Assembly: GCF_013623775.1 (NCBI RefSeq)
Contig: NZ_JABFAM010000001.1
Span: 124,001-188,000, forward strand
Length of the DNA: 64,000 nucleotides
Source: Rufibacter sp. XAAS-G3-1
GTDB taxonomy: Bacteria; Bacteroidota; Bacteroidia; Cytophagales; Hymenobacteraceae
Direction: 5' to 3'
Position 1 is the stretch's first letter; every line of letters begins with the position of its first letter. The position numbers were made by a program, and so were the translations under genes. Below, piece after piece: positions 1 to 64,000 of the stretch. The notes below the pieces were generated by a model. It did not search any database, was not told the DNA's origin, and saw only the letters and a program-made list of their open reading frames with translations.

Positions 1-1269
1 CAGAGCATCTGCACCGGCACCACTCCTTTGACCTTGTCGGGTACTGACCCGATTGGGGGCGACGGCAACCTCAGCTTCCTTTGGGAGATGAGCACCACCA
101 GCCCTACTGCCGGGTTTGTGAACGCCAGCGGTAATGCCACGGGCAAGAACTACTCGCCGCAGGCGTTGATTGAAACCACCTGGTTCCGCAGAAAAGTAGG
201 ATCAGCCTCCAGCACAGACATCTCCAATGTGGTGAAAATTACGGTGTACTCGGCCATTACCAGAAACACCATCACCTCTGACCAGACGGTATGCTTGGGC
301 ACGGCCCCGGCCCCCATAGTGGGTGCTGCGCCTACGGGCGGCAACGGTACGTATGCCTATGTGTGGGAAAGCAGCACCAGTGGCCCAACCTCCGGCTTCG
401 GGACGGCCTTTGGCACCAACACTGGGCCTAATTACGCACCGGGTGCCTTGCAGCGCACTACCTGGTTCCGCCGGAAAGCATTCTCTGGAACCTGTGCCGA
501 AAGCGAAAGCAATGTGGTACAGATTACGGTAACGGCCCCGCAACCCCCTACCGTGCAGGAAACCTCTATCTGTATTGGCACCACCGCTACCTTAACTGCG
601 GTTACCCAGGTACCTGCTACCGTGGTAGAATGGTTTGACCAACCCGAGGGCGGAAGAATGGTAGGTTCTGGCTTATCCTTCACCACCCCTATCCTCAAAG
701 AGACCACCACATTTTACGTGCGGTCTGTTACCCAGAACTGCGCAAGTGTGCGGGTACCGGTAACCGTGAACGTTCCGGTATCTACCGCCAACGCAGGCCC
801 AGACCAGAACATTGTCTGGGGGAACTATGCCGCCTTAGAGGCCAAAGGAGGTTTGACCTACAGATGGTCACCAAGCACAGGGCTTAGCAACGCCCAGATT
901 GCCAACCCGGTAGCCAAGCCAGCAGTGACCACTACCTACACGGTGACGGTGACTACCCAGGATGGCTGTAGCTCTACAGACCAGGTGACCATTACGGTCT
1001 TGCACCCTATTCAGGTACCTAACGGCTTCACCCCTAACGGTGACGGCATCAATGATTACTGGGAGCTTCCTAACCTTAAAAAATACCCTTACAGCAATGT
1101 GCAGATCTTCAACCGCTGGGGGAACAAGGTATTTGAATCTACCGGCTATGAAACCCCATGGGAAGGGCGCATGAACGGGCAACCGCTTCCAGCAGCTACT
1201 TATTACTACATCATCCGCCTGGATGAGAAAGAGACTCCACTTACCGGAAACGTTACCATCATCAAGTAA
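1..1269 (+). CDS. C-terminal part of a large T9SS-exported protein with gliding-type (CHU_C) sorting domain
   Basis: The frame is open from base 1, so the start lies outside the window. The visible 422 residues contain repeated Ig/PKD-like beta modules; two begin with near-identical text around TWFRRKA and VVKITV/VVQITV, followed by a module with a CSSTDQVTITV end. The last roughly 85 residues carry PNGFTPNGDGINDYW (about bases 1018-1062), then QIFNRWGNKVFES and PWEGRMNGQPLPAATYYY. This is the type B sorting domain, which directs proteins through the type IX secretion system to the surface or medium. The next gene starts 6 bases downstream and encodes a PorP/SprF protein, the usual partner of CHU_C cargo, which suggests an operon. 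The function of the missing N-terminus is unknown; a large adhesin is most likely. Confidence 0.9.
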   Translation, partial: QSICTGTTPLTLSGTDPIGGDGNLSFLWEMSTTSPTAGFVNASGNATGKNYSPQALIETTWFRRKVGSASSTDISNVVKITVYSAITRNTITSDQTVCLGTAPAPIVGAAPTGGNGTYAYVWESSTSGPTSGFGTAFGTNTGPNYAPGALQRTTWFRRKAFSGTCAESESNVVQITVTAPQPPTVQETSICIGTTATLTAVTQVPATVVEWFDQPEGGRMVGSGLSFTTPILKETTTFYVRSVTQNCASVRVPVTVNVPVSTANAGPDQNIVWGNYAALEAKGGLTYRWSPSTGLSNAQIANPVAKPAVTTTYTVTVTTQDGCSSTDQVTITVLHPIQVPNGFTPNGDGINDYWELPNLKKYPYSNVQIFNRWGNKVFESTGYETPWEGRMNGQPLPAATYYYIIRLDEKETPLTGNVTIIK

Positions 1270-1275
1270 GCCTGT

Positions 1276-2295
1276 ATGAAAAAGCTTGCCACCATCTTCT
1301 TGTTCTTTGTGCTGATCTCTCCTGCCATGGCGCAGCAGAAAGCGCAGTACAGCCAGTACCTGTTCAATAACTTTTTGTTGAACCCTGCCCTGTCTGGGAT
1401 TGAAAGCTACACCGATGTGCGCATGGGTACCCGCCGCCAGTGGGTGGGCATAGACGGGGCTCCGGTCACGTACTACATCAGCGGGCATACTTCCTTCGGG
1501 ATGAGTGACCGGAACTCTCCCATGGGCCCCGGCACGGGCAAAGGGTTTATCCCCAAGATGCCGTCCAAGCACCCGCGCTCTACCAAGTACCACAAGTCCC
1601 GCCCGCACCACGGGTTCGGGGCGGTGGCCCAGGTAGATGAAACCGGCCCGTTGAGCACCACCAACCTGAACCTCACCTACGCTTACCACCACCCAATCAC
1701 GCGCCGCATTAACATGTCGGTGGGTTTGGCCGGGGGAATGGTGCAGACCCGCCTGGACGGAAACGCGCTCAACCTAATCAACAGCAATGACCCTTTGCTA
1801 CGGCCGGGTGCCATGAAAAGAACCAACTTTGACCTGGGGCTGGGCACCTGGATCTACTCAGATCAGTTTTACGTGGGTGCCTCGGCGTCCCAGCTCCTGA
1901 CCACCGTGGTGTCACAGACCGAAGGAGGCCAGACCCCGGAGCAAAAGCTGCAGCCGCACTTCTTCATGACGGGCGGGTACCGCATCAGAATCAGATATGA
2001 CCTAACCCTGGATCCTTCCATCATGCTGAAGTTCGCGAACCCCAGTCCTTTGTCAGTGGATCTGAACTTCAAGGCCACGTACGCTAACCGAATCTGGGGG
2101 GGTATGTCTTACCGCCACGGCGATGCGGTGGCCGCCATTATGGGCCTGAACGTAAACCACGTCCTGGACTTCGGCTACTCCTATGACCTGACCACCTCTG
2201 GCCTGAACAGCGCCAGCGCCGGCAGCCATGAATTGATTGTAGGGATCAAACTCCGCAACAAAACCCGGATGCTCTGCCCTGAGTGGCTCTGGTAA
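1276..2295 (+). CDS. PorP/SprF family type IX secretion membrane protein
   Basis: 339 residues with a signal peptide ending near residue 19 (SPAMAQ). The mature protein opens with QKAQYSQYLFNNFLLNPALSG, the hallmark of PorP/SprF outer-membrane barrels, and continues with alternating amphipathic strands. PorP/SprF proteins bind C-terminal sorting domains of T9SS cargo and anchor or export them. The gene sits 6 bases after a CHU_C cargo gene, as is usual for such cargo-PorP pairs, so this copy probably serves that cargo specifically. A palindromic terminator follows at 2317-2368. The family call is secure; the partner specificity is inferred from context. Confidence 0.92.
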   Translation: MKKLATIFLFFVLISPAMAQQKAQYSQYLFNNFLLNPALSGIESYTDVRMGTRRQWVGIDGAPVTYYISGHTSFGMSDRNSPMGPGTGKGFIPKMPSKHPRSTKYHKSRPHHGFGAVAQVDETGPLSTTNLNLTYAYHHPITRRINMSVGLAGGMVQTRLDGNALNLINSNDPLLRPGAMKRTNFDLGLGTWIYSDQFYVGASASQLLTTVVSQTEGGQTPEQKLQPHFFMTGGYRIRIRYDLTLDPSIMLKFANPSPLSVDLNFKATYANRIWGGMSYRHGDAVAAIMGLNVNHVLDFGYSYDLTTSGLNSASAGSHELIVGIKLRNKTRMLCPEWLW

Positions 2296-2316
2296 AGAGG
2301 AAGACCTCATCTGGTA

Positions 2317-2368
2317 AACTGCCCGTTTTTAGCTTCTTTTTAGAAAAGGAGGTTAAAAACGGGCAGTT
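2317..2368. terminator. Palindrome-family element after porP
   Basis: A perfect 15-bp inverted repeat (2317-2331 with 2354-2368) has arms reading AACTGCCCGTTTTTA. It ends the cargo-porP unit and belongs to the GTTTT...AAAAC palindrome family described in the findings. Confidence 0.7.
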
Positions 2369-2779
2369 CTCTTTTACAGAAAAGCCTGCATGAATGGCAC
2401 CGCCAAACGCACCATAAAGTACCAAAACCCCCACGCCGGAAGAAGGCGTTTACCTGCTGCACAACTTCTGTACTTTTCGCAAACTCCCTCTTCTTCCCGC
2501 CTCTTTCCTTCCAGCCTTCTTAGTCTCGTTGACTGCTCCTGGGAGCACCTATCCACCTCCATCACGTCTGCACACCTCTACCCGCAAGTTATTGGTTATT
2601 ACGCCTATCCTCTCTTTTCGCGCGCAAGCAAAAATATTTCCCAAAAACCCACGCACCAGGATTTAGACACAAAACCTCACAGGTGTTTTACCGTAAATAC
2701 CACATAAAGCCTTTAAGATAATTTCAAGAAGAAACCTGTTTCAAGCCCACACCTGTCTTACATTTTAATCCTGAATTCC
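2369..2779. other. Intergenic gap without a recognisable gene
   Basis: An open frame at 2390-2707 has no family resemblance and unlikely composition, so no gene is called. No repeat family was recognised apart from the palindrome just upstream. The stretch must contain the promoter of the 2780 gene, but no clear TTTG / TAnnTTTG pair stands out. Confidence 0.4.
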
Positions 2780-3178
2780 ATGAAAACGTTTACTCTTTCT
2801 ATCTGCTTGTTTCTCGCCCTGGTTTTCACCGCCTCGGCACAGGCTCCTTCCAATAAGGACGCGGTTGAAAAAACCACTGTTTCCGTCAGCCGCATGATGG
2901 TGGATGCCATGAAATTAAATGAGGTGGAGTATATCCAGATCCGGAACCTGAACCAGGAGCGCCTGCAAAAAGCCGCCGAAGTCACCAGAAAATTCGCCGA
3001 TGACGCTGCTGCCCGTGAAGCTTCTTTACGTGACATTGAAGAAGACTTTGAGAATAAACTTTTCAGGATCTTGAACAACCGTCAGGTAGAGGCGTACGCC
3101 GAATTCAAGACCAAACCAGAGGCGAACTTCATGTCTTTGGTACAGCAGGTTTCACCGGGCACTAAGAAAAAAGACTAA
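2780..3178 (+). CDS. Small secreted alpha-helical protein, unknown function
   Basis: 132 residues. A signal peptide is clear (MKTFTLSICLFLALVFTASAQ, cleavage near residue 20-21). The mature part is almost wholly helical and charged, with a central stretch rich in E, R, A and K (RNLNQERLQKAAEVTRKFADD) and a lysine-rich tail. This layout resembles small periplasmic helical proteins such as the Spy/CpxP-like or DUF4890-like groups, but I cannot match a family with confidence. It is monocistronic: a very strong terminator starts 9 bases after the stop. Location is likely periplasmic. Confidence 0.75.
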   Translation: MKTFTLSICLFLALVFTASAQAPSNKDAVEKTTVSVSRMMVDAMKLNEVEYIQIRNLNQERLQKAAEVTRKFADDAAAREASLRDIEEDFENKLFRILNNRQVEAYAEFKTKPEANFMSLVQQVSPGTKKKD

Positions 3179-3186
3179 CCTTTTAC

Positions 3187-3250
3187 CCGCCTGTACACGA
3201 GAAGAGGGGCCATATTGCATGGCCCCTCTTCTCGTGTACAGGCGGTTTCT
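3187..3250 (+). terminator. Very long perfect hairpin terminator
   Basis: Arms 3187-3213 and 3219-3245 are a perfect 27-bp inverted repeat (CCGCCTGTACACGAGAAGAG...) around a 5-base loop, followed by TTTCT. It ends the 2780 gene. The stem is about twice as long as usual for an intrinsic terminator. Confidence 0.85.
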
Positions 3251-3404
3251 AATCAAATCATGCTCTTCCCTGAAACACATTTTGGAGCTAGTTTGGCGAA
3301 AACACGTATAAAACAGGAAAGTTCTTCTGGCAGACGTTTGCGCCGGGGAGGAGTGAGCTGCCAACTGGCTCAATAGCTATCCTAAGCTTTTAATAAACCC
3401 AGAG

Positions 3405-3547
3405 CACTCGCTCGCGTCCCGCGGGTGTGGGTTACCTGCGGCCTCTGGCCGCTTGATGGTGTATCTCTGATGTCTCTTTGTCCATACCAAGCGGCGGGAC
3501 GCCGGGGTAGCTCACCCTCGCCAGAGGCGAGCGAGAGAAATCATTAC
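3405..3547. repeat. GC-rich intergenic repeat, 'CTCGCTCGCG' family, copy A
   Basis: Begins CACTCGCTCGCGTCCCGCG, contains GCCTCTGGCCGC and a later GCGGCGGGACGCCGG, and ends CCAGAGGCGAGCGAGAG. Related words occur at 47531-47645 and 33541-33635. The two ends are roughly inverted relative to each other (CTCGCTCGC versus GCGAGCGAG). No ORF is present. It accounts for much of the 690-base gap between the genes at 2780 and 3866. Confidence 0.55.
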
Positions 3548-3717
3548 TTTTGAGGGATTATTGAAAAACTACCTTAGAAACGGTTTTTCTCCGCTTGCCC
3601 TTTACGCGAAGTGCCATAGGTTGCCGCCGAAAGAACTTTCTCTCGTATATAAACCATATCTTTAACCCCGGTTTCCTTCTTAAGTAGCAGGACAAATTAA
3701 GCTATTTCTTTTGTTTT

Positions 3718-3795
3718 CCTGAAAGCATCTTGTGGGCGAACTGGCAAAGCGGTGAATAAACGCCATTGCCGTTCGCCACCCAGATCCTTTCAGGA
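3718..3795. repeat. Imperfect 34-bp hairpin element
   Basis: Left arm 3718-3751 (TCCTGAAAGCATCTTGTGGG...) pairs with right arm 3761-3795 with few mismatches. The same left-arm sequence recurs at 31071-31104 (TCCTGAAAGGATCTTGTGGG), so it is a dispersed element and not a local hairpin only. Confidence 0.6.
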
Positions 3796-3865
3796 GGACA
3801 AGGAGAAGAGATAGTTATTTCTGCCCTATTACTTACCACAGGGGAAACGCACTAAAAAGTAGCTT

Positions 3866-4093
3866 ATGGAATGGTTTAAAATATATAACCCCAAAGCAAT
3901 GAACTCCTTCCAGTTCGTTGCGCTCACCGGAATTATCATGTCTGCGCTGGCACACCTACTGTTACACCTGTGGGGCAAGCAGGTAGATTCGTTCAATTAT
4001 CTATACCTCTGCTGGGGAGTGCTTTTTGTCTTCGGCTCTATCCAGAACCTGCGGCACAATCCCGAAGACGACGATCACCACCACCATCATTAA
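3866..4093 (+). CDS. Small two-helix membrane protein with acidic-histidine tail
   Basis: 75 residues. Two hydrophobic segments (about 14-34, FQFVALTGIIMSALAHLLLHL, and 43-59, YLYLCWGVLFVFGS) suggest a helical hairpin in the inner membrane. The C-terminus ends EDDDHHHHH, a natural penta-histidine after three aspartates, which could bind a divalent metal. The ATG at 3866 is the first in frame and gives a hydrophilic N-terminus. The protein has no family that I recognise. It is a single gene, with a palindrome-family element about 120 bases downstream. Function unknown; metal binding is inference from composition. Confidence 0.65.
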   Translation: MEWFKIYNPKAMNSFQFVALTGIIMSALAHLLLHLWGKQVDSFNYLYLCWGVLFVFGSIQNLRHNPEDDDHHHHH

Positions 4094-4213
4094 TGGGCGA
4101 TGGAGCGATTGCATGAGGGAGAGAATTGAGTAAATTCTTTCAGCAGGGCTTCTACCTCATGCATTGTGTAGGATTGGTTATTTCCCCAGACAAGCTGCGC
4201 AATTCACTTAATC

Positions 4214-4266
4214 CGGCTTCTTGTTTTAGGGCTGTTTTCTGGAAAAGGGGATCAAAACAGCAGCCG
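4214..4266. repeat. Palindrome-family element (degenerate)
   Basis: CGGCTTCTTGTTTTAGGGCT pairs imperfectly with AAAACAGCAGCCG across TTTTCTGGAAAA. It lies between two plus-strand genes. Confidence 0.6.
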
Positions 4267-4331
4267 AAGCGCAACTCTTTTTTGTGCGTCTGCGGTGCCT
4301 CGGCTATCTTATGGTTTCAAACCCCACTCCC

Positions 4332-4895
4332 ATGACCAGAGAAGAAGCCTCCCAGATTTTACACCAATACACCAAAAGCGAAAGTCTTTTACGCCACGCC
4401 CGCACCGTTGAGCTGGTCATGCGCGCCTACGCCCACAAACTGAGCCAAGACCCGGAACGCTGGGGCAACACCGGCCTCCTCCATGATGCCGATTACGAAG
4501 CCTATCCAGACCGTCACCCCCACGTGGTGGTGGAACTGCTGCGCGAACGTGGCGAAGAGGAAATGGCCCACGCCATCTCGGGACACTACAGCCACTGGGG
4601 CGTACCCCATGAAAGCCTCTTGGACAAAGCCCTTTTAGGCTGTGACGAGATTACCGGTTTTGTGGTAGCCTGCGCCCAGGTACGGCCACAGCGTTTATCT
4701 GGACTGGAAGCTAAATCTGTCCTAAAGAAACTGAAACAAGCCAGCTTCGCCGCCTCGGTAGACCGCAACGAAGTCCGTTTAGGAGCCGAATTACTGGAAG
4801 TAGACTTAGCTGCCCACATTGACTTCATCATCCAATCCCTGCAACCCCACGCCGAAGAACTGCAACTGACTCCTGTTTCTTCAGAGGCTTCTTGA
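4332..4895 (+). CDS. HD-domain protein (HDIG-type phosphohydrolase family)
   Basis: 187 residues from the ATG at 4332; an upstream ATG at 4311 adds seven residues. The start was chosen because MTREEASQILHQYTKSESLLRHA matches the usual opening of this family. H22 and the doublet H51-D52 (GLLHDADYEAYPDRHP) form an HD metal site, with a later H in HAISGHYSHWG. Such small HD proteins are predicted metal-dependent phosphohydrolases of unknown substrate. The last codons overlap the possible TTG start of the broken nuclease gene that follows, where the base composition drops sharply toward AT. Confidence 0.82.
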   Translation: MTREEASQILHQYTKSESLLRHARTVELVMRAYAHKLSQDPERWGNTGLLHDADYEAYPDRHPHVVVELLRERGEEEMAHAISGHYSHWGVPHESLLDKALLGCDEITGFVVACAQVRPQRLSGLEAKSVLKKLKQASFAASVDRNEVRLGAELLEVDLAAHIDFIIQSLQPHAEELQLTPVSSEAS

Positions 4896-6051
4896 GAAGG
4901 CAAAATGTACATCAAACATTTATAATCATTAAAAAACTAGATGTGCTAGAAGAATACACAAGATTGTTAATTGATTTCAAGTCCCTACCTAAACACAAAC
5001 GTGCTAGGACTTTTATGGAAATTTCTGGCTATCCCCATTATGAAAATGTATGTAGCAATATTCTAAAATTCTATCTTGATATTAACAATGAACATGAACT
5101 TAAAGACCTAATTATTAATTCAGTTGTTCATTGTGCTGACAAAGACTTCCATCTTGAGTATGAGTTTGAAAATATCGAAGTATTAAGAGAGGTAGAAACT
5201 AACAACGGCAATAGATTAGATATTTTAATAAAAACAAATAATTATATAATCGGGATAGAAAATAAATTTTTCATCACTTACACAACGACCTTGAAGATTA
5301 TTATAAAACAATAAAATATTATTGTCATGAAACAAAGATTCTTATTTGTATAATTTTATCATTAAACCATCTCACAAGCTCTTCCGATTTAGATAAAATC
5401 AGAAGCAATAATTTTATCAACATTACTTACGAGCAGGTTTTTAAAAACATAAAGAATGACATTGGTCAATACCTAAACAACATCAATTCAGTCTATGCAA
5501 ACCATTTAATGGACTTTATTAGGTCTATTGAGAATTTAACTCCCAGAACTATGGAAAACAAAAGTCTTTGGACATTCTTTAAAAACAATCATGATGCAAT
5601 AAATGAATTAACTGAAAATTTTACACAATATCGCAATTCGCTTTACCAGAAGGTTTATCAATTGAAAGAAGTTTTCCCCAAAGAAGAATACGCACCGAAA
5701 GCAGAAAGCCAATGGATTTGGAATGGTGTTAAGGAAAGGAAAGGTGTAATGGCATTAGTTCACGACTATTCAATATCCGGAAAAAGGATCTCCGTTGACA
5801 CCTATATTGGGTTGAAATGTTGGGAAATAAAAGTATTTGGCCGTAACAAATAACCGACTAGCTTTTTATTTAATACAATGTGCTCAGATAATAACTTTTT
5901 ACCCAATAATTTAAACACTTACGAAAGAAATAACAGATTGGTACTCCAAAGGTTTGACACAGATATCGAAATATCTTTTGTTACACAATCATTAGCCGAA
6001 ATACTTAAGAGAATTGAGGAATACAAAACCGAGATTGACAAATCAGCATAA
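4892..6051 (+). pseudogene. Broken PD-(D/E)XK nuclease superfamily gene (frameshift and nonsense)
   Basis: The first segment (frame of base 4892) encodes ENVCSNILKFYLDINNEHEL and EVETNNGNRLDILIKTNNYI followed by IGIENK, the D...E-x-K core of the PDDEXK_4-like family. At the T-run 5267-5271 the sense shifts: this frame stops at 5312-5314, while the next frame reads HLHNDLEDYYKTIKYYCHET from 5275 and stays open to a TAA at 5851. Beyond that stop the same frame continues to 6049, giving RLVLQRFDTDIEISFVTQSL, which looks like the family's C-terminus. One missing base and one nonsense codon therefore explain the three pieces. The TTG at 4892 is only a nominal start. The DNA is markedly AT-rich compared with its neighbours, suggesting transfer followed by decay. 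A sequencing error in the T-run could explain the shift but not the stop. Confidence 0.8.
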
Positions 6052-6292
6052 AATAAGTAATATCACCTTCTCTACCATAAGTCTAATTGAACAGCAACGC
6101 GGCGGCAAGTGGACTGTTCTGGAAGAATAACCCCATCTAGGGCAGAACGAAAGAACAAAAGCTTCTACTAGCCTGGCCGTACCAGCCGAACCTGAATAAT
6201 TCCCTACTTTCGTAGCGAATTTTGTTGAAAGGAGAAAATAGAACCATTCTCCCGCCAAAACACACCGAAGGCAGTTCTCCCCATCCGCATTT

Positions 6293-7276
6293 ATGACGTT
6301 TTTACAAGTATCTGGCATTTACAAGCAGGGCGAAGAAGAGCCCGTTCTCCAAGACATCAGCTTTTGCCAACAAGAATTCCAAAAGGTGGCCATTGCCGGA
6401 GAAACGGGTTCGGGGAAGAGTACGTTGCTGAAGATTATTGCCGGTTTAATACAGCCAGAGGCGGGCACCATCACCTTTGAGAACGAACGCGTGAAAGGCC
6501 CCGCCGAGAAGTTGGTGGCAGGCCATCCCGGCATCGCGTATCTCTCGCAGCAGTATGAATTACCGGAGTTTCTGCGGGTAGAGCAGGTTTTGCGGTACGC
6601 CAACTCCCTCTCCCAGGCAGAAGCCGATGCCTTGTATGACGTTTGCAAAATCAGCCACCTGCTGCCCCGCAGAACCGACCAACTTTCGGGCGGCGAACGC
6701 CAGCGGATTGCCCTGGCCCGCCTACTCCTCACGTCCCCCAAACTGCTCTTGCTGGACGAGCCCTTCTCCAACCTGGACACCGGCCATAAAAGCCTCCTGA
6801 AAACCATCATCCAGGACATCAGTGAAAACCTGGACATTACGTGCATACTCATTTCACATGACCCGCTGGACAGCCTTTCCTGGGCAGATGAAATTCTGGT
6901 GATGCAAGCCGGAGAAATCCTGCAGACAGGAACGCCCGAGGAGATCTACCAAAGACCAGTCCATGAATACGTGGCCGGTCTGTTCGGGAAATACAACTTG
7001 CTTTCCCCGGCCCAAGCCAAGGTCTTCCCCGGAGTTTCAGAAGCGAACCAAACCCAGAAAAGGGGGCTTGTCCGCCCAGAGAGTTTCCATTTAGGAACCG
7101 AAGGAGGGAATGCCGTGGCAGGAAAAGTAAAGCGGGTCACGTACTATGGGAGCCATTATGAAATGGAAGTGATTTTGCCCGAGGTAACTGTTACGGTAAG
7201 AACGGGGACGGGGCAACTCAAGAAAGATGATGCGGTCTTTGTTTCCCTCGCCCCTGAAAAGGTGTGGTTTCTATAG
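6293..7276 (+). CDS. ABC transporter ATP-binding protein with C-terminal TOBE domain
   Basis: 327 residues. Walker A GETGSGKST is at 36-44, the signature LSGGERQ at 131-137 and Walker B LLLLDEP at 151-157, with a downstream switch histidine in ISHDP. Residues about 260-325 form a TOBE-like regulatory domain (GLVRPESFHLG..., TVTVRTGTGQ). The architecture matches importers of the spermidine/putrescine (PotA), iron (FbpC) or molybdate/sulfate type. No permease or binding protein is nearby, so it is an orphan ATPase and the substrate cannot be told. The ATG at 6293 gives the expected start just before the first strand (MTFLQVSGIYKQ). Confidence 0.88.
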   Translation: MTFLQVSGIYKQGEEEPVLQDISFCQQEFQKVAIAGETGSGKSTLLKIIAGLIQPEAGTITFENERVKGPAEKLVAGHPGIAYLSQQYELPEFLRVEQVLRYANSLSQAEADALYDVCKISHLLPRRTDQLSGGERQRIALARLLLTSPKLLLLDEPFSNLDTGHKSLLKTIIQDISENLDITCILISHDPLDSLSWADEILVMQAGEILQTGTPEEIYQRPVHEYVAGLFGKYNLLSPAQAKVFPGVSEANQTQKRGLVRPESFHLGTEGGNAVAGKVKRVTYYGSHYEMEVILPEVTVTVRTGTGQLKKDDAVFVSLAPEKVWFL

Positions 7277-7385
7277 GTAAGACCTTTCTCTTTTGAACTG
7301 TGGAAATGCAAAAGCTACACCGAAAATACAGAAACAGCCTTAAAATCTTACTGTGCCTACTTAGCAATAGCTGCCAGCAGTAAGG

Positions 7386-7545
7386 GTACGCATTCCGTCG
7401 CCCTTTGAAGGGGGATGAGAAAGGCGGAAGAAGAGGCAAGCAGCTTTCGTTCAATGCTAAACAGCCGGTGTAAAGCACAGGGAACGCCATTACCAGCAGG
7501 AGTAATCATCCTCCTACCCCCTTCAAAGGGGGACGAAATGCGTAC
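7386..7545 (+). mobile_element. MITE-like element with 29-bp terminal inverted repeats, copy 1
   Basis: The ends are inverted copies of GTACGCATTTCGTCCCCCTT plus TGAAGGGGG, with two mismatches. The 160-bp body has no ORF and matches 10621-10770 in reverse orientation almost base for base (about 5 differences). The inner CCCCCTTTGAAGGGGG is itself palindromic. Confidence 0.8.
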
Positions 7546-7660
7546 AAGAATCTGTGCATGAAGGCGATGAACCGGTACTTCTTAGTCTGAGTAAACCGCT
7601 CAATTTCCTAGTTGGCGTTAGTCCTTTCTCTTCAGGAATACCATCACCCTGAAAAGAATT

Positions 7661-7720
7661 AACCACAGGGGCGTTTTGGGCCTGTTTTCCGGAAAACAGG
7701 CCCAAAACGCCTCTGTGGTT
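7661..7720. terminator. Palindrome-family element, 30-bp arms, between convergent genes
   Basis: Arms 7661-7690 and 7691-7720 meet without a loop and differ at one position. The core is GCGTTTTGGGCCTGTTTTCC. It probably terminates both the ABC gene and the YciI-like gene. Confidence 0.8.
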
Positions 7721-7733
7721 TCAAGTAAAGGCC

Positions 7734-8024
7734 CTACACAACAGCGACTTTGAAGGGAGTGATGTCTACTTTCTCCCACACTTTCTGGAGCAGGTAAGGC
7801 TCCTGGGTCAGCCACTGCTGTACCCCGTCTTCATTGTCAAATTCCACCACCATGGTGGAGCCCATCATTTCCCCGCTAGGGTTGAGCATAGCGCCGCCTA
7901 GAATAAAATTTCCGGAGGCTTTCAACTTTTTCACCATTTCCAAGTGGTTCGGGCGGGCGGCCATGCGGCGCTCCAGGGCTTGGGCATCGGTGTAATCCAG
8001 GGCAGTGATCAGAAACTGTGGCAC
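7734..8024 (-). CDS. YciI-like protein
   Basis: 96 residues. The sequence MPQFLITALDYTDAQALERRM with H27 (RPNHLEMVKKL), GNFILGGAMLNPSGEMMGSTM and a C-terminal EPYLLQKVWEKVDITPF matches the YCII ferredoxin-like fold family. These are small dimeric alpha+beta proteins of uncertain enzymatic role, with His and Asp often proposed as active-site residues. The gene is monocistronic and divergent from the secreted phosphoesterase gene. The strong palindrome at 7661-7720 lies just past its stop. Confidence 0.88.
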   Translation of the reverse strand: MPQFLITALDYTDAQALERRMAARPNHLEMVKKLKASGNFILGGAMLNPSGEMMGSTMVVEFDNEDGVQQWLTQEPYLLQKVWEKVDITPFKVAVV

Positions 8025-8123
8025 AATCTGTAGAGGTTGGTTCTGATTGGAAGGTACAGAAAATACCTTACTCCTGTTTCATCGGGGCGAAAAGTCCTGC
8101 TAAGAGCTTGTTTCTTTCTGGCC

Positions 8124-8165
8124 CGTTTTTGGCCTTACTTTCATAAAACAGGTCAAAAACAAGAC
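8124..8165. repeat. Palindrome-family element in a divergent promoter region
   Basis: CCGTTTTTGGCCTTACTTTC followed by ATAAAACAGGTCAAAAACAAG. It lies between divergently transcribed genes, where no terminator is needed. Confidence 0.6.
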
Positions 8166-8267
8166 TTCCCATACTACTTCTTAAAATTTTTTAAAATACA
8201 ACCCAGAAGTTTCGTTTATCTATTGGCATTTGCAGATATTAGCCGCCGCTACTTTCTCCTTCCAACA

Positions 8268-10106
8268 ATGAAAAGAACCTCCCTCCTCCTCCTCCTGCTT
8301 TGCCTGTGGCACGCTTCGGTGGCCCAGTCGTTTAAGTTCGCTTTCGTCACCGACATCCACATTGGGTCTACCAACGGCGGGGCCGAAGAAGACTTGGAGC
8401 GCACCATTGCCGATATCAACAGCCAGGAAGGCATTGATTTCGTGCTGCTCACCGGAGACATCACCGAGATGGGCACCGATGCCGAACTGAAAACGGCCAA
8501 ACAGATCATCAGCAAGCTGAAAGTGCCTTACTACATTGTGCCGGGCAACCATGACACAGGCTGGTCAGAGTCGGGCGGGGTGAGTTTCATCCGGGAATTT
8601 GGGTCAGACAAATTTGTGTTTGAGCACAAAGGGCTGAAGTTTATTGGCTGCGCCTCGGGCCCGTACGTGCGCATGTCAGACGGCCATATTCCGCGCGATG
8701 CCACGGTTTGGTTAGACAGCGTTTTGGCCAAAACACCCAAGAATCAGCCTATCGTTTTCGTCAACCATTACCCGCTGGACAACGCCCTGGACAATTGGTA
8801 TGATGCCATTGACCGCCTGAAACAGTACAACACCCAATTCTCTATCTGCGGGCACGGCCACCAAAACCGCGTGGCCGACTCTGAAGGGCTGCCAGGCACC
8901 ATGGGCCGCTCTAACCTCAGGGCGAAGGATGCCATTGGGGGCTATAACCTGGTAGAGATGCGGCAAGATTCCGCGTTGTTCGCGGAGCGGACGCCGGGGG
9001 TGGGCACCAAACCGGTGTGGCGCAGAATCGCGCTGGGCACCCGTTCCTACAATGACGGCAAAACCTATCCCCGGCCTTCCTTTGCGGTCAATGACCAATA
9101 CGCCACTACCAAGAAAGCCTGGAGCTACCACTCAGACGCCAACGTAATCTCTACCCCGGTGAGCAGTCATGGGCTGGTGATTTTCGGGAACAGCGTGGGC
9201 AAAGTAGAGGCATTGAAAGAGAAAGACGGCAAAAAAGTGTGGTCATTCCAGACGGGCGGCGGCGTTTTCTCCTCTCCTGCCGTCTTCAATGACAACGTCA
9301 TTTTCGGTTCCGGCGACGGGCACATTTACGCATTAAAAGCCAAAACTGGAAAACTAGCCTGGAAAACCAAAACCGGGGCCTCGGTGCTGGGCTCGCCGCT
9401 GGTAGAGAAAGGCATGGTGTACATTGGCGGCAGCGACGGCAAGTTCAGGGCCCTGGAAGCGGCCACCGGAAAACAAGTCTGGGAATTCGCTGGGCTGGAA
9501 GGCCCTATGGTCAGCACGCCGCTGGCGTATGAAGGCAAAATCATCTTCGGGGCCTGGGATAGGCACCTGTACGCGTTGAACCAGAAAGACGGCTCCCTGG
9601 CCTGGAAATGGAACAATGGCTCGGCCAACCGCATGTTCTCCCCCGCCATGGTTATTCCGGTGGCGCACGACGGCGTGGTCTACATTGTGGCCCCAGACCG
9701 TTTCATCACCGCCCTTGACAGTAATACCGGCCAGCCCCTGTGGCGCAGCAAAGAAGCCACCGTGCGGGAATCCATTGGCATGTCTGCGGACAAGAAACTG
9801 GTGTACGGCAAAACCATGCAAGACGAAGTGGTGGCCTTTGAAGCAACCAAAACAGAACCCAAACTTGCCTGGCGCCTGAACGCCGGCTTCGGCTACGAAC
9901 ACGTACCGTCCATGCTCATCGAAAAAGACGGCGCGGTTTTCTTCGGAACAAAGAGTGGCGTGGTCTACAGCATCAACCCCAAAACGCAAAAAGTAAACTG
10001 GGCCCACAAGATTGACAACTCCATGGTGAACACCGTCAACGTGCTCCCCAAACGCAGAGTGGTGGCCGCTACCATGGATGGCAAAGTGGAAATGCTGACG
10101 TATTAG
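8268..10106 (+). CDS. Secreted calcineurin-like phosphoesterase fused to a PQQ-like beta-propeller
   Basis: 612 residues from the ATG at 8268, chosen because a signal peptide follows directly (MKRTSLLLLLLCLWHASVAQ); longer frames upstream run through a repeat palindrome. The metallophosphoesterase site is complete: D29-x-H31, GD at 63-64, GNHD at 93-96, NH at 166-167 and GHGH at 195-198. Residues about 290-612 hold repeated PQQ-like blades such as KDGKKVWSFQTGGGVFSSPA and KTGKLAWKTKTGASVLGSPL. The protein is likely periplasmic or surface-exposed and cleaves phosphoesters, with the propeller for binding or assembly. A possible promoter is TTTG at 8229-8232 with TACTTTCT at 8250-8257. Two terminators follow. 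Confidence 0.9.
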   Translation: MKRTSLLLLLLCLWHASVAQSFKFAFVTDIHIGSTNGGAEEDLERTIADINSQEGIDFVLLTGDITEMGTDAELKTAKQIISKLKVPYYIVPGNHDTGWSESGGVSFIREFGSDKFVFEHKGLKFIGCASGPYVRMSDGHIPRDATVWLDSVLAKTPKNQPIVFVNHYPLDNALDNWYDAIDRLKQYNTQFSICGHGHQNRVADSEGLPGTMGRSNLRAKDAIGGYNLVEMRQDSALFAERTPGVGTKPVWRRIALGTRSYNDGKTYPRPSFAVNDQYATTKKAWSYHSDANVISTPVSSHGLVIFGNSVGKVEALKEKDGKKVWSFQTGGGVFSSPAVFNDNVIFGSGDGHIYALKAKTGKLAWKTKTGASVLGSPLVEKGMVYIGGSDGKFRALEAATGKQVWEFAGLEGPMVSTPLAYEGKIIFGAWDRHLYALNQKDGSLAWKWNNGSANRMFSPAMVIPVAHDGVVYIVAPDRFITALDSNTGQPLWRSKEATVRESIGMSADKKLVYGKTMQDEVVAFEATKTEPKLAWRLNAGFGYEHVPSMLIEKDGAVFFGTKSGVVYSINPKTQKVNWAHKIDNSMVNTVNVLPKRRVVAATMDGKVEMLTY

Positions 10107-10109
10107 GAA

Positions 10110-10163
10110 CCGGTTTCCGTTTACCGGCTGTTTTTTGAAAAGCGGCCGGTAAACGGAAACCGG
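10110..10163. terminator. 19-bp inverted repeat after the phosphoesterase gene (palindrome family)
   Basis: Arms 10110-10128 and 10145-10163 (CCGGTTTCCGTTTACCGGC and its complement) flank TGTTTTTTGAAAAGC. Confidence 0.75.
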
Positions 10164-10172
10164 CAGTTCCCC

Positions 10173-10200
10173 GCCCCTCCCATTGCAGGAGGGGCTTTTT
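10173..10200 (+). terminator. Rho-independent terminator
   Basis: Stem GCCCCTCC / GGAGGGGC (10173-10180 with 10188-10195) followed by five T. This is a canonical intrinsic terminator 10 bases after the palindrome. Confidence 0.85.
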
Positions 10201-10208
10201 CTTGGGCT

Positions 10209-10258
10209 TATTGCTGGTTTTGAGCCCGTTTTCTGAAAAAGAGGCTCAAAACCAGCAG
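10209..10258. repeat. Palindrome-family element
   Basis: GCTGGTTTTGAGCC (10212-10225) pairs with GGCTCAAAACCAGC (10244-10257) around CGTTTTCTGAAAAAGA. Confidence 0.7.
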
Positions 10259-10391
10259 AGGAATAACCGGGTGCCCCTGCAATATCGCCCGTTCCTAAGA
10301 CCTCGTAGCGTCTGTGCCAGCAGCCTCAGTAAAGCGTGCATCTACAGGAGTAATCACCCTTCGCCTCCGAGGCTCATCCTACCCCATAAGG

Positions 10392-10434
10392 CTAAAACAA
10401 AGGAGCACGATATCTAATCGTCCCCCTTTGAAGG
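10392..10434. repeat. Direct repeat flanking the four-hairpin cassette, copy 1
   Basis: A roughly 42-bp stretch ending GATATCTAATCGTCCCCCTT recurs at 10594-10636 with few changes. The pair brackets the hairpin cassette at 10461-10590. Confidence 0.65.
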
Positions 10435-10460
10435 CTAATCTTGCAGGGAAAATTTCTTTT

Positions 10461-10590
10461 CTTGCTGTTCGGGAGTTCCACTCCCGAACCTGCCTGCTGC
10501 GGAGTTCCACTCCGCCGGGAGCCACGGGCAAAAGAAGGGGAGTGGAACTCCCCAGCAGTAAGCTTCCGGAGTGGAACTCCGAAAGAGCGG
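10461..10590 (+). repeat. Four-hairpin GGAGTTCCACTCC cassette, copy 1
   Basis: Contains in order CGGGAGTTCCACTCCCG, GCGGAGTTCCACTCCGC, GGGGAGTGGAACTCCCC and CGGAGTGGAACTCCG. A second copy in opposite orientation lies at 46083-46220. There is no coding frame of note. Confidence 0.8.
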
Positions 10591-10593
10591 TGT

Positions 10594-10636
10594 CTAAAAC
10601 AAAGAAGCACGATATCTGATTGTCCCCCTTTGAAGG
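10594..10636. repeat. Direct repeat flanking the four-hairpin cassette, copy 2
   Basis: Partner of 10392-10434 (…GATATCTGATTGTCCCCCTT). It runs straight into the MITE-like element at 10621. Confidence 0.65.
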
Positions 10637-10770
10637 GGGTAGGGGGATGATTACTCCTGCTGGTAATGGCGTTCCCTGTTCTTTACACCGGCTGTTTAGC
10701 ATTGAACGAAAGCTGCTTGCCTCTTCTTCCGCCTTTCTCATCCCCCTTCAAAGGGGGACGAAATGCGTAC
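10621..10770 (-). mobile_element. MITE-like element, copy 2 (inverted)
   Basis: Reverse complement of 7386-7545. The right end retains GGGGGACGAAATGCGTAC; at the left end the outer GTACGCATTTC is missing and replaced by the direct-repeat sequence. Confidence 0.8.
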
Positions 10771-11054
10771 AAAATCCGGTGGGGTAGGAGGAGCTTCAAA
10801 GGGGGAGTATTTGCATAAGAGGCGGTATTTCGTTTTTAGGAAAATCGAATTGTATTCACCTCATTTTTGTTAAAAGATAAAAATACTTTCTGTTTAATTA
10901 AACTTTATCATTCCAGCCATTAAACCATTGGCTCAGATACTTGTCCAAGGAATTCCGCCGACCAGAGGATAGAAAGAGAGAGAAGGAAGATGAGAAATCT
11001 CTGGCGAAGGACTTCCCGTTTCGCTTTACGTATCTCATTGCCGGTCTTGTCTGT

Positions 11055-13568
11055 ATGGCTAGAATAAAACAGTTTTCCCTCTTCCGTCTAGTAGGAGTTT
11101 TCCTTCTCTCCACAGCTTCTGTCTTTACAAAAGTTCAGGCGGTGGCGGCCCCCACCGTTTCTGCCCTCCTTTCGCAAACCAACGGCATTTCTGTCTCCGG
11201 GACGGTGATAGACGCAGTCTCCAAAGCTCCCGTAGATTTCGCCACTGTGGCCCTGCAAGACAAAAACGGAAAACTAATCACGGGGGTGCCCTGTGATGCC
11301 AACGGAAAATTCACGTTCCCCAATGTCGCGCCGGGGGCGTATGACTTGGCTATCAGCTTTATTGGGTACAAAACCAAGCTGCATTCCATCACTGTTCTGG
11401 CAGGAACGGCCCCGCTGCAATTGGGCCAAATTCTGCTGGAGTCTGACAGCAAGGCCTTGGAAGAGGTAGTGGTAACCGGCGAGAAAGACCTGATTCAACA
11501 AACCGATGACGGCATGGTCTACAATGCCGAAAACGACATCACCAACATTGGCGGTACTGCGGCCGATGTGCTCAAGAAAGTACCTTCTTTGGCCGTAGAC
11601 ATTGACGGAAACGTGGAGATGCGCGGCAGCACCAAAATCAAGCTCCTGATCAACGGCAAACCCTCTACCATGCTCGCCGACAACCTGGCCGAGGCGCTGC
11701 AACAGATCCCGGCGGACATGATTAAATCGGTGGAGGTGGTCACGAGCCCCTCGGCCAAATATGACGCGGAAGGGACGGCGGGCGTGATTAACATTATCAC
11801 CAAGCAAAGCTCCATTGAAGGCATGACGGGCCAGGTCACGGCCACGGCCGGAAACCGCTCTAACAACCTGAACACCAACCTGAACCTGCGCAAAAAGAAG
11901 TTCGGGCTGCGGGCCAGCGTAGGCGGCAACTTCAATGACCGCGTGGGCGATTCTGAATCTGACCAGGTATACTTCAGGGAAGAGAACTTCATCCAGACGC
12001 CCACCAAACTCATTCAGCAGAGCAGCACCTTTGAGAACAACGGGCGGTCGCTGTTCACGCAGGTGGGCGGCGACTATGACTTCAACGAGAAGAACAACCT
12101 GAGTGCCAGCGTGCGCTTTAACCGTTCCCGCAACCTTAGTGACCGTAGCCTTTCCACGTCCCAGTTCACGCCCTCGGGCGAAGAGCAGGTGCAGAATTAC
12201 CGATTCCGGGACATTGACAACCTCAACCGCAACAACGGGTTTGAAACCAACCTCCATTATAAAAGACGCTTCCAAAAGAAAGGCCAGGAGCTGGACATCA
12301 TGGCTATCTTCAACACCAACGGGAGCGAAAGCGATTATGCGCTCACCGAAGAAAACAAAACCGACGTGATTACCCGGCTGGAGCAGAGCAACAACCACAG
12401 CACCAACCGGGAATTCACGTTCCAAACAGATTATTCGCACCCGTTTGAGAAACTGGGCAACCTGGAGGCCGGGGTGCGGGCGGTGTTGCGGAACTCGGGC
12501 AGCGACTATGATTTCCGGTACTCCCGGTCGGCCGCGGCCCCATTGGTAGTAGACCCGGCCCGTTCCAACCTGTTCACCTATCACCAGGATGTATATTCGT
12601 CTTACCTGTCTTACACCTACCGCTGGAAAAAAACCTACACCCTTCGCGTGGGTGGGCGCTATGAATACACGGCCGTGACCGGCGACTTTGAAACCAATAA
12701 CGTGGAAACCAGCCTGGAGAAACCGTTCCATAACTTCATGCCCAACGTCATGCTCATGAAGCGGTTCAAGAACGACCAGCGGCTACGGTTAAGCTACTCC
12801 ACGCGTATTCAACGGCCCGGCATCAACCAACTGAACCCCTACCGCAACGAGAGCAACCAACTCAACATCCGCTACGGAAACCCCAACCTAGACGCCGAAA
12901 TCACGCACAACTCTGAACTCAATTATAGCTTTTTCCTGAAAACCACCAGCTTCAACGCCTCCCTGTACTGGCGGCAAACCAACAATGACATTAACCAGTA
13001 CCAGTTCCCCATCAGGGCCAACAATGATACCCTCAACACCACGTTTGCCAACCTGGGCAAAAACGCCACGTACGGCACCAGCCTTTCGGCTACCACCCGT
13101 TTTCATCAGAAAGGCCAGGTGGGGGTAAACCTGAACGTGTTTTACAACGATCTCACCAGTTTCATAGGTCGTACTATGCTTAGCCGGGCGGGGTTCATGT
13201 ACAACCTGAGCGGGAACGCCTCTTACCGGTTCGTGAATGACGTAAGCGTGCAGACGGCCGGTTCCTTTAACTCGCCCCGGCTTTCCTTGCAGAGCCGAAG
13301 CACCTACAACTATTCCTACAGCCTGGGCCTGCGCAAAGAGTTCTGGAAACGCAAAGGCGGCGTGAGCCTGAACGTAGAGAACTTCCTGTTCAGCAACAAT
13401 TCCATTAGAACCACGGTCACCAACACCAACTCCAACAACTATAACCAGAATAACAACTACAACCGCATCGTGCGCGTGAGCTTTAACTTCCGCTTCGGGA
13501 AAATGGAGTTTAAACGCAACAAAGCCCTGGAGAAGTTGACGGGCGAAGGCGGGAAAAGGAAAGGCTAA
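11055..13568 (+). CDS. Outer-membrane beta-barrel protein with CarboxypepD-regulatory-like and plug domains
   Basis: 837 residues from the ATG at 11055, chosen because MARIKQFSLFRLVGVFLLST begins a signal peptide; the frame upstream to 10941 looks non-coding. Order: signal peptide to about residue 29, carboxypeptidase-regulatory-like domain (SVSGTVIDAVSKAPVDFATV... ISFIGYKTKLHSI), a TonB-plug-like region (EEVVVTGEKDLIQQ... VPSLAVDIDGNVEMRG... DAEGTAGVINIITKQ), then a long barrel of the OMP_b-brl_3 type rich in N, R and Y. Such proteins are TonB-dependent-receptor relatives that import or bind large ligands; the ligand is not predictable. A basic 'KALEKLTGEGGKRKG' tail follows the last strand. 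A hairpin terminator lies 7 bases downstream. Confidence 0.9.
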   Translation: MARIKQFSLFRLVGVFLLSTASVFTKVQAVAAPTVSALLSQTNGISVSGTVIDAVSKAPVDFATVALQDKNGKLITGVPCDANGKFTFPNVAPGAYDLAISFIGYKTKLHSITVLAGTAPLQLGQILLESDSKALEEVVVTGEKDLIQQTDDGMVYNAENDITNIGGTAADVLKKVPSLAVDIDGNVEMRGSTKIKLLINGKPSTMLADNLAEALQQIPADMIKSVEVVTSPSAKYDAEGTAGVINIITKQSSIEGMTGQVTATAGNRSNNLNTNLNLRKKKFGLRASVGGNFNDRVGDSESDQVYFREENFIQTPTKLIQQSSTFENNGRSLFTQVGGDYDFNEKNNLSASVRFNRSRNLSDRSLSTSQFTPSGEEQVQNYRFRDIDNLNRNNGFETNLHYKRRFQKKGQELDIMAIFNTNGSESDYALTEENKTDVITRLEQSNNHSTNREFTFQTDYSHPFEKLGNLEAGVRAVLRNSGSDYDFRYSRSAAAPLVVDPARSNLFTYHQDVYSSYLSYTYRWKKTYTLRVGGRYEYTAVTGDFETNNVETSLEKPFHNFMPNVMLMKRFKNDQRLRLSYSTRIQRPGINQLNPYRNESNQLNIRYGNPNLDAEITHNSELNYSFFLKTTSFNASLYWRQTNNDINQYQFPIRANNDTLNTTFANLGKNATYGTSLSATTRFHQKGQVGVNLNVFYNDLTSFIGRTMLSRAGFMYNLSGNASYRFVNDVSVQTAGSFNSPRLSLQSRSTYNYSYSLGLRKEFWKRKGGVSLNVENFLFSNNSIRTTVTNTNSNNYNQNNNYNRIVRVSFNFRFGKMEFKRNKALEKLTGEGGKRKG

Positions 13569-13574
13569 GGGCAC

Positions 13575-13610
13575 AGACACGCGCAGGTCTGAAAGACGCT
13601 GCGCGTGTCT
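13575..13610 (+). terminator. Hairpin terminator after the barrel gene
   Basis: AGACACGCGCAG (13575-13586) pairs with CTGCGCGTGTCT (13599-13610). The inner GTCTGAAAGAC can extend the fold. Confidence 0.75.
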
Positions 13611-13711
13611 TCTAAGTTGACGCTGCTGCGATTGCTGCGACAAAGCTCCTTCCTTGTGTCATTAGGCGAGCGAGAGGAAACTACCGTAAATTTTCCCCGC
13701 GCCATACATGC

Positions 13712-13741
13712 TTGCATTTCTATTGCGTATACGTACTTTCG
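13712..13741 (+). promoter_or_regulatory. Bacteroidota-type promoter for the DUF1456 gene
   Basis: TTG at 13712-13714 and TACTTTCG at 13734-13741 are separated by 19 bases, close to the TTTG-N19-21-TAnnTTTG consensus. The start codon follows about 22 bases later. Confidence 0.6.
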
Positions 13742-13763
13742 CAGATCATTAAAAAAGCAAGGC

Positions 13764-14051
13764 ATGACCAACAACGATATCATGAAGAAACTGCGCGTGG
13801 CGCTTCAGCTCCGGGATGATGACATCATCGATATCCTGAAGCTGGTGGATTTCAACGTTACCAAGAGCGAACTGGGCGCCATTTTCCGGAAGGAAGACCA
13901 TCCCAACTACAAGCCCTGCGGCGACCAGTTACTGCGCAACTTCCTGAACGGCCTGGTCATTCACCTGCGTGGCACGCCCGAGGAAAAGAAGCCGGCAGCC
14001 ACTCCTTCCCCGGCCAGAAAGCCCATAGCTTACCCGCCCCGCAAGAAATAG
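13764..14051 (+). CDS. DUF1456 family protein
   Basis: 95 residues. MTNNDIMKKLRVALQLRDDD is followed by IIDILKLVDFNVTKSELGAI, FRKEDHPNYKPCGDQLLRNF and LNGLVIHLRG, which match the tandem short-helix repeat of DUF1456 (E. coli YehS family), a conserved protein of unknown function. The ATG at 13764 was chosen because the family starts there and the promoter boxes at 13712-13741 lie just upstream; the longer open frame would cross them. The C-terminus has a Pro/Lys-rich extension (TPSPARKPIAYPPRKK). A palindrome terminator follows at 14070. Confidence 0.9.
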   Translation: MTNNDIMKKLRVALQLRDDDIIDILKLVDFNVTKSELGAIFRKEDHPNYKPCGDQLLRNFLNGLVIHLRGTPEEKKPAATPSPARKPIAYPPRKK

Positions 14052-14069
14052 AGGCCTTATTTTCCCTAG

Positions 14070-14117
14070 AGCCGTTTTGGCCTTGTTTTCAGAAAACAGG
14101 GCCAAAACGGCTTTTTC
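14070..14117 (+). terminator. Palindrome-family terminator with T-tract
   Basis: AGCCGTTTTGGCC(T)TGTTTT pairs with AAAACAGGGCCAAAACGGCT (14093-14112), then five T. This copy looks like a working intrinsic terminator. Confidence 0.8.
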
Positions 14118-14177
14118 GGGTTTCCCTGTTTTTCCGGCGGCAAATTTTGTATCTTCCTGCTACCAACATCGGCCCTG

Positions 14178-14217
14178 CCGTTTCGCGGGTATTTTCCTAA
14201 AAACAAGCTAAAAACGA
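14178..14217. repeat. Decayed palindrome-family element in a 5' leader
   Basis: CGTTTCGCGGGTATTTTCC then TAAAAACAAGCTAAAAACG. It sits between the likely promoter (TATCTTCC near 14150) and the start codon of the VOC gene. Confidence 0.5.
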
Positions 14218-14221
14218 ACCT

Positions 14222-14602
14222 ATGGAAAAAGTAACTGTCCGCGAAGGCTACCAAACGGTGATGCCGTACCTCATTGTGCCCCGCGCCGCGCAGTTCATGG
14301 ACTTTCTGCGGAAGGTGTTTCAGGCCGAGGAGAAATACCGAACGGATCGCGAAGACGGCCAGATCATGCATGCTGAGATGACGATTGGCGGCAGCACCAT
14401 CATGCTCGCCGAAGCCACCGGCGAATGGGCTGCCCAACCGGCCGGGCTTTACATCCACGTGGCCAACGCCGACGAGGCCTACCACCAAGCCCTGGCCGAA
14501 GGGGCCACCCCGGTGATGGAACTCGCAGACCAACCCTACGGCCGCAGCGGGGGCGTGAAAGACCCGTTCGGGAATACCTGGTGGGTAACCTCGGCTTTGT
14601 AG
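14222..14602 (+). CDS. VOC superfamily (glyoxalase/PhnB-like) protein
   Basis: 126 residues. The pattern TVMPYLIVPRAAQFMDFLRK, VFQAEEKYRTDREDGQIMHA, EMTIGGSTIMLAEA and a C-terminal VKDPFGNTWWVTS is typical of PhnB-like VOC proteins, built from two beta-alpha-beta-beta-beta modules. VOC members include glyoxalases, antibiotic-binding proteins and demethylases; the residues do not fix a substrate. It is monocistronic, with a decayed palindrome in its leader. Confidence 0.88.
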   Translation: MEKVTVREGYQTVMPYLIVPRAAQFMDFLRKVFQAEEKYRTDREDGQIMHAEMTIGGSTIMLAEATGEWAAQPAGLYIHVANADEAYHQALAEGATPVMELADQPYGRSGGVKDPFGNTWWVTSAL

Positions 14603-14843
14603 GAAGAAGGCAATAAACCATCGAAAGATGTCTCTGAGATAAAGACAAGGTACGCTCCGTGCACTTCAGGAAAAGGGCTTTGGAAGTAAACCCGCAGAAC
14701 CTACGTGCTGGAATACCTCGTCTATCTTAACACTCTGCAAGCCAATCTACCCACAAGAGTTTTTAAGGCAGTTTGGCATCATCTCTGTTTACCAGGCTAT
14801 CTTTTGGTTACCAGTTAATTTCAGGACGGTACAGCTGGACATA

Positions 14844-14876
14844 AAAAGGGCACCAGAACACCCCTGGTGCCCTTTT
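14844..14876. terminator. Bidirectional hairpin terminator
   Basis: AAAAGGGCACCAG (14844-14856) pairs with CTGGTGCCCTTTT (14864-14876). It lies between the VOC gene and the minus-strand universal stress gene and can serve both. The rest of 14603-14937 shows nothing recognisable. Confidence 0.85.
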
Positions 14877-14937
14877 CGTTTTAAGGCTATTTTACAAAAA
14901 TCAGGCACTAAACGCCCTGTCCTTCTTTGCGTTCCCC

Positions 14938-15822
14938 CTACACCTCAACAGTAGGAACGGCTTCTTGCTCCTGCACTTGTTTGTGGGTATTACAATGGAT
15001 GCATCCTTCAGAGCAAGCCGTTTTGCGGGCTTGGTACAGGTTCAAAAGCGGCGTGTGCAGGTGGTAAGCGCTGGTTTTGCGGTAACGGCCCGAGAAGTAC
15101 TCGTTCAATAGGTGCGTGTCACGGGTGGCCACTACGAAGAGGTCTGGCGTGTAAAGTTCTGAGAAATCATTGAGGCCTTCCAGCAGGTCTTCCTCTTCCT
15201 GGCAGACAATGGTGGTGTTGGGGTACGTTAACTGCGCCTGCAAGCTGGAGGCTGCTTTCTGCACCTGGCACAATTCCAGCGCCCCTACCTTGCCGTGCAA
15301 GTGCAGCAGCGTGAGGTGAGCCGAGAATCCACGGGCCAGTCTCTGCACCAGTTCCAGTACGCTGGCTTCGGTGTCCGTTACGTCCACACTGAAAACAATT
15401 TCTTTCAGGGGCTGGAAAACAGCTTGCTGGGGCACCAGCAACATGGGGCACGAGGCGAAATTCGTGAGGGAAAGCACCTCGCCAGGGGCGATGTTTCCCA
15501 ATAGGGCCTCGGGAGAAGCGACCAACAGGTTGACGTTGTGGTTCTCCACCACAGACGGCAGGTTCTCGCGCAGAAAGCCACTGCGTACCACGCAGAAACG
15601 GGTGAGGGATTTTCCGGCAGAGGGCATGTACCTATCCGTAAACGACCGCAGGCGGGACATGAGGTGGCTTTGGAAGGTGGAGGTCAGTTGGTTTTCTCCG
15701 GCACAATGCAGCAGCACCAGATCGGCACCAATGGAGGAGGCGAACTGGCTCGCGTACCGAAGGGCTGCCACGCAGGCATCGGTGAAGTTAAAGGGCAGCA
15801 GGACTCTTGGGGTTGGCTTCAT
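14938..15822 (-). CDS. Tandem universal stress protein with C-terminal Cys cluster
   Basis: 294 residues with two UspA-like alpha/beta halves: residues 1 to about 135 (VLLPFNFTDACVAALRYASQ..., LTNFASCPMLLVPQ) and about 140-260 (EIVFSVDVTDTEASVLELVQ..., KTSAYHLHTPLLNLYQ). Neither half shows a clear G-2x-G-9x-G(S/T) ATP loop. The unusual part is a C-terminal C270-x3-C274-x2-C277-x2-H280 cluster (CSEGCIHCNTH) that could bind a metal. It lies downstream of the cbb3 assembly genes on the same strand, 36 bases after the TauE-like gene, so it may be co-transcribed. A role in redox or metal stress is inferred from the cluster and neighbours. Confidence 0.8.
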   Translation of the reverse strand: MKPTPRVLLPFNFTDACVAALRYASQFASSIGADLVLLHCAGENQLTSTFQSHLMSRLRSFTDRYMPSAGKSLTRFCVVRSGFLRENLPSVVENHNVNLLVASPEALLGNIAPGEVLSLTNFASCPMLLVPQQAVFQPLKEIVFSVDVTDTEASVLELVQRLARGFSAHLTLLHLHGKVGALELCQVQKAASSLQAQLTYPNTTIVCQEEEDLLEGLNDFSELYTPDLFVVATRDTHLLNEYFSGRYRKTSAYHLHTPLLNLYQARKTACSEGCIHCNTHKQVQEQEAVPTVEV

Positions 15823-15857
15823 GGTCTGGGGTGATTTGATAGAACTATCTAATTAAG

Positions 15858-16562
15858 TTAAGGAACATGGCAAACGGGTGCCTCCTGTTCAGAGGAAACT
15901 AATTTGGGGCTCAGGTACGGCACGCCCAGGTTCAGGCCCCGCAGAATGAACAGCACCGCCAGGCAGCCCGCCACGTACGGCACCGCGTTACGCATGAGCG
16001 CCCGCCACTTAGGCTGGATGAGCTTTCCGGACAAAGACACCAACCACATAAGCGGCAAGGTACCCAACCCGAACATGAGCATATACAGCATGGCCCCGCC
16101 CACACCCGGCGCACTCACCGCCCCGGCCAACGCGAAGTAGACCATCCCGCAGGGCAAGAGCCCGTTCAGAATTCCTACCGAATACAAAGAACCCGCCGAC
16201 GGATTCATGAACCGCTTCCCGATGGCTTTGCGCAGGGCGTTCCACCAGCGGTCGGTGCCCAGCCACTGGCCGGCGTTTCCGGTGTGTATTTTAGGAAGTA
16301 GCACCAAAAGGAGCATGATCACGCCCGAGGCGATGGAAATGGTTTGTTGCCAACCGGCCAACTGCAAGGTGCGGCCCAACAGTCCGGCTACAAGGCCCAA
16401 GGTGGTGTAAGTAGTCACGCGGCCCAGGTTGTACAGGAGCCGGCCTCCCACAAAGGAAGCGCCGGATCCCCTGCCAACGGGCAGCGCCATGGCAATGGGG
16501 CCGCACATCCCCACGCAATGGAAACTACTGATAAAACCGATGACCAACCCTGCCCACCACAT
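15858..16562 (-). CDS. TauE/SafE-like (DsbD_2-type) membrane protein of the cbb3 assembly cluster
   Basis: 234 residues with about six hydrophobic helices. The N-terminus MWWAGLVIGFISSFHCVGMC has the C16-x3-C20-G-P motif of the 'heavy-metal/urease accessory' branch of the TauE/SafE family, often found beside ccoG and ccoH in Bacteroidota. Members are proposed to help copper delivery or cytochrome maturation for the cbb3 oxidase. It starts 3 bases after the ccoH stop, so it is translationally close to it. The last residues (SSEQEAPVCHVP) add another Cys-x-x-Pro tail. Confidence 0.85.
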   Translation of the reverse strand: MWWAGLVIGFISSFHCVGMCGPIAMALPVGRGSGASFVGGRLLYNLGRVTTYTTLGLVAGLLGRTLQLAGWQQTISIASGVIMLLLVLLPKIHTGNAGQWLGTDRWWNALRKAIGKRFMNPSAGSLYSVGILNGLLPCGMVYFALAGAVSAPGVGGAMLYMLMFGLGTLPLMWLVSLSGKLIQPKWRALMRNAVPYVAGCLAVLFILRGLNLGVPYLSPKLVSSEQEAPVCHVP

Positions 16563-16565
16563 GCC

Positions 16566-17039
16566 TTACAACGTGATCTCCTGAGCTTGATAATATTCCT
16601 TCTCCCCTACCTTGCCCGTCACCTGCACGCGCCACTTGCCTTTCTTCAGGTTGGCGGTGGTGAGGTGTTGGAGGCCCTCGGCGTTCAGTTGGAGCGGCAG
16701 CGTAATGTCCAGCTTCCCGTCTGAGGGCCGGAACAGGTGCACCGTTCCTTTGGCCGCGGCCAGCTCCGCCGGAAACTGGATCACCAACTGCTCCGCCGCC
16801 GGTGCGGAGATGATCTGGATAGGCGTCTCTAACTGCTGCGCCCGGGACACCTGCTTCATGCGGTTGGTGTATTCCAACTCCTCCGCGTAGTACTCCTCGC
16901 TCACCAGGTTAACCTCACTCTTCATGGCGCCATACACCATGAACCCGATGTAGCCCGCAAAAGAGACGAGCACCAGAACAATGAGGTAAGGCAGCATGGA
17001 ACGCTGCTTGGCAGGATTGGGAGTGGTATGGGTTGACAT
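16566..17039 (-). CDS. ccoH: CcoH/FixH-like cbb3 oxidase assembly protein
   Basis: 157 residues from the ATG at 17039, chosen because MSTHTTPNPAKQRSMLPYLI gives the short N-tail before a single membrane helix (PYLIVLVLVSFAGYIGFMVY); the longer frame adds 20 unlike residues. The periplasmic part has the FixH pattern: YAEELEYTNRMKQVSRAQQL near the membrane, then an Ig-like fold ending GKWRVQVTGKVGEKEYYQAQ. CcoH interacts with the cbb3 complex and is needed for its stability. It lies between ccoG (184 bases upstream) and the TauE-like gene (3 bases downstream). Confidence 0.87.
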   Translation of the reverse strand: MSTHTTPNPAKQRSMLPYLIVLVLVSFAGYIGFMVYGAMKSEVNLVSEEYYAEELEYTNRMKQVSRAQQLETPIQIISAPAAEQLVIQFPAELAAAKGTVHLFRPSDGKLDITLPLQLNAEGLQHLTTANLKKGKWRVQVTGKVGEKEYYQAQEITL

Positions 17040-17223
17040 TGTCTTCTTTTCTAGTTTTAGTTCTTTGTCTTTAGAGAGGAATCTTGATTCCCTAATCATT
17101 TTCCTGAAAGGACGGTGGTAGAATCTGGCACATTATACTTTTGTGAGGCACTGCGCCTATAATTTCCCAATCTACACATCTCCAAATTTTCAAATCCAAT
17201 TAGCACATTAGAGGATCAGCACA

Positions 17224-18624
17224 TTACCTCCCCGGCCCCAGGAACTTGGTTTTCTCCGTGGCGATGAGTTTGTCCCCGCTGAAAACGCCAATCTCAATTT
17301 TGGAAGAAGCCGATTGCAGGCTGTTTTTAGGAATTTCGGCAAAAAACACACCTTCCACCAGACCTTGTTTGGGCAACACCAACTCGTTGCGAACTACTTT
17401 GATGGTACCTTCAGATGAAAGCAGTTTCAGGGTGATGGGCAGTTCCTCGTCGGTTTTGTTGATGAGCGTGATGTTGTAGAGGTTGGTGACGGTGCCTTGG
17501 GCGGTTTGCTGGTAAAGCATGCCCGGCGTGCGGAGGATGGTGGCGTCTATGTTGCTGCGGGTGATGAGCAACGCCACAAAAGCACCCATCAGCAACACCA
17601 GAACCGCGGTATAGGCTTTCATGCGGCCTGTAAACGTCCAAGGCTTTTTCTCCGCGATGCTTTCTTCCGATGCTACCCGGATGAGACCTTGCGGCTTGTT
17701 CACCAGATCCATGATGGAGTTGCAGACGTCAATACAGGCGGTACAGTTAATGCACTCCATCTGCTGGGCTCCGTTCCGGATGTCGATTCCCGTAGGGCAC
17801 ACCTGCACGCATTGGTGGCAGTCAATACAGTCCCCCTCGGTGCGTACCTGGTTTTTGCGGAGTTTGCCCCTTGGTTCGCCGCGCTCGTAGTCATACGCCA
17901 CGGTCAAGGATTTCTTGTCTAGCATCACGCCCTGCAGCCTTCCGTACGGACAAACAATGGTACACACCTGCTCCCGGAACTTCGCAAACACCCAGTAGAA
18001 AACGCCGGTAAACAGCACCAGTGAGAACAAGCCTCCCGCGTGGGCCGCAGGCCCATCCGTCACGATTTTCTGCAGTTCCTCCACCCCAATGATATAGGCC
18101 AGAAACGTATGGGCAATGAAGAAAGACACCACCACGAACAGCGTGTGCTTGGCCGTTTTCTTCCAGATTTTCTCCGTTGTCCAGGGGGCTTTGTCCAGCG
18201 CTTTCTGCTTGGGCGCATCGCCTTCAATCCAGTACTCAATGCGGCGGAACACCATCTCCATAAAAATGGTCTGCGGACACACCCAGCCGCACCACACCCG
18301 TCCGTACACCACCGTAAACAGGATAATGAACAGGATGAAGGCCATGAAGCCCACCAGCAGAATGAAGAAATCCTGCGGCCAGAAAACCATCCCGAAGAAG
18401 ATGAACTTACGGGCCGGAATGTTGAACAGCAGCATCGGCAAGCCGTTCACCTTCAGGAACGGCCCCGTGAAGAGGAGCGTCAGGAGCACGTAGCTCACGT
18501 ATTTGCGGTACTGGTACAGTTTTCCGCTGGGCTTCTTAGGGTACACCCACACCCGTTTCCCGTCTTTGTCTACGGTAGAGATGTTGTCTCTGAATGTTTC
18601 TGGATCAGTTAGTACGGTACTCAT
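17224..18624 (-). CDS. ccoG: CcoG/FixG-type cytochrome c oxidase accessory protein
   Basis: 466 residues. Membrane helices in the first 210 residues surround a CGWVCPQTIFMEMVFRRIEY motif. Two 4Fe-4S clusters follow: CIDCHQCVQVCPTG and CINCTACIDVCN. The C-terminal third is a periplasmic Ig-like domain ending KTKFLGPGR. CcoG is a membrane ferredoxin involved in Cu(II) reduction and copper supply to cbb3 oxidase. A candidate Fnr-like palindrome lies about 145 bases upstream of the start (18768-18779). Confidence 0.95.
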   Translation of the reverse strand: MSTVLTDPETFRDNISTVDKDGKRVWVYPKKPSGKLYQYRKYVSYVLLTLLFTGPFLKVNGLPMLLFNIPARKFIFFGMVFWPQDFFILLVGFMAFILFIILFTVVYGRVWCGWVCPQTIFMEMVFRRIEYWIEGDAPKQKALDKAPWTTEKIWKKTAKHTLFVVVSFFIAHTFLAYIIGVEELQKIVTDGPAAHAGGLFSLVLFTGVFYWVFAKFREQVCTIVCPYGRLQGVMLDKKSLTVAYDYERGEPRGKLRKNQVRTEGDCIDCHQCVQVCPTGIDIRNGAQQMECINCTACIDVCNSIMDLVNKPQGLIRVASEESIAEKKPWTFTGRMKAYTAVLVLLMGAFVALLITRSNIDATILRTPGMLYQQTAQGTVTNLYNITLINKTDEELPITLKLLSSEGTIKVVRNELVLPKQGLVEGVFFAEIPKNSLQSASSKIEIGVFSGDKLIATEKTKFLGPGR

Positions 18625-18714
18625 AGTCTCTTACCGGTTGTGCGCCCGGTCGCGAGATGGGGGTTAGTTTTTGGAGTGCCTCCGCTTGGCTGATTTCACC
18701 TCTGAAGCACCATG

Positions 18715-18779
18715 TAAAATTACCGGAACCTCCTGCCTTGCACCACCTCGTGCATCATTTGGGAAAATGATCTTGGTCA
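18715..18779 (-). promoter_or_regulatory. Possible Fnr/Crp-type operator and -7 box upstream of ccoG
   Basis: TGAT-CTTG-GTCA at 18768-18779 fits the TGAY-N4-RTCA operator form. On the minus strand TAATTTTA (18722-18715) could be the -7 box, which puts the site about 65 bases from transcription start, two helical turns further than at ccoS and ccoI. The box is poor. Confidence 0.4.
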
Positions 18780-18795
18780 TCTTTTGGCTTTGCAG

Positions 18796-18838
18796 CTGCG
18801 TTTTAGGGGTGTTTTGGAGAAAAGAGGTTAAAAACAGA
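18796..18838. repeat. Palindrome-family element (degenerate)
   Basis: CTGCGTTTTAGGGGTGTTTT then GGAGAAAAGAGGTTAAAAACAG, upstream of ccoG. Confidence 0.6.
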
Positions 18839-18891
18839 GGTCTATTTTAGCTGATACATGCGAGGAGAGATTTCTATATTGGCTGATGTCT

Positions 18892-19085
18892 TGTGCACGC
18901 AGATTGCCTGATGCTGGCGTGGCGGCTGGTTGATGCGGTGCCCTACTGCTTGGGTGTTGCACAGCTGCCCTCCGAGCGCCCACGGCGGCCCCGTCTTCCG
19001 CCCTGTGATCTCTCCTGCGCCCCCCTCGCTGTCACTCAGGGGCGGTCGAGCACTAGGCGCTCAAGCGAAAGGCTGGAATTGGTGC
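18892..19085 (+). repeat. ~210-bp dispersed element, copy 1 (diverged)
   Basis: Shares GTGCACGC, GCTGGCGTGGCGGCTGGTTG, CTGCCCTCCG, GGCCCCGTCTTCC and a GGCTGGAATTGG end with 38176-38385 and 45829-46038, but is more diverged. It lies in the ccoP-ccoG gap with an inverted copy 170 bases away. Confidence 0.7.
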
Positions 19086-19257
19086 GTTTAGTGTCCGTCT
19101 TTAGAGTAGACATTGGCTTAGAAAACACCATGCTTCAAGTTTGCAAGTTGGAGCTTTTCATGGTGCAAACTTGCGACATGGCAAGGCATTGTCGTTTTGA
19201 AGTAGTCTACTCGTATTAAACTGGATTAATAAATCTACCACTTTCCACGTATTGCCT

Positions 19258-19464
19258 GTTCCAGTCTTTCCCAAGCGCGCCTCGCTTTTGGCCCTGACTG
19301 AACATCAGCTAAGAAAAAAGAACTTCACAGGCCGAAAGGGCAGTGCGAGAGGGGAAGACGGGGCCTCGCGGCCGTGAGCGCACGGAGGGCAGCTATGCAA
19401 CAACCAAGCATAAGGGCACCGCATCAACCGGGCACTACGCCAGCATCAGGCAAACTGCGTGCAC
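19258..19464 (-). repeat. ~210-bp dispersed element, copy 2 (inverted)
   Basis: Reverse complement of the family: begins GTTCCAGTCTTTCCCAAGCG, contains CACAGGCCGAAAGGGCAGTG and AGCTATGCAACAACCAAGC, and ends GTGCAC. The roughly 160 bases to ccoP include a CATCCCCCTCCG...AAAGGGGGAG remnant of the CCCCCTTTGAAGGGGG family. Confidence 0.8.
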
Positions 19465-19624
19465 AAACATCTGCTAGTGTAAACATCCCCCTCCGCTCCC
19501 TGCAAAGGGGGAGTACCAGCGATATTAGTGAAAGCAACTACACATACATTCAAAAACCAGAAAGCCCCTACCAAAAAGGCAGAGGCTTCCCTGAAATAAA
19601 CGCTAATAAAGGGTGTAGAGTATT

Positions 19625-20836
19625 CTATTTCTTAGGCTCGTCTTTCTCGCCTTGCGCGGCTTTGGCGTTGGGGGGGTTGCTGCCCTGGATGCTGAGGATG
19701 TAGCTGGACACTTCCAGGATCTGGTCATCAGAGAGCTTTTTCTGCCAGGCCACCATGCCTTTGCTGGTGACCCCGTATTTAATCACTTTGTAGACATCGT
19801 TCACGTCGCCGCCGTGGAGCCAGAACTCATCGGTGAGGTTAGGGCCTACTACGCCCTGACCTTCGGCCCCGTGGCAGGCGGCGCAGTTCTGGATGAAGGC
19901 GGCTTTCCCGGCTTCCAGTTTAGGGGCATCGGTGAGCGGTTTGAAATCGGTGACTTCGTTGGCGTTGCCTTCGCTGCCCACGGCGGGGTTCAGGAGAGAC
20001 GCCTGCTGTACCTCGGCCTGGTATTCAGCTATTTGGAGGTTGCCGCTCTGGAACACGTGGTAGTGCAGCAGATAGCCTACCGCAAACACCACGGTGGCGT
20101 AGAACATGTACTTCCACCAAGGGGGCAGGTCGTTGTCAAACTCAAAGATGCCGTCATAGGTGTGGTCATCCATCAGGATGTCTTTGTGGGTACCTGTGAT
20201 GGTAGAGGTGTCTCCGCGCAGCAGGGCTACAAAGCGGGCCATGGGCGTGTTCCGCAGGGCGGGCTTGTCATACAGGTGGCCCAGCAGTGGCAGTGCCTGG
20301 AAGAACGTGATAATCAACACCACAAACACGACAAACAACAGGAACCCGATGAGTGCCACCAATACCTGCGTAGTAGGGGGCAGGGCTTTCCAACTGAAGC
20401 CAGCGGCGGCCGGAGAGGCACCGTCTACTTTGTTAGGGTCTACAGGCGCAATTTCTTCGGTCTTCGCCTCGGCGGGTTTGTCGCTTTCTTCTTGCACGAA
20501 GGCGATCACGTCTTTGATATCGCCGTCAGAAAGGGAGCCTTCAAAGCTGGTCATGGGTACTTTCCCGAACTTCTCAAACACCTCCACGGCTTGTTTATCG
20601 CCGGAAGCAATGAGTTTGGAGGAGTTCTTCACGAAGTCGAGGATCCATTTCTCGTCGCGGCGTTTGTGCACGTCTTTGAGGGCCGGGCCTACCACCTGCT
20701 CCTGCACGGCGTGGCAGGCGGCGCAGTTCCCATCAAAAATGGCCTTGCCTTTCACGGCATCCTGCGCGGTGGCAGGTTCTATGCTGCTCCCCGCTACCAA
20801 GAGCGCCAGAGCAAGGAAGGGTACTACTCGTTTCAT
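19625..20836 (-). CDS. ccoP: CcoP-type diheme subunit of cbb3 oxidase with N-terminal cytochrome c domain
   Basis: 403 residues. Signal peptide to about residue 24 (SIEPATAQ), then a first cytochrome c domain with C38-A-A-C41-H42 and the axial Met in VPMTSFEG. A membrane helix (about 155-180) follows, then the CcoP N-terminal signature TYDGIFEFDNDLPPWWKYMF with a second helix, and finally a second cytochrome c domain with C318-A-A-C321-H322. Both hemes pass electrons to CcoNO. Canonical CcoP has both heme domains after the membrane anchor; here one lies in front. The start overlaps the ccoQ stop by 4 bases. A long antisense frame over it is an artefact. Confidence 0.93.
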   Translation of the reverse strand: MKRVVPFLALALLVAGSSIEPATAQDAVKGKAIFDGNCAACHAVQEQVVGPALKDVHKRRDEKWILDFVKNSSKLIASGDKQAVEVFEKFGKVPMTSFEGSLSDGDIKDVIAFVQEESDKPAEAKTEEIAPVDPNKVDGASPAAAGFSWKALPPTTQVLVALIGFLLFVVFVVLIITFFQALPLLGHLYDKPALRNTPMARFVALLRGDTSTITGTHKDILMDDHTYDGIFEFDNDLPPWWKYMFYATVVFAVGYLLHYHVFQSGNLQIAEYQAEVQQASLLNPAVGSEGNANEVTDFKPLTDAPKLEAGKAAFIQNCAACHGAEGQGVVGPNLTDEFWLHGGDVNDVYKVIKYGVTSKGMVAWQKKLSDDQILEVSSYILSIQGSNPPNAKAAQGEKDEPKK

Positions 20837-21027
20837 GACCGTAGGTCTAGTGGGTGGGCTAATCCGTTTTCGTTCTGCAGGGGCATTTCTTTCATGCTCT
20901 GGATGTATTCTTTTTTCACCACCACCACATAGGCCAGCAAGCCTATAAAGAAGGCGAAGAAAATGACGAAGGAGATAATGGGGTAGATCTCGATGCCGTC
21001 TATGGATTGTAAAACACTTTTGTACAT
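20833..21027 (-). CDS. ccoQ: CcoQ-like small subunit of cbb3 oxidase
   Basis: 64 residues. One hydrophobic helix (IISFVIFFAFFIGLLAYVVV) is followed by a basic-acidic tail (KKEYIQSMKEMPLQNENGLA), as in CcoQ/FixQ, a small stabilising subunit. Its position between CcoNO and CcoP is the standard cbb3 order, and it overlaps the ccoP start by 4 bases (translational coupling). The 131-base gap to ccoNO holds an inverted repeat of GTTGTCAGTTATCAG-like words. Confidence 0.85.
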   Translation of the reverse strand: MYKSVLQSIDGIEIYPIISFVIFFAFFIGLLAYVVVVKKEYIQSMKEMPLQNENGLAHPLDLRS

Positions 21028-21158
21028 GGCTCTTTACTTTTGGTTGTTAGTTGTCAGTTATCAGATTCTAGTTTGTGAAAACACTTCTAGGTTCATTGCT
21101 AGCATCAAGAGCTAGTCTCTAAACTATTGCCTGACAACTGACATCCATCAACTGATAA

Positions 21159-23345
21159 CTATTTTTCTTCTTTCACTTTAATGTCGGTACCCAGGCGTTG
21201 CAGGTAGGCAATGAGGGCCACAATCTCTTTCTCGGGCTTCACGTCAATGTTCTCTTTCTTGAGTTCGGCGGTGATTTCGCGGGCCTGGCGCAGGAGGTCT
21301 TCGTTGGCTTTTTCGGCGTAGCCGGGGGCATACGGAGTGCCTAAATCGGTCAGAACCTCAATCTTCGCCTGGGTGTCGCTCATGTCCAGGTCTTTCTCCA
21401 GCAACCAGGGGTAGGCCGGCATGATGGAACCCGGAGACATGGACGTTGGATCCAGCATGTGGTGGTAGTGCCAGCTGTGCGGGTACTTCCCTCCTACGCG
21501 GTGCAAGTCTGGCCCGGTACGTTTAGAGCCCCACAGGAACGGACGGTCATACACGAATTCACCGGCCTTTGAGTACTCGCCGTAACGCTCGGTCTCTGAG
21601 CGGAACGGACGCACCATCTGGGAGTGACAGTTCACGCAACCTTCTTTGATGTAGACATCGCGGCCCTGCAACTCCAGGGAGGTGTATGGTTTCACGCTTT
21701 CAATGGTGGGCACGTTGGATTCTACCAGGAACGTAGGGATCATCTCCACCAGACCACCAATCAGGATGGCGACGGTAGCCCATACGGCCATTTGTACCGG
21801 GCGGCGCTCAATCATGCGGTGCCAGTGGCCTCCGGTGTGCTCGCCTCCGGCTTTGATCACGGCGGCTGGCATTAAGGGAGCAGCCTGGGCTTCTTCGTTG
21901 GCTAAAAGGGTACCGGCTTTCGCGGTTTTAATGACGTTGTAGATCATCAGGAACACGCCGCTCAGGTACAACAACCCACCAATCCCGCGCAGGTAATACA
22001 TAGGCACAATCTGCAGCACGGTCTCCAGGAAGTTGGAGTACTGGAGCATGCCCTCGTTGTTGAACTGTTTCCACATGAGGCCTTGGGTAAACCCGGCCCA
22101 GTACATGGGAATGGCGTAGAACAGGATGCCCAGCGTGCCTAACCAGAAGTGCCAGTTGGCCAGTTTAGTGGAGTACAGCTTGGTTCTGAAGATGCGCGGC
22201 AACAACCAGTACAGAATCCCGAAGGTCAGGAAGCCGTTCCAGCCCAGGGCGCCTACGTGTACGTGCGCTACGATCCAGTCGGTGTAGTGGGCAATGGCGT
22301 TCACGTTTTTCAGGGACATGAGCGGCCCTTCAAAGGTGGCCATGCCGTAGGCCGTAATGGCTACTACCATGAACTTGAGCACGGGTTCTTCGCGTACTTT
22401 GTCCCAGGCACCGCGCAGGGTTAAGAGCCCGTTGATCATCCCGCCCCAGCTGGGTGCCAGCAGCATCACAGAGAACACAACTCCCAATGACTGCGCCCAG
22501 TCGGGCAAGGCGGTGTACAGCAAGTGGTGCGGGCCGGCCCAGATGTAGATGAAGATCAGAGACCAGAAGTGGATGATGGACAAACGGTAGGAATACACCG
22601 GACGGTTGGCCGCCTTCGGCAGGAAGTAGTACATCATGCCCAGGTACGGCGTGGTCAGGAAGAACGCAACCGCGTTGTGGCCATACCACCACTGCACCAG
22701 CGCATCCTGTACCCCGGCGTAGCCAGAGTAGCTTTTCATGAACGTGACCGGAATCTCATAAGAGTTCACGATGTGCAGCACGGCTACGGTCAGGAACGTG
22801 GCGATGTAGAACCAGATACCCACGTACATGTGGCGCTCGCGGCGGTTGAGGATAGTCCCGAACATGTTCCAGCCGAACACGACCCACACCACGGTAATAG
22901 CAATGTCAATAGGCCACTCCAACTCGGCGTACTCTTTGGAGGTAGTGTAGCCTAAGGGAAGCGTGATGACCGCCGCTACAATGACCAATTGCCAGGCCCA
23001 GAAGTGAATCTTGCTGAGCACATCTGAGTACATGCGGGCTTTGCACAGGCGCTGCAACGAGTAGTAGACGCCCATGAAGATCCCGTTGCCCACAAAGGCG
23101 AAGATCACGGCGTTGGTGTGCAGCGGCCGAATCCGCCCGAAGGTGGTGTACTCGGTGCCCATGTTGAGCTCGGGGCGCGCTAACTGGAACGCGATGAGCA
23201 CCCCGATGAGCATCCCGGCCACGCCCCAGAACAGGGTAGCGTAGGCGAAATCGCGGACAATCTTGTTGTCGTAATAAAATGTTTCAACGGTGCGGACGCT
23301 GGATTTGAGCGCCTCGCCCGGTGCTTTCAGAACCTCAGCTAACAT
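21159..23345 (-). CDS. ccoNO: Fused CcoN-CcoO catalytic and monoheme subunit of cbb3-type oxidase
   Basis: 728 residues. Residues 1 to about 480 are CcoN: twelve or more helices with the heme/copper ligands, including WWYGHNAVAFFLTT, WAGPHHLLYTALPDW and HYTDWIVAHVHVGALGWNG. After a loop (MPAAVIKAGGEHTGGHWHRM) and one more helix, residues about 540-728 are CcoO with heme motif C570-V-N-C573-H574 (EGCVNCHSQMVRPFRSETER) and the Met region SMSPGSIMPAYPWL. The CcoN-CcoO fusion is known from Bacteroidota. The enzyme reduces O2 with high affinity and pumps protons. The start overlaps ccoS by 11 bases, and ccoQ and ccoP follow. Confidence 0.96.
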   Translation of the reverse strand: MLAEVLKAPGEALKSSVRTVETFYYDNKIVRDFAYATLFWGVAGMLIGVLIAFQLARPELNMGTEYTTFGRIRPLHTNAVIFAFVGNGIFMGVYYSLQRLCKARMYSDVLSKIHFWAWQLVIVAAVITLPLGYTTSKEYAELEWPIDIAITVVWVVFGWNMFGTILNRRERHMYVGIWFYIATFLTVAVLHIVNSYEIPVTFMKSYSGYAGVQDALVQWWYGHNAVAFFLTTPYLGMMYYFLPKAANRPVYSYRLSIIHFWSLIFIYIWAGPHHLLYTALPDWAQSLGVVFSVMLLAPSWGGMINGLLTLRGAWDKVREEPVLKFMVVAITAYGMATFEGPLMSLKNVNAIAHYTDWIVAHVHVGALGWNGFLTFGILYWLLPRIFRTKLYSTKLANWHFWLGTLGILFYAIPMYWAGFTQGLMWKQFNNEGMLQYSNFLETVLQIVPMYYLRGIGGLLYLSGVFLMIYNVIKTAKAGTLLANEEAQAAPLMPAAVIKAGGEHTGGHWHRMIERRPVQMAVWATVAILIGGLVEMIPTFLVESNVPTIESVKPYTSLELQGRDVYIKEGCVNCHSQMVRPFRSETERYGEYSKAGEFVYDRPFLWGSKRTGPDLHRVGGKYPHSWHYHHMLDPTSMSPGSIMPAYPWLLEKDLDMSDTQAKIEVLTDLGTPYAPGYAEKANEDLLRQAREITAELKKENIDVKPEKEIVALIAYLQRLGTDIKVKEEK

Positions 23346-23541
23346 GTGCGGTGTCCTCCATGGTTTTAGTAGAAATAGAAGTAATAGATTGCTTTTTGGT
23401 TAATTCGTTGTCGAAGAGAATGCGCACGGAGGGCGTGTAGTCGTCCTCGTACTGGCCGGAACGCACCGCCCACAGGAACGCCCCCAGAAACAGGATGGCC
23501 ACCAGTAGACTGATGCAGATAAGAAGAAAAATGATGTTCAT
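23335..23541 (-). CDS. ccoS: CcoS cbb3 oxidase maturation protein
   Basis: 68 residues. One N-terminal helix (IIFLLICISLLVAILFLGAF) is followed by LWAVRSGQYEDDYTPSVRIL, the CcoS signature; its role is in heme and copper loading of the oxidase. It is the first gene of the ccoS-ccoNO-ccoQ-ccoP unit and overlaps ccoNO by 11 bases. The tail (NELTKKQSITSISTKTMEDT) is longer than in many homologues. Promoter and operator candidates lie at 23634-23676. Confidence 0.92.
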   Translation of the reverse strand: MNIIFLLICISLLVAILFLGAFLWAVRSGQYEDDYTPSVRILFDNELTKKQSITSISTKTMEDTAHVS

Positions 23542-23633
23542 GGCTGAGCCGGTGTGTCTCTCCTGAAACAGGCGGCAGCGGTAGAGAAGTGAATGTTTCC
23601 GCTTCGGCGCTTACCTAGCCCTTTCAGTTGTTA

Positions 23634-23676
23634 CAAAGGTCAGGAGTTGGCGGAGGGAAAAAGATGACGGGCGTCA
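23634..23676 (-). promoter_or_regulatory. ccoS promoter with Fnr/Crp-like operator
   Basis: On the minus strand GACCTTTG (23641-23634) resembles the TAnnTTTG -7 box. The perfect palindrome TGAC-GGGC-GTCA at 23665-23676 is centred about 43.5 bases from the inferred start of transcription, a class II activator position. The ccoI promoter has the same geometry. Confidence 0.6.
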
Positions 23677-23710
23677 GTTTAGGGGGTGATTGATGTCAAG
23701 GGAGAGGGAA
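23638..23710. repeat. Direct repeat around the toxin-antitoxin module, cco-proximal copy
   Basis: GGTCAGGAGTTGGCGGAGGG through TTTAGGGGGTGATTGATGTC matches 24920-24991 with a handful of changes. This copy contains the intact cco operator. Confidence 0.8.
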
Positions 23711-23919
23711 ATGTGAGAAGTTCGATAGCAGCTATTTATTGGGAGATCAGGATAAAGCAAACATCTCGCCCAAATGGATATCTAACAATTTAGATATCTG
23801 GCAGTACAGTTAAGGTTATCGGTTTGACGGATGACAATCTGTGCGTTTTGGAGAAGTTAAAAGACAGATAACTCTGTTTTTGAAATATTTAATGTAGCCA
23901 AGCAAAAATTCAAATAATG

Positions 23920-23951
23920 TTTTGGTGCACAACATCTTTTTACTACTTTCG
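23920..23951 (+). promoter_or_regulatory. Promoter of the ParS-like antitoxin gene
   Basis: TTTTG (23920-23924) and TACTTTCG (23944-23951) are 19 bases apart, matching the Bacteroidota consensus. The position implies translation from 23977 or 23980. Confidence 0.65.
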
Positions 23952-23976
23952 TTCAAATGATAAAATATTTTATCAA

Positions 23977-24435
23977 ATGATGAGAGAAGTTCAAACAACA
24001 ACGGAACATTACAAAAAGCTCATAGAAATTCTTGGGAAGAACTATATGCGGGCAAAAATTGAAAGCCCGTTTGACTTCATTCACATCGCTACAAAAGGCG
24101 TGAATGCGAACGTCATCAATAATTTCAGGTTATACTTCAATATAACAAGGGACACAGCTGCCCAAATGCTCAATATCTCAGAACCTACGCTTTACAGGTG
24201 GATCAAAGCAAACAAAAATCTGGAAAGGAACTATTCAGTTAAATTATTTGAGATCGCTGATTTGTTTCTATATGGTTCTGAGGTATTTGGGAATAAAGAC
24301 AACTTCTTCAAATGGCTGAGTTTACCTAACACAGCTTTAGGTAACATGGAGCCTCAAGAACTCATCGAGATTCCAGGAGGGATATCTAAAGTGAAGGATA
24401 TCTTAGGAAGAATTGAGCATGGAGTCTATAGCTAG
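23977..24435 (+). CDS. Xre/MbcA/ParS-type antitoxin
   Basis: 152 residues from the ATG at 23977 (a second ATG at 23980); longer frames would start inside the promoter. The middle carries a helix-turn-helix-like region (LYFNITRDTAAQMLNISEPT, LYRWIKANKNL), and the C-terminal part is the toxin-binding DUF2384-like domain (LFEIADLFLYGSEVFGNKDN, FFKWLSLPNTALGNMEPQEL, then IEIPGGISKVKDILGRIEHG). ParS/MbcA antitoxins bind RES toxins and repress their own promoter. The RES gene starts 6 bases after the stop. Base composition is AT-rich relative to cco. Confidence 0.9.
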   Translation: MMREVQTTTEHYKKLIEILGKNYMRAKIESPFDFIHIATKGVNANVINNFRLYFNITRDTAAQMLNISEPTLYRWIKANKNLERNYSVKLFEIADLFLYGSEVFGNKDNFFKWLSLPNTALGNMEPQELIEIPGGISKVKDILGRIEHGVYS

Positions 24436-24441
24436 TTACTC

Positions 24442-24894
24442 ATGGTTGTTTACAGGATAACTGGCAAAAAACACTCAAATGATTTAGCGGGAACTGGCGC
24501 GGCCATGTACGGTGGCCGATGGAACAAAAAAGGCACTCCTGTTCTGTATACTGGAGAAAGCAAGGAAATTGCTCTTCTCGAAACTATTGTGCATACTCCT
24601 CCAATGTTAGTGCCTGAAACTGATATTCTTACTTTAGAGATTCCAGATAATTCAATTAAAGAAATAAAAATAAGTGATTTACCAAAGAACTGGACGGACT
24701 ATCCTGCACCAACAATATTATCTGAAATAGCAGAAGCCTGGGTTCAGAAAGATGAAACTGTTGCTTTGAAAGTGCCAAGCTGTATCATTCATAGCGCAAG
24801 CAATTATATTTTAAATTGTAGGCATCAACATTATAGCCAAGTTAAACTGATAGAAATTAAGGACTTCCACTTTGACTCTCGCCTTAGAAAATAA
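24442..24894 (+). CDS. RES-domain toxin (NAD-consuming or ADP-ribosylating)
   Basis: 150 residues. MVVYRITGKKHSNDLAGTG, AAMYGGRWNKKGTPVLYTGE, SKEIALLETIVH and VPSCIIHSASNYILN hold the conserved Arg (R26), Glu (E47 region) and Ser of RES domains. RES toxins act in the cytoplasm, degrading NAD+ or ADP-ribosylating a target such as phosphoribosyl pyrophosphate synthetase; which one applies here is not visible. It is paired with the upstream ParS-like gene, and together they form a type II toxin-antitoxin locus. The pair sits between two copies of the cco upstream region. Confidence 0.92.
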   Translation: MVVYRITGKKHSNDLAGTGAAMYGGRWNKKGTPVLYTGESKEIALLETIVHTPPMLVPETDILTLEIPDNSIKEIKISDLPKNWTDYPAPTILSEIAEAWVQKDETVALKVPSCIIHSASNYILNCRHQHYSQVKLIEIKDFHFDSRLRK

Positions 24895-24919
24895 AACTCC
24901 TGCCAATAACCTTAAAGCG

Positions 24920-24991
24920 GGTCAGGAGTTGGCAGAGGGGAAAAAGATAACGGGTGTCAGTTTAGGGGTGATTGATGTCAGAGGGAGTGAG
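24920..24991. repeat. Direct repeat around the toxin-antitoxin module, distal copy
   Basis: Partner of 23638-23710. In this copy the operator is altered to TAAC-GGGT-GTCA and no cco gene follows, so it looks like a decaying duplicate. Confidence 0.8.
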
Positions 24992-25062
24992 TTGCTGAAG
25001 GAAATGCGTGAGAGGCATTGAAGTAACTTCCGCGCCGAAAAATGTAAGGTAAAATCAGGTTA

Positions 25063-25173
25063 GAGCTTGTTTAAATTTTGGATTCGTAAGCGAAAACAGT
25101 AAGATTAAGGTTCTGCGGAAGCGGTTTTGCTATGGCCGTTTGCAGTATGAAAGACAAATTTTTAAACAAGCTC
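25063..25173. mobile_element. TTA-flanked MITE, copy A
   Basis: Terminal inverted repeats GAGCTTGTTTAAATTT / AAATTTTTAAACAAGCTC (111 bp in all), flanked on both sides by TTA (25060-25062 and 25174-25176). The interior includes GGTTCTGCGGAAGCG and a CCGTTTGCAG word shared with copies B and C. No ORF. Confidence 0.85.
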
Positions 25174-25327
25174 TTAGTAGCTACTAAAGTAGCTCATCAA
25201 ACATCTAAAACAGCTAACAATTCCTTTGAAGTAATCAAATTACCCCGAGTACTTATAAATGAATAGTATAATTTCCCTTATCTTTAAGCCCTAAGTATAA
25301 ACTTTCTAAAATCTAAAACTTCAATTA

Positions 25328-25891
25328 ATGAAAAAAGCTTTAAGAATCATGGGTGCAATCATTTTAAGCCTGATTGCAATTAGCATCTTCATGCCTGATC
25401 CAGAAACAACCCAAGCATCAGCCAGTGAACTGACTACTAAAGAAACTGCAACTGAGCCTGCAATACCTGAATCGGTTTGGTCTTATTCAGAAGATATTGA
25501 TAAAATGACCGATGAAAAGAAATACTTTGCTCGTGTCACTTCTACCAATGAAATCGAATTTGATTTTCCTTACCACGGTGGCTCCAACTTTGACATAGTA
25601 GCAAGAAAAGACGGAAAAGAAACAGACTTGATGCTTACAGTTACTAAAGGTCAATTTATTTCTAGTATGGGTGATGAAATTATCAGCATGAAATTTGATA
25701 ATGGGAAAGTCGAAAAATACTACTATACAATGGCTGCCGATGGAAGTGCTGATGTTATTTTCTTCAGTAACCCTGCAAAGATTATCAAAAAGTTAAAAGG
25801 TGCTAAGAAAGTGAAGATTGAGGCAATGTTCTATGATGCCGGCAAGAAGGTCATCGAGTTTGACGTGGATGGATTGAAATGGAATCATTAA
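25328..25891 (+). CDS. Membrane-anchored or exported protein of unknown function
   Basis: 187 residues. An N-terminal hydrophobic helix (LRIMGAIILSLIAISIFM) acts as signal anchor or signal peptide, followed by a Thr/Ala/Glu-rich linker. The rest is a beta-rich domain (VWSYSEDIDKMTDEKKYFAR, EFDFPYHGGSNFDIVARKDG, FSNPAKIIKKLKGAKKVKIE, FDVDGLKW). This resembles a family of uncharacterised exported proteins seen on mobile elements of many bacteria, recalled by pattern only. The gene is AT-rich and lies next to the toxin-antitoxin pair and a MITE, consistent with acquired DNA. Confidence 0.7.
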   Translation: MKKALRIMGAIILSLIAISIFMPDPETTQASASELTTKETATEPAIPESVWSYSEDIDKMTDEKKYFARVTSTNEIEFDFPYHGGSNFDIVARKDGKETDLMLTVTKGQFISSMGDEIISMKFDNGKVEKYYYTMAADGSADVIFFSNPAKIIKKLKGAKKVKIEAMFYDAGKKVIEFDVDGLKWNH

Positions 25892-26070
25892 TGTGGCAAA
25901 ATTACTAAAATAGAAAAGACACCTAACAAGTAATAATCAAGACAAAAGTTCTAACCGTTGTGGCTTATCTGACTGGTAAAAGTGCAGAATTGCTATACTT
26001 AATATTCACCATTTTCCATAGCCAAGCGCATAATGTCTTAAGGTGTACGATGAGCGGGACTCCCACACCT

Positions 26071-26095
26071 AGTCACGGAAGTTACTTCCGTGACT
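26071..26095. repeat. TCACGGAAGT palindrome
   Basis: AGTCACGGAAGT-T-ACTTCCGTGACT is a perfect 25-base palindrome. Related words lie at 26183-26202 (CACGGAAGTAACTTCCGCG), 25020-25036 and 38419-38488. No gene is visible in 25892-26415. Confidence 0.75.
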
Positions 26096-26334
26096 TTCAA
26101 CAATACTGAGGCCATATCTCCTTTTAGAGCCAGTTTCCTAAGAACAGGCTTAAAACCTATATTGAGAGGGTTTCCAATAAGACACGGAAGTAACTTCCGC
26201 GCCATAAAGGAAACCCTGCCTGCTAAAATCCTACCATTCCTCTTCTTCCCCGTACTATCCAGTGAGGCCTCTTGATTACAAGGAAATTTGTATCTTGCCT
26301 TAGACCTCCGGCGGGAGTAACCGCAGACAGCTCA

Positions 26335-26368
26335 TTTTGGTACCGTCTGCGGGTCTCCTGTATATTTG
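26335..26368 (+). promoter_or_regulatory. Promoter of the SnoaL-like gene
   Basis: TTTTG (26335-26339) and TATATTTG (26361-26368), spacing 21, match the Bacteroidota consensus closely. The ATG is 47 bases downstream. Confidence 0.7.
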
Positions 26369-26415
26369 ACGTATATCCTAATATTTAGACCATTCTTATC
26401 CCACCACTCCACCCT

Positions 26416-26808
26416 ATGGAAGCACTCAGCACAGACATTACCGATGAAATCAAAAGCCTTAACTCAAAGTTTGTTTCTTCCTTCAACCAAGGCGATGTGG
26501 GGAGTGTCGCGGATCTGTACACCAAAACGGCTTTGCTGTTGCCCGCCGGCAGTGAACCCGTGAAAGGCCGGGAAGCCATTGTGCAGTACTGGCAGAACGC
26601 CATGGAGATGGGCGTAAAGGCAATCACTTTAGATACCGTAGAAGTAGAACAGCTAGACCTGACCGCCATAGAGCTAGGCACCTACACGCTCAAAGCCGAG
26701 AATGGCAACACCTTGGACTTTGGCAAGTACATGGCCGTCTGGAAGCAGGAAAACCACCACTGGAAAATGCAGAAAGACATCTGGAACAGCAACCAGCAAC
26801 AATCATAG
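26416..26808 (+). CDS. SnoaL/DUF4440-like (NTF2-fold) protein
   Basis: 130 residues. EIKSLNSKFVSSFNQGDVGS, VADLYTKTALLLPAGSEPVK, GREAIVQYWQNAMEMGVK and a C-terminal DFGKYMAVWKQENHHWKMQK DIWN pattern match small NTF2-fold proteins (SnoaL/DUF4440). These bind or transform small molecules in a cone-shaped pocket; no substrate can be named. The gene has a clear promoter 47 bases upstream and two terminator-like hairpins downstream, so it stands alone. Confidence 0.87.
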   Translation: MEALSTDITDEIKSLNSKFVSSFNQGDVGSVADLYTKTALLLPAGSEPVKGREAIVQYWQNAMEMGVKAITLDTVEVEQLDLTAIELGTYTLKAENGNTLDFGKYMAVWKQENHHWKMQKDIWNSNQQQS

Positions 26809-26840
26809 CCATCTTAGGTTTCCATCCCGAACATAAGCCG

Positions 26841-26893
26841 ACAGCCCCGAAACAACAGCCCTTCTTAGAAAGCGGTGGTCGTTTCGGGGCTGT
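26841..26893 (+). terminator. Hairpin terminator after the SnoaL-like gene
   Basis: ACAGCCCCGAAAC (26841-26853) pairs with GTTTCGGGGCTGT (26881-26893) with a 27-base loop. Confidence 0.65.
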
Positions 26894-26966
26894 TTACTTC
26901 CGTCTAGGCTCTTTGCAAGAAAGAAACCTCCCTTGATGAGTCATCCTCTACCTGTAAAAATTGAAA

Positions 26967-27006
26967 GCGTTTCAGGGCTGTTTTCGGGAAAACAGCCCTG
27001 AAACGC
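26967..27006. terminator. Palindrome-family element between convergent genes
   Basis: GCGTTTCAGGGCTGTTTT (26967-26984) and its perfect complement (26989-27006) around CGGG. Confidence 0.8.
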
Positions 27007-27089
27007 CTGGTACGGATAGAGCGTTGTTTTTACCAGGGAAGAACTAGCGGCTTGGAATTGAAAAGTACAGTCACAGCTTACGAAGTGCC

Positions 27090-27338
27090 CTAGAGATCAC
27101 ATTTGAAATACCCGCTGTCATAGCTGTCTGCGGCTACCTTGCCTACCCGCACCAACTGATCAAACCGAATCTCTTCGCCGGTGGCCAGTTCCAGGGTTAG
27201 TTTCCCTGATTTCTCCTCCACCCGCTTGATCATGGCCGTCACTGTGATGAACTCGTTAATGTCAGAGTAGTACTGGATTCGTTGGGAGGTCTTCTTCTGC
27301 ACCGCTTCGGTGACCGCTTCCATCAGGGCATTGTCCAT
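27090..27338 (-). CDS. Small beta-rich protein of unknown function
   Basis: 82 residues: a helical N-terminus (MDNALMEAVTEAVQKKTSQR), then strands VTAMIKRVEEKSGKLTLELA and TGEEIRFDQLVRVGKV, ending SGYFKCDL. The strand order and the 'G-E-x-I-x-F/P-x-x-x-L-V-x-V' pattern resemble Sm-like small barrels such as Rof/YaeO or YolD-like proteins, which would suggest RNA or protein binding, but this is a weak guess. It is monocistronic, and palindrome-family elements lie on both sides (26967-27006 and 27382-27422). Confidence 0.6.
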   Translation of the reverse strand: MDNALMEAVTEAVQKKTSQRIQYYSDINEFITVTAMIKRVEEKSGKLTLELATGEEIRFDQLVRVGKVAADSYDSGYFKCDL

Positions 27339-27381
27339 TTTAAAGGGGGTTGTAAAGTGATACGTTCTTTATACGGCGCGT

Positions 27382-27422
27382 GCGTTTTAGGTTTGTTTTC
27401 TGAAAAACATGCCCAAAACGCC
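27382..27422. repeat. Palindrome-family element in a divergent region
   Basis: GCGTTTTAGGTTTGTTTTC then TGAAAAACATGCCCAAAACGC. It lies between the divergent 27090 gene and katE. The remaining bases to 27875 are AT-rich leader sequence with no recognised element. Confidence 0.7.
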
Positions 27423-27875
27423 TTGGGCAGGAGCTAACCAAGTTATAAATAAGCCCGGCTCTCGCTAGTTTTCAAACTGCTTTCAGTTATAAAGTACAAT
27501 CAAACCTACCTTGCAGCGTCCCTCCTATTAGCAGCAACTTTTGCTTTTCGGCAGCACCCGTTGCTTAAGAGACGGGAACGTCCAATTCTAGGCTTCACTT
27601 CCAAGAACTCAGTTATAGTTTGATTCTCGTCCGGCGTTCTTATTCCAAAAGTTTATACTTGACTGAGCGAGCTACTGGTAGTTTACATTCCCCTGCACTC
27701 ATCTACAGCATCCTTAAATTACAATTTTAATCCTATTTTAATCTAGCAGTATCATAGAAAAATCTAACAAGCCAGCTTTATACCCGTATAGTTTAAGTGA
27801 ACAAGCTTAGAGTTACCAATCCATTGCCATGCCCCAAGGCAATTACCTCCCATCTGAAACAAACCAAGTAGCCTT

Positions 27876-30086
27876 ATGAATAAAGACGAAACTCCCCAGG
27901 ACAAAAACCAAATACCCCGCTCGTACCCGGTAGACGAGAACAGCAAGAAACGGCAGCTCGACTCCTTTAGCGGCGACCCCAGAGACCAGTTCTACACCAC
28001 TGACCAGGGCCTCCGCATCACCGACACCGATAACTCGCTCACCGTCGGCGACCGCGGGCCTACCTTATTGGAAGATTTCCACTTCCGCGAGAAGATGATG
28101 CACCTAGACCATGAGTCCATTCCGGAGCGCGTGGTTCACGCCCGCGGAACCGGGGTGCATGGGTATTTCCAGCCGTACAATGACTCCTTCAAGGAATACA
28201 CCAAAGCCAAGTTCCTCACCGACCCTTCCACCAAAACACCGGTGTTTGTGCGGTTCTCTACGGTGGTAGGCTCCCGCGGCTCCGCCGATACCGTGCGCGA
28301 CGTGCGCGGCTTCGCGACCAAGTTCTACACCTCTGAGGGCAACTATGACCTGGTGGCCAACAACATGCCGCCCTTCTTCATACAAGATGCCATCAAATTC
28401 CCCGACCTGGTGCACTCCATCAAGCCTGAGCCGCACAACGAGATGCCCCAGGCCTCAGCGGCGCACGACAACTTCTGGGATTTTGCCTCTCTGGTGCCGG
28501 AAAGCACGCACATGCTCATGTGGGTACTCTCTGACCGCGCCATTCCGCGCAGCTTCAGAATGATGGAAGGTTTTGGCGTGCACACGTTCCGGTTCATCAA
28601 CGAGGCGGGGAAAGGCAGGTTCGTGAAACTGCACTGGCGGCCCATGCTGGGTGTGAAATCATTGGTGTGGGACGAGGCCCAGAAGCTGGCCGGCAAAGAC
28701 CCCGATTACCTCCGCCGCGACCTCTGGGATGCCATTGAAGCCGGTAATTACCCCGAGTTTGAGCTGGGCGTGCAGATTATTGAAGAGGAAGACGAGCACG
28801 CCTTCGCCTTTGACCTGCTGGATGCCACTAAACTGGTGCCCGAGGAACTGGTGCCCATCACGCCCATCGGGAAGATGGTGCTCAACCGCAACCCAGACAA
28901 TTTCTTCGCCGAGACCGAGCAAGTGGCCTTCCACCCCGGAAACCTGGTGCCCGGCATTGATGTCACCAACGACCCGCTGCTGCAGGGCCGCCTGTTCTCT
29001 TACCTGGACACTCAGCTGAACCGGTTCAACAGCTCCAACTTTGTGGAGGTGCCCATCAACCGCCCCGTGGTGCCGGTGCACAACATCAACGGCGCGGGCT
29101 TTATGCGGCACACCGTGAGCAAAGGGCGCGTGAACTACACCCCCAATTCCCTGGGCGGCGGCTGCCCCATGATGGCTCCCGAGAACATGGGCGGCTACGT
29201 GCATTACACAGAACGCGTGGAAGGCCACAAAATCAGGAAACGGAGCGAGAGCTTCAATGACCACTACAGCCAGGCCACCCTGTTCTGGAACTCCATGACT
29301 GAGGTAGAGAAAAAGCACATTGTGAGCGCGCTGCATTTTGAGTTGGGCAAAGTGGAAACCAAGGCCGTGCGCGAGCGCATGGTGGGCAACCTGGCCCACG
29401 TAGACCTGGAACTGGCCGCCCTTACGGCCGAAGGCATCGGGGTGGAAGCGCCTACGGGTTCTGTAGCGGAGACGGTAAAGAACACGGTAAGCGCCCTCAA
29501 GGAAAAGCTGTCCACGAAGAAAATGGTGGACGAGTCCCCGGCCGTGAGCCAGGAGAAAGGCAAGAAGAAAACCGTCTCCACTTTGAAAGTCGCCATTCTG
29601 GCTGATAAAGGCGTGGATGAAAAACAAGTAACGCAACTCAAAGAAGCCCTGAAAGCCCAAGGCGTGGAAGCCAAAATCATCTCTAAGTTCCTGGGCACCA
29701 TCAAAGGCAGCCACGGCGGCGAGTTGGAAGCCGATAAAAGCCACATCACCGCCGCGTCCGTGCTGTTTGATGCCGTGCTGGTACCCGACGGGAAAGGCTG
29801 CGTGGAGCTCCTGAAAAAACAAGGCGATGCCCTGCACTTCCTCAACGAGACCTTCAAGCACTGCAAAACCATCGGTGCCCTGGGCGAAGGCATTGCACTG
29901 CTGCAAGCCTCAGACTTGAAGGGCGTGGAATATGCTCAGCCTGCCTCCTCGGGTGTTTCCACCAGCAAAGGCGTGGTAACCGCCGGCTCAGAGGCAGACC
30001 TCACCACCTTCGCCGAAGCCTTCCTGACGAGCCTCAGCGAGTACCGCCATTGGGAGCGCGAGGAAAAGGAAATGATCCCGGCTTAG
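27876..30086 (+). CDS. katE: Large-subunit (HPII-type) catalase
   Basis: 736 residues, the size of clade 2 catalases. Heme-pocket His88 is in [20 protein letters not shown], Asn162 in [15 protein letters not shown], and the proximal Tyr in [13 protein letters not shown]. The C-terminal 150 residues ([20 protein letters not shown] onward, with [20 protein letters not shown]) are the flavodoxin/DJ-1-like domain typical of HPII. The enzyme decomposes hydrogen peroxide in the cytoplasm, often in stationary phase. The gene is single, with a terminator at 30105-30144. Confidence 0.96.
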
Positions 30087-30104
30087 AGATCTTCTTCCCG
30101 AGTA

Positions 30105-30144
30105 AAAAAGAAGTCCCTGCCAGATTTGGTGGGGACTTTTTTTT
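30105..30144 (+). terminator. Intrinsic terminator of katE
   Basis: AAAAAAGAAGTCCCTGCC pairs with GGTGGGGACTTTTTTTT; two G-T wobbles; long T-tract. Confidence 0.85.
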
Positions 30145-30156
30145 GGGTTTTGGTTT

Positions 30157-30196
30157 CCGTTTTGAAGCCGTTTTCCAGAAAGTAGCCCTAAAACGG
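30157..30196. repeat. Palindrome-family element downstream of katE
   Basis: CCGTTTTGAAGCCGTTTTCC then AGAAAGTAGCCCTAAAACGG. Imperfect. Confidence 0.65.
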
Positions 30197-30350
30197 TCAG
30201 GAGGTTGCAGCTTCTCCTACAAACTCGAGGTTTCCGGTAATTTGTTGGCGGGTATCACTACATATCGCAGGCAAAAGCCATTTCTCAATATTGGCTCTCT
30301 CACGGTTCCCTTGGTACCTGAAGGGTTTTTGGTCTGTTTCAAAGGAAAAC

Positions 30351-30387
30351 GTTGGCTACTGTTTTCGCAGAAACAGGCTTAAAACGC
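30351..30387. repeat. Palindrome-family element (degenerate)
   Basis: GTTGGCTACTGTTTTCGCAG then AAACAGGCTTAAAACGC, in the gap between katE and the 30502 gene. Confidence 0.5.
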
Positions 30388-30501
30388 CCCGTATCCGCCA
30401 CCGCAAACGTCCTGTCTTTCTCGGTTCATGAAAGAAATCCAGCAAAGATTTCCAGGTTACTTGCTTTCTTTGCAGGCTAGTAGCACGGAAACCAGAGTAC
30501 A

Positions 30502-30990
30502 ATGACGCACGAAGATATAATTGCACCTGCTTGTAAGTGGCTGGTAAAGGAGGGCAGTTGCGCTACAACTTTTAGGGTAACTTCTGAAGCAGAAGGTAAA
30601 AAACAAGCTCCCTACCTCCTTGGCGTTGGTTCCTTTGGCAGAAGCATTACCCTTAAAATCTATCTCTCCCGCCCTGATTTTCTGGAAGACAGGCACGCAC
30701 TTTTCCATGACATTCCCGGAATGGATTTGGGTAGATACCGCTTTCTATATGCCCCTGCGGGGATAATTGAGGCCGAGGAAGTACCAGAAAACTGGGGATT
30801 ACTGCAGGTGAGTGAATTAAAAGCTATCACCTGCGTGCTCAACCCCTACCTTCCGGCAGGCGGCAGCTTCTGGCGTTCTGGTTTTGATGACGCAAATCTC
30901 TATGACCTTCTGGGGGAAAGTGATACCCTATACGCTGCCTGCAGACGCTTCAGGTATGCTTCTGTGCTCCGCCTGCAAATGGCTTTATAA
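30502..30990 (+). CDS. MmcB-like PD-(D/E)XK-fold protein, probably catalytically inactive
   Basis: 162 residues. The segment SRPDFLEDRHALFHDIPGMD, then GRYRFLYAPAGIIEAEEVP with ENWGLL, matches the part of MmcB-related nuclease-fold proteins that follows the catalytic E-x-K strand. Here that strand reads TLKIYLSRPDF, where homologues as I recall them have (I/L)EVK(x)SRxDF, so both catalytic residues appear replaced. The N-terminal region (WLVKEGSCATTFRVTSEAEG) is family-like in position but unusual. It is a lone gene with no known partner nearby. If the alignment is right, it is a non-catalytic DNA-binding relative; otherwise unknown. Confidence 0.55.
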   Translation: MTHEDIIAPACKWLVKEGSCATTFRVTSEAEGKKQAPYLLGVGSFGRSITLKIYLSRPDFLEDRHALFHDIPGMDLGRYRFLYAPAGIIEAEEVPENWGLLQVSELKAITCVLNPYLPAGGSFWRSGFDDANLYDLLGESDTLYAACRRFRYASVLRLQMAL

Positions 30991-31064
30991 AGTTTTTTGT
31001 TTGGCTTGACAGAGCAGTAACCTTTCGCTCCTAAGTACAGAGACAGACTTACTTTATCCTATTT

Positions 31065-31104
31065 GTCCTCCTGAAAGGATCTTGTGGGCGGATTAGCAGA
31101 GCAG
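31065..31104. repeat. Half copy of the 3718-3795 hairpin element
   Basis: TCCTCCTGAAAGGATCTTGT and GGGCGGATTAGCAGAGC match the left arm at 3718-3751. Just upstream, CTAAGTACAGAGACAG also occurs at the end of the 47531-47645 repeat. Confidence 0.6.
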
Positions 31105-31142
31105 GATTACGAGCAGTTGGGCATCTTTTGCCAGAAAACCCT

Positions 31143-32600
31143 TTATTGCAGCGTTTCGCGCACCCGCTGGAGTTCCTGCTCGTTCTCTACCATTACCATG
31201 AGTTTGTCCCTGGCTTCCAGTACCGTAGAACCACCAGGCGTAATAAACTTCCCGTCGCGGTCAATGAGGACAATGAGCGAGGTCTTGGGCAGGCCAAGTT
31301 CTACAATGGGTTTCCCTATGGAGCGCCAGCCCTGGCGCATTTCCAGTTCTACCAGAGAGTTTCGCGAAGCGTAGCCCATTTCCTCCCCCAGGTGCAGCAC
31401 TTTCATATTGTTCTCTTCCTCGCTCAGCTTTAGCCAGTTGGCAACTACTTTGAGCGTGGTACCCTGCAGCATCACCGAGGTAAGGACAATAAAGAACACG
31501 ATATTGAACATCATATCGGCTTTCTCCACGCCCGCCAGCAGCGGGTACATGGCAAACACAATGGGCACCGCCCCCCGCAGCCCCACCCATGACACGTACA
31601 GTTTGTCTTTGAGCGATGCCTTGAAAAACGCCAAGCCCACAAACACGCTCACCGGACGGGCCACAAAAATAAGGAACATAGAGATCAGCAGCCCAGAGCC
31701 TACCACGGGCACAATGTGCGACGGGAACACCAGCAGCCCCAGCATCAAGAACATCACAATCTGCATGAGCCAGGCCAAGCCGTCATAGAACCGCGTAAGG
31801 CTGCGTTTGTGCAAAAAGTTGCTGTTGCCCAGCAGCACCCCCGAGATATACACCGCCAGAAATCCGTTTCCGTTGATGAGGTTGGTAAAGGAGAACGTGA
31901 ACAGCAGCATGGCCAGCGTGAGCGCAGGGTAGAGCCCTTCCTGCTGCAGTCTGATCTTATTGATCGTCCAGCCCATGGTGCGGCCCATGGCAAACCCGGC
32001 CGCCGCGCCAATGCTCATCTGCAAAAAGAACATGGGCACCAACTGCCAGATGCTGGCCTCTTGGTTAGAGAGCAGGAACGTGAAACTCACCGTCAGGAAA
32101 TACGCCATGGGGTCGTTACTGCCAGACTCCAGTTCCAGCGTGGGGCCCAGATTGTTTTTCAGCCCTACTTTGCTGGTCCTCAGGATAGAGAACACCGCCG
32201 CTGCATCTGTGGAAGAGACAATAGCGCCCAGCAGCAATCCTTCCAGCAGGCTGAAATCCATGACATAGGTGGCAAAAACGCCCACCAAGATGGCCGTAAT
32301 GAATACCCCCAGGGTAGAAAGGGCAATGCCGCGCCAGAGAATGGGTTTGGTGGTTTCCCAGCGCGTGTCAAGCCCGCCAGAGAAAAGGATAATGGTCAGG
32401 GCAATGGTACCCAGGGACTGGGCCGACCCGAAATCATCAAAATAAATGCCGCCTATGCCTTCTGAACCGGCCAGCATCCCCACGCCCAAAAAGAGGGCCA
32501 GGGCCGGAATCCCGAAGCGGCCCAGGTTCTTGCTGATCAAGATACTCAGGAATAAAAGGATGGAGGCACCCAGCAATAATTCTTCAATGGTATAGGTCAT
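31143..32600 (-). CDS. Potassium/proton antiporter (NhaP2/CvrA type) with C-terminal TrkA_C domain
   Basis: 485 residues. Twelve or so helices begin EELLLGASILLFLSILISKN; the CPA1 transport core includes FSGGLDTRWETTKPI, SSTDAAAVFSIL and ELESGSNDPMAYFLT, where the SND/ND pair is the ion site. Residues about 400-485 form a cytoplasmic TrkA_C-like module (SLVELEMRQGWRSIGKPIVE, GLPKTSLIVLIDRDGKFITP). This is the arrangement of cytoplasmic-volume K+/H+ antiporters. It is a lone gene; the 427-base gap upstream holds a palindrome-family copy. Confidence 0.93.
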   Translation of the reverse strand: MTYTIEELLLGASILLFLSILISKNLGRFGIPALALFLGVGMLAGSEGIGGIYFDDFGSAQSLGTIALTIILFSGGLDTRWETTKPILWRGIALSTLGVFITAILVGVFATYVMDFSLLEGLLLGAIVSSTDAAAVFSILRTSKVGLKNNLGPTLELESGSNDPMAYFLTVSFTFLLSNQEASIWQLVPMFFLQMSIGAAAGFAMGRTMGWTINKIRLQQEGLYPALTLAMLLFTFSFTNLINGNGFLAVYISGVLLGNSNFLHKRSLTRFYDGLAWLMQIVMFLMLGLLVFPSHIVPVVGSGLLISMFLIFVARPVSVFVGLAFFKASLKDKLYVSWVGLRGAVPIVFAMYPLLAGVEKADMMFNIVFFIVLTSVMLQGTTLKVVANWLKLSEEENNMKVLHLGEEMGYASRNSLVELEMRQGWRSIGKPIVELGLPKTSLIVLIDRDGKFITPGGSTVLEARDKLMVMVENEQELQRVRETLQ

Positions 32601-32725
32601 GTAGTGGCGGCACTAGTTAGAAGAAAAGCGTTTCTACAGAAAAAAAGCCCATCGCGTCACACTCAATATACAAATTCAGGAGAAAAGAAGGCCAGATTTT
32701 CTTCCTTTACTACAGAACCCCATGC

Positions 32726-32774
32726 GCTGTTTGCCTTTTTGGGGGCTTTTTTCATAAAACAAGCGAAAAACAGC
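32726..32774. repeat. Palindrome-family element in a divergent region
   Basis: GCTGTTTGCCTTTTTGGGGG then CTTTTTTCATAAAACAAGCG and AAAAACAGC, between the divergent antiporter and DoxX genes. Confidence 0.6.
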
Positions 32775-33027
32775 CTCCCTCCCTTCTTTCAGGCGTACCC
32801 AATTTCTTCTTCTTCTTCTTCTGAAGGACAGGCAAAACCCATCTGCCCCCTCCTTTATGCCCGTCAGGCTACCCTTTACCGCTACCCCAGAATACCAGAA
32901 AGGGAACTTCAGCCTACTATATTAAACCAAAACTATATAGATTAAATGCTCGTACAATCACAGACTTGCCCTGGTTGACAGGGGTAACGCCAGAACAACA
33001 CCACACCCCAAACTTATTAACTTCTCT

Positions 33028-33438
33028 ATGGAAAGAATATTGGGCAGATACGCCCCCCACCTGTACGCCATCCTGCGCATTGTGGCAGGACTGATGTTCG
33101 CCATGCATGGAACCCAGAAATTATTTGGCTGGCCCGGAGAGAAAGACCCCGCCGAATTAGCGTCCCTTATGGGGGTAGCCGGAATCATTGAGTTGGTGGC
33201 AGGTGTGCTCATCGCCCTTGGCTTCTTTACCAGTTGGGCCGCTTTTATTTCCAGTGGCACCATGGCTGTTGCTTATTTTATGGGGCACGCTTCGGAGGGC
33301 TCACTACCTATCCTGAACCATGGCGAACCGGCAGTTCTGTACTGTTTCCTGTTTCTGTACATTGCGGCCCAGGGTTCTGGCATCTGGAGTGTTGACGGTT
33401 CCCGCCGAAACAACGCGCGGTCTACGTTGCGCTACTAA
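33028..33438 (+). CDS. DoxX family membrane protein
   Basis: 136 residues with four hydrophobic helices. LYAILRIVAGLMFAMHGTQK, LFGWPG and GIIELVAGVLIALGFFTSWA are typical DoxX features (His in MHG, IELVAG). DoxX proteins are small inner-membrane proteins linked in some bacteria to sulfur or redox homeostasis; the function here is unknown. A strong terminator follows at 33483. A second, broken DoxX gene lies 200 bases further on the other strand. Confidence 0.9.
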   Translation: MERILGRYAPHLYAILRIVAGLMFAMHGTQKLFGWPGEKDPAELASLMGVAGIIELVAGVLIALGFFTSWAAFISSGTMAVAYFMGHASEGSLPILNHGEPAVLYCFLFLYIAAQGSGIWSVDGSRRNNARSTLRY

Positions 33439-33482
33439 GGCCTGTGCTTCTGAAACGGTAAATTTCCGGAGCCTTTCTAGGA

Positions 33483-33523
33483 ATAGATGAGCCCTGCCTC
33501 CCTTGAAGGCAGGGCTCATCTAT
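33483..33523. terminator. Strong bidirectional terminator
   Basis: ATAGATGAGCCCTGCCT (33483-33499) pairs with AGGCAGGGCTCATCTAT (33507-33523), a perfect 17-bp stem with TTTTT after it. Confidence 0.88.
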
Positions 33524-33540
33524 TTTTAAGTACCCCAGAA

Positions 33541-33635
33541 CGCTAGCTCGCCACTATGCTTATCTTTCACATGATTCAAAAGCGGCGGGGCGCCGGAAGT
33601 AACCCAAACGCGCCACAGGCGAGCGAGCAAAATCA
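33541..33635. repeat. GC-rich 'CTCGCTCGCG' family repeat, copy B (partial)
   Basis: GCTAGCTCGCC, then AAGCGGCGGGGCGCCGGAAG and GCGCCACAGGCGAGCGAGC, related to 3488-3543. Confidence 0.5.
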
Positions 33636-33646
33636 GCGTGAAAACG

Positions 33647-34040
33647 CTATCTGTTCCTGCCCAATTTGGCGTCTAAGGAATACTGGTTGTAGTTCTCCAC
33701 AAACAAAAGCAGCCCCGCAAAGTACAGGCCGTACAGCATCTGCAGAAATACGTTCTGCCACTCCTCCAGCAGACTACACCAACATCACCAGGGCACCGGC
33801 AATCAGCGCGGAGCGGGTGAACAACCCTATGAGCAGCAGCAACCCTATGAGCAGTTCCAGAAGGGGTAGCACGTAGCTGAACGGTTGCACCAAAGCCGAT
33901 GGCAACATGGAGCCTTGGAACTCCCCCACCACCCACTGGCTGAATTTATCCAGCTTGGGCAGCCGCACCAAGCCGTGCCCGAAGAAGCTGAGCGCAAGCG
34001 GCAGATGGGCCAGCAGATAGGCAAACGGTGCGTTTTTCAT
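33647..34040 (-). pseudogene. Frameshifted DoxX family gene
   Basis: The ATG at 34040 starts MKNAPFAYLLAHLPLALSFF and runs with clear DoxX helices to GLFTRSALIAGALVMLV, where a TAG follows near 33771-33773. A different minus-strand frame then gives LLEEWQNVFLQMLYGLYFAG, LLLFVENYNQYSLDAKLG and a stop at 33647-33649, which is the natural C-terminus of this DoxX subgroup. A small deletion at the junction explains both parts (a few residues also seem to be missing). The gene is thus disrupted unless this is an assembly error. Confidence 0.78.
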
Positions 34041-34054
34041 ACCAGTTTCATTTG

Positions 34055-34097
34055 TGTGTTTTACGCCTGTTTCCCGGAAAACTGCCCCAAAACGGCA
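34055..34097. repeat. Palindrome-family element
   Basis: TGTGTTTTACGCCTGTTTCC then CGGAAAACTGCCCCAAAACG, 15 bases upstream of the DoxX pseudogene start. Confidence 0.65.
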
Positions 34098-34157
34098 GTC
34101 TTTGACCAATTTTAGTTACAAGGTGTACCCGTAGTACGAATACGTTGGCAATTCTTA

Positions 34158-34253
34158 GAGCATGCTTAAACTTTGAATTGGTAAGCAAAAATGGCAAACG
34201 CAGGTTCTTGCTCTGGCCATTTGCAGCACAAGGGACAAAGTTCAACCATGCTC
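34158..34253. mobile_element. TTA-flanked MITE, copy B
   Basis: Ends GAGCATGCTTAAACTTTG / CAAAGTTCAACCATGCTC, flanked by TTA at 34155-34157 and 34254-34256 (96 bp). The right-hand TTA is the stop codon (TAA on the minus strand) of the HAD gene. Confidence 0.85.
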
Positions 34254-35054
34254 TTAACCGGAAATCAACTGTTGCAGCACCTCCAGCACGCCGTTCTCGC
34301 GGTTGCTTTTGGCTCTAAACCGGGCCGCTTCTTTGATGTCTGGGTGGGCGTTTTCCATGGCGTAGCTGTAGTGGGCTTTCTGGATCATCTTCAGGTCATT
34401 GAGGTAATCACCGAAGATCATGGTCTGCTCTGGCGTGATGTTGAATTTCTGCTGGATCACCTCCATGGCCCTGCCTTTGTTGGCCTGTTGGTCGCTGATG
34501 TCCAGCCATATTTTACCTGAAACGGTGATCTGCAGATGCTCCCTTTCTTCCCGGAAGTGGAGATTGCTGCTTTCTTCTACGCCCGCCAGTTCACAGAGGG
34601 CTATCTTCAGGAACTGGTCATCTTCTACCTGCAGCAGGTCGTCTACCACTTCCACGGCATCATAGTACAGCTTTACCTGATCCATAAACGCGGGGTGGGT
34701 ATTCTCTACGTAGGCAGATTTCTTTCCGCAGAGCACAATGTACACCCCCGGTATGCTCCGGGCTTTCTGCAGGGCCTTTTTGGCCATGGTTGGGTCTAAC
34801 GCCTGCACCAGGAGTTCCTCGCCCTGCGCCACCACGTAGCTGCCGTTTTCGGCCAGGAAAATGAGTTCGTCTTTGATGGGGGCAAACAGGTTCACCAGGT
34901 TGTAGTACTGCCTCCCGCTGGCGGCGGCAAACAGAATCCCCTTTTCTTTGAGGGACTGGTACACCGGGTAAAAATCTGAGGGTAGGCGGTGTTGGGGGTC
35001 TAGCAAGGTGCCGTCCATGTCAGTGGCCACCAGCTTTATGTCTGAAAAATCCAT
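34254..35054 (-). CDS. Cof-type HAD phosphatase
   Basis: 266 residues. Motif I is D12-M-D14-G-T (LVATDMDGTLLDPQHRLPSD), motif II AASGRQ, and motif III/IV K plus GDYLNDLKMI. The cap is the C2 type usual in Cof-like hydrolases. These act on sugar phosphates or cofactor phosphates in the cytoplasm. The stop codon coincides with the TTA target site of a MITE, so the original 3' end may have been altered. A palindrome-family copy lies upstream and downstream. Confidence 0.92.
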   Translation of the reverse strand: MDFSDIKLVATDMDGTLLDPQHRLPSDFYPVYQSLKEKGILFAAASGRQYYNLVNLFAPIKDELIFLAENGSYVVAQGEELLVQALDPTMAKKALQKARSIPGVYIVLCGKKSAYVENTHPAFMDQVKLYYDAVEVVDDLLQVEDDQFLKIALCELAGVEESSNLHFREEREHLQITVSGKIWLDISDQQANKGRAMEVIQQKFNITPEQTMIFGDYLNDLKMIQKAHYSYAMENAHPDIKEAARFRAKSNRENGVLEVLQQLISG

Positions 35055-35166
35055 AGTTGTTCGTTCTTTGGCTACGCCGATGTATTCGGCTGGCCGTAAG
35101 GCGGGTGATACCGCTTTGCTTTTGTGAAAGCTGTGCTAAAAGTACAACGTAAAGAAGGGAATGAAA

Positions 35167-35210
35167 GCCTGTTTTTAACCTGGTTTTCTGAAAACAAGCC
35201 TAAAACGGGC
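35167..35210. repeat. Palindrome-family element
   Basis: GCCTGTTTTTAACCTGGTTT then TCTGAAAACAAGCCTAAAAC and GGGC, just downstream of the PAS kinase gene. Confidence 0.7.
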
Positions 35211-35242
35211 TTTTCTCTGGGGCAGATTTAGTGCCTACGCGT

Positions 35243-37774
35243 CTACACCTCCTGTAGAAGGAACACCCGAAAGGTAGACCCTTGGCCTTTTTCGCTGTCT
35301 ACCTCAATTTTACCGCCTGCATTGTCTACCATCCGTTTCACCATGTAGAGCCCAATGCCGGAACCCTCTACGTGATCATGGAAGCGCCGGAACATAGAAA
35401 AAAGTTTCTCCTGCTGGGCAGCACTTAACCCCAGTCCGTTGTCTTGTACCGTGAGCACCAGGTATTCTGCCTCTTGGTGACAGCTTACCTTTATCTCTGG
35501 TTTGCGGTCTGGGTGGTGGTATTTGAGGGCGTTTGAAAGCAGGTTGTACACAATGCTGCGCAGGTTTTTCTCAGAAAAGGGAATCTGCGGGCAGTTGCGC
35601 ACGGCAACCTCTATCTGTGCCCCCACTTTCTGGATGCCCTGCTCCATGTCCAGCATTACCTCCTGTACCGTTTGCTCCAGACTCACCAGTTTGGTCTCAG
35701 AGAGATGGTCTTTCTGCAGTTTGGTGATCTCAGTGAGGTGGTCAATGGTCTTTCTGAAGCGGTCTATGGCTCCCTTGATCATCTGCAGAATGCTCTTTAT
35801 TTCTGGCGCTTGGAGGCTTTCCTGCGGCAACTCCAGCAATAGTTCTTCCATGAGCATTTCTATGTTGGAGATAGGCGCTTTTAAGTCATGGGAGGCCGTG
35901 TAGATGAAGTTGTCCAGGTCTGCGTTGGTGTGCGTGAGTTGCTGGTTGGCCATCCGTAACTCTTCATTGGCCGTGGCCAGTTCTTCGGCGATGGCTTTGG
36001 CCTCATGCTCGCTTTGCTGCAGGGCCAGACGGGCTTCTACCTGCTCGGTCACATCGGTGACCAGGGTGTAGAAACCCTCTATCTGGCCGTTCTGGACATC
36101 TGGCACGTAACTGGTCTGGATGTGTTTTATGAACCCGTCTTTGTACGGCATGGTTGCCTCAAAGTCCAGTTGCTGCCCGGCCAGGGCGCGGTCAATGTAG
36201 CCTTTCACGTTTTGGTAGGCTTTTTCGCCGATTACGTCTAAAACAGGGCGGCCTAATAAACTTTCGGCCTTGAAGGGAAACCAGGTTTCATACGCCTTGT
36301 TGGCGAAGCGGTATTTCTCTTCCTTGTCCAGGTACCCGATGAGGACGGGCAAAGAATCTGTGATGAGCTGAAGTTGCCGGGCACTTGCCTCTACGGCCCT
36401 GCGGGCCTTTACCTGCTCGGTCACTTCAAACGCCAGCACCAGAATGCCGTCTATCTGGCCCAGCTCATTGTAGCGGGCCTGCTGTATGTACTTGAAATAG
36501 CGGTCTTCCAGCACACCGTCCTGGGGGCGGGCCAGCGGAATGAACATCTCTTGCTCTTCATGGGTTATCCCGGTCTCGTACACCCTCCTGAATGTCTCGT
36601 ACACGGTATTGTCTGCAATCTCGGGCAGGGCCTCCAAGATAGGTTTGCCCAGCAACTCCCTACCGGGGAACAACTGCTGGTAGATGGGGTTGACCAGTTC
36701 AAACACCATGGTGGGGCCGTCTAAGATGCAGATGGCCGCCGGGGCATCCATGAACAAACGTTCCAGTCTTATCTTTTGCTTTTCGGCTCCGGCCTGGGCT
36801 TGCTGCAGGGCGGTTGTCCTGCGCGCTACCCGCTCCTCCAGCTCCTGGTTCAGGGTCTGCAGCACCTCGGCGCTCTTCTCGGCCACCCGGCGCGCCAGCA
36901 CAAAATCGGTCACATCCAGCGCGAAAATCAGGATTCCGTTTACCTGTCCCTGGGCGTCATAGAGAGCCTGGTAAATGAAACTCCAGTAAATGTCTTCCAG
37001 CGGCTGGCCTTCAGACCGGTACATGGGCACCAGAACCTCTTTCCCCTCAAACGTTTCCCCGGTGGCGTACACTTTCCGGATGATGTCATCAATGGGTTGG
37101 TTCTTCAGTTCAGGGAGGGCTTCAAACAGGGGCAGGCCTTGTAATTGCCTCCCCGGGAAAAGCTGCTGGTATGCTTTATTGACCACCCCAAACACCAGTT
37201 GGGGGCCTTCCAACATGGCTAAGGCGGCGGGTGCCTGCTCAAAAAGCCGCTCCAGGCGTATGCGTTGCTGATCGGCCTGGGCCAGGGCATCTTGTTCCCG
37301 TTCCTGGCTTTCTTGCAGCTGGCGCTTGGCTTTTTCCCTTTCGGTGACATTGGCGGTTTCATGGATAATACACGTGATGGCTCCTCCCTCACCTAGTACG
37401 GGCGTGTGGATGGTACTCCAGTAGCGCTCCAGAAATTCACCCGCGCAAGTTGGGTCAGGAATGTCATAGCGAATAACGTCCAGTTTATGCGGCTGGCCGG
37501 TAGCAAGCACCTGTTCTATAGAAGCGAATATGCCACTGGTGGAGGAGCCGGCCGCCCCCTTCAAATTATCTGGGAAAACGTCAAATATATGCTTGCCCAT
37601 GATCTCTTCCCGTGCCGTGAGGGTTTCTTCCAGATAGGCGTCTGTGGCCCCCTGGATGGTCAGGTCTGGCTCAAGAAGCAGGATGAGCCTGGGTTGGGCT
37701 TCAAAGATTCTCTGAAAAGGCAGATTACTTTCTCTGGCGGCGTCCTCTTGGCAGAAGGAGGTATGATTGGTCAT
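35243..37774 (-). CDS. Multi-PAS sensor histidine kinase
   Basis: 843 residues from the ATG at 37774 (MTNHTSFCQEDAARESNLPF); the frame further upstream crosses a repeat palindrome and is not credible. No membrane segment is seen, so it is probably a soluble sensor. About four PAS modules occur in order: one near the start (FEAQPRLILLLEPDLTIQGA), two related ones with the shared theme RLERLFEQAPAALAMLEGP / RLERLFMDAPAAICILDGP, and one with LPVLIGYLDKEEKYRFANKA. A coiled coil leads to the H-box (FIYTASHDLKAPISNIEMLM) and an HATPase domain with NLLSNALKYHHP and GSGIGLYMVKRM. There is no receiver domain and no adjacent regulator, so it is an orphan kinase. Confidence 0.93.
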   Translation of the reverse strand: MTNHTSFCQEDAARESNLPFQRIFEAQPRLILLLEPDLTIQGATDAYLEETLTAREEIMGKHIFDVFPDNLKGAAGSSTSGIFASIEQVLATGQPHKLDVIRYDIPDPTCAGEFLERYWSTIHTPVLGEGGAITCIIHETANVTEREKAKRQLQESQEREQDALAQADQQRIRLERLFEQAPAALAMLEGPQLVFGVVNKAYQQLFPGRQLQGLPLFEALPELKNQPIDDIIRKVYATGETFEGKEVLVPMYRSEGQPLEDIYWSFIYQALYDAQGQVNGILIFALDVTDFVLARRVAEKSAEVLQTLNQELEERVARRTTALQQAQAGAEKQKIRLERLFMDAPAAICILDGPTMVFELVNPIYQQLFPGRELLGKPILEALPEIADNTVYETFRRVYETGITHEEQEMFIPLARPQDGVLEDRYFKYIQQARYNELGQIDGILVLAFEVTEQVKARRAVEASARQLQLITDSLPVLIGYLDKEEKYRFANKAYETWFPFKAESLLGRPVLDVIGEKAYQNVKGYIDRALAGQQLDFEATMPYKDGFIKHIQTSYVPDVQNGQIEGFYTLVTDVTEQVEARLALQQSEHEAKAIAEELATANEELRMANQQLTHTNADLDNFIYTASHDLKAPISNIEMLMEELLLELPQESLQAPEIKSILQMIKGAIDRFRKTIDHLTEITKLQKDHLSETKLVSLEQTVQEVMLDMEQGIQKVGAQIEVAVRNCPQIPFSEKNLRSIVYNLLSNALKYHHPDRKPEIKVSCHQEAEYLVLTVQDNGLGLSAAQQEKLFSMFRRFHDHVEGSGIGLYMVKRMVDNAGGKIEVDSEKGQGSTFRVFLLQEV

Positions 37775-37927
37775 GTAGTTGTTGGGGATTACACGTTGAG
37801 AATGTCCGCTATACGTGTTGCCGCAGGCCATGATCACTCCAAGTAAGCAATTATACTGATTTCGGTAGTCCTTTAAAAGGAATGCTTTCCTTTGCTTCCC
37901 GTTGACGGGTTTTATCCTTCTTTTCCC

Positions 37928-37973
37928 GCGTTTTCCTGGTGTTTTCTGAAAATGGGCCAAAAGCTTTGTTGAT
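37928..37973. repeat. Palindrome-family element upstream of the PAS kinase
   Basis: GCGTTTTCCTGGTGTTTTC then TGAAAATGGGCCAAAAGC. Confidence 0.6.
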
Positions 37974-38175
37974 TCCTTAAAACCGGCTAGAGGCAAAAAA
38001 GGTTGGCTTTCTCTCTTTCAAGAAAAGACGCACTTGTATTTATCTAAAGCGAACTTTATTGGTGCCTTTCTGCGCTTCGGCTTCTGTCTCTGGGACTGGC
38101 TTCTATTGAGAGATTAGTGGGTGCACGCCTTATGCTGTTCCGTGGCTTGTCTGCTTTTGCGTGGACATCTCTTTT

Positions 38176-38385
38176 GTGCACGCCTTTTGTTTTTGCTGGC
38201 GTGGTGACGGACTGATGCGGAGCCCTTATGCTTGGTTTTTGCATAGCTGCCCTCCGTGCGCTCACGGCCGCGATGCCCCGTCTTCCCCTCTCGCACTGCC
38301 CTTTCGGCCTGTGAGGTCTGTCTCTCTTAGTAGATGCCTGTCTAGGGCCAAAAGCGAGGCGCGCTCTGGGAAGACTGGAACTGGG
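38176..38385 (+). repeat. ~210-bp dispersed element, copy 3
   Basis: GTGCACGCC..., GCCCTTATGCTTGGTTTTTG, CATAGCTGCCCTCCGTGCGC, GCCCTTTCGGCCTGTGAGG and an AGACTGGAACTGGG end. It is about 85% like copy 4 by eye. Its minus strand contains a frame starting MREGKTG, which also exists in copy 4, but no gene is called. Confidence 0.85.
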
Positions 38386-38418
38386 AAAAGTAAGTAAGAC
38401 CCCTTTTTTCTATGGCAC

Positions 38419-38488
38419 TATGGTGCGGATTTACTTCCGTGACTTTCGATAATGCTTCAATAAGTCACGGAAGTAAATCTGCGCCATA
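38419..38488. repeat. 26-bp hairpin of the TCACGGAAGT family
   Basis: TATGGTGCGGATTTACTTCC GTGACT (38419-38444) pairs with 38463-38488, two mismatches, with an 18-base loop. Confidence 0.8.
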
Positions 38489-38514
38489 AAGAAGAAGGCG
38501 TATTCCCCTCTTGG

Positions 38515-38728
38515 GAGCTAATCTTGTAGGGAAAAAACAAGAAGTGCCAGTAGGTGAAATGGATCGGGTTTTAGCGGACAACTCCAAAATCAAAAGGAGC
38601 CTCCGCTTTTCATCCGTCCTGTCCCCCGACAGGACGGAAGAAAAGCGTTCAAGCCTGCCATTCAAATACTTTGGCTTGTCAGGGGACAAGCCAGGGAAAG
38701 ATCTTCTTTTTTTCTACAAGATGAGCCT
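38515..38728. repeat. Element with CTAATCTTGTAGG ends containing small palindromes
   Basis: Left end GAGCTAATCTTGTAGGGAAA and right end TTTTTCTACAAGATGAGCC are inverted. Inside are GTCCTGTCCCCCGACAGGAC (38613-38632) and GCTTGTCAGGGGACAAGC. The same ends bound 39552-39680. 38729-39019 shows no gene. Confidence 0.6.
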
Positions 38729-39019
38729 GGAAGGAGTTGGGGTGGGTTTTACGCTTCACCATCTCCTTCTAAGGCGCATACATCATGCAATTGGGAGATT
38801 TAATAAGGTTGGGGAACAGTCATTTCTTTTCACCGTTTGGTCAATCTGTTTGAGAGCCACTTTACAGAAAAAAGGCAAAAAACACAGTCAGCGTGGCAAC
38901 GTATTCACCTGACGTTTTTTTAGAAATAAAAAGGAGCTTCTCAGCTTGAGGAAGCAACCATCTTGTGTATCGCTCGTTTGAAAGGGGCATCACAAACCAG
39001 GAACTTAACTGAGGTAAAT

Positions 39020-39325
39020 ATGAAAAAGATAACATTTTTAGCCGCCTTGTTTTTAGCCGCAGGATTTCAGCTAAACACTGCCCAGGCTTCTGACCACCCC
39101 TTGAAAGACAACAGGCTGGTACAAGATACTACGCAAACCAATAAAGCGCGTGCCAAGCAAGGGGCGCAGCAGGTAGGCCAGGGAGCCAAATCTGTTGGGA
39201 AAGGCACCAAGAACTTAGCCGTAAGCGGTACCAAAGCCACTGCCAAAGGTGCTAAGAAAGCCGGGAAAGCGGTAAAAAACACCACCAAGAAAGGGGCTAA
39301 AAAAGTAGAAGAGAAAGTTGACTAA
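39020..39325 (+). CDS. Exported Lys/Ala/Gly-rich repeat protein
   Basis: 101 residues from the ATG at 39020, chosen because a signal peptide starts there (MKKITFLAALFLAAGFQLNT AQA). The mature part is low-complexity and strongly basic: repeated K-G-A/T-K units such as GQGAKSVGKGTKNLAVSGTK and ATAKGAKKAGKAVKNTTKKG, ending EEKVD. It resembles histone H1-like or LEA-like repeats in composition only. It is predicted periplasmic or secreted, perhaps binding polyanions (inference). A clean terminator lies 20 bases downstream, so the gene is its own unit. Confidence 0.7.
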   Translation: MKKITFLAALFLAAGFQLNTAQASDHPLKDNRLVQDTTQTNKARAKQGAQQVGQGAKSVGKGTKNLAVSGTKATAKGAKKAGKAVKNTTKKGAKKVEEKVD

Positions 39326-39344
39326 TTTCCTCCGCTTTTACTTT

Positions 39345-39383
39345 AAAGAAGAGCCTTCCGCTAGAAACGGAAGGCTCTTCTTT
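39345..39383 (+). terminator. Intrinsic terminator
   Basis: AAAGAAGAGCCTTCCG pairs with CGGAAGGCTCTTCTTT (16-bp stem, 7-base loop). Confidence 0.88.
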
Positions 39384-39437
39384 TGTGGGTTGCCGTTGCA
39401 GCAAAAACATGCTTTTTTGCCTGAGAATACCAGCAGT

Positions 39438-39475
39438 CTGTTTTAGGCCACTTTTATGGAAAACAGGCCTAAAAC
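39438..39475. repeat. Palindrome-family element between convergent genes
   Basis: CTGTTTTAGGCCACTTTTAT then GGAAAACAGGCCTAAAACC. Confidence 0.7.
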
Positions 39476-39529
39476 CATTATTGGATCTTTGGTTTTAGGC
39501 CTTTGAAGGAGATGGTGGATAGCAAAACC

Positions 39530-39695
39530 CGTACGCATTCCGTCCCCCTTTGAAGCTCATCTTGTAGGGAAAAAACAGTAGCCATTTCAATGAAAAAAAG
39601 CGCTTTCTACCCTTCCCGCTCTTTCAGATTTATCAATCCCGAACAGCAACGTTCGTAAAAGTTTCCTACAAGATGAGCTTTGAAGGGGGTAGAAT
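39530..39695. repeat. Nested repeat: CTCATCTTGTAGG element inside a CCCCCTTTGAAGGGGG element
   Basis: GTACGCATTCCGTCCCCCTT TGAAG (from about 39530) is interrupted by AGCTCATCTTGTAGGGAAAA ... TTTCCTACAAGATGAGCT (39552-39680), after which TTTGAAGGGGGTAG resumes. TTTGAAG is present on both sides, as after a target duplication. Confidence 0.7.
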
Positions 39696-39794
39696 GAGCC
39701 CAGAAGAGGAATCCTTTAACTTGAACCCTGTTCCGCCCCAACTCCAGGGCGAACTTATCAGCCAATAATGGATAAAACAAACTCCCCCGACTTC

Positions 39795-40757
39795 TTACTT
39801 TTCTGCCGTTGTCATGGGAATTTCCTGAACGGGCATGAGCACAAATTCCTGGATTCGCCAGCTCAGGTTTTCCACCTCCTGGCTTACCTGTTCTATCCGG
39901 CTCACCAACTCTTGCTCTGACGCTGGCACCACAAAGCCTTCGCCCAGGTAAATGTGCCCTTCTTCCCGCATTCTGAACGCGAATTCCTTTATCCACTCCT
40001 GTTTCTTCAGCAGTTCGTTCACTTGTTGAAGCAAAGGGTCATCCTGCTGATTTTCTACTTTCTTGGGGCTTTCGCTCATCAAATCAAACACGGCCTGTTT
40101 CAGGTTGGTGTAGCCGTCTTTGATGATGTCCAGGGAGATGAGCAGGGCGGCCACCGCATCGGCCCACCACCAGCCCAGGCCAATGCCCGCAATGCCCAGG
40201 ATGGCGGCGGCGGCGGTCATCCAGTCGGCTTTGTTCATGGCCGCATCAGTATAGAGGTTTTTCTCGTGCAGCTTTATCGCCAGAGGTAGTTTCATGCGGC
40301 CCAGAATAAGGGCCGGAAAGGTTCCGTACAGCATTACCGCCATCATGAGGTACCCCAGCCAAACCTCGTGCCCAAAAATCACTTTGATACCAATGGTGGC
40401 GTGTTCCTGTTTGACAAGCGTGGTGGCCGAATCGAAGATGAGGAAGGCGCCCACTGAAAACAGGGCCACGGCGCTGCACAGATAGGCAATACTCACCACC
40501 CGATGGTAGCCGTACGGGAAGTTTTTGTTGGGCGCCTTATGGAACACCCGCGAGGCGATGAGAAACGAAACTGCCGGGGTTAAACTCAGCATGTCTTCAA
40601 ACCAAGCCGTTTTCATGGCCTGTGAGTTGCCCATGGTCAAATACACCAGCAAGGCGGTGGAGAGTAGATAAGCCACGGTGATCCACTCCAGTTTCTTCGC
40701 TTTCGCATAGTCTGGCTGTAACTCCTCTGGGTACTCAAATCTATCAATTGGTTTCAT
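39795..40757 (-). CDS. Cation diffusion facilitator transporter
   Basis: 320 residues. Six hydrophobic helices carry CDF features: FEDMLSLTPAVSFLIASRVF, NFPYGYHRVVSIAYLCSAVA and the second metal-site helix TDAAMNKADWMTAAAAILGI. A cytoplasmic domain follows with QEWIKEFAFRMREEGHIYLG. CDF proteins export divalent cations such as Zn2+, Fe2+ or Mn2+ in exchange for protons. Helix 2 has 'FEDMLS' rather than the usual HxxxD, so metal preference may differ. The gene overlaps the upstream binding-lipoprotein gene by 4 bases, so the two are likely co-translated. Confidence 0.88.
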   Translation of the reverse strand: MKPIDRFEYPEELQPDYAKAKKLEWITVAYLLSTALLVYLTMGNSQAMKTAWFEDMLSLTPAVSFLIASRVFHKAPNKNFPYGYHRVVSIAYLCSAVALFSVGAFLIFDSATTLVKQEHATIGIKVIFGHEVWLGYLMMAVMLYGTFPALILGRMKLPLAIKLHEKNLYTDAAMNKADWMTAAAAILGIAGIGLGWWWADAVAALLISLDIIKDGYTNLKQAVFDLMSESPKKVENQQDDPLLQQVNELLKKQEWIKEFAFRMREEGHIYLGEGFVVPASEQELVSRIEQVSQEVENLSWRIQEFVLMPVQEIPMTTAEK

Positions 40758-41236
40758 GGCTTTAAGCGGGTTTCCAGGGTGGATTGTTGCTGGTGCAGGA
40801 ATTTTTCCAGCTTCACCAGAAAGGCGTTCTCCCCTTTGATCACGCAGAATACGTGTTTCTTTTTCCCCACCTGGGCATAAGGTCGGGTAAAGGCGATCTT
40901 GTTTCTCCAGGGGCTGTCTTCCGTGATGCCCGCAATGACCAGGTGCAGTTTGTTTTTCTCCAGGTTCTCCAGCAGATTCTGCTCTGTGTCATTCTGCCAT
41001 TGAATGGTGGCGTTAATGCTTTTGGCGAACGCTTTCACCAGATCTGGCTCACTACCGGTTGGCCCGCCGGGCCCTTTCACCACCCACGGCGGATTTTCTG
41101 AATACCCAACGTGGAGGGTTCCGTTGGTGACCTGCTCCAGCGTTTTCTCGGGGTCTTTCGGGAATTGGCCGCAGCCGGATAGCAGGAGAAGAAATACAGG
41201 AAGAAAAAAGAGTTGTTTGATGTGCGATGGCATCAT
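40754..41236 (-). CDS. Lipoprotein with a single-lobe SBP_bac_3-like domain
   Basis: 160 residues. The signal peptide ends in a lipobox (LLLLSGC), Cys22. The domain begins GTLHVGYSENPPWVVKGPGG, then TGSEPDLVKAFAKSINATIQ, and LHLVIAGITEDSPWRNKIAF TRPYAQVG, which is lobe 1 of amino-acid-type periplasmic binding proteins. Directly after that it jumps to the closing strand and helix (KKKHVFCVIKGENAFLVKLE KFLHQQ), so the second lobe (about 80 residues) is absent. Overlap with the CDF gene by 4 bases suggests a joint role, perhaps presenting a ligand or sensing. There is no ABC permease nearby. Confidence 0.8.
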   Translation of the reverse strand: MMPSHIKQLFFLPVFLLLLSGCGQFPKDPEKTLEQVTNGTLHVGYSENPPWVVKGPGGPTGSEPDLVKAFAKSINATIQWQNDTEQNLLENLEKNKLHLVIAGITEDSPWRNKIAFTRPYAQVGKKKHVFCVIKGENAFLVKLEKFLHQQQSTLETRLKP

Positions 41237-41485
41237 GGATTGGCAGGTAAGGTTTGGAGCATGGTCTGAAGTTACCCTTCAAACTTTTTCACGTCCTTTT
41301 AAACATTTCCGTGAAGTTGCTGTTAGTACGCGCGCCCTCCTGATTGGTTATTGAAGGGAAAGTTCTTTCGCTCTTCTCCCATATTGGGCGCAACCTTCGC
41401 CTCTCCTGTTGAAACCAATTTTCCCTGAGGGGTGATTTTGGAATGAATGGCAGAATGAAGGGGTAATCCTTAGTGGTGGCCCTTA

Positions 41486-41645
41486 GAGCTTGTTTACATT
41501 TGAGGTTTGCTGGCTCAACTAACCAGAGAAAGGTTCTGCGGAAGCGTTTTTTGAGCCGCGTAGCAGCGCTACGGTGCGAGAAAAAGGTGAACGCAGGTTC
41601 TTTTTATGGTCGTTTGTAGCGCAAAGATGAAATTTAAACATGCTC
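41486..41645. mobile_element. TTA-flanked MITE, copy C (long form)
   Basis: Ends GAGCTTGTTTACATTTG / AAATTTAAACATGCTC with TTA on both sides (41483-41485 and 41646-41648), 160 bp. The interior has an extra hairpin (GAGCCGCGTAGCAGCGCTAC GG) between AGGTTCTGCGGAAGCG and AACGCAGGTTC. Confidence 0.85.
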
Positions 41646-41868
41646 TTACAGGTTTCCGGTGCAACGGTAATGATTGAGGCTATTTCAAACAGAGAAAAGA
41701 TAATTGGTCATTACTTATGGCCTGCCCCAAGAACGGCCAAGGGCAACCCCAAGGGAATTGCCCCTACTTTTAACGCCACACGGCACCTTAAAACAGAAAA
41801 CCGCAGCTCTCCCTTTTCTATCAGGAAAGCCGCGGCTTTACAAACAAACAAACAAACAACAAAAGCTT

Positions 41869-44271
41869 TTACCGCAGCCCCGCCCGTTTTGCGGCTAATT
41901 TCACAGAAAGCACGGCAAACGAGATCACGCTCAGGGTACTTACCGGCATGAGAATAGCGGAGACAATAGGCGTAAATTCTCCCATCACCGCCATGGTCAG
42001 ACCAATGATGTTATAGATAAAGGAGACCCCAAAGGCAGCCAGAATCAGGCGCAGACTGGTCTGGGAAAACCGGATGTACTGGGCCAGACGTTCTAAATGC
42101 TTCGCATCTAAGATACCATCGCAGGAAGGGGAGAAACCGGTCACGTTATCGGTGAGGGCCAGGCCAACGTCGCTTTGGCGCAAGGCCCCCGCATCGTTCA
42201 GGCCATCGCCTACCATGATGGGAGATTGGCCTTTTTCCTTCAGGGACGTGATGTACTCCAGTTTCTGCATGGGCGATTGGTTGAACCGAAGCTCGGCCTC
42301 TGGCCCGAAGAGTTCGCGCAGGCGCGGGGCCTCGCTGTCATTATCGCCGGAGAGCACCGCCAGCTTTTTGGTTTTGGCCAGCTCCTGCACCAGTTCTTTT
42401 AACCCTTTGCGGTACACGTTCTGGAACATATAATAGCCCCGCACTTGCTCGTCTAACGCAATGAACACGCGGGTTTGTTTGGTGTTCTGCCCTTCCTCAA
42501 AAACCGCAGATACCCACGCAGCAGAACCAACTTTTACAAACGTATCTCCTACCACCCCTTCCAGCCCGGCACCGGGTTTCTCCAGAAAATGGAGCACGGG
42601 TTGCGGCTTGCCCTCCAGATGCGTGTACAACCGCTGGCTTAGCGGGTGGGTGGAGTGTTTCAAAACAGAGCGCACCAATTGCTCTTCGGCTTCAGACAAG
42701 GCGTGGCCCACAAAGGAAATGGCCGCCGCGCTAGGCTCGGTTAAGGTGCCGGTTTTGTCAAACACCACGGTATCGGCCTTGGCCATGGCTTCTACCACGC
42801 CGCTGTTCTTGAGGTAAAACTTCTGCTTCCCGAAAATGCGCAGGGTGGCTCCCAGGGTGAACGGCGTGGCCAAGGATAACGCACACGGGCAGGCAATCAC
42901 CAGCACCGAGGTAAAGGCTTTCACGGCCATGTCAGAATCGCGCGGAATCCAGTACCAGAGCGCCCCGGCCGCAATGAGCAAGGTCACTGACAGGAAGTAC
43001 TTGCCTACGGCGTTGGCGTAGTTCTCTACGGTCTGCTTTTCTTCTTTCTTGAAGTTGACGTGGTTCCAGAGTTGGGTCAGGTAACCCTGCGACACCTCTT
43101 TCACCACCTCCAGTTCAATGCCTTCGCCCAGCTGCCTTCCGCCCGCGTAGATCACTTCCCCGGCCACCCGCACCACCGGCACAGATTCTCCGGTCACAAA
43201 GCTATAGTCAATGTTAGCGGAACCACGCAGCAGAATAGAGTCGGCGGGAATGAGTTCCTGGTTTCTAACCAAAATACGCTGGCCCTTTTGCAGTTCTTTC
43301 ACCGAGGTAGGCGTTTCCTGCCCGTTTTTCAGAACGGAGACCGAAATCGGGAAATACGAGGTGTACTCGCGGTCGAAGGCCAGGGAGTCATAGGTGCGGC
43401 GCTGCACGTACTTGCCAATCAGCATGAAGAACACCAGGCCGGTGAACGAATCCAGGAAGCCGGGGCCGCGCCCGGTGGCAATGTCATAGATGCTCACGCA
43501 GAATAGAGAAAGCAACCCAATGGCGATAGGCAGATCCAGGTTGATCATGCGCTGCTGCAAGCCTTGCCAGGCACTGGTGAAGAAACCGCGCGCGCTGTAC
43601 AGAAACACCGGCAAGGCCAGCAATACGTTGAGCCAGCCAAAGAACCGCCCAAACTGGTACTGCAACCCGCCGAAGTACTCGGGAAAACTCAGCAGCATCA
43701 CGTTACTGAAACAGAAGCCGGCCAAGCCCAGCTTGTAGTAAATGGAGCGGTCTTTCTTGGGCGCGGGCGCTTCCATGTCTGCCAGCGTAATCTGGGGCTC
43801 GTAGCCGATGTGGGCCATCAGCTCCACCACCTGCGCCAGCGTGGTCACGCCGTGTTCAAAGGTGACGGCCGCTTCTTTGCGCAGGAAATTCACGTGCACA
43901 TCGGTTACCCCGGCGTTGAGGCGGTTCAGGTTCTCCAGAAGCCAGATGCAGGAACTACAGTGCATCTGCGGAATATGGAACGTGATTTTGCTAACTTTAT
44001 CGTTCTGGAAATCCAGCAACTGCTGCTGTACTTTGGCATCGTTCAGGTACACGAAACGCGCCGAGGCAATAGGGTCTTTCACCGAGATGCCGGGGCGATT
44101 GTCTAGGGTATAATAAGTGCAGAGATCGTTCTCGGCCAATAGTTCATACACCACCTTGCAGCCTTCGCAGCAGAACTCCTTCTCATCAAAGTGAATAGGC
44201 GTATTGGCGCATTCATCGCCGCAATGGTAGCAGGTGTGGACGTCGGTCTCTAGATGTGCGGTCTGGAGCAT
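41869..44271 (-). CDS. ccoI: CcoI/FixI-type copper-exporting P-type ATPase
   Basis: 800 residues from the ATG at 44271, supported by the -7 box at 44293-44300; the longer frame would overlap the promoter. The N-terminus has a Cys-rich metal domain (C14-x2-C17-x3-C21, then C34-C35-x2-C38), then an HMA-like domain with MHCSSC. ATPase motifs follow: transmembrane CPC in IACPCALSLATP, phosphorylation DKTGTLTEPS, and MVGDGLNDAGALRQSD. CcoI delivers copper for the CuB centre of cbb3 oxidase. It is 18 kb from the cco block but shares its promoter arrangement. Confidence 0.93.
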   Translation of the reverse strand: MLQTAHLETDVHTCYHCGDECANTPIHFDEKEFCCEGCKVVYELLAENDLCTYYTLDNRPGISVKDPIASARFVYLNDAKVQQQLLDFQNDKVSKITFHIPQMHCSSCIWLLENLNRLNAGVTDVHVNFLRKEAAVTFEHGVTTLAQVVELMAHIGYEPQITLADMEAPAPKKDRSIYYKLGLAGFCFSNVMLLSFPEYFGGLQYQFGRFFGWLNVLLALPVFLYSARGFFTSAWQGLQQRMINLDLPIAIGLLSLFCVSIYDIATGRGPGFLDSFTGLVFFMLIGKYVQRRTYDSLAFDREYTSYFPISVSVLKNGQETPTSVKELQKGQRILVRNQELIPADSILLRGSANIDYSFVTGESVPVVRVAGEVIYAGGRQLGEGIELEVVKEVSQGYLTQLWNHVNFKKEEKQTVENYANAVGKYFLSVTLLIAAGALWYWIPRDSDMAVKAFTSVLVIACPCALSLATPFTLGATLRIFGKQKFYLKNSGVVEAMAKADTVVFDKTGTLTEPSAAAISFVGHALSEAEEQLVRSVLKHSTHPLSQRLYTHLEGKPQPVLHFLEKPGAGLEGVVGDTFVKVGSAAWVSAVFEEGQNTKQTRVFIALDEQVRGYYMFQNVYRKGLKELVQELAKTKKLAVLSGDNDSEAPRLRELFGPEAELRFNQSPMQKLEYITSLKEKGQSPIMVGDGLNDAGALRQSDVGLALTDNVTGFSPSCDGILDAKHLERLAQYIRFSQTSLRLILAAFGVSFIYNIIGLTMAVMGEFTPIVSAILMPVSTLSVISFAVLSVKLAAKRAGLR

Positions 44272-44292
44272 AACTTTTCTTTTTAGTCTATA

Positions 44293-44335
44293 CAAAAGTA
44301 CCGCCCGCCCCGCCTCTGGAACATGACAATAATCA
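44293..44335 (-). promoter_or_regulatory. ccoI promoter with Fnr/Crp-like operator
   Basis: Minus-strand TACTTTTG (44300-44293) is a perfect TAnnTTTG -7 box. TGAC-AATA-ATCA at 44324-44335 is centred 29.5 bases upstream of the box edge, exactly as at ccoS. Confidence 0.65.
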
Positions 44336-44479
44336 CCGTCTTTGATGACCCTACTCATGCGGGTTGCCGCCTCCAATGCTGAGTTTGGTTTCACCAAAGA
44401 CATTGACAACGGCGGCCAGGTCTGAGTCTTGCGTTCTGAGTAATCAGGAAACTAAGCGCAGCAAAGGGGTATAAACAAG

Positions 44480-44520
44480 CCCGTTTTGAGCTTATTTTCT
44501 GGAAAACAGCCCAAAAAGGC
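44480..44520. repeat. Palindrome-family element
   Basis: CCGTTTTGAGCTTATTTTC then TGGAAAACAGCCCAAAAAGG. First of two copies in the divergent ccoI / LEA-like gap. Confidence 0.65.
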
Positions 44521-44565
44521 GAAGGACTTCCAACGTTTCAGCAAAGTACCATAGAAGGGCGAAGA

Positions 44566-44605
44566 TCGTTTTACGCCTACTTTGGGGAAAATAGGCGCGA
44601 AACGA
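44566..44605. repeat. Palindrome-family element
   Basis: TCGTTTTACGCCTACTTTG then GGGAAAATAGGCGCGAAACG. Second copy in the gap; both lie between divergent genes. Confidence 0.7.
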
Positions 44606-44851
44606 CTTTACCCCGTCCAAGCTTCTGTGTAAGCCTGAAGCCGGGTTCCCTGACAGGGCTTTTCTCTTGGCCGGCTGTTTCACACGTGCCTTCCTCCCGC
44701 GTTCCCCTGAGCCTCGGCAAAGCCGATGCCGTTCTTTTCAAAACCGGTGTAAATACCTAATTGTCAGTTGGTAACAAAGCCATCCATTCTAAAAGCGTTA
44801 GTCCAATAAGCTCTACATCAGCTAAAGGGGCCTGTAAAAAGATAAAACGAG

Positions 44852-45796
44852 ATGAAAAAAGGTTTGAAAATCACCTTACTGCTCCTGTTGCTTCTGGTGG
44901 TGCTGGGAGGGGTGATCATTGTCACCACCCCCACTAAAAAGTTGATTTCTTTCCTGGCCCCGGAAATTGACAATATTCGCGTGACCGATACCCGCATCAA
45001 TGAGGAAACCGCCACCATGAACGTGCTCATGGATGTGAAACCGTCCTTCGTGTCCACTTTTGTAGACAGCATGGTGTATGATTTCAAGCTGTACAACACC
45101 AGCGTGGCGCACGGACAGAAGAGTTTTGAACGCGACGCGAACCAGCAGAAACAAACCATCAAGTTCCCCATGACCATGAACCACCACAAGACCCGCGAAC
45201 TGGTGCGGCGTCAGGTGAAGGAAGGGGAAAAAGTACAGGCGCACATGGAGGCTTACGCCGATGTGCCGCTCTTTGGCCGGCAGAAGTTTGACATAAACGA
45301 AGACCTGGACATGCTCATTCCGGCCCTACCCGGGGCCACCGTTCCCAACCTGAAGATCACCGATTTCGGCCTGGATGAAATGGAAATGGTCATGACCATG
45401 ACCCTGGACAACCCCAACCACTTCGACTTCTACATCCGGGACATGAAGATGACGCTCAATTTCCCCGAGAAGATGAGCTCCGTAGGCGGCACCGTGAAAG
45501 ACTATCTGGTGAAAGCCCGTAGTGTGACCCCCATCAATATTTCGGCAGGCTCAGATGTGAAGAAACCCCTGAAAACCACCTTCAAAACCCTCCCCGGGGG
45601 GCAGGTTTGGCAGTACAACATGAAAATCTACATGGTGCTGGAGCCTAAAAGCGATGTAGTGGGCACCATTCACATGGATGCGGTGAAAACCGGTGAGATC
45701 AACGTGGTGCAGCAAGTCAAGAAGATTCTGAACACTAAAAAGGAAGAGAAAAAAGCGGAGAAGAAAGAAGAGAAGCAGCAGAATGAAAGCAGATGA
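44852..45796 (+). CDS. Membrane-anchored protein with two LEA14-like domains
   Basis: 314 residues. An N-terminal signal anchor (ITLLLLLLLVVLGGVIIVTT) is followed by two beta-rich modules of the LEA type 2 (WHy) pattern: residues about 36-150 (VTDTRINEETATMNVLMDVK...) and about 160-285 (LKITDFGLDEMEMVMTMTLD NPNHFDFYIRDMKMTLNFP). The phrase 'LDNPNHFDFYIRDM' is typical of these. The C-terminal tail is charged (KKEEKKAEKKEEKQQ). The periplasmic location is inferred. Function unknown; a role in envelope stress is possible. A copy of the 210-bp element begins 33 bases past the stop. Confidence 0.8.
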   Translation: MKKGLKITLLLLLLLVVLGGVIIVTTPTKKLISFLAPEIDNIRVTDTRINEETATMNVLMDVKPSFVSTFVDSMVYDFKLYNTSVAHGQKSFERDANQQKQTIKFPMTMNHHKTRELVRRQVKEGEKVQAHMEAYADVPLFGRQKFDINEDLDMLIPALPGATVPNLKITDFGLDEMEMVMTMTLDNPNHFDFYIRDMKMTLNFPEKMSSVGGTVKDYLVKARSVTPINISAGSDVKKPLKTTFKTLPGGQVWQYNMKIYMVLEPKSDVVGTIHMDAVKTGEINVVQQVKKILNTKKEEKKAEKKEEKQQNESR

Positions 45797-45828
45797 AGTG
45801 GTGATGAAGCTAGTTTGATTAGTGTTAA

Positions 45829-46038
45829 GTGCATGCAGTTTGCTTTTGCTGGCGTGGCGGCTGGTTGATGCGAAGCCCTTATGCTTGGTTGTTGCATAGC
45901 TGCCCTTCGTGCGCTCACGGCCGCGGGGCCCCGTCTTCCCCTCTCGCATTGCCCTTTCGGCCTGAGAAGTCTGTCTCTCTTAGTTCCTGCCTTTCTATGG
46001 CCAAAAGCGAGGCGCGCTCGGGAAAGACTGGAACTGGG
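45829..46038 (+). repeat. ~210-bp dispersed element, copy 4
   Basis: GTGCATGC, TTTGCTTTTGCTGGCGTGGC, GCCCTTATGCTTGGTTGTTG, GCCCTTTCGGCCTGAGAAGT and an AGACTGGAACTGGG end. Best match is copy 3. Confidence 0.85.
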
Positions 46039-46082
46039 GAAAGTAATGGAAGAGTAGTAGTTGGTGGTTAGTATACCCAATC

Positions 46083-46220
46083 CCGCTCTTCCGGAGTTCC
46101 ACTCCGGAAGCAACCTGCCGGGGAGTTCTACTCCCCTTCTTTTGCAACACCTGCCCGTGGTTCCCGGCGGAGTAGAACTCCGCAGCAGACAGGTTCGGGA
46201 GTAGAACTCCCGAACAGCAA
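46083..46220 (-). repeat. Four-hairpin GGAGTTCCACTCC cassette, copy 2 (inverted)
   Basis: Contains CCGGAGTTCCACTCCGG, GGGGAGTTCTACTCCCC, GCGGAGTAGAACTCCGC and CGGGAGTAGAACTCCCG; as a whole it is the reverse complement of 10461-10590. A CCCCCTTTGAAGGGGG fragment follows at 46264-46280. Confidence 0.8.
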
Positions 46221-46400
46221 GGCCTTAAGTTTCAGAGTATATTCCCCTTCCATAGCAGATACTCCCCCTTTGAAGGGGGAAGGGGGATGTTTACACCTGC
46301 CGATCCACGTATTGCTAAATTTTCTTATAATGAACCTGTTTAGAGTTTTCATTAACAAGCTTTAAAGCAATTCCTGTGGGGCAAGTGCCCGCTTTTACTG

Positions 46401-46440
46401 TCGTTTTTAGGCTATTTTTATGAAAATAGGCCAAAAACAA
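46401..46440. repeat. Palindrome-family element
   Basis: TCGTTTTTAGGCTATTTTTA then TGAAAATAGGCCAAAAAC. Confidence 0.7.
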
Positions 46441-46481
46441 GAGGGTTGTCTGTACACTGCCGCAGGCATCGGCTTGTACCT

Positions 46482-46519
46482 TCGTTTTAGGGCTATTTCT
46501 ATGAAAACAGGTGTAAAAC
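46482..46519. repeat. Palindrome-family element (degenerate)
   Basis: TCGTTTTAGGGCTATTTCTA then TGAAAACAGGTGTAAAAC. A fragment AGACCTCGTAGCG...GCGTCTGTGCCA at 46550-46589 also occurs at 10299-10321. Confidence 0.65.
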
Positions 46520-46627
46520 TCCAAACAGCTTCAATGCCACCCACTCAAAAGACCTCGTAGCGTTTGAAAGACCTGCGAGCGTCTGTGCCATTCCCGCATC
46601 CTCTTCTCTGTGTAAAGTCATAGACCC

Positions 46628-47335
46628 TCACTCCGCTATTTCCAGCTTATACCCCCGGCCGTGTACGGTGGTAATCTTGACTGATGAATCTGGCTGGAGA
46701 TACTTGCGCAGGCGCGAGATGAACACATCAAGGCTGCGGCCTACAAAGTAGCCATCATCTTGCCAGAGGCGCTGTAGAATTTCCTCCCGGCGGAGTAATT
46801 GGTGCGGGTGTTGCACAAAGAGCCGGAGGAGTTCGGCCTCCCTATCTGTGAGGGTGTGGGTTTGGCCGCCCACGTGCAGCAGCAGGTTTTTAAATTCTAA
46901 GGAGGAAGCACCAAATGAAAGAATTTCAGCCGGGTCTAACACTGGTTTTGATGGAGCAACTTCCGGCTCACGGGCCGTACGGCGCAGGATGGCTTTTACG
47001 CGGTACACCAGTTCTTCCAGCCCGAAGGGTTTGGTCAGGTAATCATCGCAGCCCAGTTCAAAGCCTTGCAGACGGTCGGCTTTCAGGGCTTTGGCGGTCA
47101 GGAACATGAAAGGCACGGGCACGTTGCGCTGCCGCAGTTCCTGCGCCACTGAAAATCCGTCCAGTTTGGGCAACATCACATCCAGCACGCACAAATCAAA
47201 GGTGCTTTGGGCTAACGCCGAAAGTCCGGCCTCGCCGTCTGCGCAGAGCGTGACGTGGTAACCGGCCGTTTCCAGGCTGTCTTGCAGCAGGAAGCCAAGG
47301 TTGGGGTCGTCTTCAACAAGTAAAATGCGCGCCAT
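46628..47335 (-). CDS. OmpR/PhoB-type response regulator
   Basis: 235 residues from the ATG at 47335 (MARILLVEDDPNLGFLLQDS); the frame start five codons earlier is not needed. The receiver has acidic D9-D10, phospho-acceptor D52 (LCVLDVMLPKLDG) and the conserved K in DDYLTKPFG. The C-terminus is a winged helix (TLTDREAELLRLFVQHPHQL ... RSLDVFISRLRKYLQPD). It resembles the RprY-type regulators of Bacteroidota. The matching RprX-like kinase is probably the gene at 50423-51703, separated by three other genes, all but one on the same strand. Confidence 0.93.
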   Translation of the reverse strand: MARILLVEDDPNLGFLLQDSLETAGYHVTLCADGEAGLSALAQSTFDLCVLDVMLPKLDGFSVAQELRQRNVPVPFMFLTAKALKADRLQGFELGCDDYLTKPFGLEELVYRVKAILRRTAREPEVAPSKPVLDPAEILSFGASSLEFKNLLLHVGGQTHTLTDREAELLRLFVQHPHQLLRREEILQRLWQDDGYFVGRSLDVFISRLRKYLQPDSSVKITTVHGRGYKLEIAE

Positions 47336-47530
47336 AGCTCTAAGATACAAGAATAAAGTCTGCGATGGCTTTTTCCTGTCCGTTTATAATCAGCGGCACT
47401 ATATGTGGGCCCAAGGGGTATTTGCGGGTGGTAATGGGCTTGAAACTCTGCTTACGAATAATGGTGGTTTCTTCGGCTGGAGGCATAAAACTGAGGTGAA
47501 TAAACGTCGGTAGTCCTAGAAAAGCAATGA

Positions 47531-47645
47531 TTCCACTCGCTCGCGCCCCGCGAGTGTGAGATACCTCCGGCGGCCCGCCGCTTTACATAGGTCTTGCAGC
47601 GGCCAGAGGCTGCGAGTATCCTGTTCTAAAGTACAGAGACAGCAT
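47531..47645. repeat. GC-rich 'CTCGCTCGCG' family repeat, copy C
   Basis: CCACTCGCTCGCGCCCCGCG, GTGTGAGATACCTCCGGCGG and GCGGCCAGAGGCTGCGAGTA; ends AAGTACAGAGACAGCATTAC, shared in part with 31034-31052. Confidence 0.55.
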
Positions 47646-47706
47646 TACTTTTACTAGGACTATCGAAACGTCTTTAAGGAGCGTACGCATGCGAAAAAAG
47701 CTTGGT

Positions 47707-47746
47707 GCGTTTAAAGGCTAATTTCTGAAAAAGCCGCCAGAAACGC
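47707..47746. repeat. Palindrome-family element (degenerate)
   Basis: GCGTTTAAAGGCTAATTTC then TGAAAAAGCCGCCAGAAACG. Confidence 0.6.
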
Positions 47747-47768
47747 TCACCTCCTATTTCCCACTAAA

Positions 47769-47812
47769 CAAATCGAGCGCCCTCAGTACTTAGTCCAAGG
47801 ACGCTCGATTTG
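47769..47812 (-). terminator. Terminator of the lipase gene
   Basis: CAAATCGAGCG pairs with CGCTCGATTTG (11 bp) around a 22-base loop. Confidence 0.65.
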
Positions 47813-47833
47813 CTTCTATTTTCTTCCGCTTAC

Positions 47834-49036
47834 TTAGTCATTCAAGGATTCAAACCACGGCAAAACGTCCAGCATCATGGGTTCTATGCTGGTGCGGTGC
47901 GTGCCTCCGGGTATGGGCGTCAAGGTAACATTTGTTGCCCCGGCCGCCCGGAACTGGTTGTAGGTGGTCACCGATGTCTGGTAGAAAACCGCTTCGTCTT
48001 CGGTACCGTGGTAAAGCCGGGTAGGGCTGGCGGGTTTCCAATCCAGAAGGCTGTTGTTGGCAATGGCCTGGCGTAGAACGGGCTCGCCCGATGGAATGCT
48101 CAGGTTCGCATAGAAGGTTGGGTTGAACAGGGCGGCCGGAGCGGTAGTGAGTTGACTGTTGATTTCTTCCCTCCTTTTGGTTCCGTCTAACAAACCAGGG
48201 ATTCTACCGGCGTACGGTTGTTGGAAAAAATCAGTCCAGGGACGGTTCCATCCGTAGGTGACATTGTAGCTGTTCAGGATCAAGGGCAGGAAAGACGGTT
48301 CTACGTAGGTGGGTACCGTGGCAAGGGTACTGAGCATGCCTCCTATATCATAGCCTCCGGCTCCGGCTGCCACGGCGGTAATGTCCAGGTCATGGCTTGG
48401 ATCAGCTTCTATCTCTTTCTGGGCGGCCAGCGTCACGTAGCCTCCTTCAGAATACCCAATCAGAAACAGATTGTCATTGGTTTCCACCTGTTCGCGTTCC
48501 AGGTAATATTTGGCGGCTTTCAGCATGTCCACCACCGCCGAGGCCGAATGTTCTTCATCGTAATAAGGGTGCACAATGTCTTTGGTGGTGCCGTACCCAA
48601 TAAAGTCAGGAATGACGGTAACGTACCCCACCGCGCCCAAGATTTCAAAACCTGAGAAGCCTTGCGGAAAGTTTGAGGGTGCTTCGCTGTCATGGAAAAT
48701 GGTGCCGTGCTGGGCACTCACCAGGGCGGGAGGCGAGGGCATGTTCTGCGGAATACACAGCAAACCAGAGGCCTGTACGGTGCTGCCTTTATACGTGGTG
48801 TTGTAGACGAACCTATACACCTCAATGTCATAGTCTATGTACGAAACAAACCTGGCAAAACCAGCGGCGGTAGCGTAGACTTGCAAGGCCGATCTGGGAA
48901 CTTTGGCCACTGAGGTGGCGGAGACAAAATACTCGCTCCCGGCTGGCTGCGGTTCCTCATCATCTGAGAAATCGCAACTGGTAAAGACAAACAGCGCCAG
49001 CACTACCCAGCAAAAATTTAGTAGGTTCTTTTTCAT
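47834..49036 (-). CDS. Secretory-lipase-like alpha/beta hydrolase lipoprotein
   Basis: 400 residues. The signal peptide ends in a lipobox (LFVFTSC), Cys21, followed by an acidic stretch (DFSDDEEPQ) often linked to surface export of lipoproteins in Bacteroidota. The alpha/beta hydrolase fold has nucleophile S196 in LIGYSEGGYV, an oxyanion-type region (SAQHGTIFHDSEAPS), Asp in YHGTEDEAVF and His near the end (GGTHRTSIEP). It resembles bacterial secretory lipases/esterases acting on acyl esters. The gene is single and has a hairpin past its stop. Confidence 0.88.
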   Translation of the reverse strand: MKKNLLNFCWVVLALFVFTSCDFSDDEEPQPAGSEYFVSATSVAKVPRSALQVYATAAGFARFVSYIDYDIEVYRFVYNTTYKGSTVQASGLLCIPQNMPSPPALVSAQHGTIFHDSEAPSNFPQGFSGFEILGAVGYVTVIPDFIGYGTTKDIVHPYYDEEHSASAVVDMLKAAKYYLEREQVETNDNLFLIGYSEGGYVTLAAQKEIEADPSHDLDITAVAAGAGGYDIGGMLSTLATVPTYVEPSFLPLILNSYNVTYGWNRPWTDFFQQPYAGRIPGLLDGTKRREEINSQLTTAPAALFNPTFYANLSIPSGEPVLRQAIANNSLLDWKPASPTRLYHGTEDEAVFYQTSVTTYNQFRAAGATNVTLTPIPGGTHRTSIEPMMLDVLPWFESLND

Positions 49037-49415
49037 AGCATTTCCTTTAAAATAACATCATACGTGAGCTAGCCTCACCGCCTTGACAATCAAGGTATTG
49101 ATAATTCAAACCAAATAAAAGCACACTATGTAACCTTAACTTTGGTTAGGAATCATCTCATAGGAACAAGAGGGCAGCGCCTTCCAGAAACTTCCTTTTT
49201 GTGGGGCTTTTAAACAATTCACTCCATTCTCCTGTAAAGATGCTGCCCTACACATTCCTTGCTCTTCCAGATTTACCAATCCCGTACAGCGGCACAAGTA
49301 CACCAGTAGAAACATCTCCTCCTAGGAGGGGCAGGTAAACGGGAGCCATACCTTTGCCCAGCTTTTGTGATGCGCAACTTGAGTTGATTATCTAGCCCAC
49401 GAAACAGAAGCCGGT
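49037..49415. other. Intergenic gap without a recognised feature
   Basis: A TACCTTTG word at 49352 resembles a plus-strand -7 box, but no plus-strand gene follows before 50076. No known repeat was seen. Confidence 0.4.
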
Positions 49416-49886
49416 TTATGCTTGCTCCTTTTCGTTTTCTTGGGGAGTGTCAGAAGTAGCATCAACGCTGGTTTCCTCTTGTGTGGGTGAAACTGAGGTT
49501 TCTTCCACAGCTGGGGTATTAGTAGACGGATCAGAAATCTCCACCTTCACCAGCACGACCGCATCTGGAGTGGCAGACGTGTCTTTGGCAGAATTTGAAG
49601 GCTGTTTTTTACTGGCTTGCGAACTCTGGTTGATGGTCTCTATAGCGGCCTGGGCTTCTTTTCCTATCGCAGATTTGGCCGCTTCCGTAAGCTTTGCCTC
49701 AGCTTTATTTTTTTTCCTGCTACTGACATAGGAGGCAATGAGGGCGGTCACCAACTCCGTTACCATCTCGGCGCCGTGATGTTTTACCGCTTTTTTCAAC
49801 CGCATGGTAAGGCCCTTGCCAAGGGTGTTCTTTTCCTCGGCGTTGGACTTGTCTTTCTTTTTCTTCTTGGTAGATTTCTTTCCCAT
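49416..49886 (-). CDS. Lys-rich/acidic low-complexity protein, unknown function
   Basis: 156 residues. The N-terminus is a run of lysines (KKSTKKKKKDKSNAEEKN), then a helical segment (GLTMRLKKAVKHHGAEMVTE LVTALIASYVSSRKK), and the last 60 residues are a Ser/Thr/Glu/Pro-rich acidic tail. There is no signal peptide. The organisation (basic head, amphipathic helix, acidic tail) suggests a nucleic-acid- or membrane-associated protein, but no family is recognised. Moderate confidence that it is a gene, since codon use and start context are plausible. Confidence 0.6.
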   Translation of the reverse strand: MGKKSTKKKKKDKSNAEEKNTLGKGLTMRLKKAVKHHGAEMVTELVTALIASYVSSRKKNKAEAKLTEAAKSAIGKEAQAAIETINQSSQASKKQPSNSAKDTSATPDAVVLVKVEISDPSTNTPAVEETSVSPTQEETSVDATSDTPQENEKEQA

Positions 49887-50075
49887 TCCCTCGGCTTTAA
49901 TGGTTCCTTTTCTTCTACCTGTGTTTCACTTGAATTGTTTGACTGCCCTGCCTTTAACCTCGCCCTCAAATCTTCAATCAAGTAACAATAAGTTAACATA
50001 GCAGCAGAAATGGTAATAATTGCATCATATTTACCTTGAGCGGAAAAGGTAAATTCACTTTCTAAATGATGGGAT

Positions 50076-50387
50076 ATGAAGGTGGTGAAACAGAATACCT
50101 TGCTAACGGACTTGAAGCCTCTGATGACGGAGGTGAAAGTGATTACCGGCGGTTACCTGACCGATGTCCAAACGATTATCTGCCAGCGCATGGAGCTGTT
50201 AGGCGTCCCCGCCGTAGACCAGGCAGTAGAGTTTTACGCCACTGAAAAAGACCACGTGATTGCCATCCATTACGCCCGAAGGTTAGATTTACAGAAATCT
50301 ATCTGCGCCATTGACTATTTCCCAGACCATACCCTGCAGGATGTAAGCAAAGTCTCTGACAAGATCATGGAGGTGCTGCGAAAATAG
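50076..50387 (+). CDS. Conserved-looking small cytoplasmic protein, unknown function
   Basis: 103 residues without signal or membrane segment. The sequence alternates helices and strands (LKPLMTEVKVITGGYLTDVQ, TIICQRMELLGVPAVDQAVE, HVIAIHYARRLDLQKSICAI). No family is recognised. The ATG at 50076 follows a purine-rich stretch, and the upstream region has TTTACCTTGAGC near 50031-50042 that may be part of a promoter. Single gene, convergent with the histidine kinase gene. Confidence 0.6.
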   Translation: MKVVKQNTLLTDLKPLMTEVKVITGGYLTDVQTIICQRMELLGVPAVDQAVEFYATEKDHVIAIHYARRLDLQKSICAIDYFPDHTLQDVSKVSDKIMEVLRK

Positions 50388-50422
50388 CCTACTTTCCCCA
50401 AAACGGCCCTAAAACACAATTC

Positions 50423-51703
50423 CTAGTTCACCGGTAACACCAACCGGAAACAGGTTCCCTGCTGCCCGGTGCTCTCTACGGTCACCTGCCCGTGGTGCGC
50501 GTCCATAATCGTCTTTACATAACTCAACCCCAGCCCGAAGCCTTTCACGTTGTGCACATTGCCGGTGGGTACGCGGTAGAACTTATCGAACAGAAATTTC
50601 TGAAACTCCTGCTTAATGCCCACGCCTTTGTCGCGGATGCTGATTGAGATGCCTTGCTCCGTGTCTCGGGTGCTCACTTCAATCTCAGGTGCCTGCGGCG
50701 AATATTTTTCGGCATTGTCCAACAGACTGTAAAGGGCGTTGGCCAGGTGCAGACCATCGGCGTGGATGAGCGGTTTGGTGGCTTGCAGGTCTAGCCGTAA
50801 GTGGCCGGCGCGTTGCTGCAAACGGGGCGTCAGGTTCTGACCCGTCTCCTGCAAAAGGGCGTGCAGGTCTACGGGTTCTTTTTTCAGGGCCAATTCCCGG
50901 TTTTCTAGGGTAGCCATCTGTAGCACCCGCTCTACCTGCGCCCGCAGACGTTCGTTCTCAGAATGAATTAAATCATGGTAGCGGGTCAGCCGGTCGGGGG
51001 AAAGTGTTTCGGCCCGCTTGCGGAGCACTTCGCTGGCCAGCCTTATGTTGGTGATGGGGGTCTGCAGCTCGTGGGTGAGATTGTTAATAAAATCGGTTTT
51101 CAGCTCAGACAGGCGTTTTTCGCGCAAGATCTGAAACATGGTATAGGCGAAGAACAGCACCACCAGCCCCAGCGCCCCCGTAGAATACCACCAGAATTCC
51201 ATCTCCTTTAAGATAAACGACGTCTTCCCCGGAAACACCACCGCCAGGTTGTACAACGGCACCGCTCCCACTTGCTCATGCCGAATAACGGGCGTTTTCA
51301 CAGAAGTAGCCGCTTTCTGCGGAGCCGCCATGTATTGCCCAAACATAAGCGTATCATCCAGGCTGTTATATATCCCAAACTCGTAGCGTTCCTGCAGTTG
51401 CCGCTTGGCTAGTTCCTCCTGCAAAAGTTTACTCGCCTCAGCGGGGTCTACGGGCGCATTCAGTTCGGCCAGAAAGAAGTTGGAGGCTACCTGCTTTATC
51501 GGCTTCGCCGAGGTGGGCGCGACTTTTCCGCTTTTGGAAAGCAATTGGTCAGAGACATTGGTCAGGGCTACCTGCACGCTGTGGTTGAAGGCGCGTTCCT
51601 GGGCACTGTAGGCTTTGTTGAGCCACACCAACTGCACGCTCAACAAGGCGACCAACGCCACACACGCCAGCACCAGAATAACTTGAATCTTTTGACGGCT
51701 CAT
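50423..51703 (-). CDS. Membrane histidine kinase (RprX-like)
   Basis: 426 residues. Two membrane helices (about 8-28 and 175-193) enclose a periplasmic sensor of 145 residues. The HisKA domain has H211 in FINNLTHELQTPITNIRLAS; the ATPase has N-box LYSLLDNAEKYSP, G1 IRDKGVGIK and G2 VKGFGLGLSYVKTI. It autophosphorylates and most likely pairs with the OmpR-type regulator at 46628-47335, though they are 3 kb apart. No sensor ligand is evident. Confidence 0.92.
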   Translation of the reverse strand: MSRQKIQVILVLACVALVALLSVQLVWLNKAYSAQERAFNHSVQVALTNVSDQLLSKSGKVAPTSAKPIKQVASNFFLAELNAPVDPAEASKLLQEELAKRQLQERYEFGIYNSLDDTLMFGQYMAAPQKAATSVKTPVIRHEQVGAVPLYNLAVVFPGKTSFILKEMEFWWYSTGALGLVVLFFAYTMFQILREKRLSELKTDFINNLTHELQTPITNIRLASEVLRKRAETLSPDRLTRYHDLIHSENERLRAQVERVLQMATLENRELALKKEPVDLHALLQETGQNLTPRLQQRAGHLRLDLQATKPLIHADGLHLANALYSLLDNAEKYSPQAPEIEVSTRDTEQGISISIRDKGVGIKQEFQKFLFDKFYRVPTGNVHNVKGFGLGLSYVKTIMDAHHGQVTVESTGQQGTCFRLVLPVN

Positions 51704-51801
51704 GGGGCTAAAGTAAGCAATTTCTGCCTCTCTAGTAATGCGTTAACATCTCATTAACATCTTTTTACAAACCGTTAACCTAGGTGCATGACCAGAGCCG
51801 G

Positions 51802-51809
51802 TATGTTTG
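51802..51809 (+). promoter_or_regulatory. -7 box for the DUF3098-DUF2723 gene
   Basis: TATGTTTG matches TAnnTTTG; it lies 25 bases before the ATG at 51835 and inside the longer open frame, which supports the downstream start. No clear -33 box. Confidence 0.5.
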
Positions 51810-51834
51810 CAAAGCACACCAAAGCACCTCCGCC

Positions 51835-54800
51835 ATGAGCCTGAAAACCTTTCAAACCAATTCCTTCAAAACAGCAACCGCTCCCACTCCTGCTGCTCCG
51901 TTCCTGTTCACCCAACGTCAGTTTTTCTGGCTTTTCGCGGGGATGGGCACCATTGCGCTTGGGTTTATCCTGATGGCTTCAGACCCTACCCCGCAGGGCT
52001 ATGGGTTTCTGGGCTTAACGCTGGGGCCTTTGTTGGTGGTGTTGGGATTAATGCTCCCGTTTTTTGGCATTTTTCTGAAAAACAGCCCTAAAACAGCAAA
52101 GAATATTTCTCCCCGCTGGCGTACTTTTCTGCGTTGGAACACCCTTCTGGGTTGGTTTACGGGTTTACTGGCCCTGTTGGTGTACGTGCTTACGCTGGAG
52201 CCTACCACCAGCTTCTGGGATACCGGCGAGTTCATTGCGGCGGCGTATAAATTGCAGGTACCGCACCCGCCGGGGGCTCCGCTGTTTCTGCTCATTGGTA
52301 GGTTGTTTACGCTGTTGAGTTTGGGCGAGGTGACCAAGGTAGCCTGGTGGATGAACTTCCTCTCGGCGGTGAGCAGCGCGGGTACGGTTCTGTTTCTGTT
52401 CTGGAGCATCACGTTACTGGCCCAACGGCTTTTGCCCTTCTCGGCCGAAGGCCCCTCTCCCGCCCAATGCCTCTTGCTGCTGGCCAGCGGAGCCGTGGGT
52501 GCCTTGGCTTTTGCGTTCACAGATTCGTTCTGGTTTAGCGCGGTGGAGGCCGAGGTCTACGGCATGTCCTCGTTCTTCACGGCCATTGTGGTGTGGGCCG
52601 CCCTCAAGTGGCAAGCCCAGGACAATCATCCGGAAGCGGACCGCTGGCTTTTGTGTCTGGCCTACTTGGTGGGGCTTTCCATTGGCGTGCACTTGCTCAA
52701 TCTGGTGGCGTTGCCCGCTATTGCGTTATTGGTGTATTTTCAGAAATACAGGCCAAAAATGAAGGGAGTTTTTCTGGCTTTAGGTATTGGCGGGGCCTTG
52801 GTGCTGGCGGTAATGGAAGGCGTGATTACGGGTTTGCCCACGGTAGCGGGTGCGGTGGAGGTGTTCTTTGTCAACAGCATCGGCTTGCCGTATGGGGCAG
52901 GTGCGGTTTTCTTTCTGCTGGGCCTCGCGGCGGCTATTGCGTACGGACTGCGCTGGGCGAAAAAAACCGGACGCGTGCGGTGGCACAACGCCTTGGTAGC
53001 TTTTGTGCTGGTCTTGATGGGTTATTCGTCTTACCTCATGGTGCCCATCCGCTCCGGTTACAACCCGCCCATTGACGAGAACAACCCCGAAAACCTGCTG
53101 TCTTTTGTGAGTTATCTTAAGCGCGAACAGTACGGTAGCAGGCCGCTGCTGTACGGGCCGCAGTTCAACGCGCAGGCGCAGCGCTATGAAAAAGGGGCTC
53201 CCATTTACGCTCCGCAGAACGGTGAATACGCAGTGGTGGATTACAAATATGACGTGGGGTACGAGGACAAAGAAAAAACGCTGCTCCCGCGCCTGTACTC
53301 AGACCAACCGGTGCATTTGCGGGCGTACCAGAACTGGGTAAACGTGCAGCCAGGGCAGAAACCGAGCTTTAGCCAGAACCTGAGTTTCCTGTGGCACTAC
53401 CAACTCAACCACATGTACTGGCGTTACTTCGGGTGGAATTTCATTGGTCGCCAAAGCGATGTGCCACACGCCGGGGTGTTGTGGCCGTGGGAGAAAAAGA
53501 GCGAAGTTCCCTCACCCATCGCCCAAAGCAAAGCCCGTAACCAGTTTTTTCTTTTACCGCTGCTGCTGGGCGTTTTAGGGCTGTTTTTTCAATTCCGGCG
53601 CAAAAACGCCGATGGTTGGGTGGTATTGCTGCTGTTTTTCTTCACCGGCATCGCCATTGTATTGTACCTAAACCAGCCGCCCGTTGAACCCCGCGAGCGG
53701 GACTACACCTTTGCCGGCTCCTACTACGCTTTCAGCATCTGGATTGGCTTGGGAGTGCTTGGCCTAGCCGAATTCCTGCGCCGCCTGCTCAAAGCAGAGC
53801 TTCCGGCGGCAATCTTGGCTACGGTGCTGGCGCTTTCTGTCCCCGTTCTGCTCTTCGCCGAAGGCTACGATGACCACAACCGTTCCAACCGTTACCATGC
53901 GCTGGACTCAGCGAAGAACCTACTCAGTTCGGTAGCGCCCAACGCCATCCTGTTCACCAACGGCGACAATGACACGTTCCCGCTGTGGTACGCGCAGGAA
54001 GTAGAAGGTTTCCGGACGGATGTGCGCGTGCTGGTCATGCCCTACCTCAACACCGACTGGTACATTGAACAGGCCCGCCGCCGAGTGAACACCTCCGCAC
54101 CCTTGCCCGGCACCTTGCCCGTTTCGCAGTACGCCTTCAGCGCCAACAATTATCTGCCTTACGTGCCTACTCCCAGCGTGCAGGACAGCGGCATGGACTT
54201 AAACCAATACCTGAACCTCCTGAAACAGAACCACCCGGCCCTACAGGTGCAAACGCAGGACGGCCGCACCTTGAACGCTCTTCCTACCAAGAAGCTGAGT
54301 TTGCCGGTTCACAAAAACACAGTCTTGCAGAACGGCACCGTCTCCCCAGAACGGGCGAACCAAGTAGCAGAGGCAATGACCTGGGAACTACAAGCCGGGG
54401 CGCTGGAGAAAAAACACTTGTTCCTGCTTGACGTGATTGCCTCCAACCACTGGCAACGCCCCCTCTACTTCTCCAGTACCGGCGCGGAAACCTCAGAACT
54501 TGGTTTGCAGCCCTTCCTACAACTGGAGGGCCAAGCCCTGCGCCTGGTTCCCATCCGCAACCCAGATACGCAGTCAGAAGCCTACGTTGACCGGCCGCGT
54601 ACCCAGGAAAACCTGTTGCACCAGTTTCACTACACCGGCCTGACCAACCCCCACCAGCCCTACGAAGAGAATTTTGTGACCCAGGTTGTGCCCGTGTACC
54701 GCCGCAACTTCGCAGCACTGGCCACCGCCCATTTGCAGGCTGGTGATGTCCCCCAAGCGCAAAAAGTACTGAAAGCCTGCTTCACCTTGCTGCCTGATAT

Positions 54801-55044
54801 AGGCGCCCCGCACAACTTTGAAAGCGTAGCCTTGGTTCTGCCCCTGGCACAGGCGGGCCTCACCAAGGAAGCAAAGGAACTCACGCAATTGTTATCCCAG
54901 CGCTTTGATGCCCAACTCAGGTATTACGCCACACAACCCGCCTATTTTGAGCGAGAAAGGCAGTTGAATTTATATGGTTTGCAGAACTTGGTGCAAGTGG
55001 CCCAAGCTGCTGGGTTACCGGAAGCAAAAAGCCACGGGAGATGA
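51835..55044 (+). CDS. DUF3098-DUF2723 fusion membrane protein with a palindrome-encoded linker
   Basis: 1069 residues from the ATG at 51835. Residues about 24-76 (FLFTQRQFFWLFAGMGTIAL GFILMASDP ... GPLLVVLGLMLPFF) look like the two-helix DUF3098. Next comes FFGIFLKNSPKTA (76-88), encoded exactly by a palindrome-family copy (52057-52096). From about 95 on is DUF2723 (LLGWFTGLLALLVYVLTLEP TTSFWDTGEFIAAAYKLQVP HPPGAP), a multi-helix family resembling GT-C protein O-mannosyltransferases; the acidic WDTGE and HPPGAP motifs are preserved. The C-terminal 350 residues are soluble and TPR-like. It may glycosylate exported proteins. A second palindrome half copy lies at 53569-53610. The last 128 bases overlap the convergent DsbA-like gene. 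Confidence 0.85.
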   Translation: MSLKTFQTNSFKTATAPTPAAPFLFTQRQFFWLFAGMGTIALGFILMASDPTPQGYGFLGLTLGPLLVVLGLMLPFFGIFLKNSPKTAKNISPRWRTFLRWNTLLGWFTGLLALLVYVLTLEPTTSFWDTGEFIAAAYKLQVPHPPGAPLFLLIGRLFTLLSLGEVTKVAWWMNFLSAVSSAGTVLFLFWSITLLAQRLLPFSAEGPSPAQCLLLLASGAVGALAFAFTDSFWFSAVEAEVYGMSSFFTAIVVWAALKWQAQDNHPEADRWLLCLAYLVGLSIGVHLLNLVALPAIALLVYFQKYRPKMKGVFLALGIGGALVLAVMEGVITGLPTVAGAVEVFFVNSIGLPYGAGAVFFLLGLAAAIAYGLRWAKKTGRVRWHNALVAFVLVLMGYSSYLMVPIRSGYNPPIDENNPENLLSFVSYLKREQYGSRPLLYGPQFNAQAQRYEKGAPIYAPQNGEYAVVDYKYDVGYEDKEKTLLPRLYSDQPVHLRAYQNWVNVQPGQKPSFSQNLSFLWHYQLNHMYWRYFGWNFIGRQSDVPHAGVLWPWEKKSEVPSPIAQSKARNQFFLLPLLLGVLGLFFQFRRKNADGWVVLLLFFFTGIAIVLYLNQPPVEPRERDYTFAGSYYAFSIWIGLGVLGLAEFLRRLLKAELPAAILATVLALSVPVLLFAEGYDDHNRSNRYHALDSAKNLLSSVAPNAILFTNGDNDTFPLWYAQEVEGFRTDVRVLVMPYLNTDWYIEQARRRVNTSAPLPGTLPVSQYAFSANNYLPYVPTPSVQDSGMDLNQYLNLLKQNHPALQVQTQDGRTLNALPTKKLSLPVHKNTVLQNGTVSPERANQVAEAMTWELQAGALEKKHLFLLDVIASNHWQRPLYFSSTGAETSELGLQPFLQLEGQALRLVPIRNPDTQSEAYVDRPRTQENLLHQFHYTGLTNPHQPYEENFVTQVVPVYRRNFAALATAHLQAGDVPQAQKVLKACFTLLPDIGAPHNFESVALVLPLAQAGLTKEAKELTQLLSQRFDAQLRYYATQPAYFERERQLNLYGLQNLVQVAQAAGLPEAKSHGR
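52057..52096. repeat. Palindrome-family element inside a coding sequence
   Basis: CCGTTTTTTGGCATTTTTC then TGAAAAACAGCCCTAAAACAG. It reads in frame as PFFGIFLKNSPKTA. Confidence 0.75.
53569..53610. repeat. Possible second in-gene palindrome copy
   Basis: GGCGTTTTAGGGCTGTTTTT then TTCAATTCCGGCGCAAAAAC GCC. The outer 8 bp pair; the right inner half is diverged. Confidence 0.45.
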
Positions 55045-55612
55045 GACGGGGGCCTTGGGGGTGATCCAGGTAGACGCTGGGTAGGGTACTCACGCCCATT
55101 CGCTCCACCAGCTGGAACTCCTCCTGGGTTTGGCGGTAAATCTCATTGGTTTCAAAGACGGCCAGAAACAGGTTTTCGGGAATCCCGAAGGGGCGTACCA
55201 CTTCTACCAGTACGTGGGTGTTGGTGATATCCCGGCCACCGGCGTAGAAGGCCGAATGGAGGGCGCGCAGGTCTTCCAGGGAGAGGCCGGGCCGAAGGTG
55301 GCGGACGGTGAGCAAGGCCCGGCAAGCGGGTTCTGTGTCGTAGATGGCATCTTGCCGGAGGAAGAAGCTGTAGTCAAACGGCAAGTGTGATTTGCCCTGG
55401 GCCCGGTGCCAACTCACGGCTATTTTGTCTTTTTCAGCCGACGCCAGAGGACTCTGCGCATACGGGTTGAGGCTCCCCACCAGCACCTGTACAGACAGCC
55501 TGCCCACCCACAGTGCCTTCAACCTTCTGATGACGGGCGTAAACCCGTAACACCAGGCGCACATAGGGTCGGTGACATACAACAGAAGCAGATTTTCGGG
55601 TGGCGTTGGCAC
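54917..55612 (-). CDS. DsbA/FrnE-like thioredoxin-fold protein
   Basis: 231 residues from a GTG at 55612 (no suitable ATG). The active site is C18-A-W-C21 in YVTDPMCAWCYGFTPVIRRL, followed by the DsbA helical insertion (YSFFLRQDAIYDTEPACRAL ..., LSLEDLRALHSAFYAGGRDI) and the cis-Pro loop VSTLPSVYLD. It lacks a signal peptide, as in cytoplasmic FrnE-like members. The C-terminal 40 residues (LGPLAPSSANHINSTAFLAQ ...) lie opposite the end of the DUF2723 gene and look unlike the family, so the natural end may be lost. Confidence 0.8.
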   Translation of the reverse strand: MPTPPENLLLLYVTDPMCAWCYGFTPVIRRLKALWVGRLSVQVLVGSLNPYAQSPLASAEKDKIAVSWHRAQGKSHLPFDYSFFLRQDAIYDTEPACRALLTVRHLRPGLSLEDLRALHSAFYAGGRDITNTHVLVEVVRPFGIPENLFLAVFETNEIYRQTQEEFQLVERMGVSTLPSVYLDHPQGPRLISRGFLLPVTQQLGPLAPSSANHINSTAFLAQNRRVVWRNT

Positions 55613-55711
55613 AAGCGTTCCTCAATGGTCTCTTCTGTTAAGCGAAAACCAAGGCCGAAAGGTTTGCTCCGGCCGCCCAATAAGACCTGCGCAAACGCTG
55701 ACCTGGACATG

Positions 55712-55750
55712 TCGTTTCGGGGCTGTTTTTTCTAAAACGGGGCTAAAACA
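55712..55750. terminator. Palindrome-family element after the SDR gene
   Basis: GTCGTTTCGGGGCTGTTTTT then TCTAAAACGGGGCTAAAACAC, adjacent to the minus-strand SDR stop. Confidence 0.65.
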
Positions 55751-56533
55751 CTACTGGTGGTAAATCATTTTCACGGTCATGCCGCCGTCAATGATCAGGC
55801 TCTGGCCCGTGATGAACCCCGCTTTGTCTGAGCAGAGGAAAAGAGCGGCTTCGGCAATGTCCTCGGGGGTGCCTACGCGGCCTACCGGGTGCTGTTCCTG
55901 GTCTTCTTTGCGGTGGTGGGGTTCTGATTTTTTACTTTCCTGCTGCCAGGGGCCGGTCTCAATCCAGCCGGGGGCAATCGCGTTCACCCGAATGCGCTGG
56001 GTTGACAGACTGATGGCCAGAGAATGCGTGAGCGCTTCCAATCCGCCTTTGGCGGCGGTATAACCGAACGTATCTGGCTCAGATAGGAAGGCGCGGGTAG
56101 AGGTGATGTTGAGAATAGTGGGGTTGGTGCCTTTCTCCAGCAGCGGCAGGGCGTATTTGGCGCACAGAAACGGCCCGCGCAGGTTCACGGCCAGCACCTG
56201 GTCAAACTCCTCCACGCGCAGTTGGCCCAAGGGCTTGCGGGCCGGCGAGGCAATACCGGCGTTGTTGATGAGCACATCCAGGCGGCCATGTTGCTGCCGC
56301 ACCTTGTTCATGAGCTGTTGCACCTGTTCTTCCTTGCTCACATCGCAGGGCATGAAATCTACCGTAAGGTTCTGTTTCTGGAGCCACGCCATGGCCTCTG
56401 CCCCGGCATCCCAGTCAAGGTCGGTGATGACCACCTGGGCTTTCTCCAGCGCGAACGCCTGCGCCAGTCCCCGGCCAATGCCCTGGGCGCCGCCGGTGAT
56501 CAGGATGATTTTAGAGGTGTAATAGTTCTGCAT
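55751..56533 (-). CDS. Short-chain dehydrogenase/reductase
   Basis: 260 residues. The Rossmann start IILITGGAQGIGRGLAQAFA binds NAD(P); VLINNAGIASPAR holds the NNAG motif; ITSTRAFLSEPDTFGYTAAK gives catalytic Ser, Tyr and Lys. APGWIETGPW is the usual PG loop, and the end SLIIDGGMTVKMIYHQ is typical of classical SDRs. The cofactor loop D at the end of the second strand (ITDLDWD) favours NAD(H). The substrate is unknown. Single gene with a palindrome at its 3' end. Confidence 0.92.
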   Translation of the reverse strand: MQNYYTSKIILITGGAQGIGRGLAQAFALEKAQVVITDLDWDAGAEAMAWLQKQNLTVDFMPCDVSKEEQVQQLMNKVRQQHGRLDVLINNAGIASPARKPLGQLRVEEFDQVLAVNLRGPFLCAKYALPLLEKGTNPTILNITSTRAFLSEPDTFGYTAAKGGLEALTHSLAISLSTQRIRVNAIAPGWIETGPWQQESKKSEPHHRKEDQEQHPVGRVGTPEDIAEAALFLCSDKAGFITGQSLIIDGGMTVKMIYHQ

Positions 56534-56693
56534 GTGACTGGGGATAGGATCAAAAGCCGTAGAAGGCGTGAAGAAGCTTGCTTTCTCTTTCCAAATTTAC
56601 CTAACGCGGGCCAATAACTCCTACCTTTTCTCATCAGGCCCGTTAAAAACGTAGGTGCAGACATTGTTTCTAACGCTAAGGATAACAGACCCT

Positions 56694-58310
56694 ATGAAAA
56701 CAACTTCTATCTGGCGGCAAGATGCCGATCATACGACGTACCCTCAGCTACAGGGCTCGCTGGTGGCCGATGCGGTCATTATTGGAGGAGGCATCACGGG
56801 CATCACCACGGCCCACCTGCTGGCTTCGGCCGGAAAACGGGTGGTGGTACTGGAGGCTCTAAAAGTGGCCGAAAGCACCACCGGCTATTCCACCGGAAAC
56901 CTGTATGCCCCCGTGGGGGAATACCTGCACCAGCTCAAAGCCAAATACGACCAGGAAACGGTGAACGCCTTAACCGCCTCGCGCCGCGCCGCCATCAACC
57001 TGATAGAAAGCCTGGTGCAACGCTATTCCATAGACTGCCATTTCAAGCGGGTTCCGTTTTATTTTCTAACTGAGCATCCAGCGGAAGATTCGTGTATCAA
57101 AGATGAATTTGAGACGGCGCTGGCCGCCGGGTTGCCCGCCCATTTTGACACCTCTTCGCCCCTGCCGTACCCCATCAGCTCTGCGCTGCGGCTAGATGGC
57201 CAGGCCCAGTTCAACCCCATGGCGTACGTGAAAGAACTGGCGGCCCACACCTCGGGCCCCAACTGCCTCATTTTTGAGAACAGCAAAGTACTGAAGGTAG
57301 ACGAAGGGAAAACCCACGTGGTACACACCCAGCACGGGAAAGTACGGGCCCGGCAGGTGGTGCACGCCACCCATACCCCCAAAGGCATCTGGTTTCTGCA
57401 CACGCTCCTGGGCCCGTACCGCGAATACGCCTTGGCCGTTTCCCTGAACTCCTTACCGCCCGAGGGTACTTTTTGGGCTTACCATGCCATGCACCACCAC
57501 TCCCTGCGCCCGTACACCAATGACCAGGGCGAGCATTTCCTGCTCATCTTAGGCGAATCGCACAAAGTGGGGCACAAAGAAGACAATGAGGAGAATTTCC
57601 GGAAACTGGAGGAATACGTGCGCGAGCGTTTTGATGTGAAAGCCGTGGAATACCGCTGGGCCGCCCAGCAATACAAACCCGCCGACAGTCTGCCGTACAT
57701 CGGGCGCAAGCACAGTGGCTCCGAGATCTACGTGGCCACCGGTTTTGAAGCCGACGGGCTGACCTACGGCACCTTGTCGGCCATGATCCTGAGCGACCTC
57801 ATGCTGGGCAAAGAAAACCAGTGGGCCGAGATGTACTCCCCCACCCGACACCAACCGTTGAAAGCGGCGCCTAAATTCATCAAGGAGAACGTAGACGTGA
57901 TGGTGCAGTACCTCAAAGACCTGCCCTACCGCAGCCAGGTGGAAGAACTCGCCGATATCTCATCCGGGGAAGGCAAGAACATTGAGCTGGACGGCAAAAA
58001 CTACGGCGCGTACCGCGATGATACCGGCAAACTGCACGTGGTCTCGGCGGTGTGTACGCACATGGCCTGCCTGGTACACTTCAACAAAGCCGAGAAAAGC
58101 TGGGACTGTCCCTGCCACGGCAGCCGCTTCGACGTAGACGGCCGCGTACTGGAAGGCCCCGCCTACCTGGATCTTTCCAGAATGCAGGACAAACCCACCA
58201 CTTCCAACCGCTACAAGAAAATCACGTCTGCCGCCTTCTTCGCCGCCTCGGCCCTGGCCGGTATATACTTCTACCGGAAATATGCGGGTAACAAGAAAAG
58301 TAGCAAGTAA
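56694..58310 (+). CDS. FAD-dependent oxidoreductase with C-terminal Rieske domain and membrane helix
   Basis: 538 residues from the ATG at 56694. The FAD-binding GGGITG (31-36) opens a DAO-type fold. The Rieske 2Fe-2S domain near the end has C454-T-H456 and C472-P-C474-H475 (WDCPCHGSRFDVDG). The final helix AAFFAASALAGIYFYRKYAG could anchor it to the membrane. This DAO-plus-Rieske architecture is known from uncharacterised oxidoreductases in many bacteria; electrons would pass from substrate via FAD to the iron-sulfur cluster. The substrate is unknown. Two palindromes follow the stop. Confidence 0.9.
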   Translation: MKTTSIWRQDADHTTYPQLQGSLVADAVIIGGGITGITTAHLLASAGKRVVVLEALKVAESTTGYSTGNLYAPVGEYLHQLKAKYDQETVNALTASRRAAINLIESLVQRYSIDCHFKRVPFYFLTEHPAEDSCIKDEFETALAAGLPAHFDTSSPLPYPISSALRLDGQAQFNPMAYVKELAAHTSGPNCLIFENSKVLKVDEGKTHVVHTQHGKVRARQVVHATHTPKGIWFLHTLLGPYREYALAVSLNSLPPEGTFWAYHAMHHHSLRPYTNDQGEHFLLILGESHKVGHKEDNEENFRKLEEYVRERFDVKAVEYRWAAQQYKPADSLPYIGRKHSGSEIYVATGFEADGLTYGTLSAMILSDLMLGKENQWAEMYSPTRHQPLKAAPKFIKENVDVMVQYLKDLPYRSQVEELADISSGEGKNIELDGKNYGAYRDDTGKLHVVSAVCTHMACLVHFNKAEKSWDCPCHGSRFDVDGRVLEGPAYLDLSRMQDKPTTSNRYKKITSAAFFAASALAGIYFYRKYAGNKKSSK

Positions 58311-58349
58311 CGGTTCCAGAATGTGGTTGCCCCTACTTCTGGAAATGGT

Positions 58350-58385
58350 GGTTTTGGAGCCATTTTTGGAAAAACAGGCACAAAA
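58350..58385. repeat. Palindrome-family element (degenerate)
   Basis: GTTTTGGAGCCATTTTTGG then AAAAACAGGCACAAAAC, just before a perfect copy. Confidence 0.6.
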
Positions 58386-58390
58386 CAAAC

Positions 58391-58438
58391 CCCTGTGTTT
58401 TAGGGCTATTTTTCAGAAAATAGCCCTAAAACACAGGG
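58391..58438. terminator. Perfect 22-bp palindrome-family element between convergent genes
   Basis: CCCTGTGTTTTAGGGCTATT TT (58391-58412) and its exact complement (58417-58438) around TCAG. This is the cleanest copy in the window. Confidence 0.85.
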
Positions 58439-58457
58439 ATTCGTTGTAAGAAAATAA

Positions 58458-59705
58458 CTACTTCTTTTTCTTCGGCTTTTTCTTTTTCTTAGTCGCATCC
58501 TCAAAGTCATGGATCTCCTTCATCAAGGATTTCAGGTCGGGCTTTACCTCGCTGGAGAAGTCAATGGTGGCGTTGTAGTCCTGTTTCTCAATGTCCAGCA
58601 CCTTGATGGGCTTGCCCAGGTACTCCTCAATCACGTCCAGGATCGGTTTTTCCTCGGGGCTGCAGAACGACACGGATTTCCCTTTCTGGGTGCCCCGGCC
58701 GGTACGGCCTACGCGGTGTACGTAATTTTCGGGCACGTCTGGCAGGTCATAGTTCACCACGTATTCCACGCTGGGGATGTCAATGCCGCGGGAACTCACA
58801 TCGGTGGCCACCAGCACTTTGACCTCGCCTTTCTTGAAGCGGTTTAAGGCGGCCAACCGGTCTACCTGTTCTTTGTCGCCGTGCAGGGTTTCAGATTTAA
58901 TCCCCACGCGTTCCATGGCGGCAAACACCCGCTCGGCCCGCACCTTCGTGCGCACGAACACCAGTATTTTGCTGCCCTCGTTTTCCTTGATCACGCGCTC
59001 CAGGAAGAACCGTTTGTCGTCCATGCCGATGTAAGCCACCGAGTGGTCCACGTTTTTGGAAACCGGGTCTTTGGGCGAAATCTGGATCCGGATGGGTTTG
59101 GTCACCAGCGAATACGCCAGGTCTTTGATGTGCTCATTGATGGTGGCCGAGAAGAACAGTGTCTGCCGCTTGCGGGGCAGGTGCCGCAACACGTCCCTAA
59201 TGTCTTTGATAAACCCGAGGTCTAGCATGTGGTCGGCCTCGTCCAGAATGAGAATCTCCACGCGCTCCAGCCTGATGTGGCCCTGGCTCACCAGGTCGAA
59301 CATGCGGCCGGGGGTAGCCACCAACACGTCTATGCCGTCTTCCAGTTTGGAAATCTGCGGGGCCTGCTCCACGCCGCCAAACACAGTCATGGTCTCCACG
59401 CGGGTGTGCTTGCCCAGGGTATGGAACACCTCGGTGATCTGGATGGCCAGTTCGCGGGTGGGCACCATCACCAGGCATTTGATACCGTCCTGCCGGGCGT
59501 ACTGCTTGCGCTCATGCAGCAGGTGCAGCACCGGAATAGCGAAAGCCGCCGTTTTGCCGGTTCCCGTCTGCGCGATAGCCAGCACGTCTTCGCCCTTCAA
59601 GATGGGCGGAATGGCCTTGAACTGGATATCGGTGGGTTTCTTAAAGCCCAGTTTGTCCAGGGCTTTCTTGATGGCGGGGTTGATGTGGTAATCTTCGAAT
59701 TTCAT
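58458..59705 (-). CDS. DEAD-box RNA helicase (RhlE-like)
   Basis: 415 residues. Q-motif region FKKPTDIQFKAIPPIL, motif I AQTGTGKT, Ib TPGRMFDL, II LDEADHMLD, III FFSATI, V TDVSSRGIDIPSVEYVV and VI HRVGRTGRG are all intact. The C-terminal tail is a lysine-rich extension (DATKKKKKPKKKK) that may help RNA binding. RhlE-like helicases remodel ribosomal or mRNA structures, often at low temperature. It is a lone gene, and its 5' side borders the AT-rich methylase island. Confidence 0.95.
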   Translation of the reverse strand: MKFEDYHINPAIKKALDKLGFKKPTDIQFKAIPPILKGEDVLAIAQTGTGKTAAFAIPVLHLLHERKQYARQDGIKCLVMVPTRELAIQITEVFHTLGKHTRVETMTVFGGVEQAPQISKLEDGIDVLVATPGRMFDLVSQGHIRLERVEILILDEADHMLDLGFIKDIRDVLRHLPRKRQTLFFSATINEHIKDLAYSLVTKPIRIQISPKDPVSKNVDHSVAYIGMDDKRFFLERVIKENEGSKILVFVRTKVRAERVFAAMERVGIKSETLHGDKEQVDRLAALNRFKKGEVKVLVATDVSSRGIDIPSVEYVVNYDLPDVPENYVHRVGRTGRGTQKGKSVSFCSPEEKPILDVIEEYLGKPIKVLDIEKQDYNATIDFSSEVKPDLKSLMKEIHDFEDATKKKKKPKKKK

Positions 59706-59839
59706 GGAAGCGGTGTTTCGGCCTGCGCCGATGAGACAAGCGGTTTCTCCTTGTACGAGGTACCGGCAGAAACTTCTGCAAAGGTGCGATTTCTTTCTGG
59801 CTTTTGCAGGGTGGAGGTGGTGGAGAGGGTGGTGGGTGG

Positions 59840-59879
59840 GCGTTTTGGGGCTGTTTTTGGGGAAAGAGGCTAAAAACGA
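59840..59879. repeat. Palindrome-family element at the island border
   Basis: GCGTTTTGGGGCTGTTTTTG then GGGAAAGAGGCTAAAAACG. The base composition shifts to AT-rich directly after it. Confidence 0.65.
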
Positions 59880-60045
59880 AAATGAATACCTATAGTATGA
59901 TTACTACATAGTATATTCGGCGGATCAGATAAATTTATGTCTATAATCGGCCAGATATCTGCACCCACCCTAAAATCCATATATAAAAACTGTACTTGTG
60001 CAGACATCCAAGTGATACCGCTAATGTTAAATTAAATTAAATTAC

Positions 60046-60053
60046 TATTTTTG
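60046..60053 (+). promoter_or_regulatory. Possible -7 box of the methylase operon
   Basis: TATTTTTG matches TAnnTTTG, 24 bases before the ATG at 60078. The -33 box is unclear in this AT-rich DNA. Confidence 0.45.
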
Positions 60054-60077
60054 AAATTTAAATTCGCAGAGATATAA

Positions 60078-60878
60078 ATGGAACCATTGATTAAATGGGC
60101 TGGAGGTAAACGTTGGTTAATTAATAAATACCCACACTTAATTCCTGATAAGCAAAATTTTACAAAATATGTTGAACCCTTTATTGGCGGAGGTTCACTC
60201 TTTTTTCATGTGGAGCCCGAACGAGCGATTATAAATGACGTAAATAATGAGCTTATAACTACATATTCCCAAATTAAAGATAATTATTTTCAAATCCAAG
60301 AACGTCTCCAATATCTTAATTCAATTCATTCAACAGAAACATATTATCAAATAAGAAAAGAAAAACCAATTAAAGAAATTGATATTGCTGTCAGATTTTT
60401 ATACCTAAATAGAACTTGCTGGAATGGACTTTATCGAGTAAATTTAAAAAACGAATTTAATGTTCCGATTGGAACAAAAACCAAAGTAATACTAGATACA
60501 GATGACTTTCAGAAAGCATCTCAAGTACTCAATAATACTAGAATATTTTCAGGAGATTTTGAAAAAATAATATCCAAATGTCGAGAAAACGACTTTCTAT
60601 TTCTAGATCCTCCTTACACTGTAAAACATAACAATAATGGTTTCATTAAATATAATGAAAAACTCTTTGATTGGCAGGATCAAATTCGCCTTAAAAAAGC
60701 TGTCAAACGAGCTATCCAAAGAGGTGTAAAGGTACTCGTCCTCAATGCTAACCACGAATCTATTAAACAATTATACAACGGAGTTGGTGAATTCCATGAG
60801 CTAGAGCGTGCTAGTGTAATAGCAGGCAAAAAGGAAAATCGCGGAATTTACTCTGAATTAGCAATCAAATGTTTTTAA
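60078..60878 (+). CDS. D12-class adenine-N6 DNA methyltransferase (Dam family)
   Basis: 266 residues, the size of Dam. The first motif IKWAGGKRWLINKYPHLIPD and motif I YVEPFIGGGSLFFHVEP bind AdoMet; catalytic motif IV is FLDPPYTVKH. The target-recognition segment lies between about 75 and 165 (YLNRTCWNGLYRVNLKNEFN). The enzyme would methylate adenine at a short site, GATC in classical Dam. The gene is AT-rich and starts an operon with a membrane protein and a DGQHR protein. No restriction endonuclease is adjacent. Confidence 0.92.
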   Translation: MEPLIKWAGGKRWLINKYPHLIPDKQNFTKYVEPFIGGGSLFFHVEPERAIINDVNNELITTYSQIKDNYFQIQERLQYLNSIHSTETYYQIRKEKPIKEIDIAVRFLYLNRTCWNGLYRVNLKNEFNVPIGTKTKVILDTDDFQKASQVLNNTRIFSGDFEKIISKCRENDFLFLDPPYTVKHNNNGFIKYNEKLFDWQDQIRLKKAVKRAIQRGVKVLVLNANHESIKQLYNGVGEFHELERASVIAGKKENRGIYSELAIKCF

Positions 60879-60892
60879 AATGACACTTGTAT

Positions 60893-61396
60893 ATGGATAC
60901 AGCTCTATTTAAGAAAAGTCTTGGTGAAGTATTTTGGCTATCTGCTATTGCCTTCTTTCCATTAATTCTAACAATTCTTCTTCAAGCTATAAAATTGAAT
61001 GATGTAGTAGCGGCAATTCAAATAGTCAATCCAGGAGAATTCCTTGCTTTCTGCCTTAGCTTTTTAGCACCTTCTATTTTTTTTCTTAAAAAGACACATG
61101 GTAAATCTTATTCATTACCTTTTCTAGATTTTTTCTTTTTCTCAACTATATTCATGTATATAGCGGCTTTGCTTATCACATATATAATCAAAAATAATGT
61201 TGATCCAGAAATTACAAATAACATAAACAGCAAAATTTACTATCTAATCGGATCCGCAATATTTTTGCTGATCACTATTGGATTTCGAGTTTATTCTGTA
61301 TACCATACATCAAAATCTTCTGACTTTATAAAAAATAAAAAGGATGAGGAAATTGATTTTAATAAAACCTTTAAAGATTCAATCCATGGAAGCTAG
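60893..61396 (+). CDS. Four-helix membrane protein of the methylase operon, unknown function
   Basis: 167 residues from the ATG at 60893 (a TTG at 60887 would add two residues). Four hydrophobic helices: EVFWLSAIAFFPLILTILLQ, GEFLAFCLSFLAPSIFFL, FLDFFFFSTIFMYIAALLIT and YYLIGSAIFLLITIGFRVYS. The loops are short and the tail is charged (KSSDFIKNKKDEEIDFNKTF). No family is recognised. It begins 14 bases after the methylase stop and overlaps the next gene by 11 bases, so the three form one translational unit. As in many defence loci, the membrane protein could be an effector; this is only inferred from context. Confidence 0.8.
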   Translation: MDTALFKKSLGEVFWLSAIAFFPLILTILLQAIKLNDVVAAIQIVNPGEFLAFCLSFLAPSIFFLKKTHGKSYSLPFLDFFFFSTIFMYIAALLITYIIKNNVDPEITNNINSKIYYLIGSAIFLLITIGFRVYSVYHTSKSSDFIKNKKDEEIDFNKTFKDSIHGS

Positions 61397-62570
61397 GCAC
61401 TTTAACGTTTTAAAGGTTATTCAACCCAAAGGCGAGTTCTTTATAGGTACTATCCCCGCTCAGGATCTAGTTGACATTACATATTCTGACATTCGCAGAA
61501 TAAACAATGAAGATAGAGAAGTAGAGAAATACTTAGGAATTCAACGTCCACTAGACAAAGCGAGAGTTTTAAAGATTAAAAAGTACATTCAATCACCTGA
61601 TGCTTCTTTTCCAACAGGAATCGTACTCTCTGTTGACCCAAAATGCGCTGAATATGATCCGGAAAAATCAGTATTAACACTTAAAGAGTTCAAGTCGGAA
61701 TTCGATGATGACCCGAATGTAAGTCTTCATAAAATCGCGAAAGTTCTTGATGGTCAGCATAGAATCGCAGCATTTATGAATTCGCAAGGTAATTATGATT
61801 TTACTCTAGATATAAAGGATTTTGAACTGAATGTCGTTGTCTTTATTGGCCTAGACATAGATGAACAAGCAAATATTTTTGCTACTATTAATCTTGCGCA
61901 GACCAAAGTAAATCGTAGTCTTGTTTATGATTTAGAAGGTCTTTCTAAAATTAGAAATCCTTTCCGCACTGGCCACAAAGTAGCAGTTGCGTTAGATACT
62001 GCTGATGAATCAAGCCCTCTTTACCACCGAATAAAAAGATTAGGTGTAAAAACCGAAGGTAGAGAGAGTTCCGAACCATTGACTCAGGCTGTATTTGTAG
62101 AATCACTTTTAAAGCTCATTTCACCAGATCCTTTTGAAGATAGAACTACAGCGTTAAAGGGCAAAAGCTTAAAAAGAGCAGATATTAACGAACTAAAAAA
62201 ACATCCCTTTAGAAACTTGTTTATTGATGGAAAAGATAGTGAGATAGCTGTTATTCTATATAATTATTTCAAAAGCATTGAGGAAAGGTGGCCAACATCT
62301 TGGAATGATCAAAATACTGTAGGCAATATACTCCCAAAATCAAATGCATTTAAAGCATTTATGCGCTTTTTAAAACATTTATATCTAGAAATTGCTGGCA
62401 ACGATATTGGTCGTATAGTATCAAAGTCTGAGTTTGCTAAACATTTCAGTACTTATGACATAAAAGATGAAGAATTTACATCAGGTAACTTTTTACCTGG
62501 AAGCGGTGGTGAGTCTTCTTTTTATAAAGTTCTTACAAAACAAAAAACTATTGCAGAACTAAAAGCTTAA
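61386..62570 (+). CDS. DGQHR-domain protein (DndB/DpdB-like)
   Basis: 394 residues from the ATG at 61386, which overlaps the upstream stop by 11 bases; the longer frame would overlap more. Family features: FFIGTIPAQDLVDITYSDIR near the start, then IQRPLDKARVLKIKKYI, FPTGIVLSVDP, and the core VLDGQHRIAAFMNS (DGQHR). FIGLDIDEQANIFATINLAQ with TKVNRSLVYDLEG follows, as in DndB relatives. DGQHR proteins are related to ParB-like ATP/NTP-binding folds and occur with DNA phosphorothioation (DndB) and deazaguanine (DpdB) systems. Here the partner is an adenine methylase, with no Dnd genes. Its role is probably regulatory or nucleotide-sensing. Confidence 0.85.
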   Translation: MEARHFNVLKVIQPKGEFFIGTIPAQDLVDITYSDIRRINNEDREVEKYLGIQRPLDKARVLKIKKYIQSPDASFPTGIVLSVDPKCAEYDPEKSVLTLKEFKSEFDDDPNVSLHKIAKVLDGQHRIAAFMNSQGNYDFTLDIKDFELNVVVFIGLDIDEQANIFATINLAQTKVNRSLVYDLEGLSKIRNPFRTGHKVAVALDTADESSPLYHRIKRLGVKTEGRESSEPLTQAVFVESLLKLISPDPFEDRTTALKGKSLKRADINELKKHPFRNLFIDGKDSEIAVILYNYFKSIEERWPTSWNDQNTVGNILPKSNAFKAFMRFLKHLYLEIAGNDIGRIVSKSEFAKHFSTYDIKDEEFTSGNFLPGSGGESSFYKVLTKQKTIAELKA

Positions 62571-62715
62571 ACATAAATGGGATCTTTTACTATCTTATAT
62601 TGCTTGTTTGAAAAATAGAATTAATTTACAAATCAGGAATATTTTAGTATTGGAAGATATCTGTTATCAATGTCCCAACAAAACAATAGAACTAGCTTTT
62701 AGGCCTTCACCCCAA

Positions 62716-64000
62716 ATGAAACCCCTCCTCCTCACCCTCTTCCTCCTCACTACCACCACCCTCAGCTTTAGCCAAGGGCTCACTAACGCCCAAATAGATG
62801 AACTGGCGCAGCGCACCATGCAGGCGTTCAACGTGCCGGGCATTGCGGTGGGCGTGGTGAAAGACGGGAAACTGGTGCACGCCAAAGGCTACGGGGTGCG
62901 GAGTTTGAACAGCGGGGAGAAAACAGATGAGTACACGCGCTTCGGGATAGCGTCTAACACCAAGGCGTTCACGGCTACCGCGCTGGGGCAGCTGGTAGAC
63001 GCGGGCAAACTGAACTGGGACGACAAGGTGCAGGACTATATTCCGGAGTTCAAGCTGTACAACCCGTACGTGAGCGAGGAATTCACCATCCGGGACTTGC
63101 TCACCCACCGCAGCGGGCTGGGGTTGGGAGCCGGTGACCTCATGCTCTGGCCAGACTCCAACAGCTTCACGCTCAAAGACATTATCCACAACCTGCGCTA
63201 CCTCAAGCCAACCTCGTCTTTCCGGTCAAAGTATGACTATGACAACAACCTCTACCTTGTAGCCGGTGAGGTGGTAGCCCGGGTAAGCGGAAAAAGCTGG
63301 GACGATTTTGTGGAGGAACGCATTCTGCAGCCCCTGGGCATGACGGGTTCAGCGGCCAGTTATGAGCGCCTGAAAGACCAGCGCAACGTGATAGACGGGC
63401 ACGCCATGGTAGACGGCAAAGTGCGCGTGATCCAGCGCCACCGTTCAGAAGTAGACCACGCGGCGGCCAGCATTTATTCCAGCGTGGCAGATTTAAGCAA
63501 GTGGGTGCTGGTGCAGCTCAACCACGGCCAGTACGGCAACGGCCAGCGTCTGTTCTCAGAGGCCGTCAGCAAAGAACTCTGGACTCCGCAAACCCTGATT
63601 CCGGTCAACAGCCCGGGGCCGTACAACACCCACTTTGCGGCGTATGGCCTTGGCTTCATCATCTCAGACGTACGCGGCTACAAGCAACTGAACCACACCG
63701 GCGGGCTGGAAGGCATGGTGACCCAAGTGACCATGATTCCGGAGCTGAACCTGGGCATCATTGTCTTGACCAACCAGCAGGAAGGCGGCGCGTTTAGGGC
63801 CATCGCCGACCAAATCAAAGACAGCTACTTCCAAATGACCGGCACCGACCGCGTAACCCAGTACGCCAAAGCCCGCGCAGCTTCCTTGGCCAACGCCGGT
63901 AACGTAACCGATGCCATCTGGAAAGACATTGCCGCCGTGCAGAAACAGCAAAAAAAGAACCCCGACTACGCCGCTTACCTAGGCACCTACCGCGACCCCT
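62716..64000 (+). CDS. Serine hydrolase (beta-lactamase class C family), 3' end outside the window
   Basis: The start ATG at 62716 is followed by a signal peptide (MKPLLLTLFLLTTTTLSFSQ). The frame is open to the window end (428 residues seen). Class C/penicillin-binding motifs are present: S80-N-T-K83 (FGIASNTKAFTATALGQL), Y175-D-N177 and HTGG (KQLNHTGGLEGMV). These periplasmic or exported enzymes act on peptides, beta-lactams or esters; a DUF3471-like C-terminal domain may follow beyond the window (KKNPDYAAYLGTYRDP looks like its start). The base composition is again GC-rich, so the methylase island ends before this gene. Confidence 0.93.
   Translation, partial: MKPLLLTLFLLTTTTLSFSQGLTNAQIDELAQRTMQAFNVPGIAVGVVKDGKLVHAKGYGVRSLNSGEKTDEYTRFGIASNTKAFTATALGQLVDAGKLNWDDKVQDYIPEFKLYNPYVSEEFTIRDLLTHRSGLGLGAGDLMLWPDSNSFTLKDIIHNLRYLKPTSSFRSKYDYDNNLYLVAGEVVARVSGKSWDDFVEERILQPLGMTGSAASYERLKDQRNVIDGHAMVDGKVRVIQRHRSEVDHAAASIYSSVADLSKWVLVQLNHGQYGNGQRLFSEAVSKELWTPQTLIPVNSPGPYNTHFAAYGLGFIISDVRGYKQLNHTGGLEGMVTQVTMIPELNLGIIVLTNQQEGGAFRAIADQIKDSYFQMTGTDRVTQYAKARAASLANAGNVTDAIWKDIAAVQKQQKKNPDYAAYLGTYRDP

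Follow-up and report, generated by a model that had tools for sequence, protein, structure and literature searches.

Abundant palindromes in bacterial genomes are generally classed as REPs, with RNA hairpins or a transposase as the explanation. The uptake signals known so far are short and non-palindromic and are common in genes, and some copies of DUS sit inside terminators. In eukaryotes, Reb1-like road-block terminators and boundary sites are double-stranded protein sites at gene ends; to our knowledge, there is no genome-wide road-block or boundary system described in a bacterium. Published REPs lie mostly in tandem and convergent gaps (PMC3733652), and dialects have been reported for the DUS of Neisseriaceae (PMC3630211).

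Here, we describe a family of palindromic sites in the genus Rufibacter, which came to attention in the window, the whole 64-kb stretch of DNA analysed. The window has no Rfam match at gathering score, and viral contigs gave no exact match to one strict pattern of the site. Among the papers listed for Rufibacter or Hymenobacteraceae palindromes and intergenic repeats, none deals with this family in its title or the start of its abstract.

A symmetric site with four A/T boxes

The unit is a two-fold symmetric site of 38 bp, GTTTT-N6-GTTTT-N4-AAAAC-N6-AAAAC, with GTTTT boxes at positions 2-6 and 13-17 and AAAAC boxes at 22-26 and 33-37. The A/T boxes inside each half-site are about one helical turn apart, and information content along the site is highest at the boxes. 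The ends read CGTTTT/AAAACG and have no asymmetry, and the spacing at the centre is fixed, at 2 bp in 295 of 356 sites scoring at least 12. The site carries about 32 bits, which is far more than some 3,300 sites need, an excess for which copying is a more natural explanation than binding alone.

Sites were scored with a half-site weight matrix retrained on the window's own genome (G000), with a main cut-off of at least 20 and an order-2 Markov shuffle as control. This genome has 287 sites in 464 kb against 2 in the shuffled sequence, so that the words are far commoner than chance, and extrapolation from the 464 kb gives about 3,300 copies per genome. A strict pattern searched genome-wide had 145 + 142 strand matches, and its reversed control 0 + 0. 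The earlier note had listed 29 palindromes in the window, and a copy lies within 14 bp of every one (29/29); 28 score at least 20 and the one listed at 30351 scores 19.3 (30349-30386). The family is thus real, and bigger than first described, as the window holds 38 sites at the main cut-off, including ten absent from that list.

Many copies in the window are plain 38-bp sites, at 4222-4259 (score 41.0), 10216-10253 (40.8), 14179-14216 (40.1), 18799-18836 (40.7), 30158-30195 (41.9) and 34057-34094 (40.6); two others are 37 bp long, at 14073-14109 (42.7, with a 1-bp centre) and 37929-37965 (30.2). Divergent gaps hold those at 8124-8161 (34.1), 27383-27420 (41.8), 32735-32772 (31.6), 44482-44519 (42.5), 44567-44604 (36.6) and 59841-59878 (44.4), and a convergent gap holds that at 58350-58387 (39.4). 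The additional copies comprise sites at 3278-3315 (29.4), 26120-26157 (28.9) and 38847-38884 (28.4), one at 14877-14914 (39.7) that adjoins a separate hairpin at 14841-14879, one at 50379-50416 (25.4) that overlaps a called gene end, and weak sites in called genes at 16274-16311 (22.2), 17311-17348 (23.0), 41885-41923 (20.9) and 43312-43349 (24.4). The tenth, at 52724-52761 (31.4), lies within a TMEM260-like gene and recurs in 0 of 13 other species. The same gene contains a site at 52058-52095 (41.7), for which all 13 other species have a match scoring at least 15 no more than 60 bp from the same offset, a conservation that is partly forced by the protein. A third match in this gene, at 53571-53608 (33.3), has one good arm, is also found in 13/13 species and is probably protein-driven.

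The family is present in all 16 Rufibacter genomes; outside the genus, the matches listed are at chance level or isolated. The one-contig genome G007 has 316 strict strand matches, and 20 sites in 40 kb. A model, R1, built from 103 of 120 sampled copies (223 eligible), gave weak matches in other genera, of which the best two are single isolated copies, one in G035 and one in G022 (inspection covered six loci in four genomes). The family is therefore large and nearly restricted to one genus, as the earlier note had proposed. Its further expectation, of hundreds of copies with covarying arms limited to one clade, holds for the copy number and the clade; in most copies, however, most middle positions of the arms pair at chance level.

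Placement, pairing and conservation

Sites are enriched in convergent gaps and at distances of up to 15 bp from stop codons. Among gaps of 45-150 bp, pooled from three species, a site is found in 30 of 44 convergent, 32 of 116 tandem and 0 of 19 divergent gaps. Overall, sites favour convergent gaps and the 3′ ends of genes, and they are also present in 46 of 111 divergent gaps. Because all three kinds of gap contain sites, the family is not accounted for by termination alone, and this part of the earlier note stands. Most site centres lie outside called genes (250/286 in G000, 79/114 in G004 and 113/150 in G014), with an excess at 3′ ends, and the remainder in called coding sequence (36/286, 35/114 and 37/150, respectively). 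If sites avoid promoters and coding DNA, this would produce part of the 3′-end bias.

The arms had been said to vary in step with each other, as a sign of selection or conversion on pairing. This holds for a minority of copies: 17-18 of 18 positions are paired in 10 of 249 sites, against 0.7 expected. For most copies it fails, as mean arm pairing over 262 sites in G000 is 11.84 against 11.55 expected. Nor is selection or conversion on pairing supported as a general rule, since positions 9, 10 and 12-14 in G000 are paired only as well as random partners would be, and the boxes but not the middle of the site are kept between two species. On the other side, positions 1 and 7 do covary in G000 (position 7 likewise in G013, G012 and G007), strong hairpins make up about 10% of copies, and genuine copies in G012 and G007 fold a little better than their arm-swapped counterparts. 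Other covarying positions are scattered, each in a single species. The median RNA folding energy in G000 equals that of arm-swapped chimeras, and is better than the chimeras in G012 (-14.6 versus -13.1) and G007 (-14.0 versus -10.8); near-perfect copies exceed expectation in G012 (21 versus 10.6) and G004 (6 versus 0.1). Compensatory changes were counted between G004 and G014 for intergenic sites, at positions 6-14 and with Watson-Crick pairs only. The 77 middle pairs that are paired in G004 and changed in G014 comprise 53 broken by a single change, 14 with a double change and unpaired, and 10 with a double change and still paired, so that pairing is not clearly retained.

About one copy in ten is built into, or lies at the tip of, a genuine hairpin, and several of these look like terminators. 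In the window, perfect hairpin copies (18/18 paired) lie at 7672-7709 (score 49.8), in a convergent gap, and at 26968-27005 (47.3), with a T-rich tail on the - strand. Extended stems are found at 2324-2361 (39.3, terminator-like, flank stem of 7 bp), at 10118-10155 (34.8, flank stem of 8 bp) and at 58396-58433 (47.6), a hairpin copy whose stem is altered on both sides in G004 with pairing kept. The site at 35170-35207 (42.2) forms the tip of an AAAGCC/GGCTTT stem, and the orthologous gap in both G004 and G014 also holds a site, scoring 27-28.

Sequence comparison between G004 and G014 helps to tell the readings apart, as conservation tracks the boxes, as double-stranded DNA, more closely than it tracks pairing. 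Identity at box positions 3-5 and 15-17 is 92% for A/T bases (89% when every base is counted), compared with 66% for non-coding flanks within 40 bp, 69% for the site middle, 75% for the whole of the intergenic DNA outside sites, 79% for other A/T runs and 84% for GTTTT/AAAAC words outside sites; the excess over the last control is smaller because such words outside called sites are already so conserved. Among G004 sites aligned to G014, 72 of 73 are not deleted, and 60 of the 72 reach a score of at least 16 at the corresponding place in G014, as do 5.9% of non-coding positions drawn at random. Individual copies differ in this respect. The site at 55713-55750 (41.2), which adjoins a stop codon in a convergent gap, has a site in the orthologous gap in 8 of 10 species, in seven of those 0-3 bp from the stop; the gap orthologous to that of 47708-47745 (32.5) has at least one site in 6/6 comparable species, and that of 39439-39476 (41.1) in 0/3.

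The sequence of the site also varies between species, with half-site consensus CGTTTTCGGGCTCATTTC in G012, CGTTTTTGGCCTGTTTTC in G013 and CGTTTTaGGcCTGTTTTc in G000. G012 gives few strict-pattern matches, and 240 kb of it contain 108 sites in its own dialect; it shares site places with G001, and two of these show each species' own form.

Candidate explanations of the family

The conservation pattern looks more like that of a protein landing site than that of a hairpin or a transcription stop signal. We consider it an even proposition that each copy is a double-stranded DNA recognition site for a putative protein acting at gene ends. The observations behind it are the box pattern, the fixed 2-bp centre and the lack of strand asymmetry, together with box conservation above flanks and like words, placement at 3′ ends and in convergent gaps, near-restriction to the genus and the different dialects seen at orthologous places. 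Weighing against it are the information content beyond what the number of sites needs, the covariation and better folding seen in some species, the high identity of like words outside sites, and the copies in divergent gaps and coding sequence. One such protein, as a dimer or tetramer, would read the two-fold symmetric site in double-stranded DNA and contact its four A/T boxes. Once bound, the site would form a gene-end boundary, most probably an insulator or road-block that works symmetrically and limits read-through and collision from both sides; alternatively, the bound site could be an architectural (nucleoid) anchor placed at gene ends.

The hairpin-based explanations bear on the same data. 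Intrinsic transcription termination would agree with the enrichment near stop codons and in convergent gaps, with the near-perfect hairpins, and with the 20 of 249 sites that have flank stems of at least 4 bp, where T averages 4.7 of 12 positions downstream against 3.25 upstream. An oriented GC-rich hairpin followed by a T-tract is found in this minority and not in the bulk of sites: with all sites taken together, T shows no downstream enrichment (3.02 versus 3.07 of 12), no strand asymmetry relative to transcription was seen when the 5′ and 3′ arms of 133 tandem-gap sites were compared per position (smallest p 0.066), median folding in G000 is at chimera level, and copies also occur in divergent gaps. 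The idea that all copies are ordinary terminators is not supported by these results, the earlier remark that some copies with a T-tract resemble terminators survives for the hairpin minority, and the intrinsic-terminator reading of the family is disfavoured and quite improbable. A family of REP/BIME-type elements that a RAYT (Y1) transposase moves in the form of single-stranded hairpins is likewise disfavoured, and we regard this origin as unlikely. The size, abundance and placement of the site resemble those of REPs as published (PMC3733652), and Y1 transposase domains occur in 15 of 16 Rufibacter genomes; G000 has one above the Pfam cut-off with a site about 200 bp away, which is not remarkable because there are 0.6 sites per kb. 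However, the GTAG or CGTC tag, as defined in PMC3733652, is absent from the site ends, and G007 has neither a Y1 domain nor a P0001 match, yet keeps the family. Furthermore, RAYT relatives are frequent in other genera without the family, most sites stay at orthologous places and the arms of most copies are not kept complementary. A conserved hairpin, as expected of REPs, is not seen in G000, with the hairpin tenth of copies and the folding excess in G012 and G007 as exceptions.

Another reading starts from an IS5-type MITE at 46332-46532, with the TIR GAA[CG]CTGTTTAGAGTTTT and a 3-bp target duplication, AAT. It carries two 38-bp sites, at 46402-46439 (score 47.6) and, 81 bp from the first, at 46483-46520 (38.4), where the outer AAAAC box overlaps the TIR. 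The element itself is real, with TIRs, identical 3-bp flanks in 18 of 26 copies and a likely autonomous partner. These features belong to the element and its copies and not to the bulk of sites: just 16 of 287 sites lie within such MITEs, near-full-length matches are found only in the window's own genome, those in other species mostly cover 33-67 bases around a single palindrome (two are longer, at 72-73% identity), and the flanking DNA of most sites has no common sequence. That the family is debris of this MITE is highly improbable. An uptake-like self-recognition signal spread by biased transformation, comparable to the DUS dialects of Neisseriaceae, would suit the high copy number, the genus limits and the species dialects at stable places, and is nevertheless very unlikely for a 38-bp palindrome with most copies outside genes. 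Finally, the sites could serve a factor that handles DNA topology, either gyrase or a nucleoid protein, at places where positive supercoils accumulate through transcription, with no role in termination. The convergent-gap enrichment and the A/T boxes one helical turn apart fit such a bent, architectural site, and this reading is inseparable here from a road-block; we know of no such factor, and consider it possible but doubtful.

For the protein-site reading, we tentatively suggest a wider role, in which a putative Rufibacter DNA-binding protein would mark where a large proportion of transcription units end, at some 1,600-3,300 places per genome, stopping or insulating transcription from both sides, and in which dialects would have changed together at orthologous places as specificity drifted. 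If true, this would be a genome-wide, protein-based boundary system in a bacterium. The sixteen species, several with different dialects, offer a natural experiment through which the cognate protein could be found, and allow testing of whether bacteria mark transcript ends with a bound protein.

Comparison with described systems

The Rufibacter site is three to four times longer than DUS and, unlike DUS, is palindromic and mostly extragenic. Both have many copies and species dialects (PMC3630211). REP/BIME elements are 20-40 bp palindromes of high copy number, mostly extragenic and in tandem and convergent gaps (PMC3733652), all of which is shared; the Rufibacter site differs in having no terminal tag, in being present without a Y1 transposase in G007, in arms that do not covary in most copies, and in boxes whose symmetric pattern is conserved at the level of double-stranded DNA. 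HIP1 and the alternate HIPs of cyanobacteria are similar as clade-limited, very abundant palindromes that a variant replaces in some genomes; HIP1 is 8 bp, GC-rich and tied to methyltransferases (PMC4390886), whereas the Rufibacter site is 38 bp, A/T-boxed and mostly outside genes. While the Rufibacter binding protein is only putative, the site shares with Reb1-like sites its placement at gene ends.

Anatomy, range and species forms of the site

The site is 38 bp long, with two 18-bp half-sites around a centre that measures 2 bp in 295 of the 356 sites scoring at least 12. The words GTTTT and AAAAC, here called boxes, recur 26 and 15 bp apart, and the layout is therefore GTTTT-N6-GTTTT-N4-AAAAC-N6-AAAAC. 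Each half-site (positions 1–18) carries about 15.9 bits of information; T occupies positions 4, 5, 15 and 16 in 94–96% of cases, position 7 is nearly unconstrained, and positions 8, 10 and 13 are weak. A half-site matrix, retrained on the window's own genome (464 kb), finds again all 29 palindromes listed in the earlier note, 28 of them at score ≥20 and one at 19.3, along with 10 additional ones at ≥20 in the window. At the ≥20 threshold the family is also commoner than in shuffled DNA, with 287 sites against 2 in the 464 kb. Extrapolation to about 3,300 sites in the 5.30-Mb genome, in which the window is C11:124001-188000, is reasonable, given the counts in this sample relative to those expected from genome totals for two strict patterns (34 vs 25.1 and 20 vs 20.4) and for the word at the ends of a MITE (8 vs 8.5).

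The suggestion that the family is limited to one clade is upheld. All 16 genomes of the genus have strict matches, with between 6 and 879 strand hits apiece, and exact strict-form matches in the named collection are confined to Rufibacter (7 of 7 stretches, from R. sediminis, R. roseus and R. ruber). In the 43 remaining genomes, from the same family and order, strand hits number 0–2 each, similar to the reversed control, and a longer pattern matched one of 395 phylum genomes, the window's own, in a draw that held no other Rufibacter. Comparable spaced palindromes were absent from 80 kb of one genome in each of four other genera (highest z 4.4–7.9, vs 21.9 in the window; a fifth genus was left out owing to N runs). 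Matches of the sequence model in other genera were weak; the strongest were isolated but recognisable copies, one in each of two genera of the same family (locus L180 of genome G035; loci L181/L184 of G022).

Low strict counts in some Rufibacter partly reflect dialect, since in genome G012, with 6 strict strand hits, a matrix of its own finds 108 sites in 240 kb. The retrained consensus reads CGTTTTaGGcCTGTTTTc in the window's genome, CGTTTTTGGCCTGTTTTC in G013 and G007, and CGTTTTCGGGCTCATTTC in G012. Its tightness differs strongly by species: G012 and G013 have a tight form and G004 and G014 a loose one, as though upkeep had been relaxed in some lineages. Aligned sites lie at the same places in G012 and G001 (5 of 5, two within one coding gene), and those at 12347 and 15732 have their own form in each species; another four sites of G012 had no assignable place, and of two in unaligned gaps one was common to both and one was not. 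All three aligned sites are common to G012 and G005 (seven unplaced, one absent in a gap), as are all eight in G013 and G007, plus one of two in gaps.

Dyad, hairpin and conservation

Arms that vary in step, as claimed in the earlier note, are found at positions 1 and 7 (pairing excess z 4.8 and 4.7; 260 sites), with slight excesses at 8 (z 2.6) and 11 (z 2.3); at positions 9, 10 and 12–14 pairing equals that with a random partner. The four flanking bases also pair above random (z 3.5 to 5.3; 260 sites). Much of the pairing excess is held by a small hairpin class: 17–18 of 18 positions are paired in 10 of 249 sites (0.7 expected), and flank stems of at least 5 bp occur in 20 of 260 (0.7 expected). 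The median RNA energy of the 38-mers is −7.25, compared with −7.50 in chimeras pairing arms of different copies, and a stable tail (58-mers at or below −25) comprises 11.5% vs 1.6% in chimeras. Median folding of copies is better than that of chimeras in G012 and G007. Observed and expected mean arm matches are 13.99/14.10 in G013, 13.62/13.61 in G012, 14.06/13.65 in G007, 10.72/10.12 in G004 and 10.17/9.94 in G014; more near-perfect copies than expected occur in G012 (21 vs 10.6), G004 (6 vs 0.1) and G014 (3 vs 0.0). No arm asymmetry was found at any position among 133 tandem-gap sites oriented by transcription (smallest p 0.066). For the bulk of sites, these results match the prediction for a dyad in double-stranded DNA.

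Some sites lie at the tips of perfectly complementary flank stems, of 20 bp beyond the 38 bp at L024:7695-7732 and of 14 bp at L011:13924-13961 and L016:11952-11989 (extracted loci). At 3187-3245 of the window, a 5-bp loop separates the arms of a perfect 27-bp inverted repeat that has no relation to the family.

Selection was assessed on aligned 240-kb stretches of G004 and G014; identity within the chained parts is 83%, and these parts make up 65% of the G004 stretch once gaps are filled. Among 96 G004 sites with a 2-bp centre, 72 aligned (26 with an internal gap), 23 were unalignable and one was absent from G014. Sixty of the 72 score ≥16 at the same G014 place (intergenic 43/49, coding 17/23), against 5.9% of random non-coding positions. 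At intergenic sites the A/T bases at positions 3–5 and 15–17 are 92% identical, compared with 69% for the middle, 66% for non-coding flanks, 75% for non-site intergenic DNA, 79% for other A/T runs and 84% for GTTTT/AAAAC words outside sites, a set that may include weak sites. The boxes are best kept; the middle is not kept. The site is probably a double-stranded recognition sequence kept by selection; the 84% control slightly lowers that probability.

Mobile elements

The MITE (window 46332-46532; also L010:125-327, L024:225-430, L178 and L179) has 17–18 bp TIRs, overlapped by the outer box of the palindrome, and 3-bp target duplications, with identical 3-bp flanks in 18 of 26 end pairs. Its ends read GAA[CG]CTGTTTAGAGTTTT; the form of about 200 bp contains two sites 81 bp apart, and forms of 112–114 bp hold one. 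The likely autonomous partner is a 921-bp IS4/5-type element (L177:1250-2170, contig C17 of the window's genome) with the same TIRs, encoding a 291-aa DDE transposase. At least 41 MITE matches of 186–241 bases occur in this genome; in 12 of 15 other species matches also exist, most of them spanning 33–67 bases that surround a single palindrome, and two are longer, at 72–73% identity. Only 16 of the 287 sites lie inside such elements, so the MITE more likely acquired the site than explains the family. A 188-aa RAYT-like Y1 transposase (L009:1258-1824, minus strand), the sole gene above the Pfam cut-off in this genome, has relatives across the family, including genomes without the palindrome.

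Placement and possible role

By gene calls made within this analysis, sites occur in 37/52 convergent and 24/54 divergent gaps in the window's genome, 19/24 and 10/27 in G004, and 24/29 and 12/30 in G014 (pooled Fisher p 3e-7). For gaps of 45–150 bp, pooled over the three genomes, the figures are 30/44 convergent, 32/116 tandem and 0/19 divergent. In the window's genome, the stretch less than 15 bp behind a stop codon contains 45 sites, whereas random placement within the same gaps would give 20.5. Site centres fall inside called coding sequence in 36/286, 35/114 (G004) and 37/150 (G014) cases. In window comparisons, orthologous gaps contain a site in 24 of 30 cases where the window's genome has one and in 14 of 35 where it does not.

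On the view that a protein binds the site, we infer that the bound site would serve at gene ends, at the molecular level, as a road-block, an insulator or an architectural anchor. Such a role would fit the dyad, box conservation, convergent-gap enrichment and hairpin minority; the road-block role in particular is less likely than not. Placement alone does not distinguish the family from REPs, since the gap preference described for REPs resembles that of the Rufibacter sites (PMC3733652).
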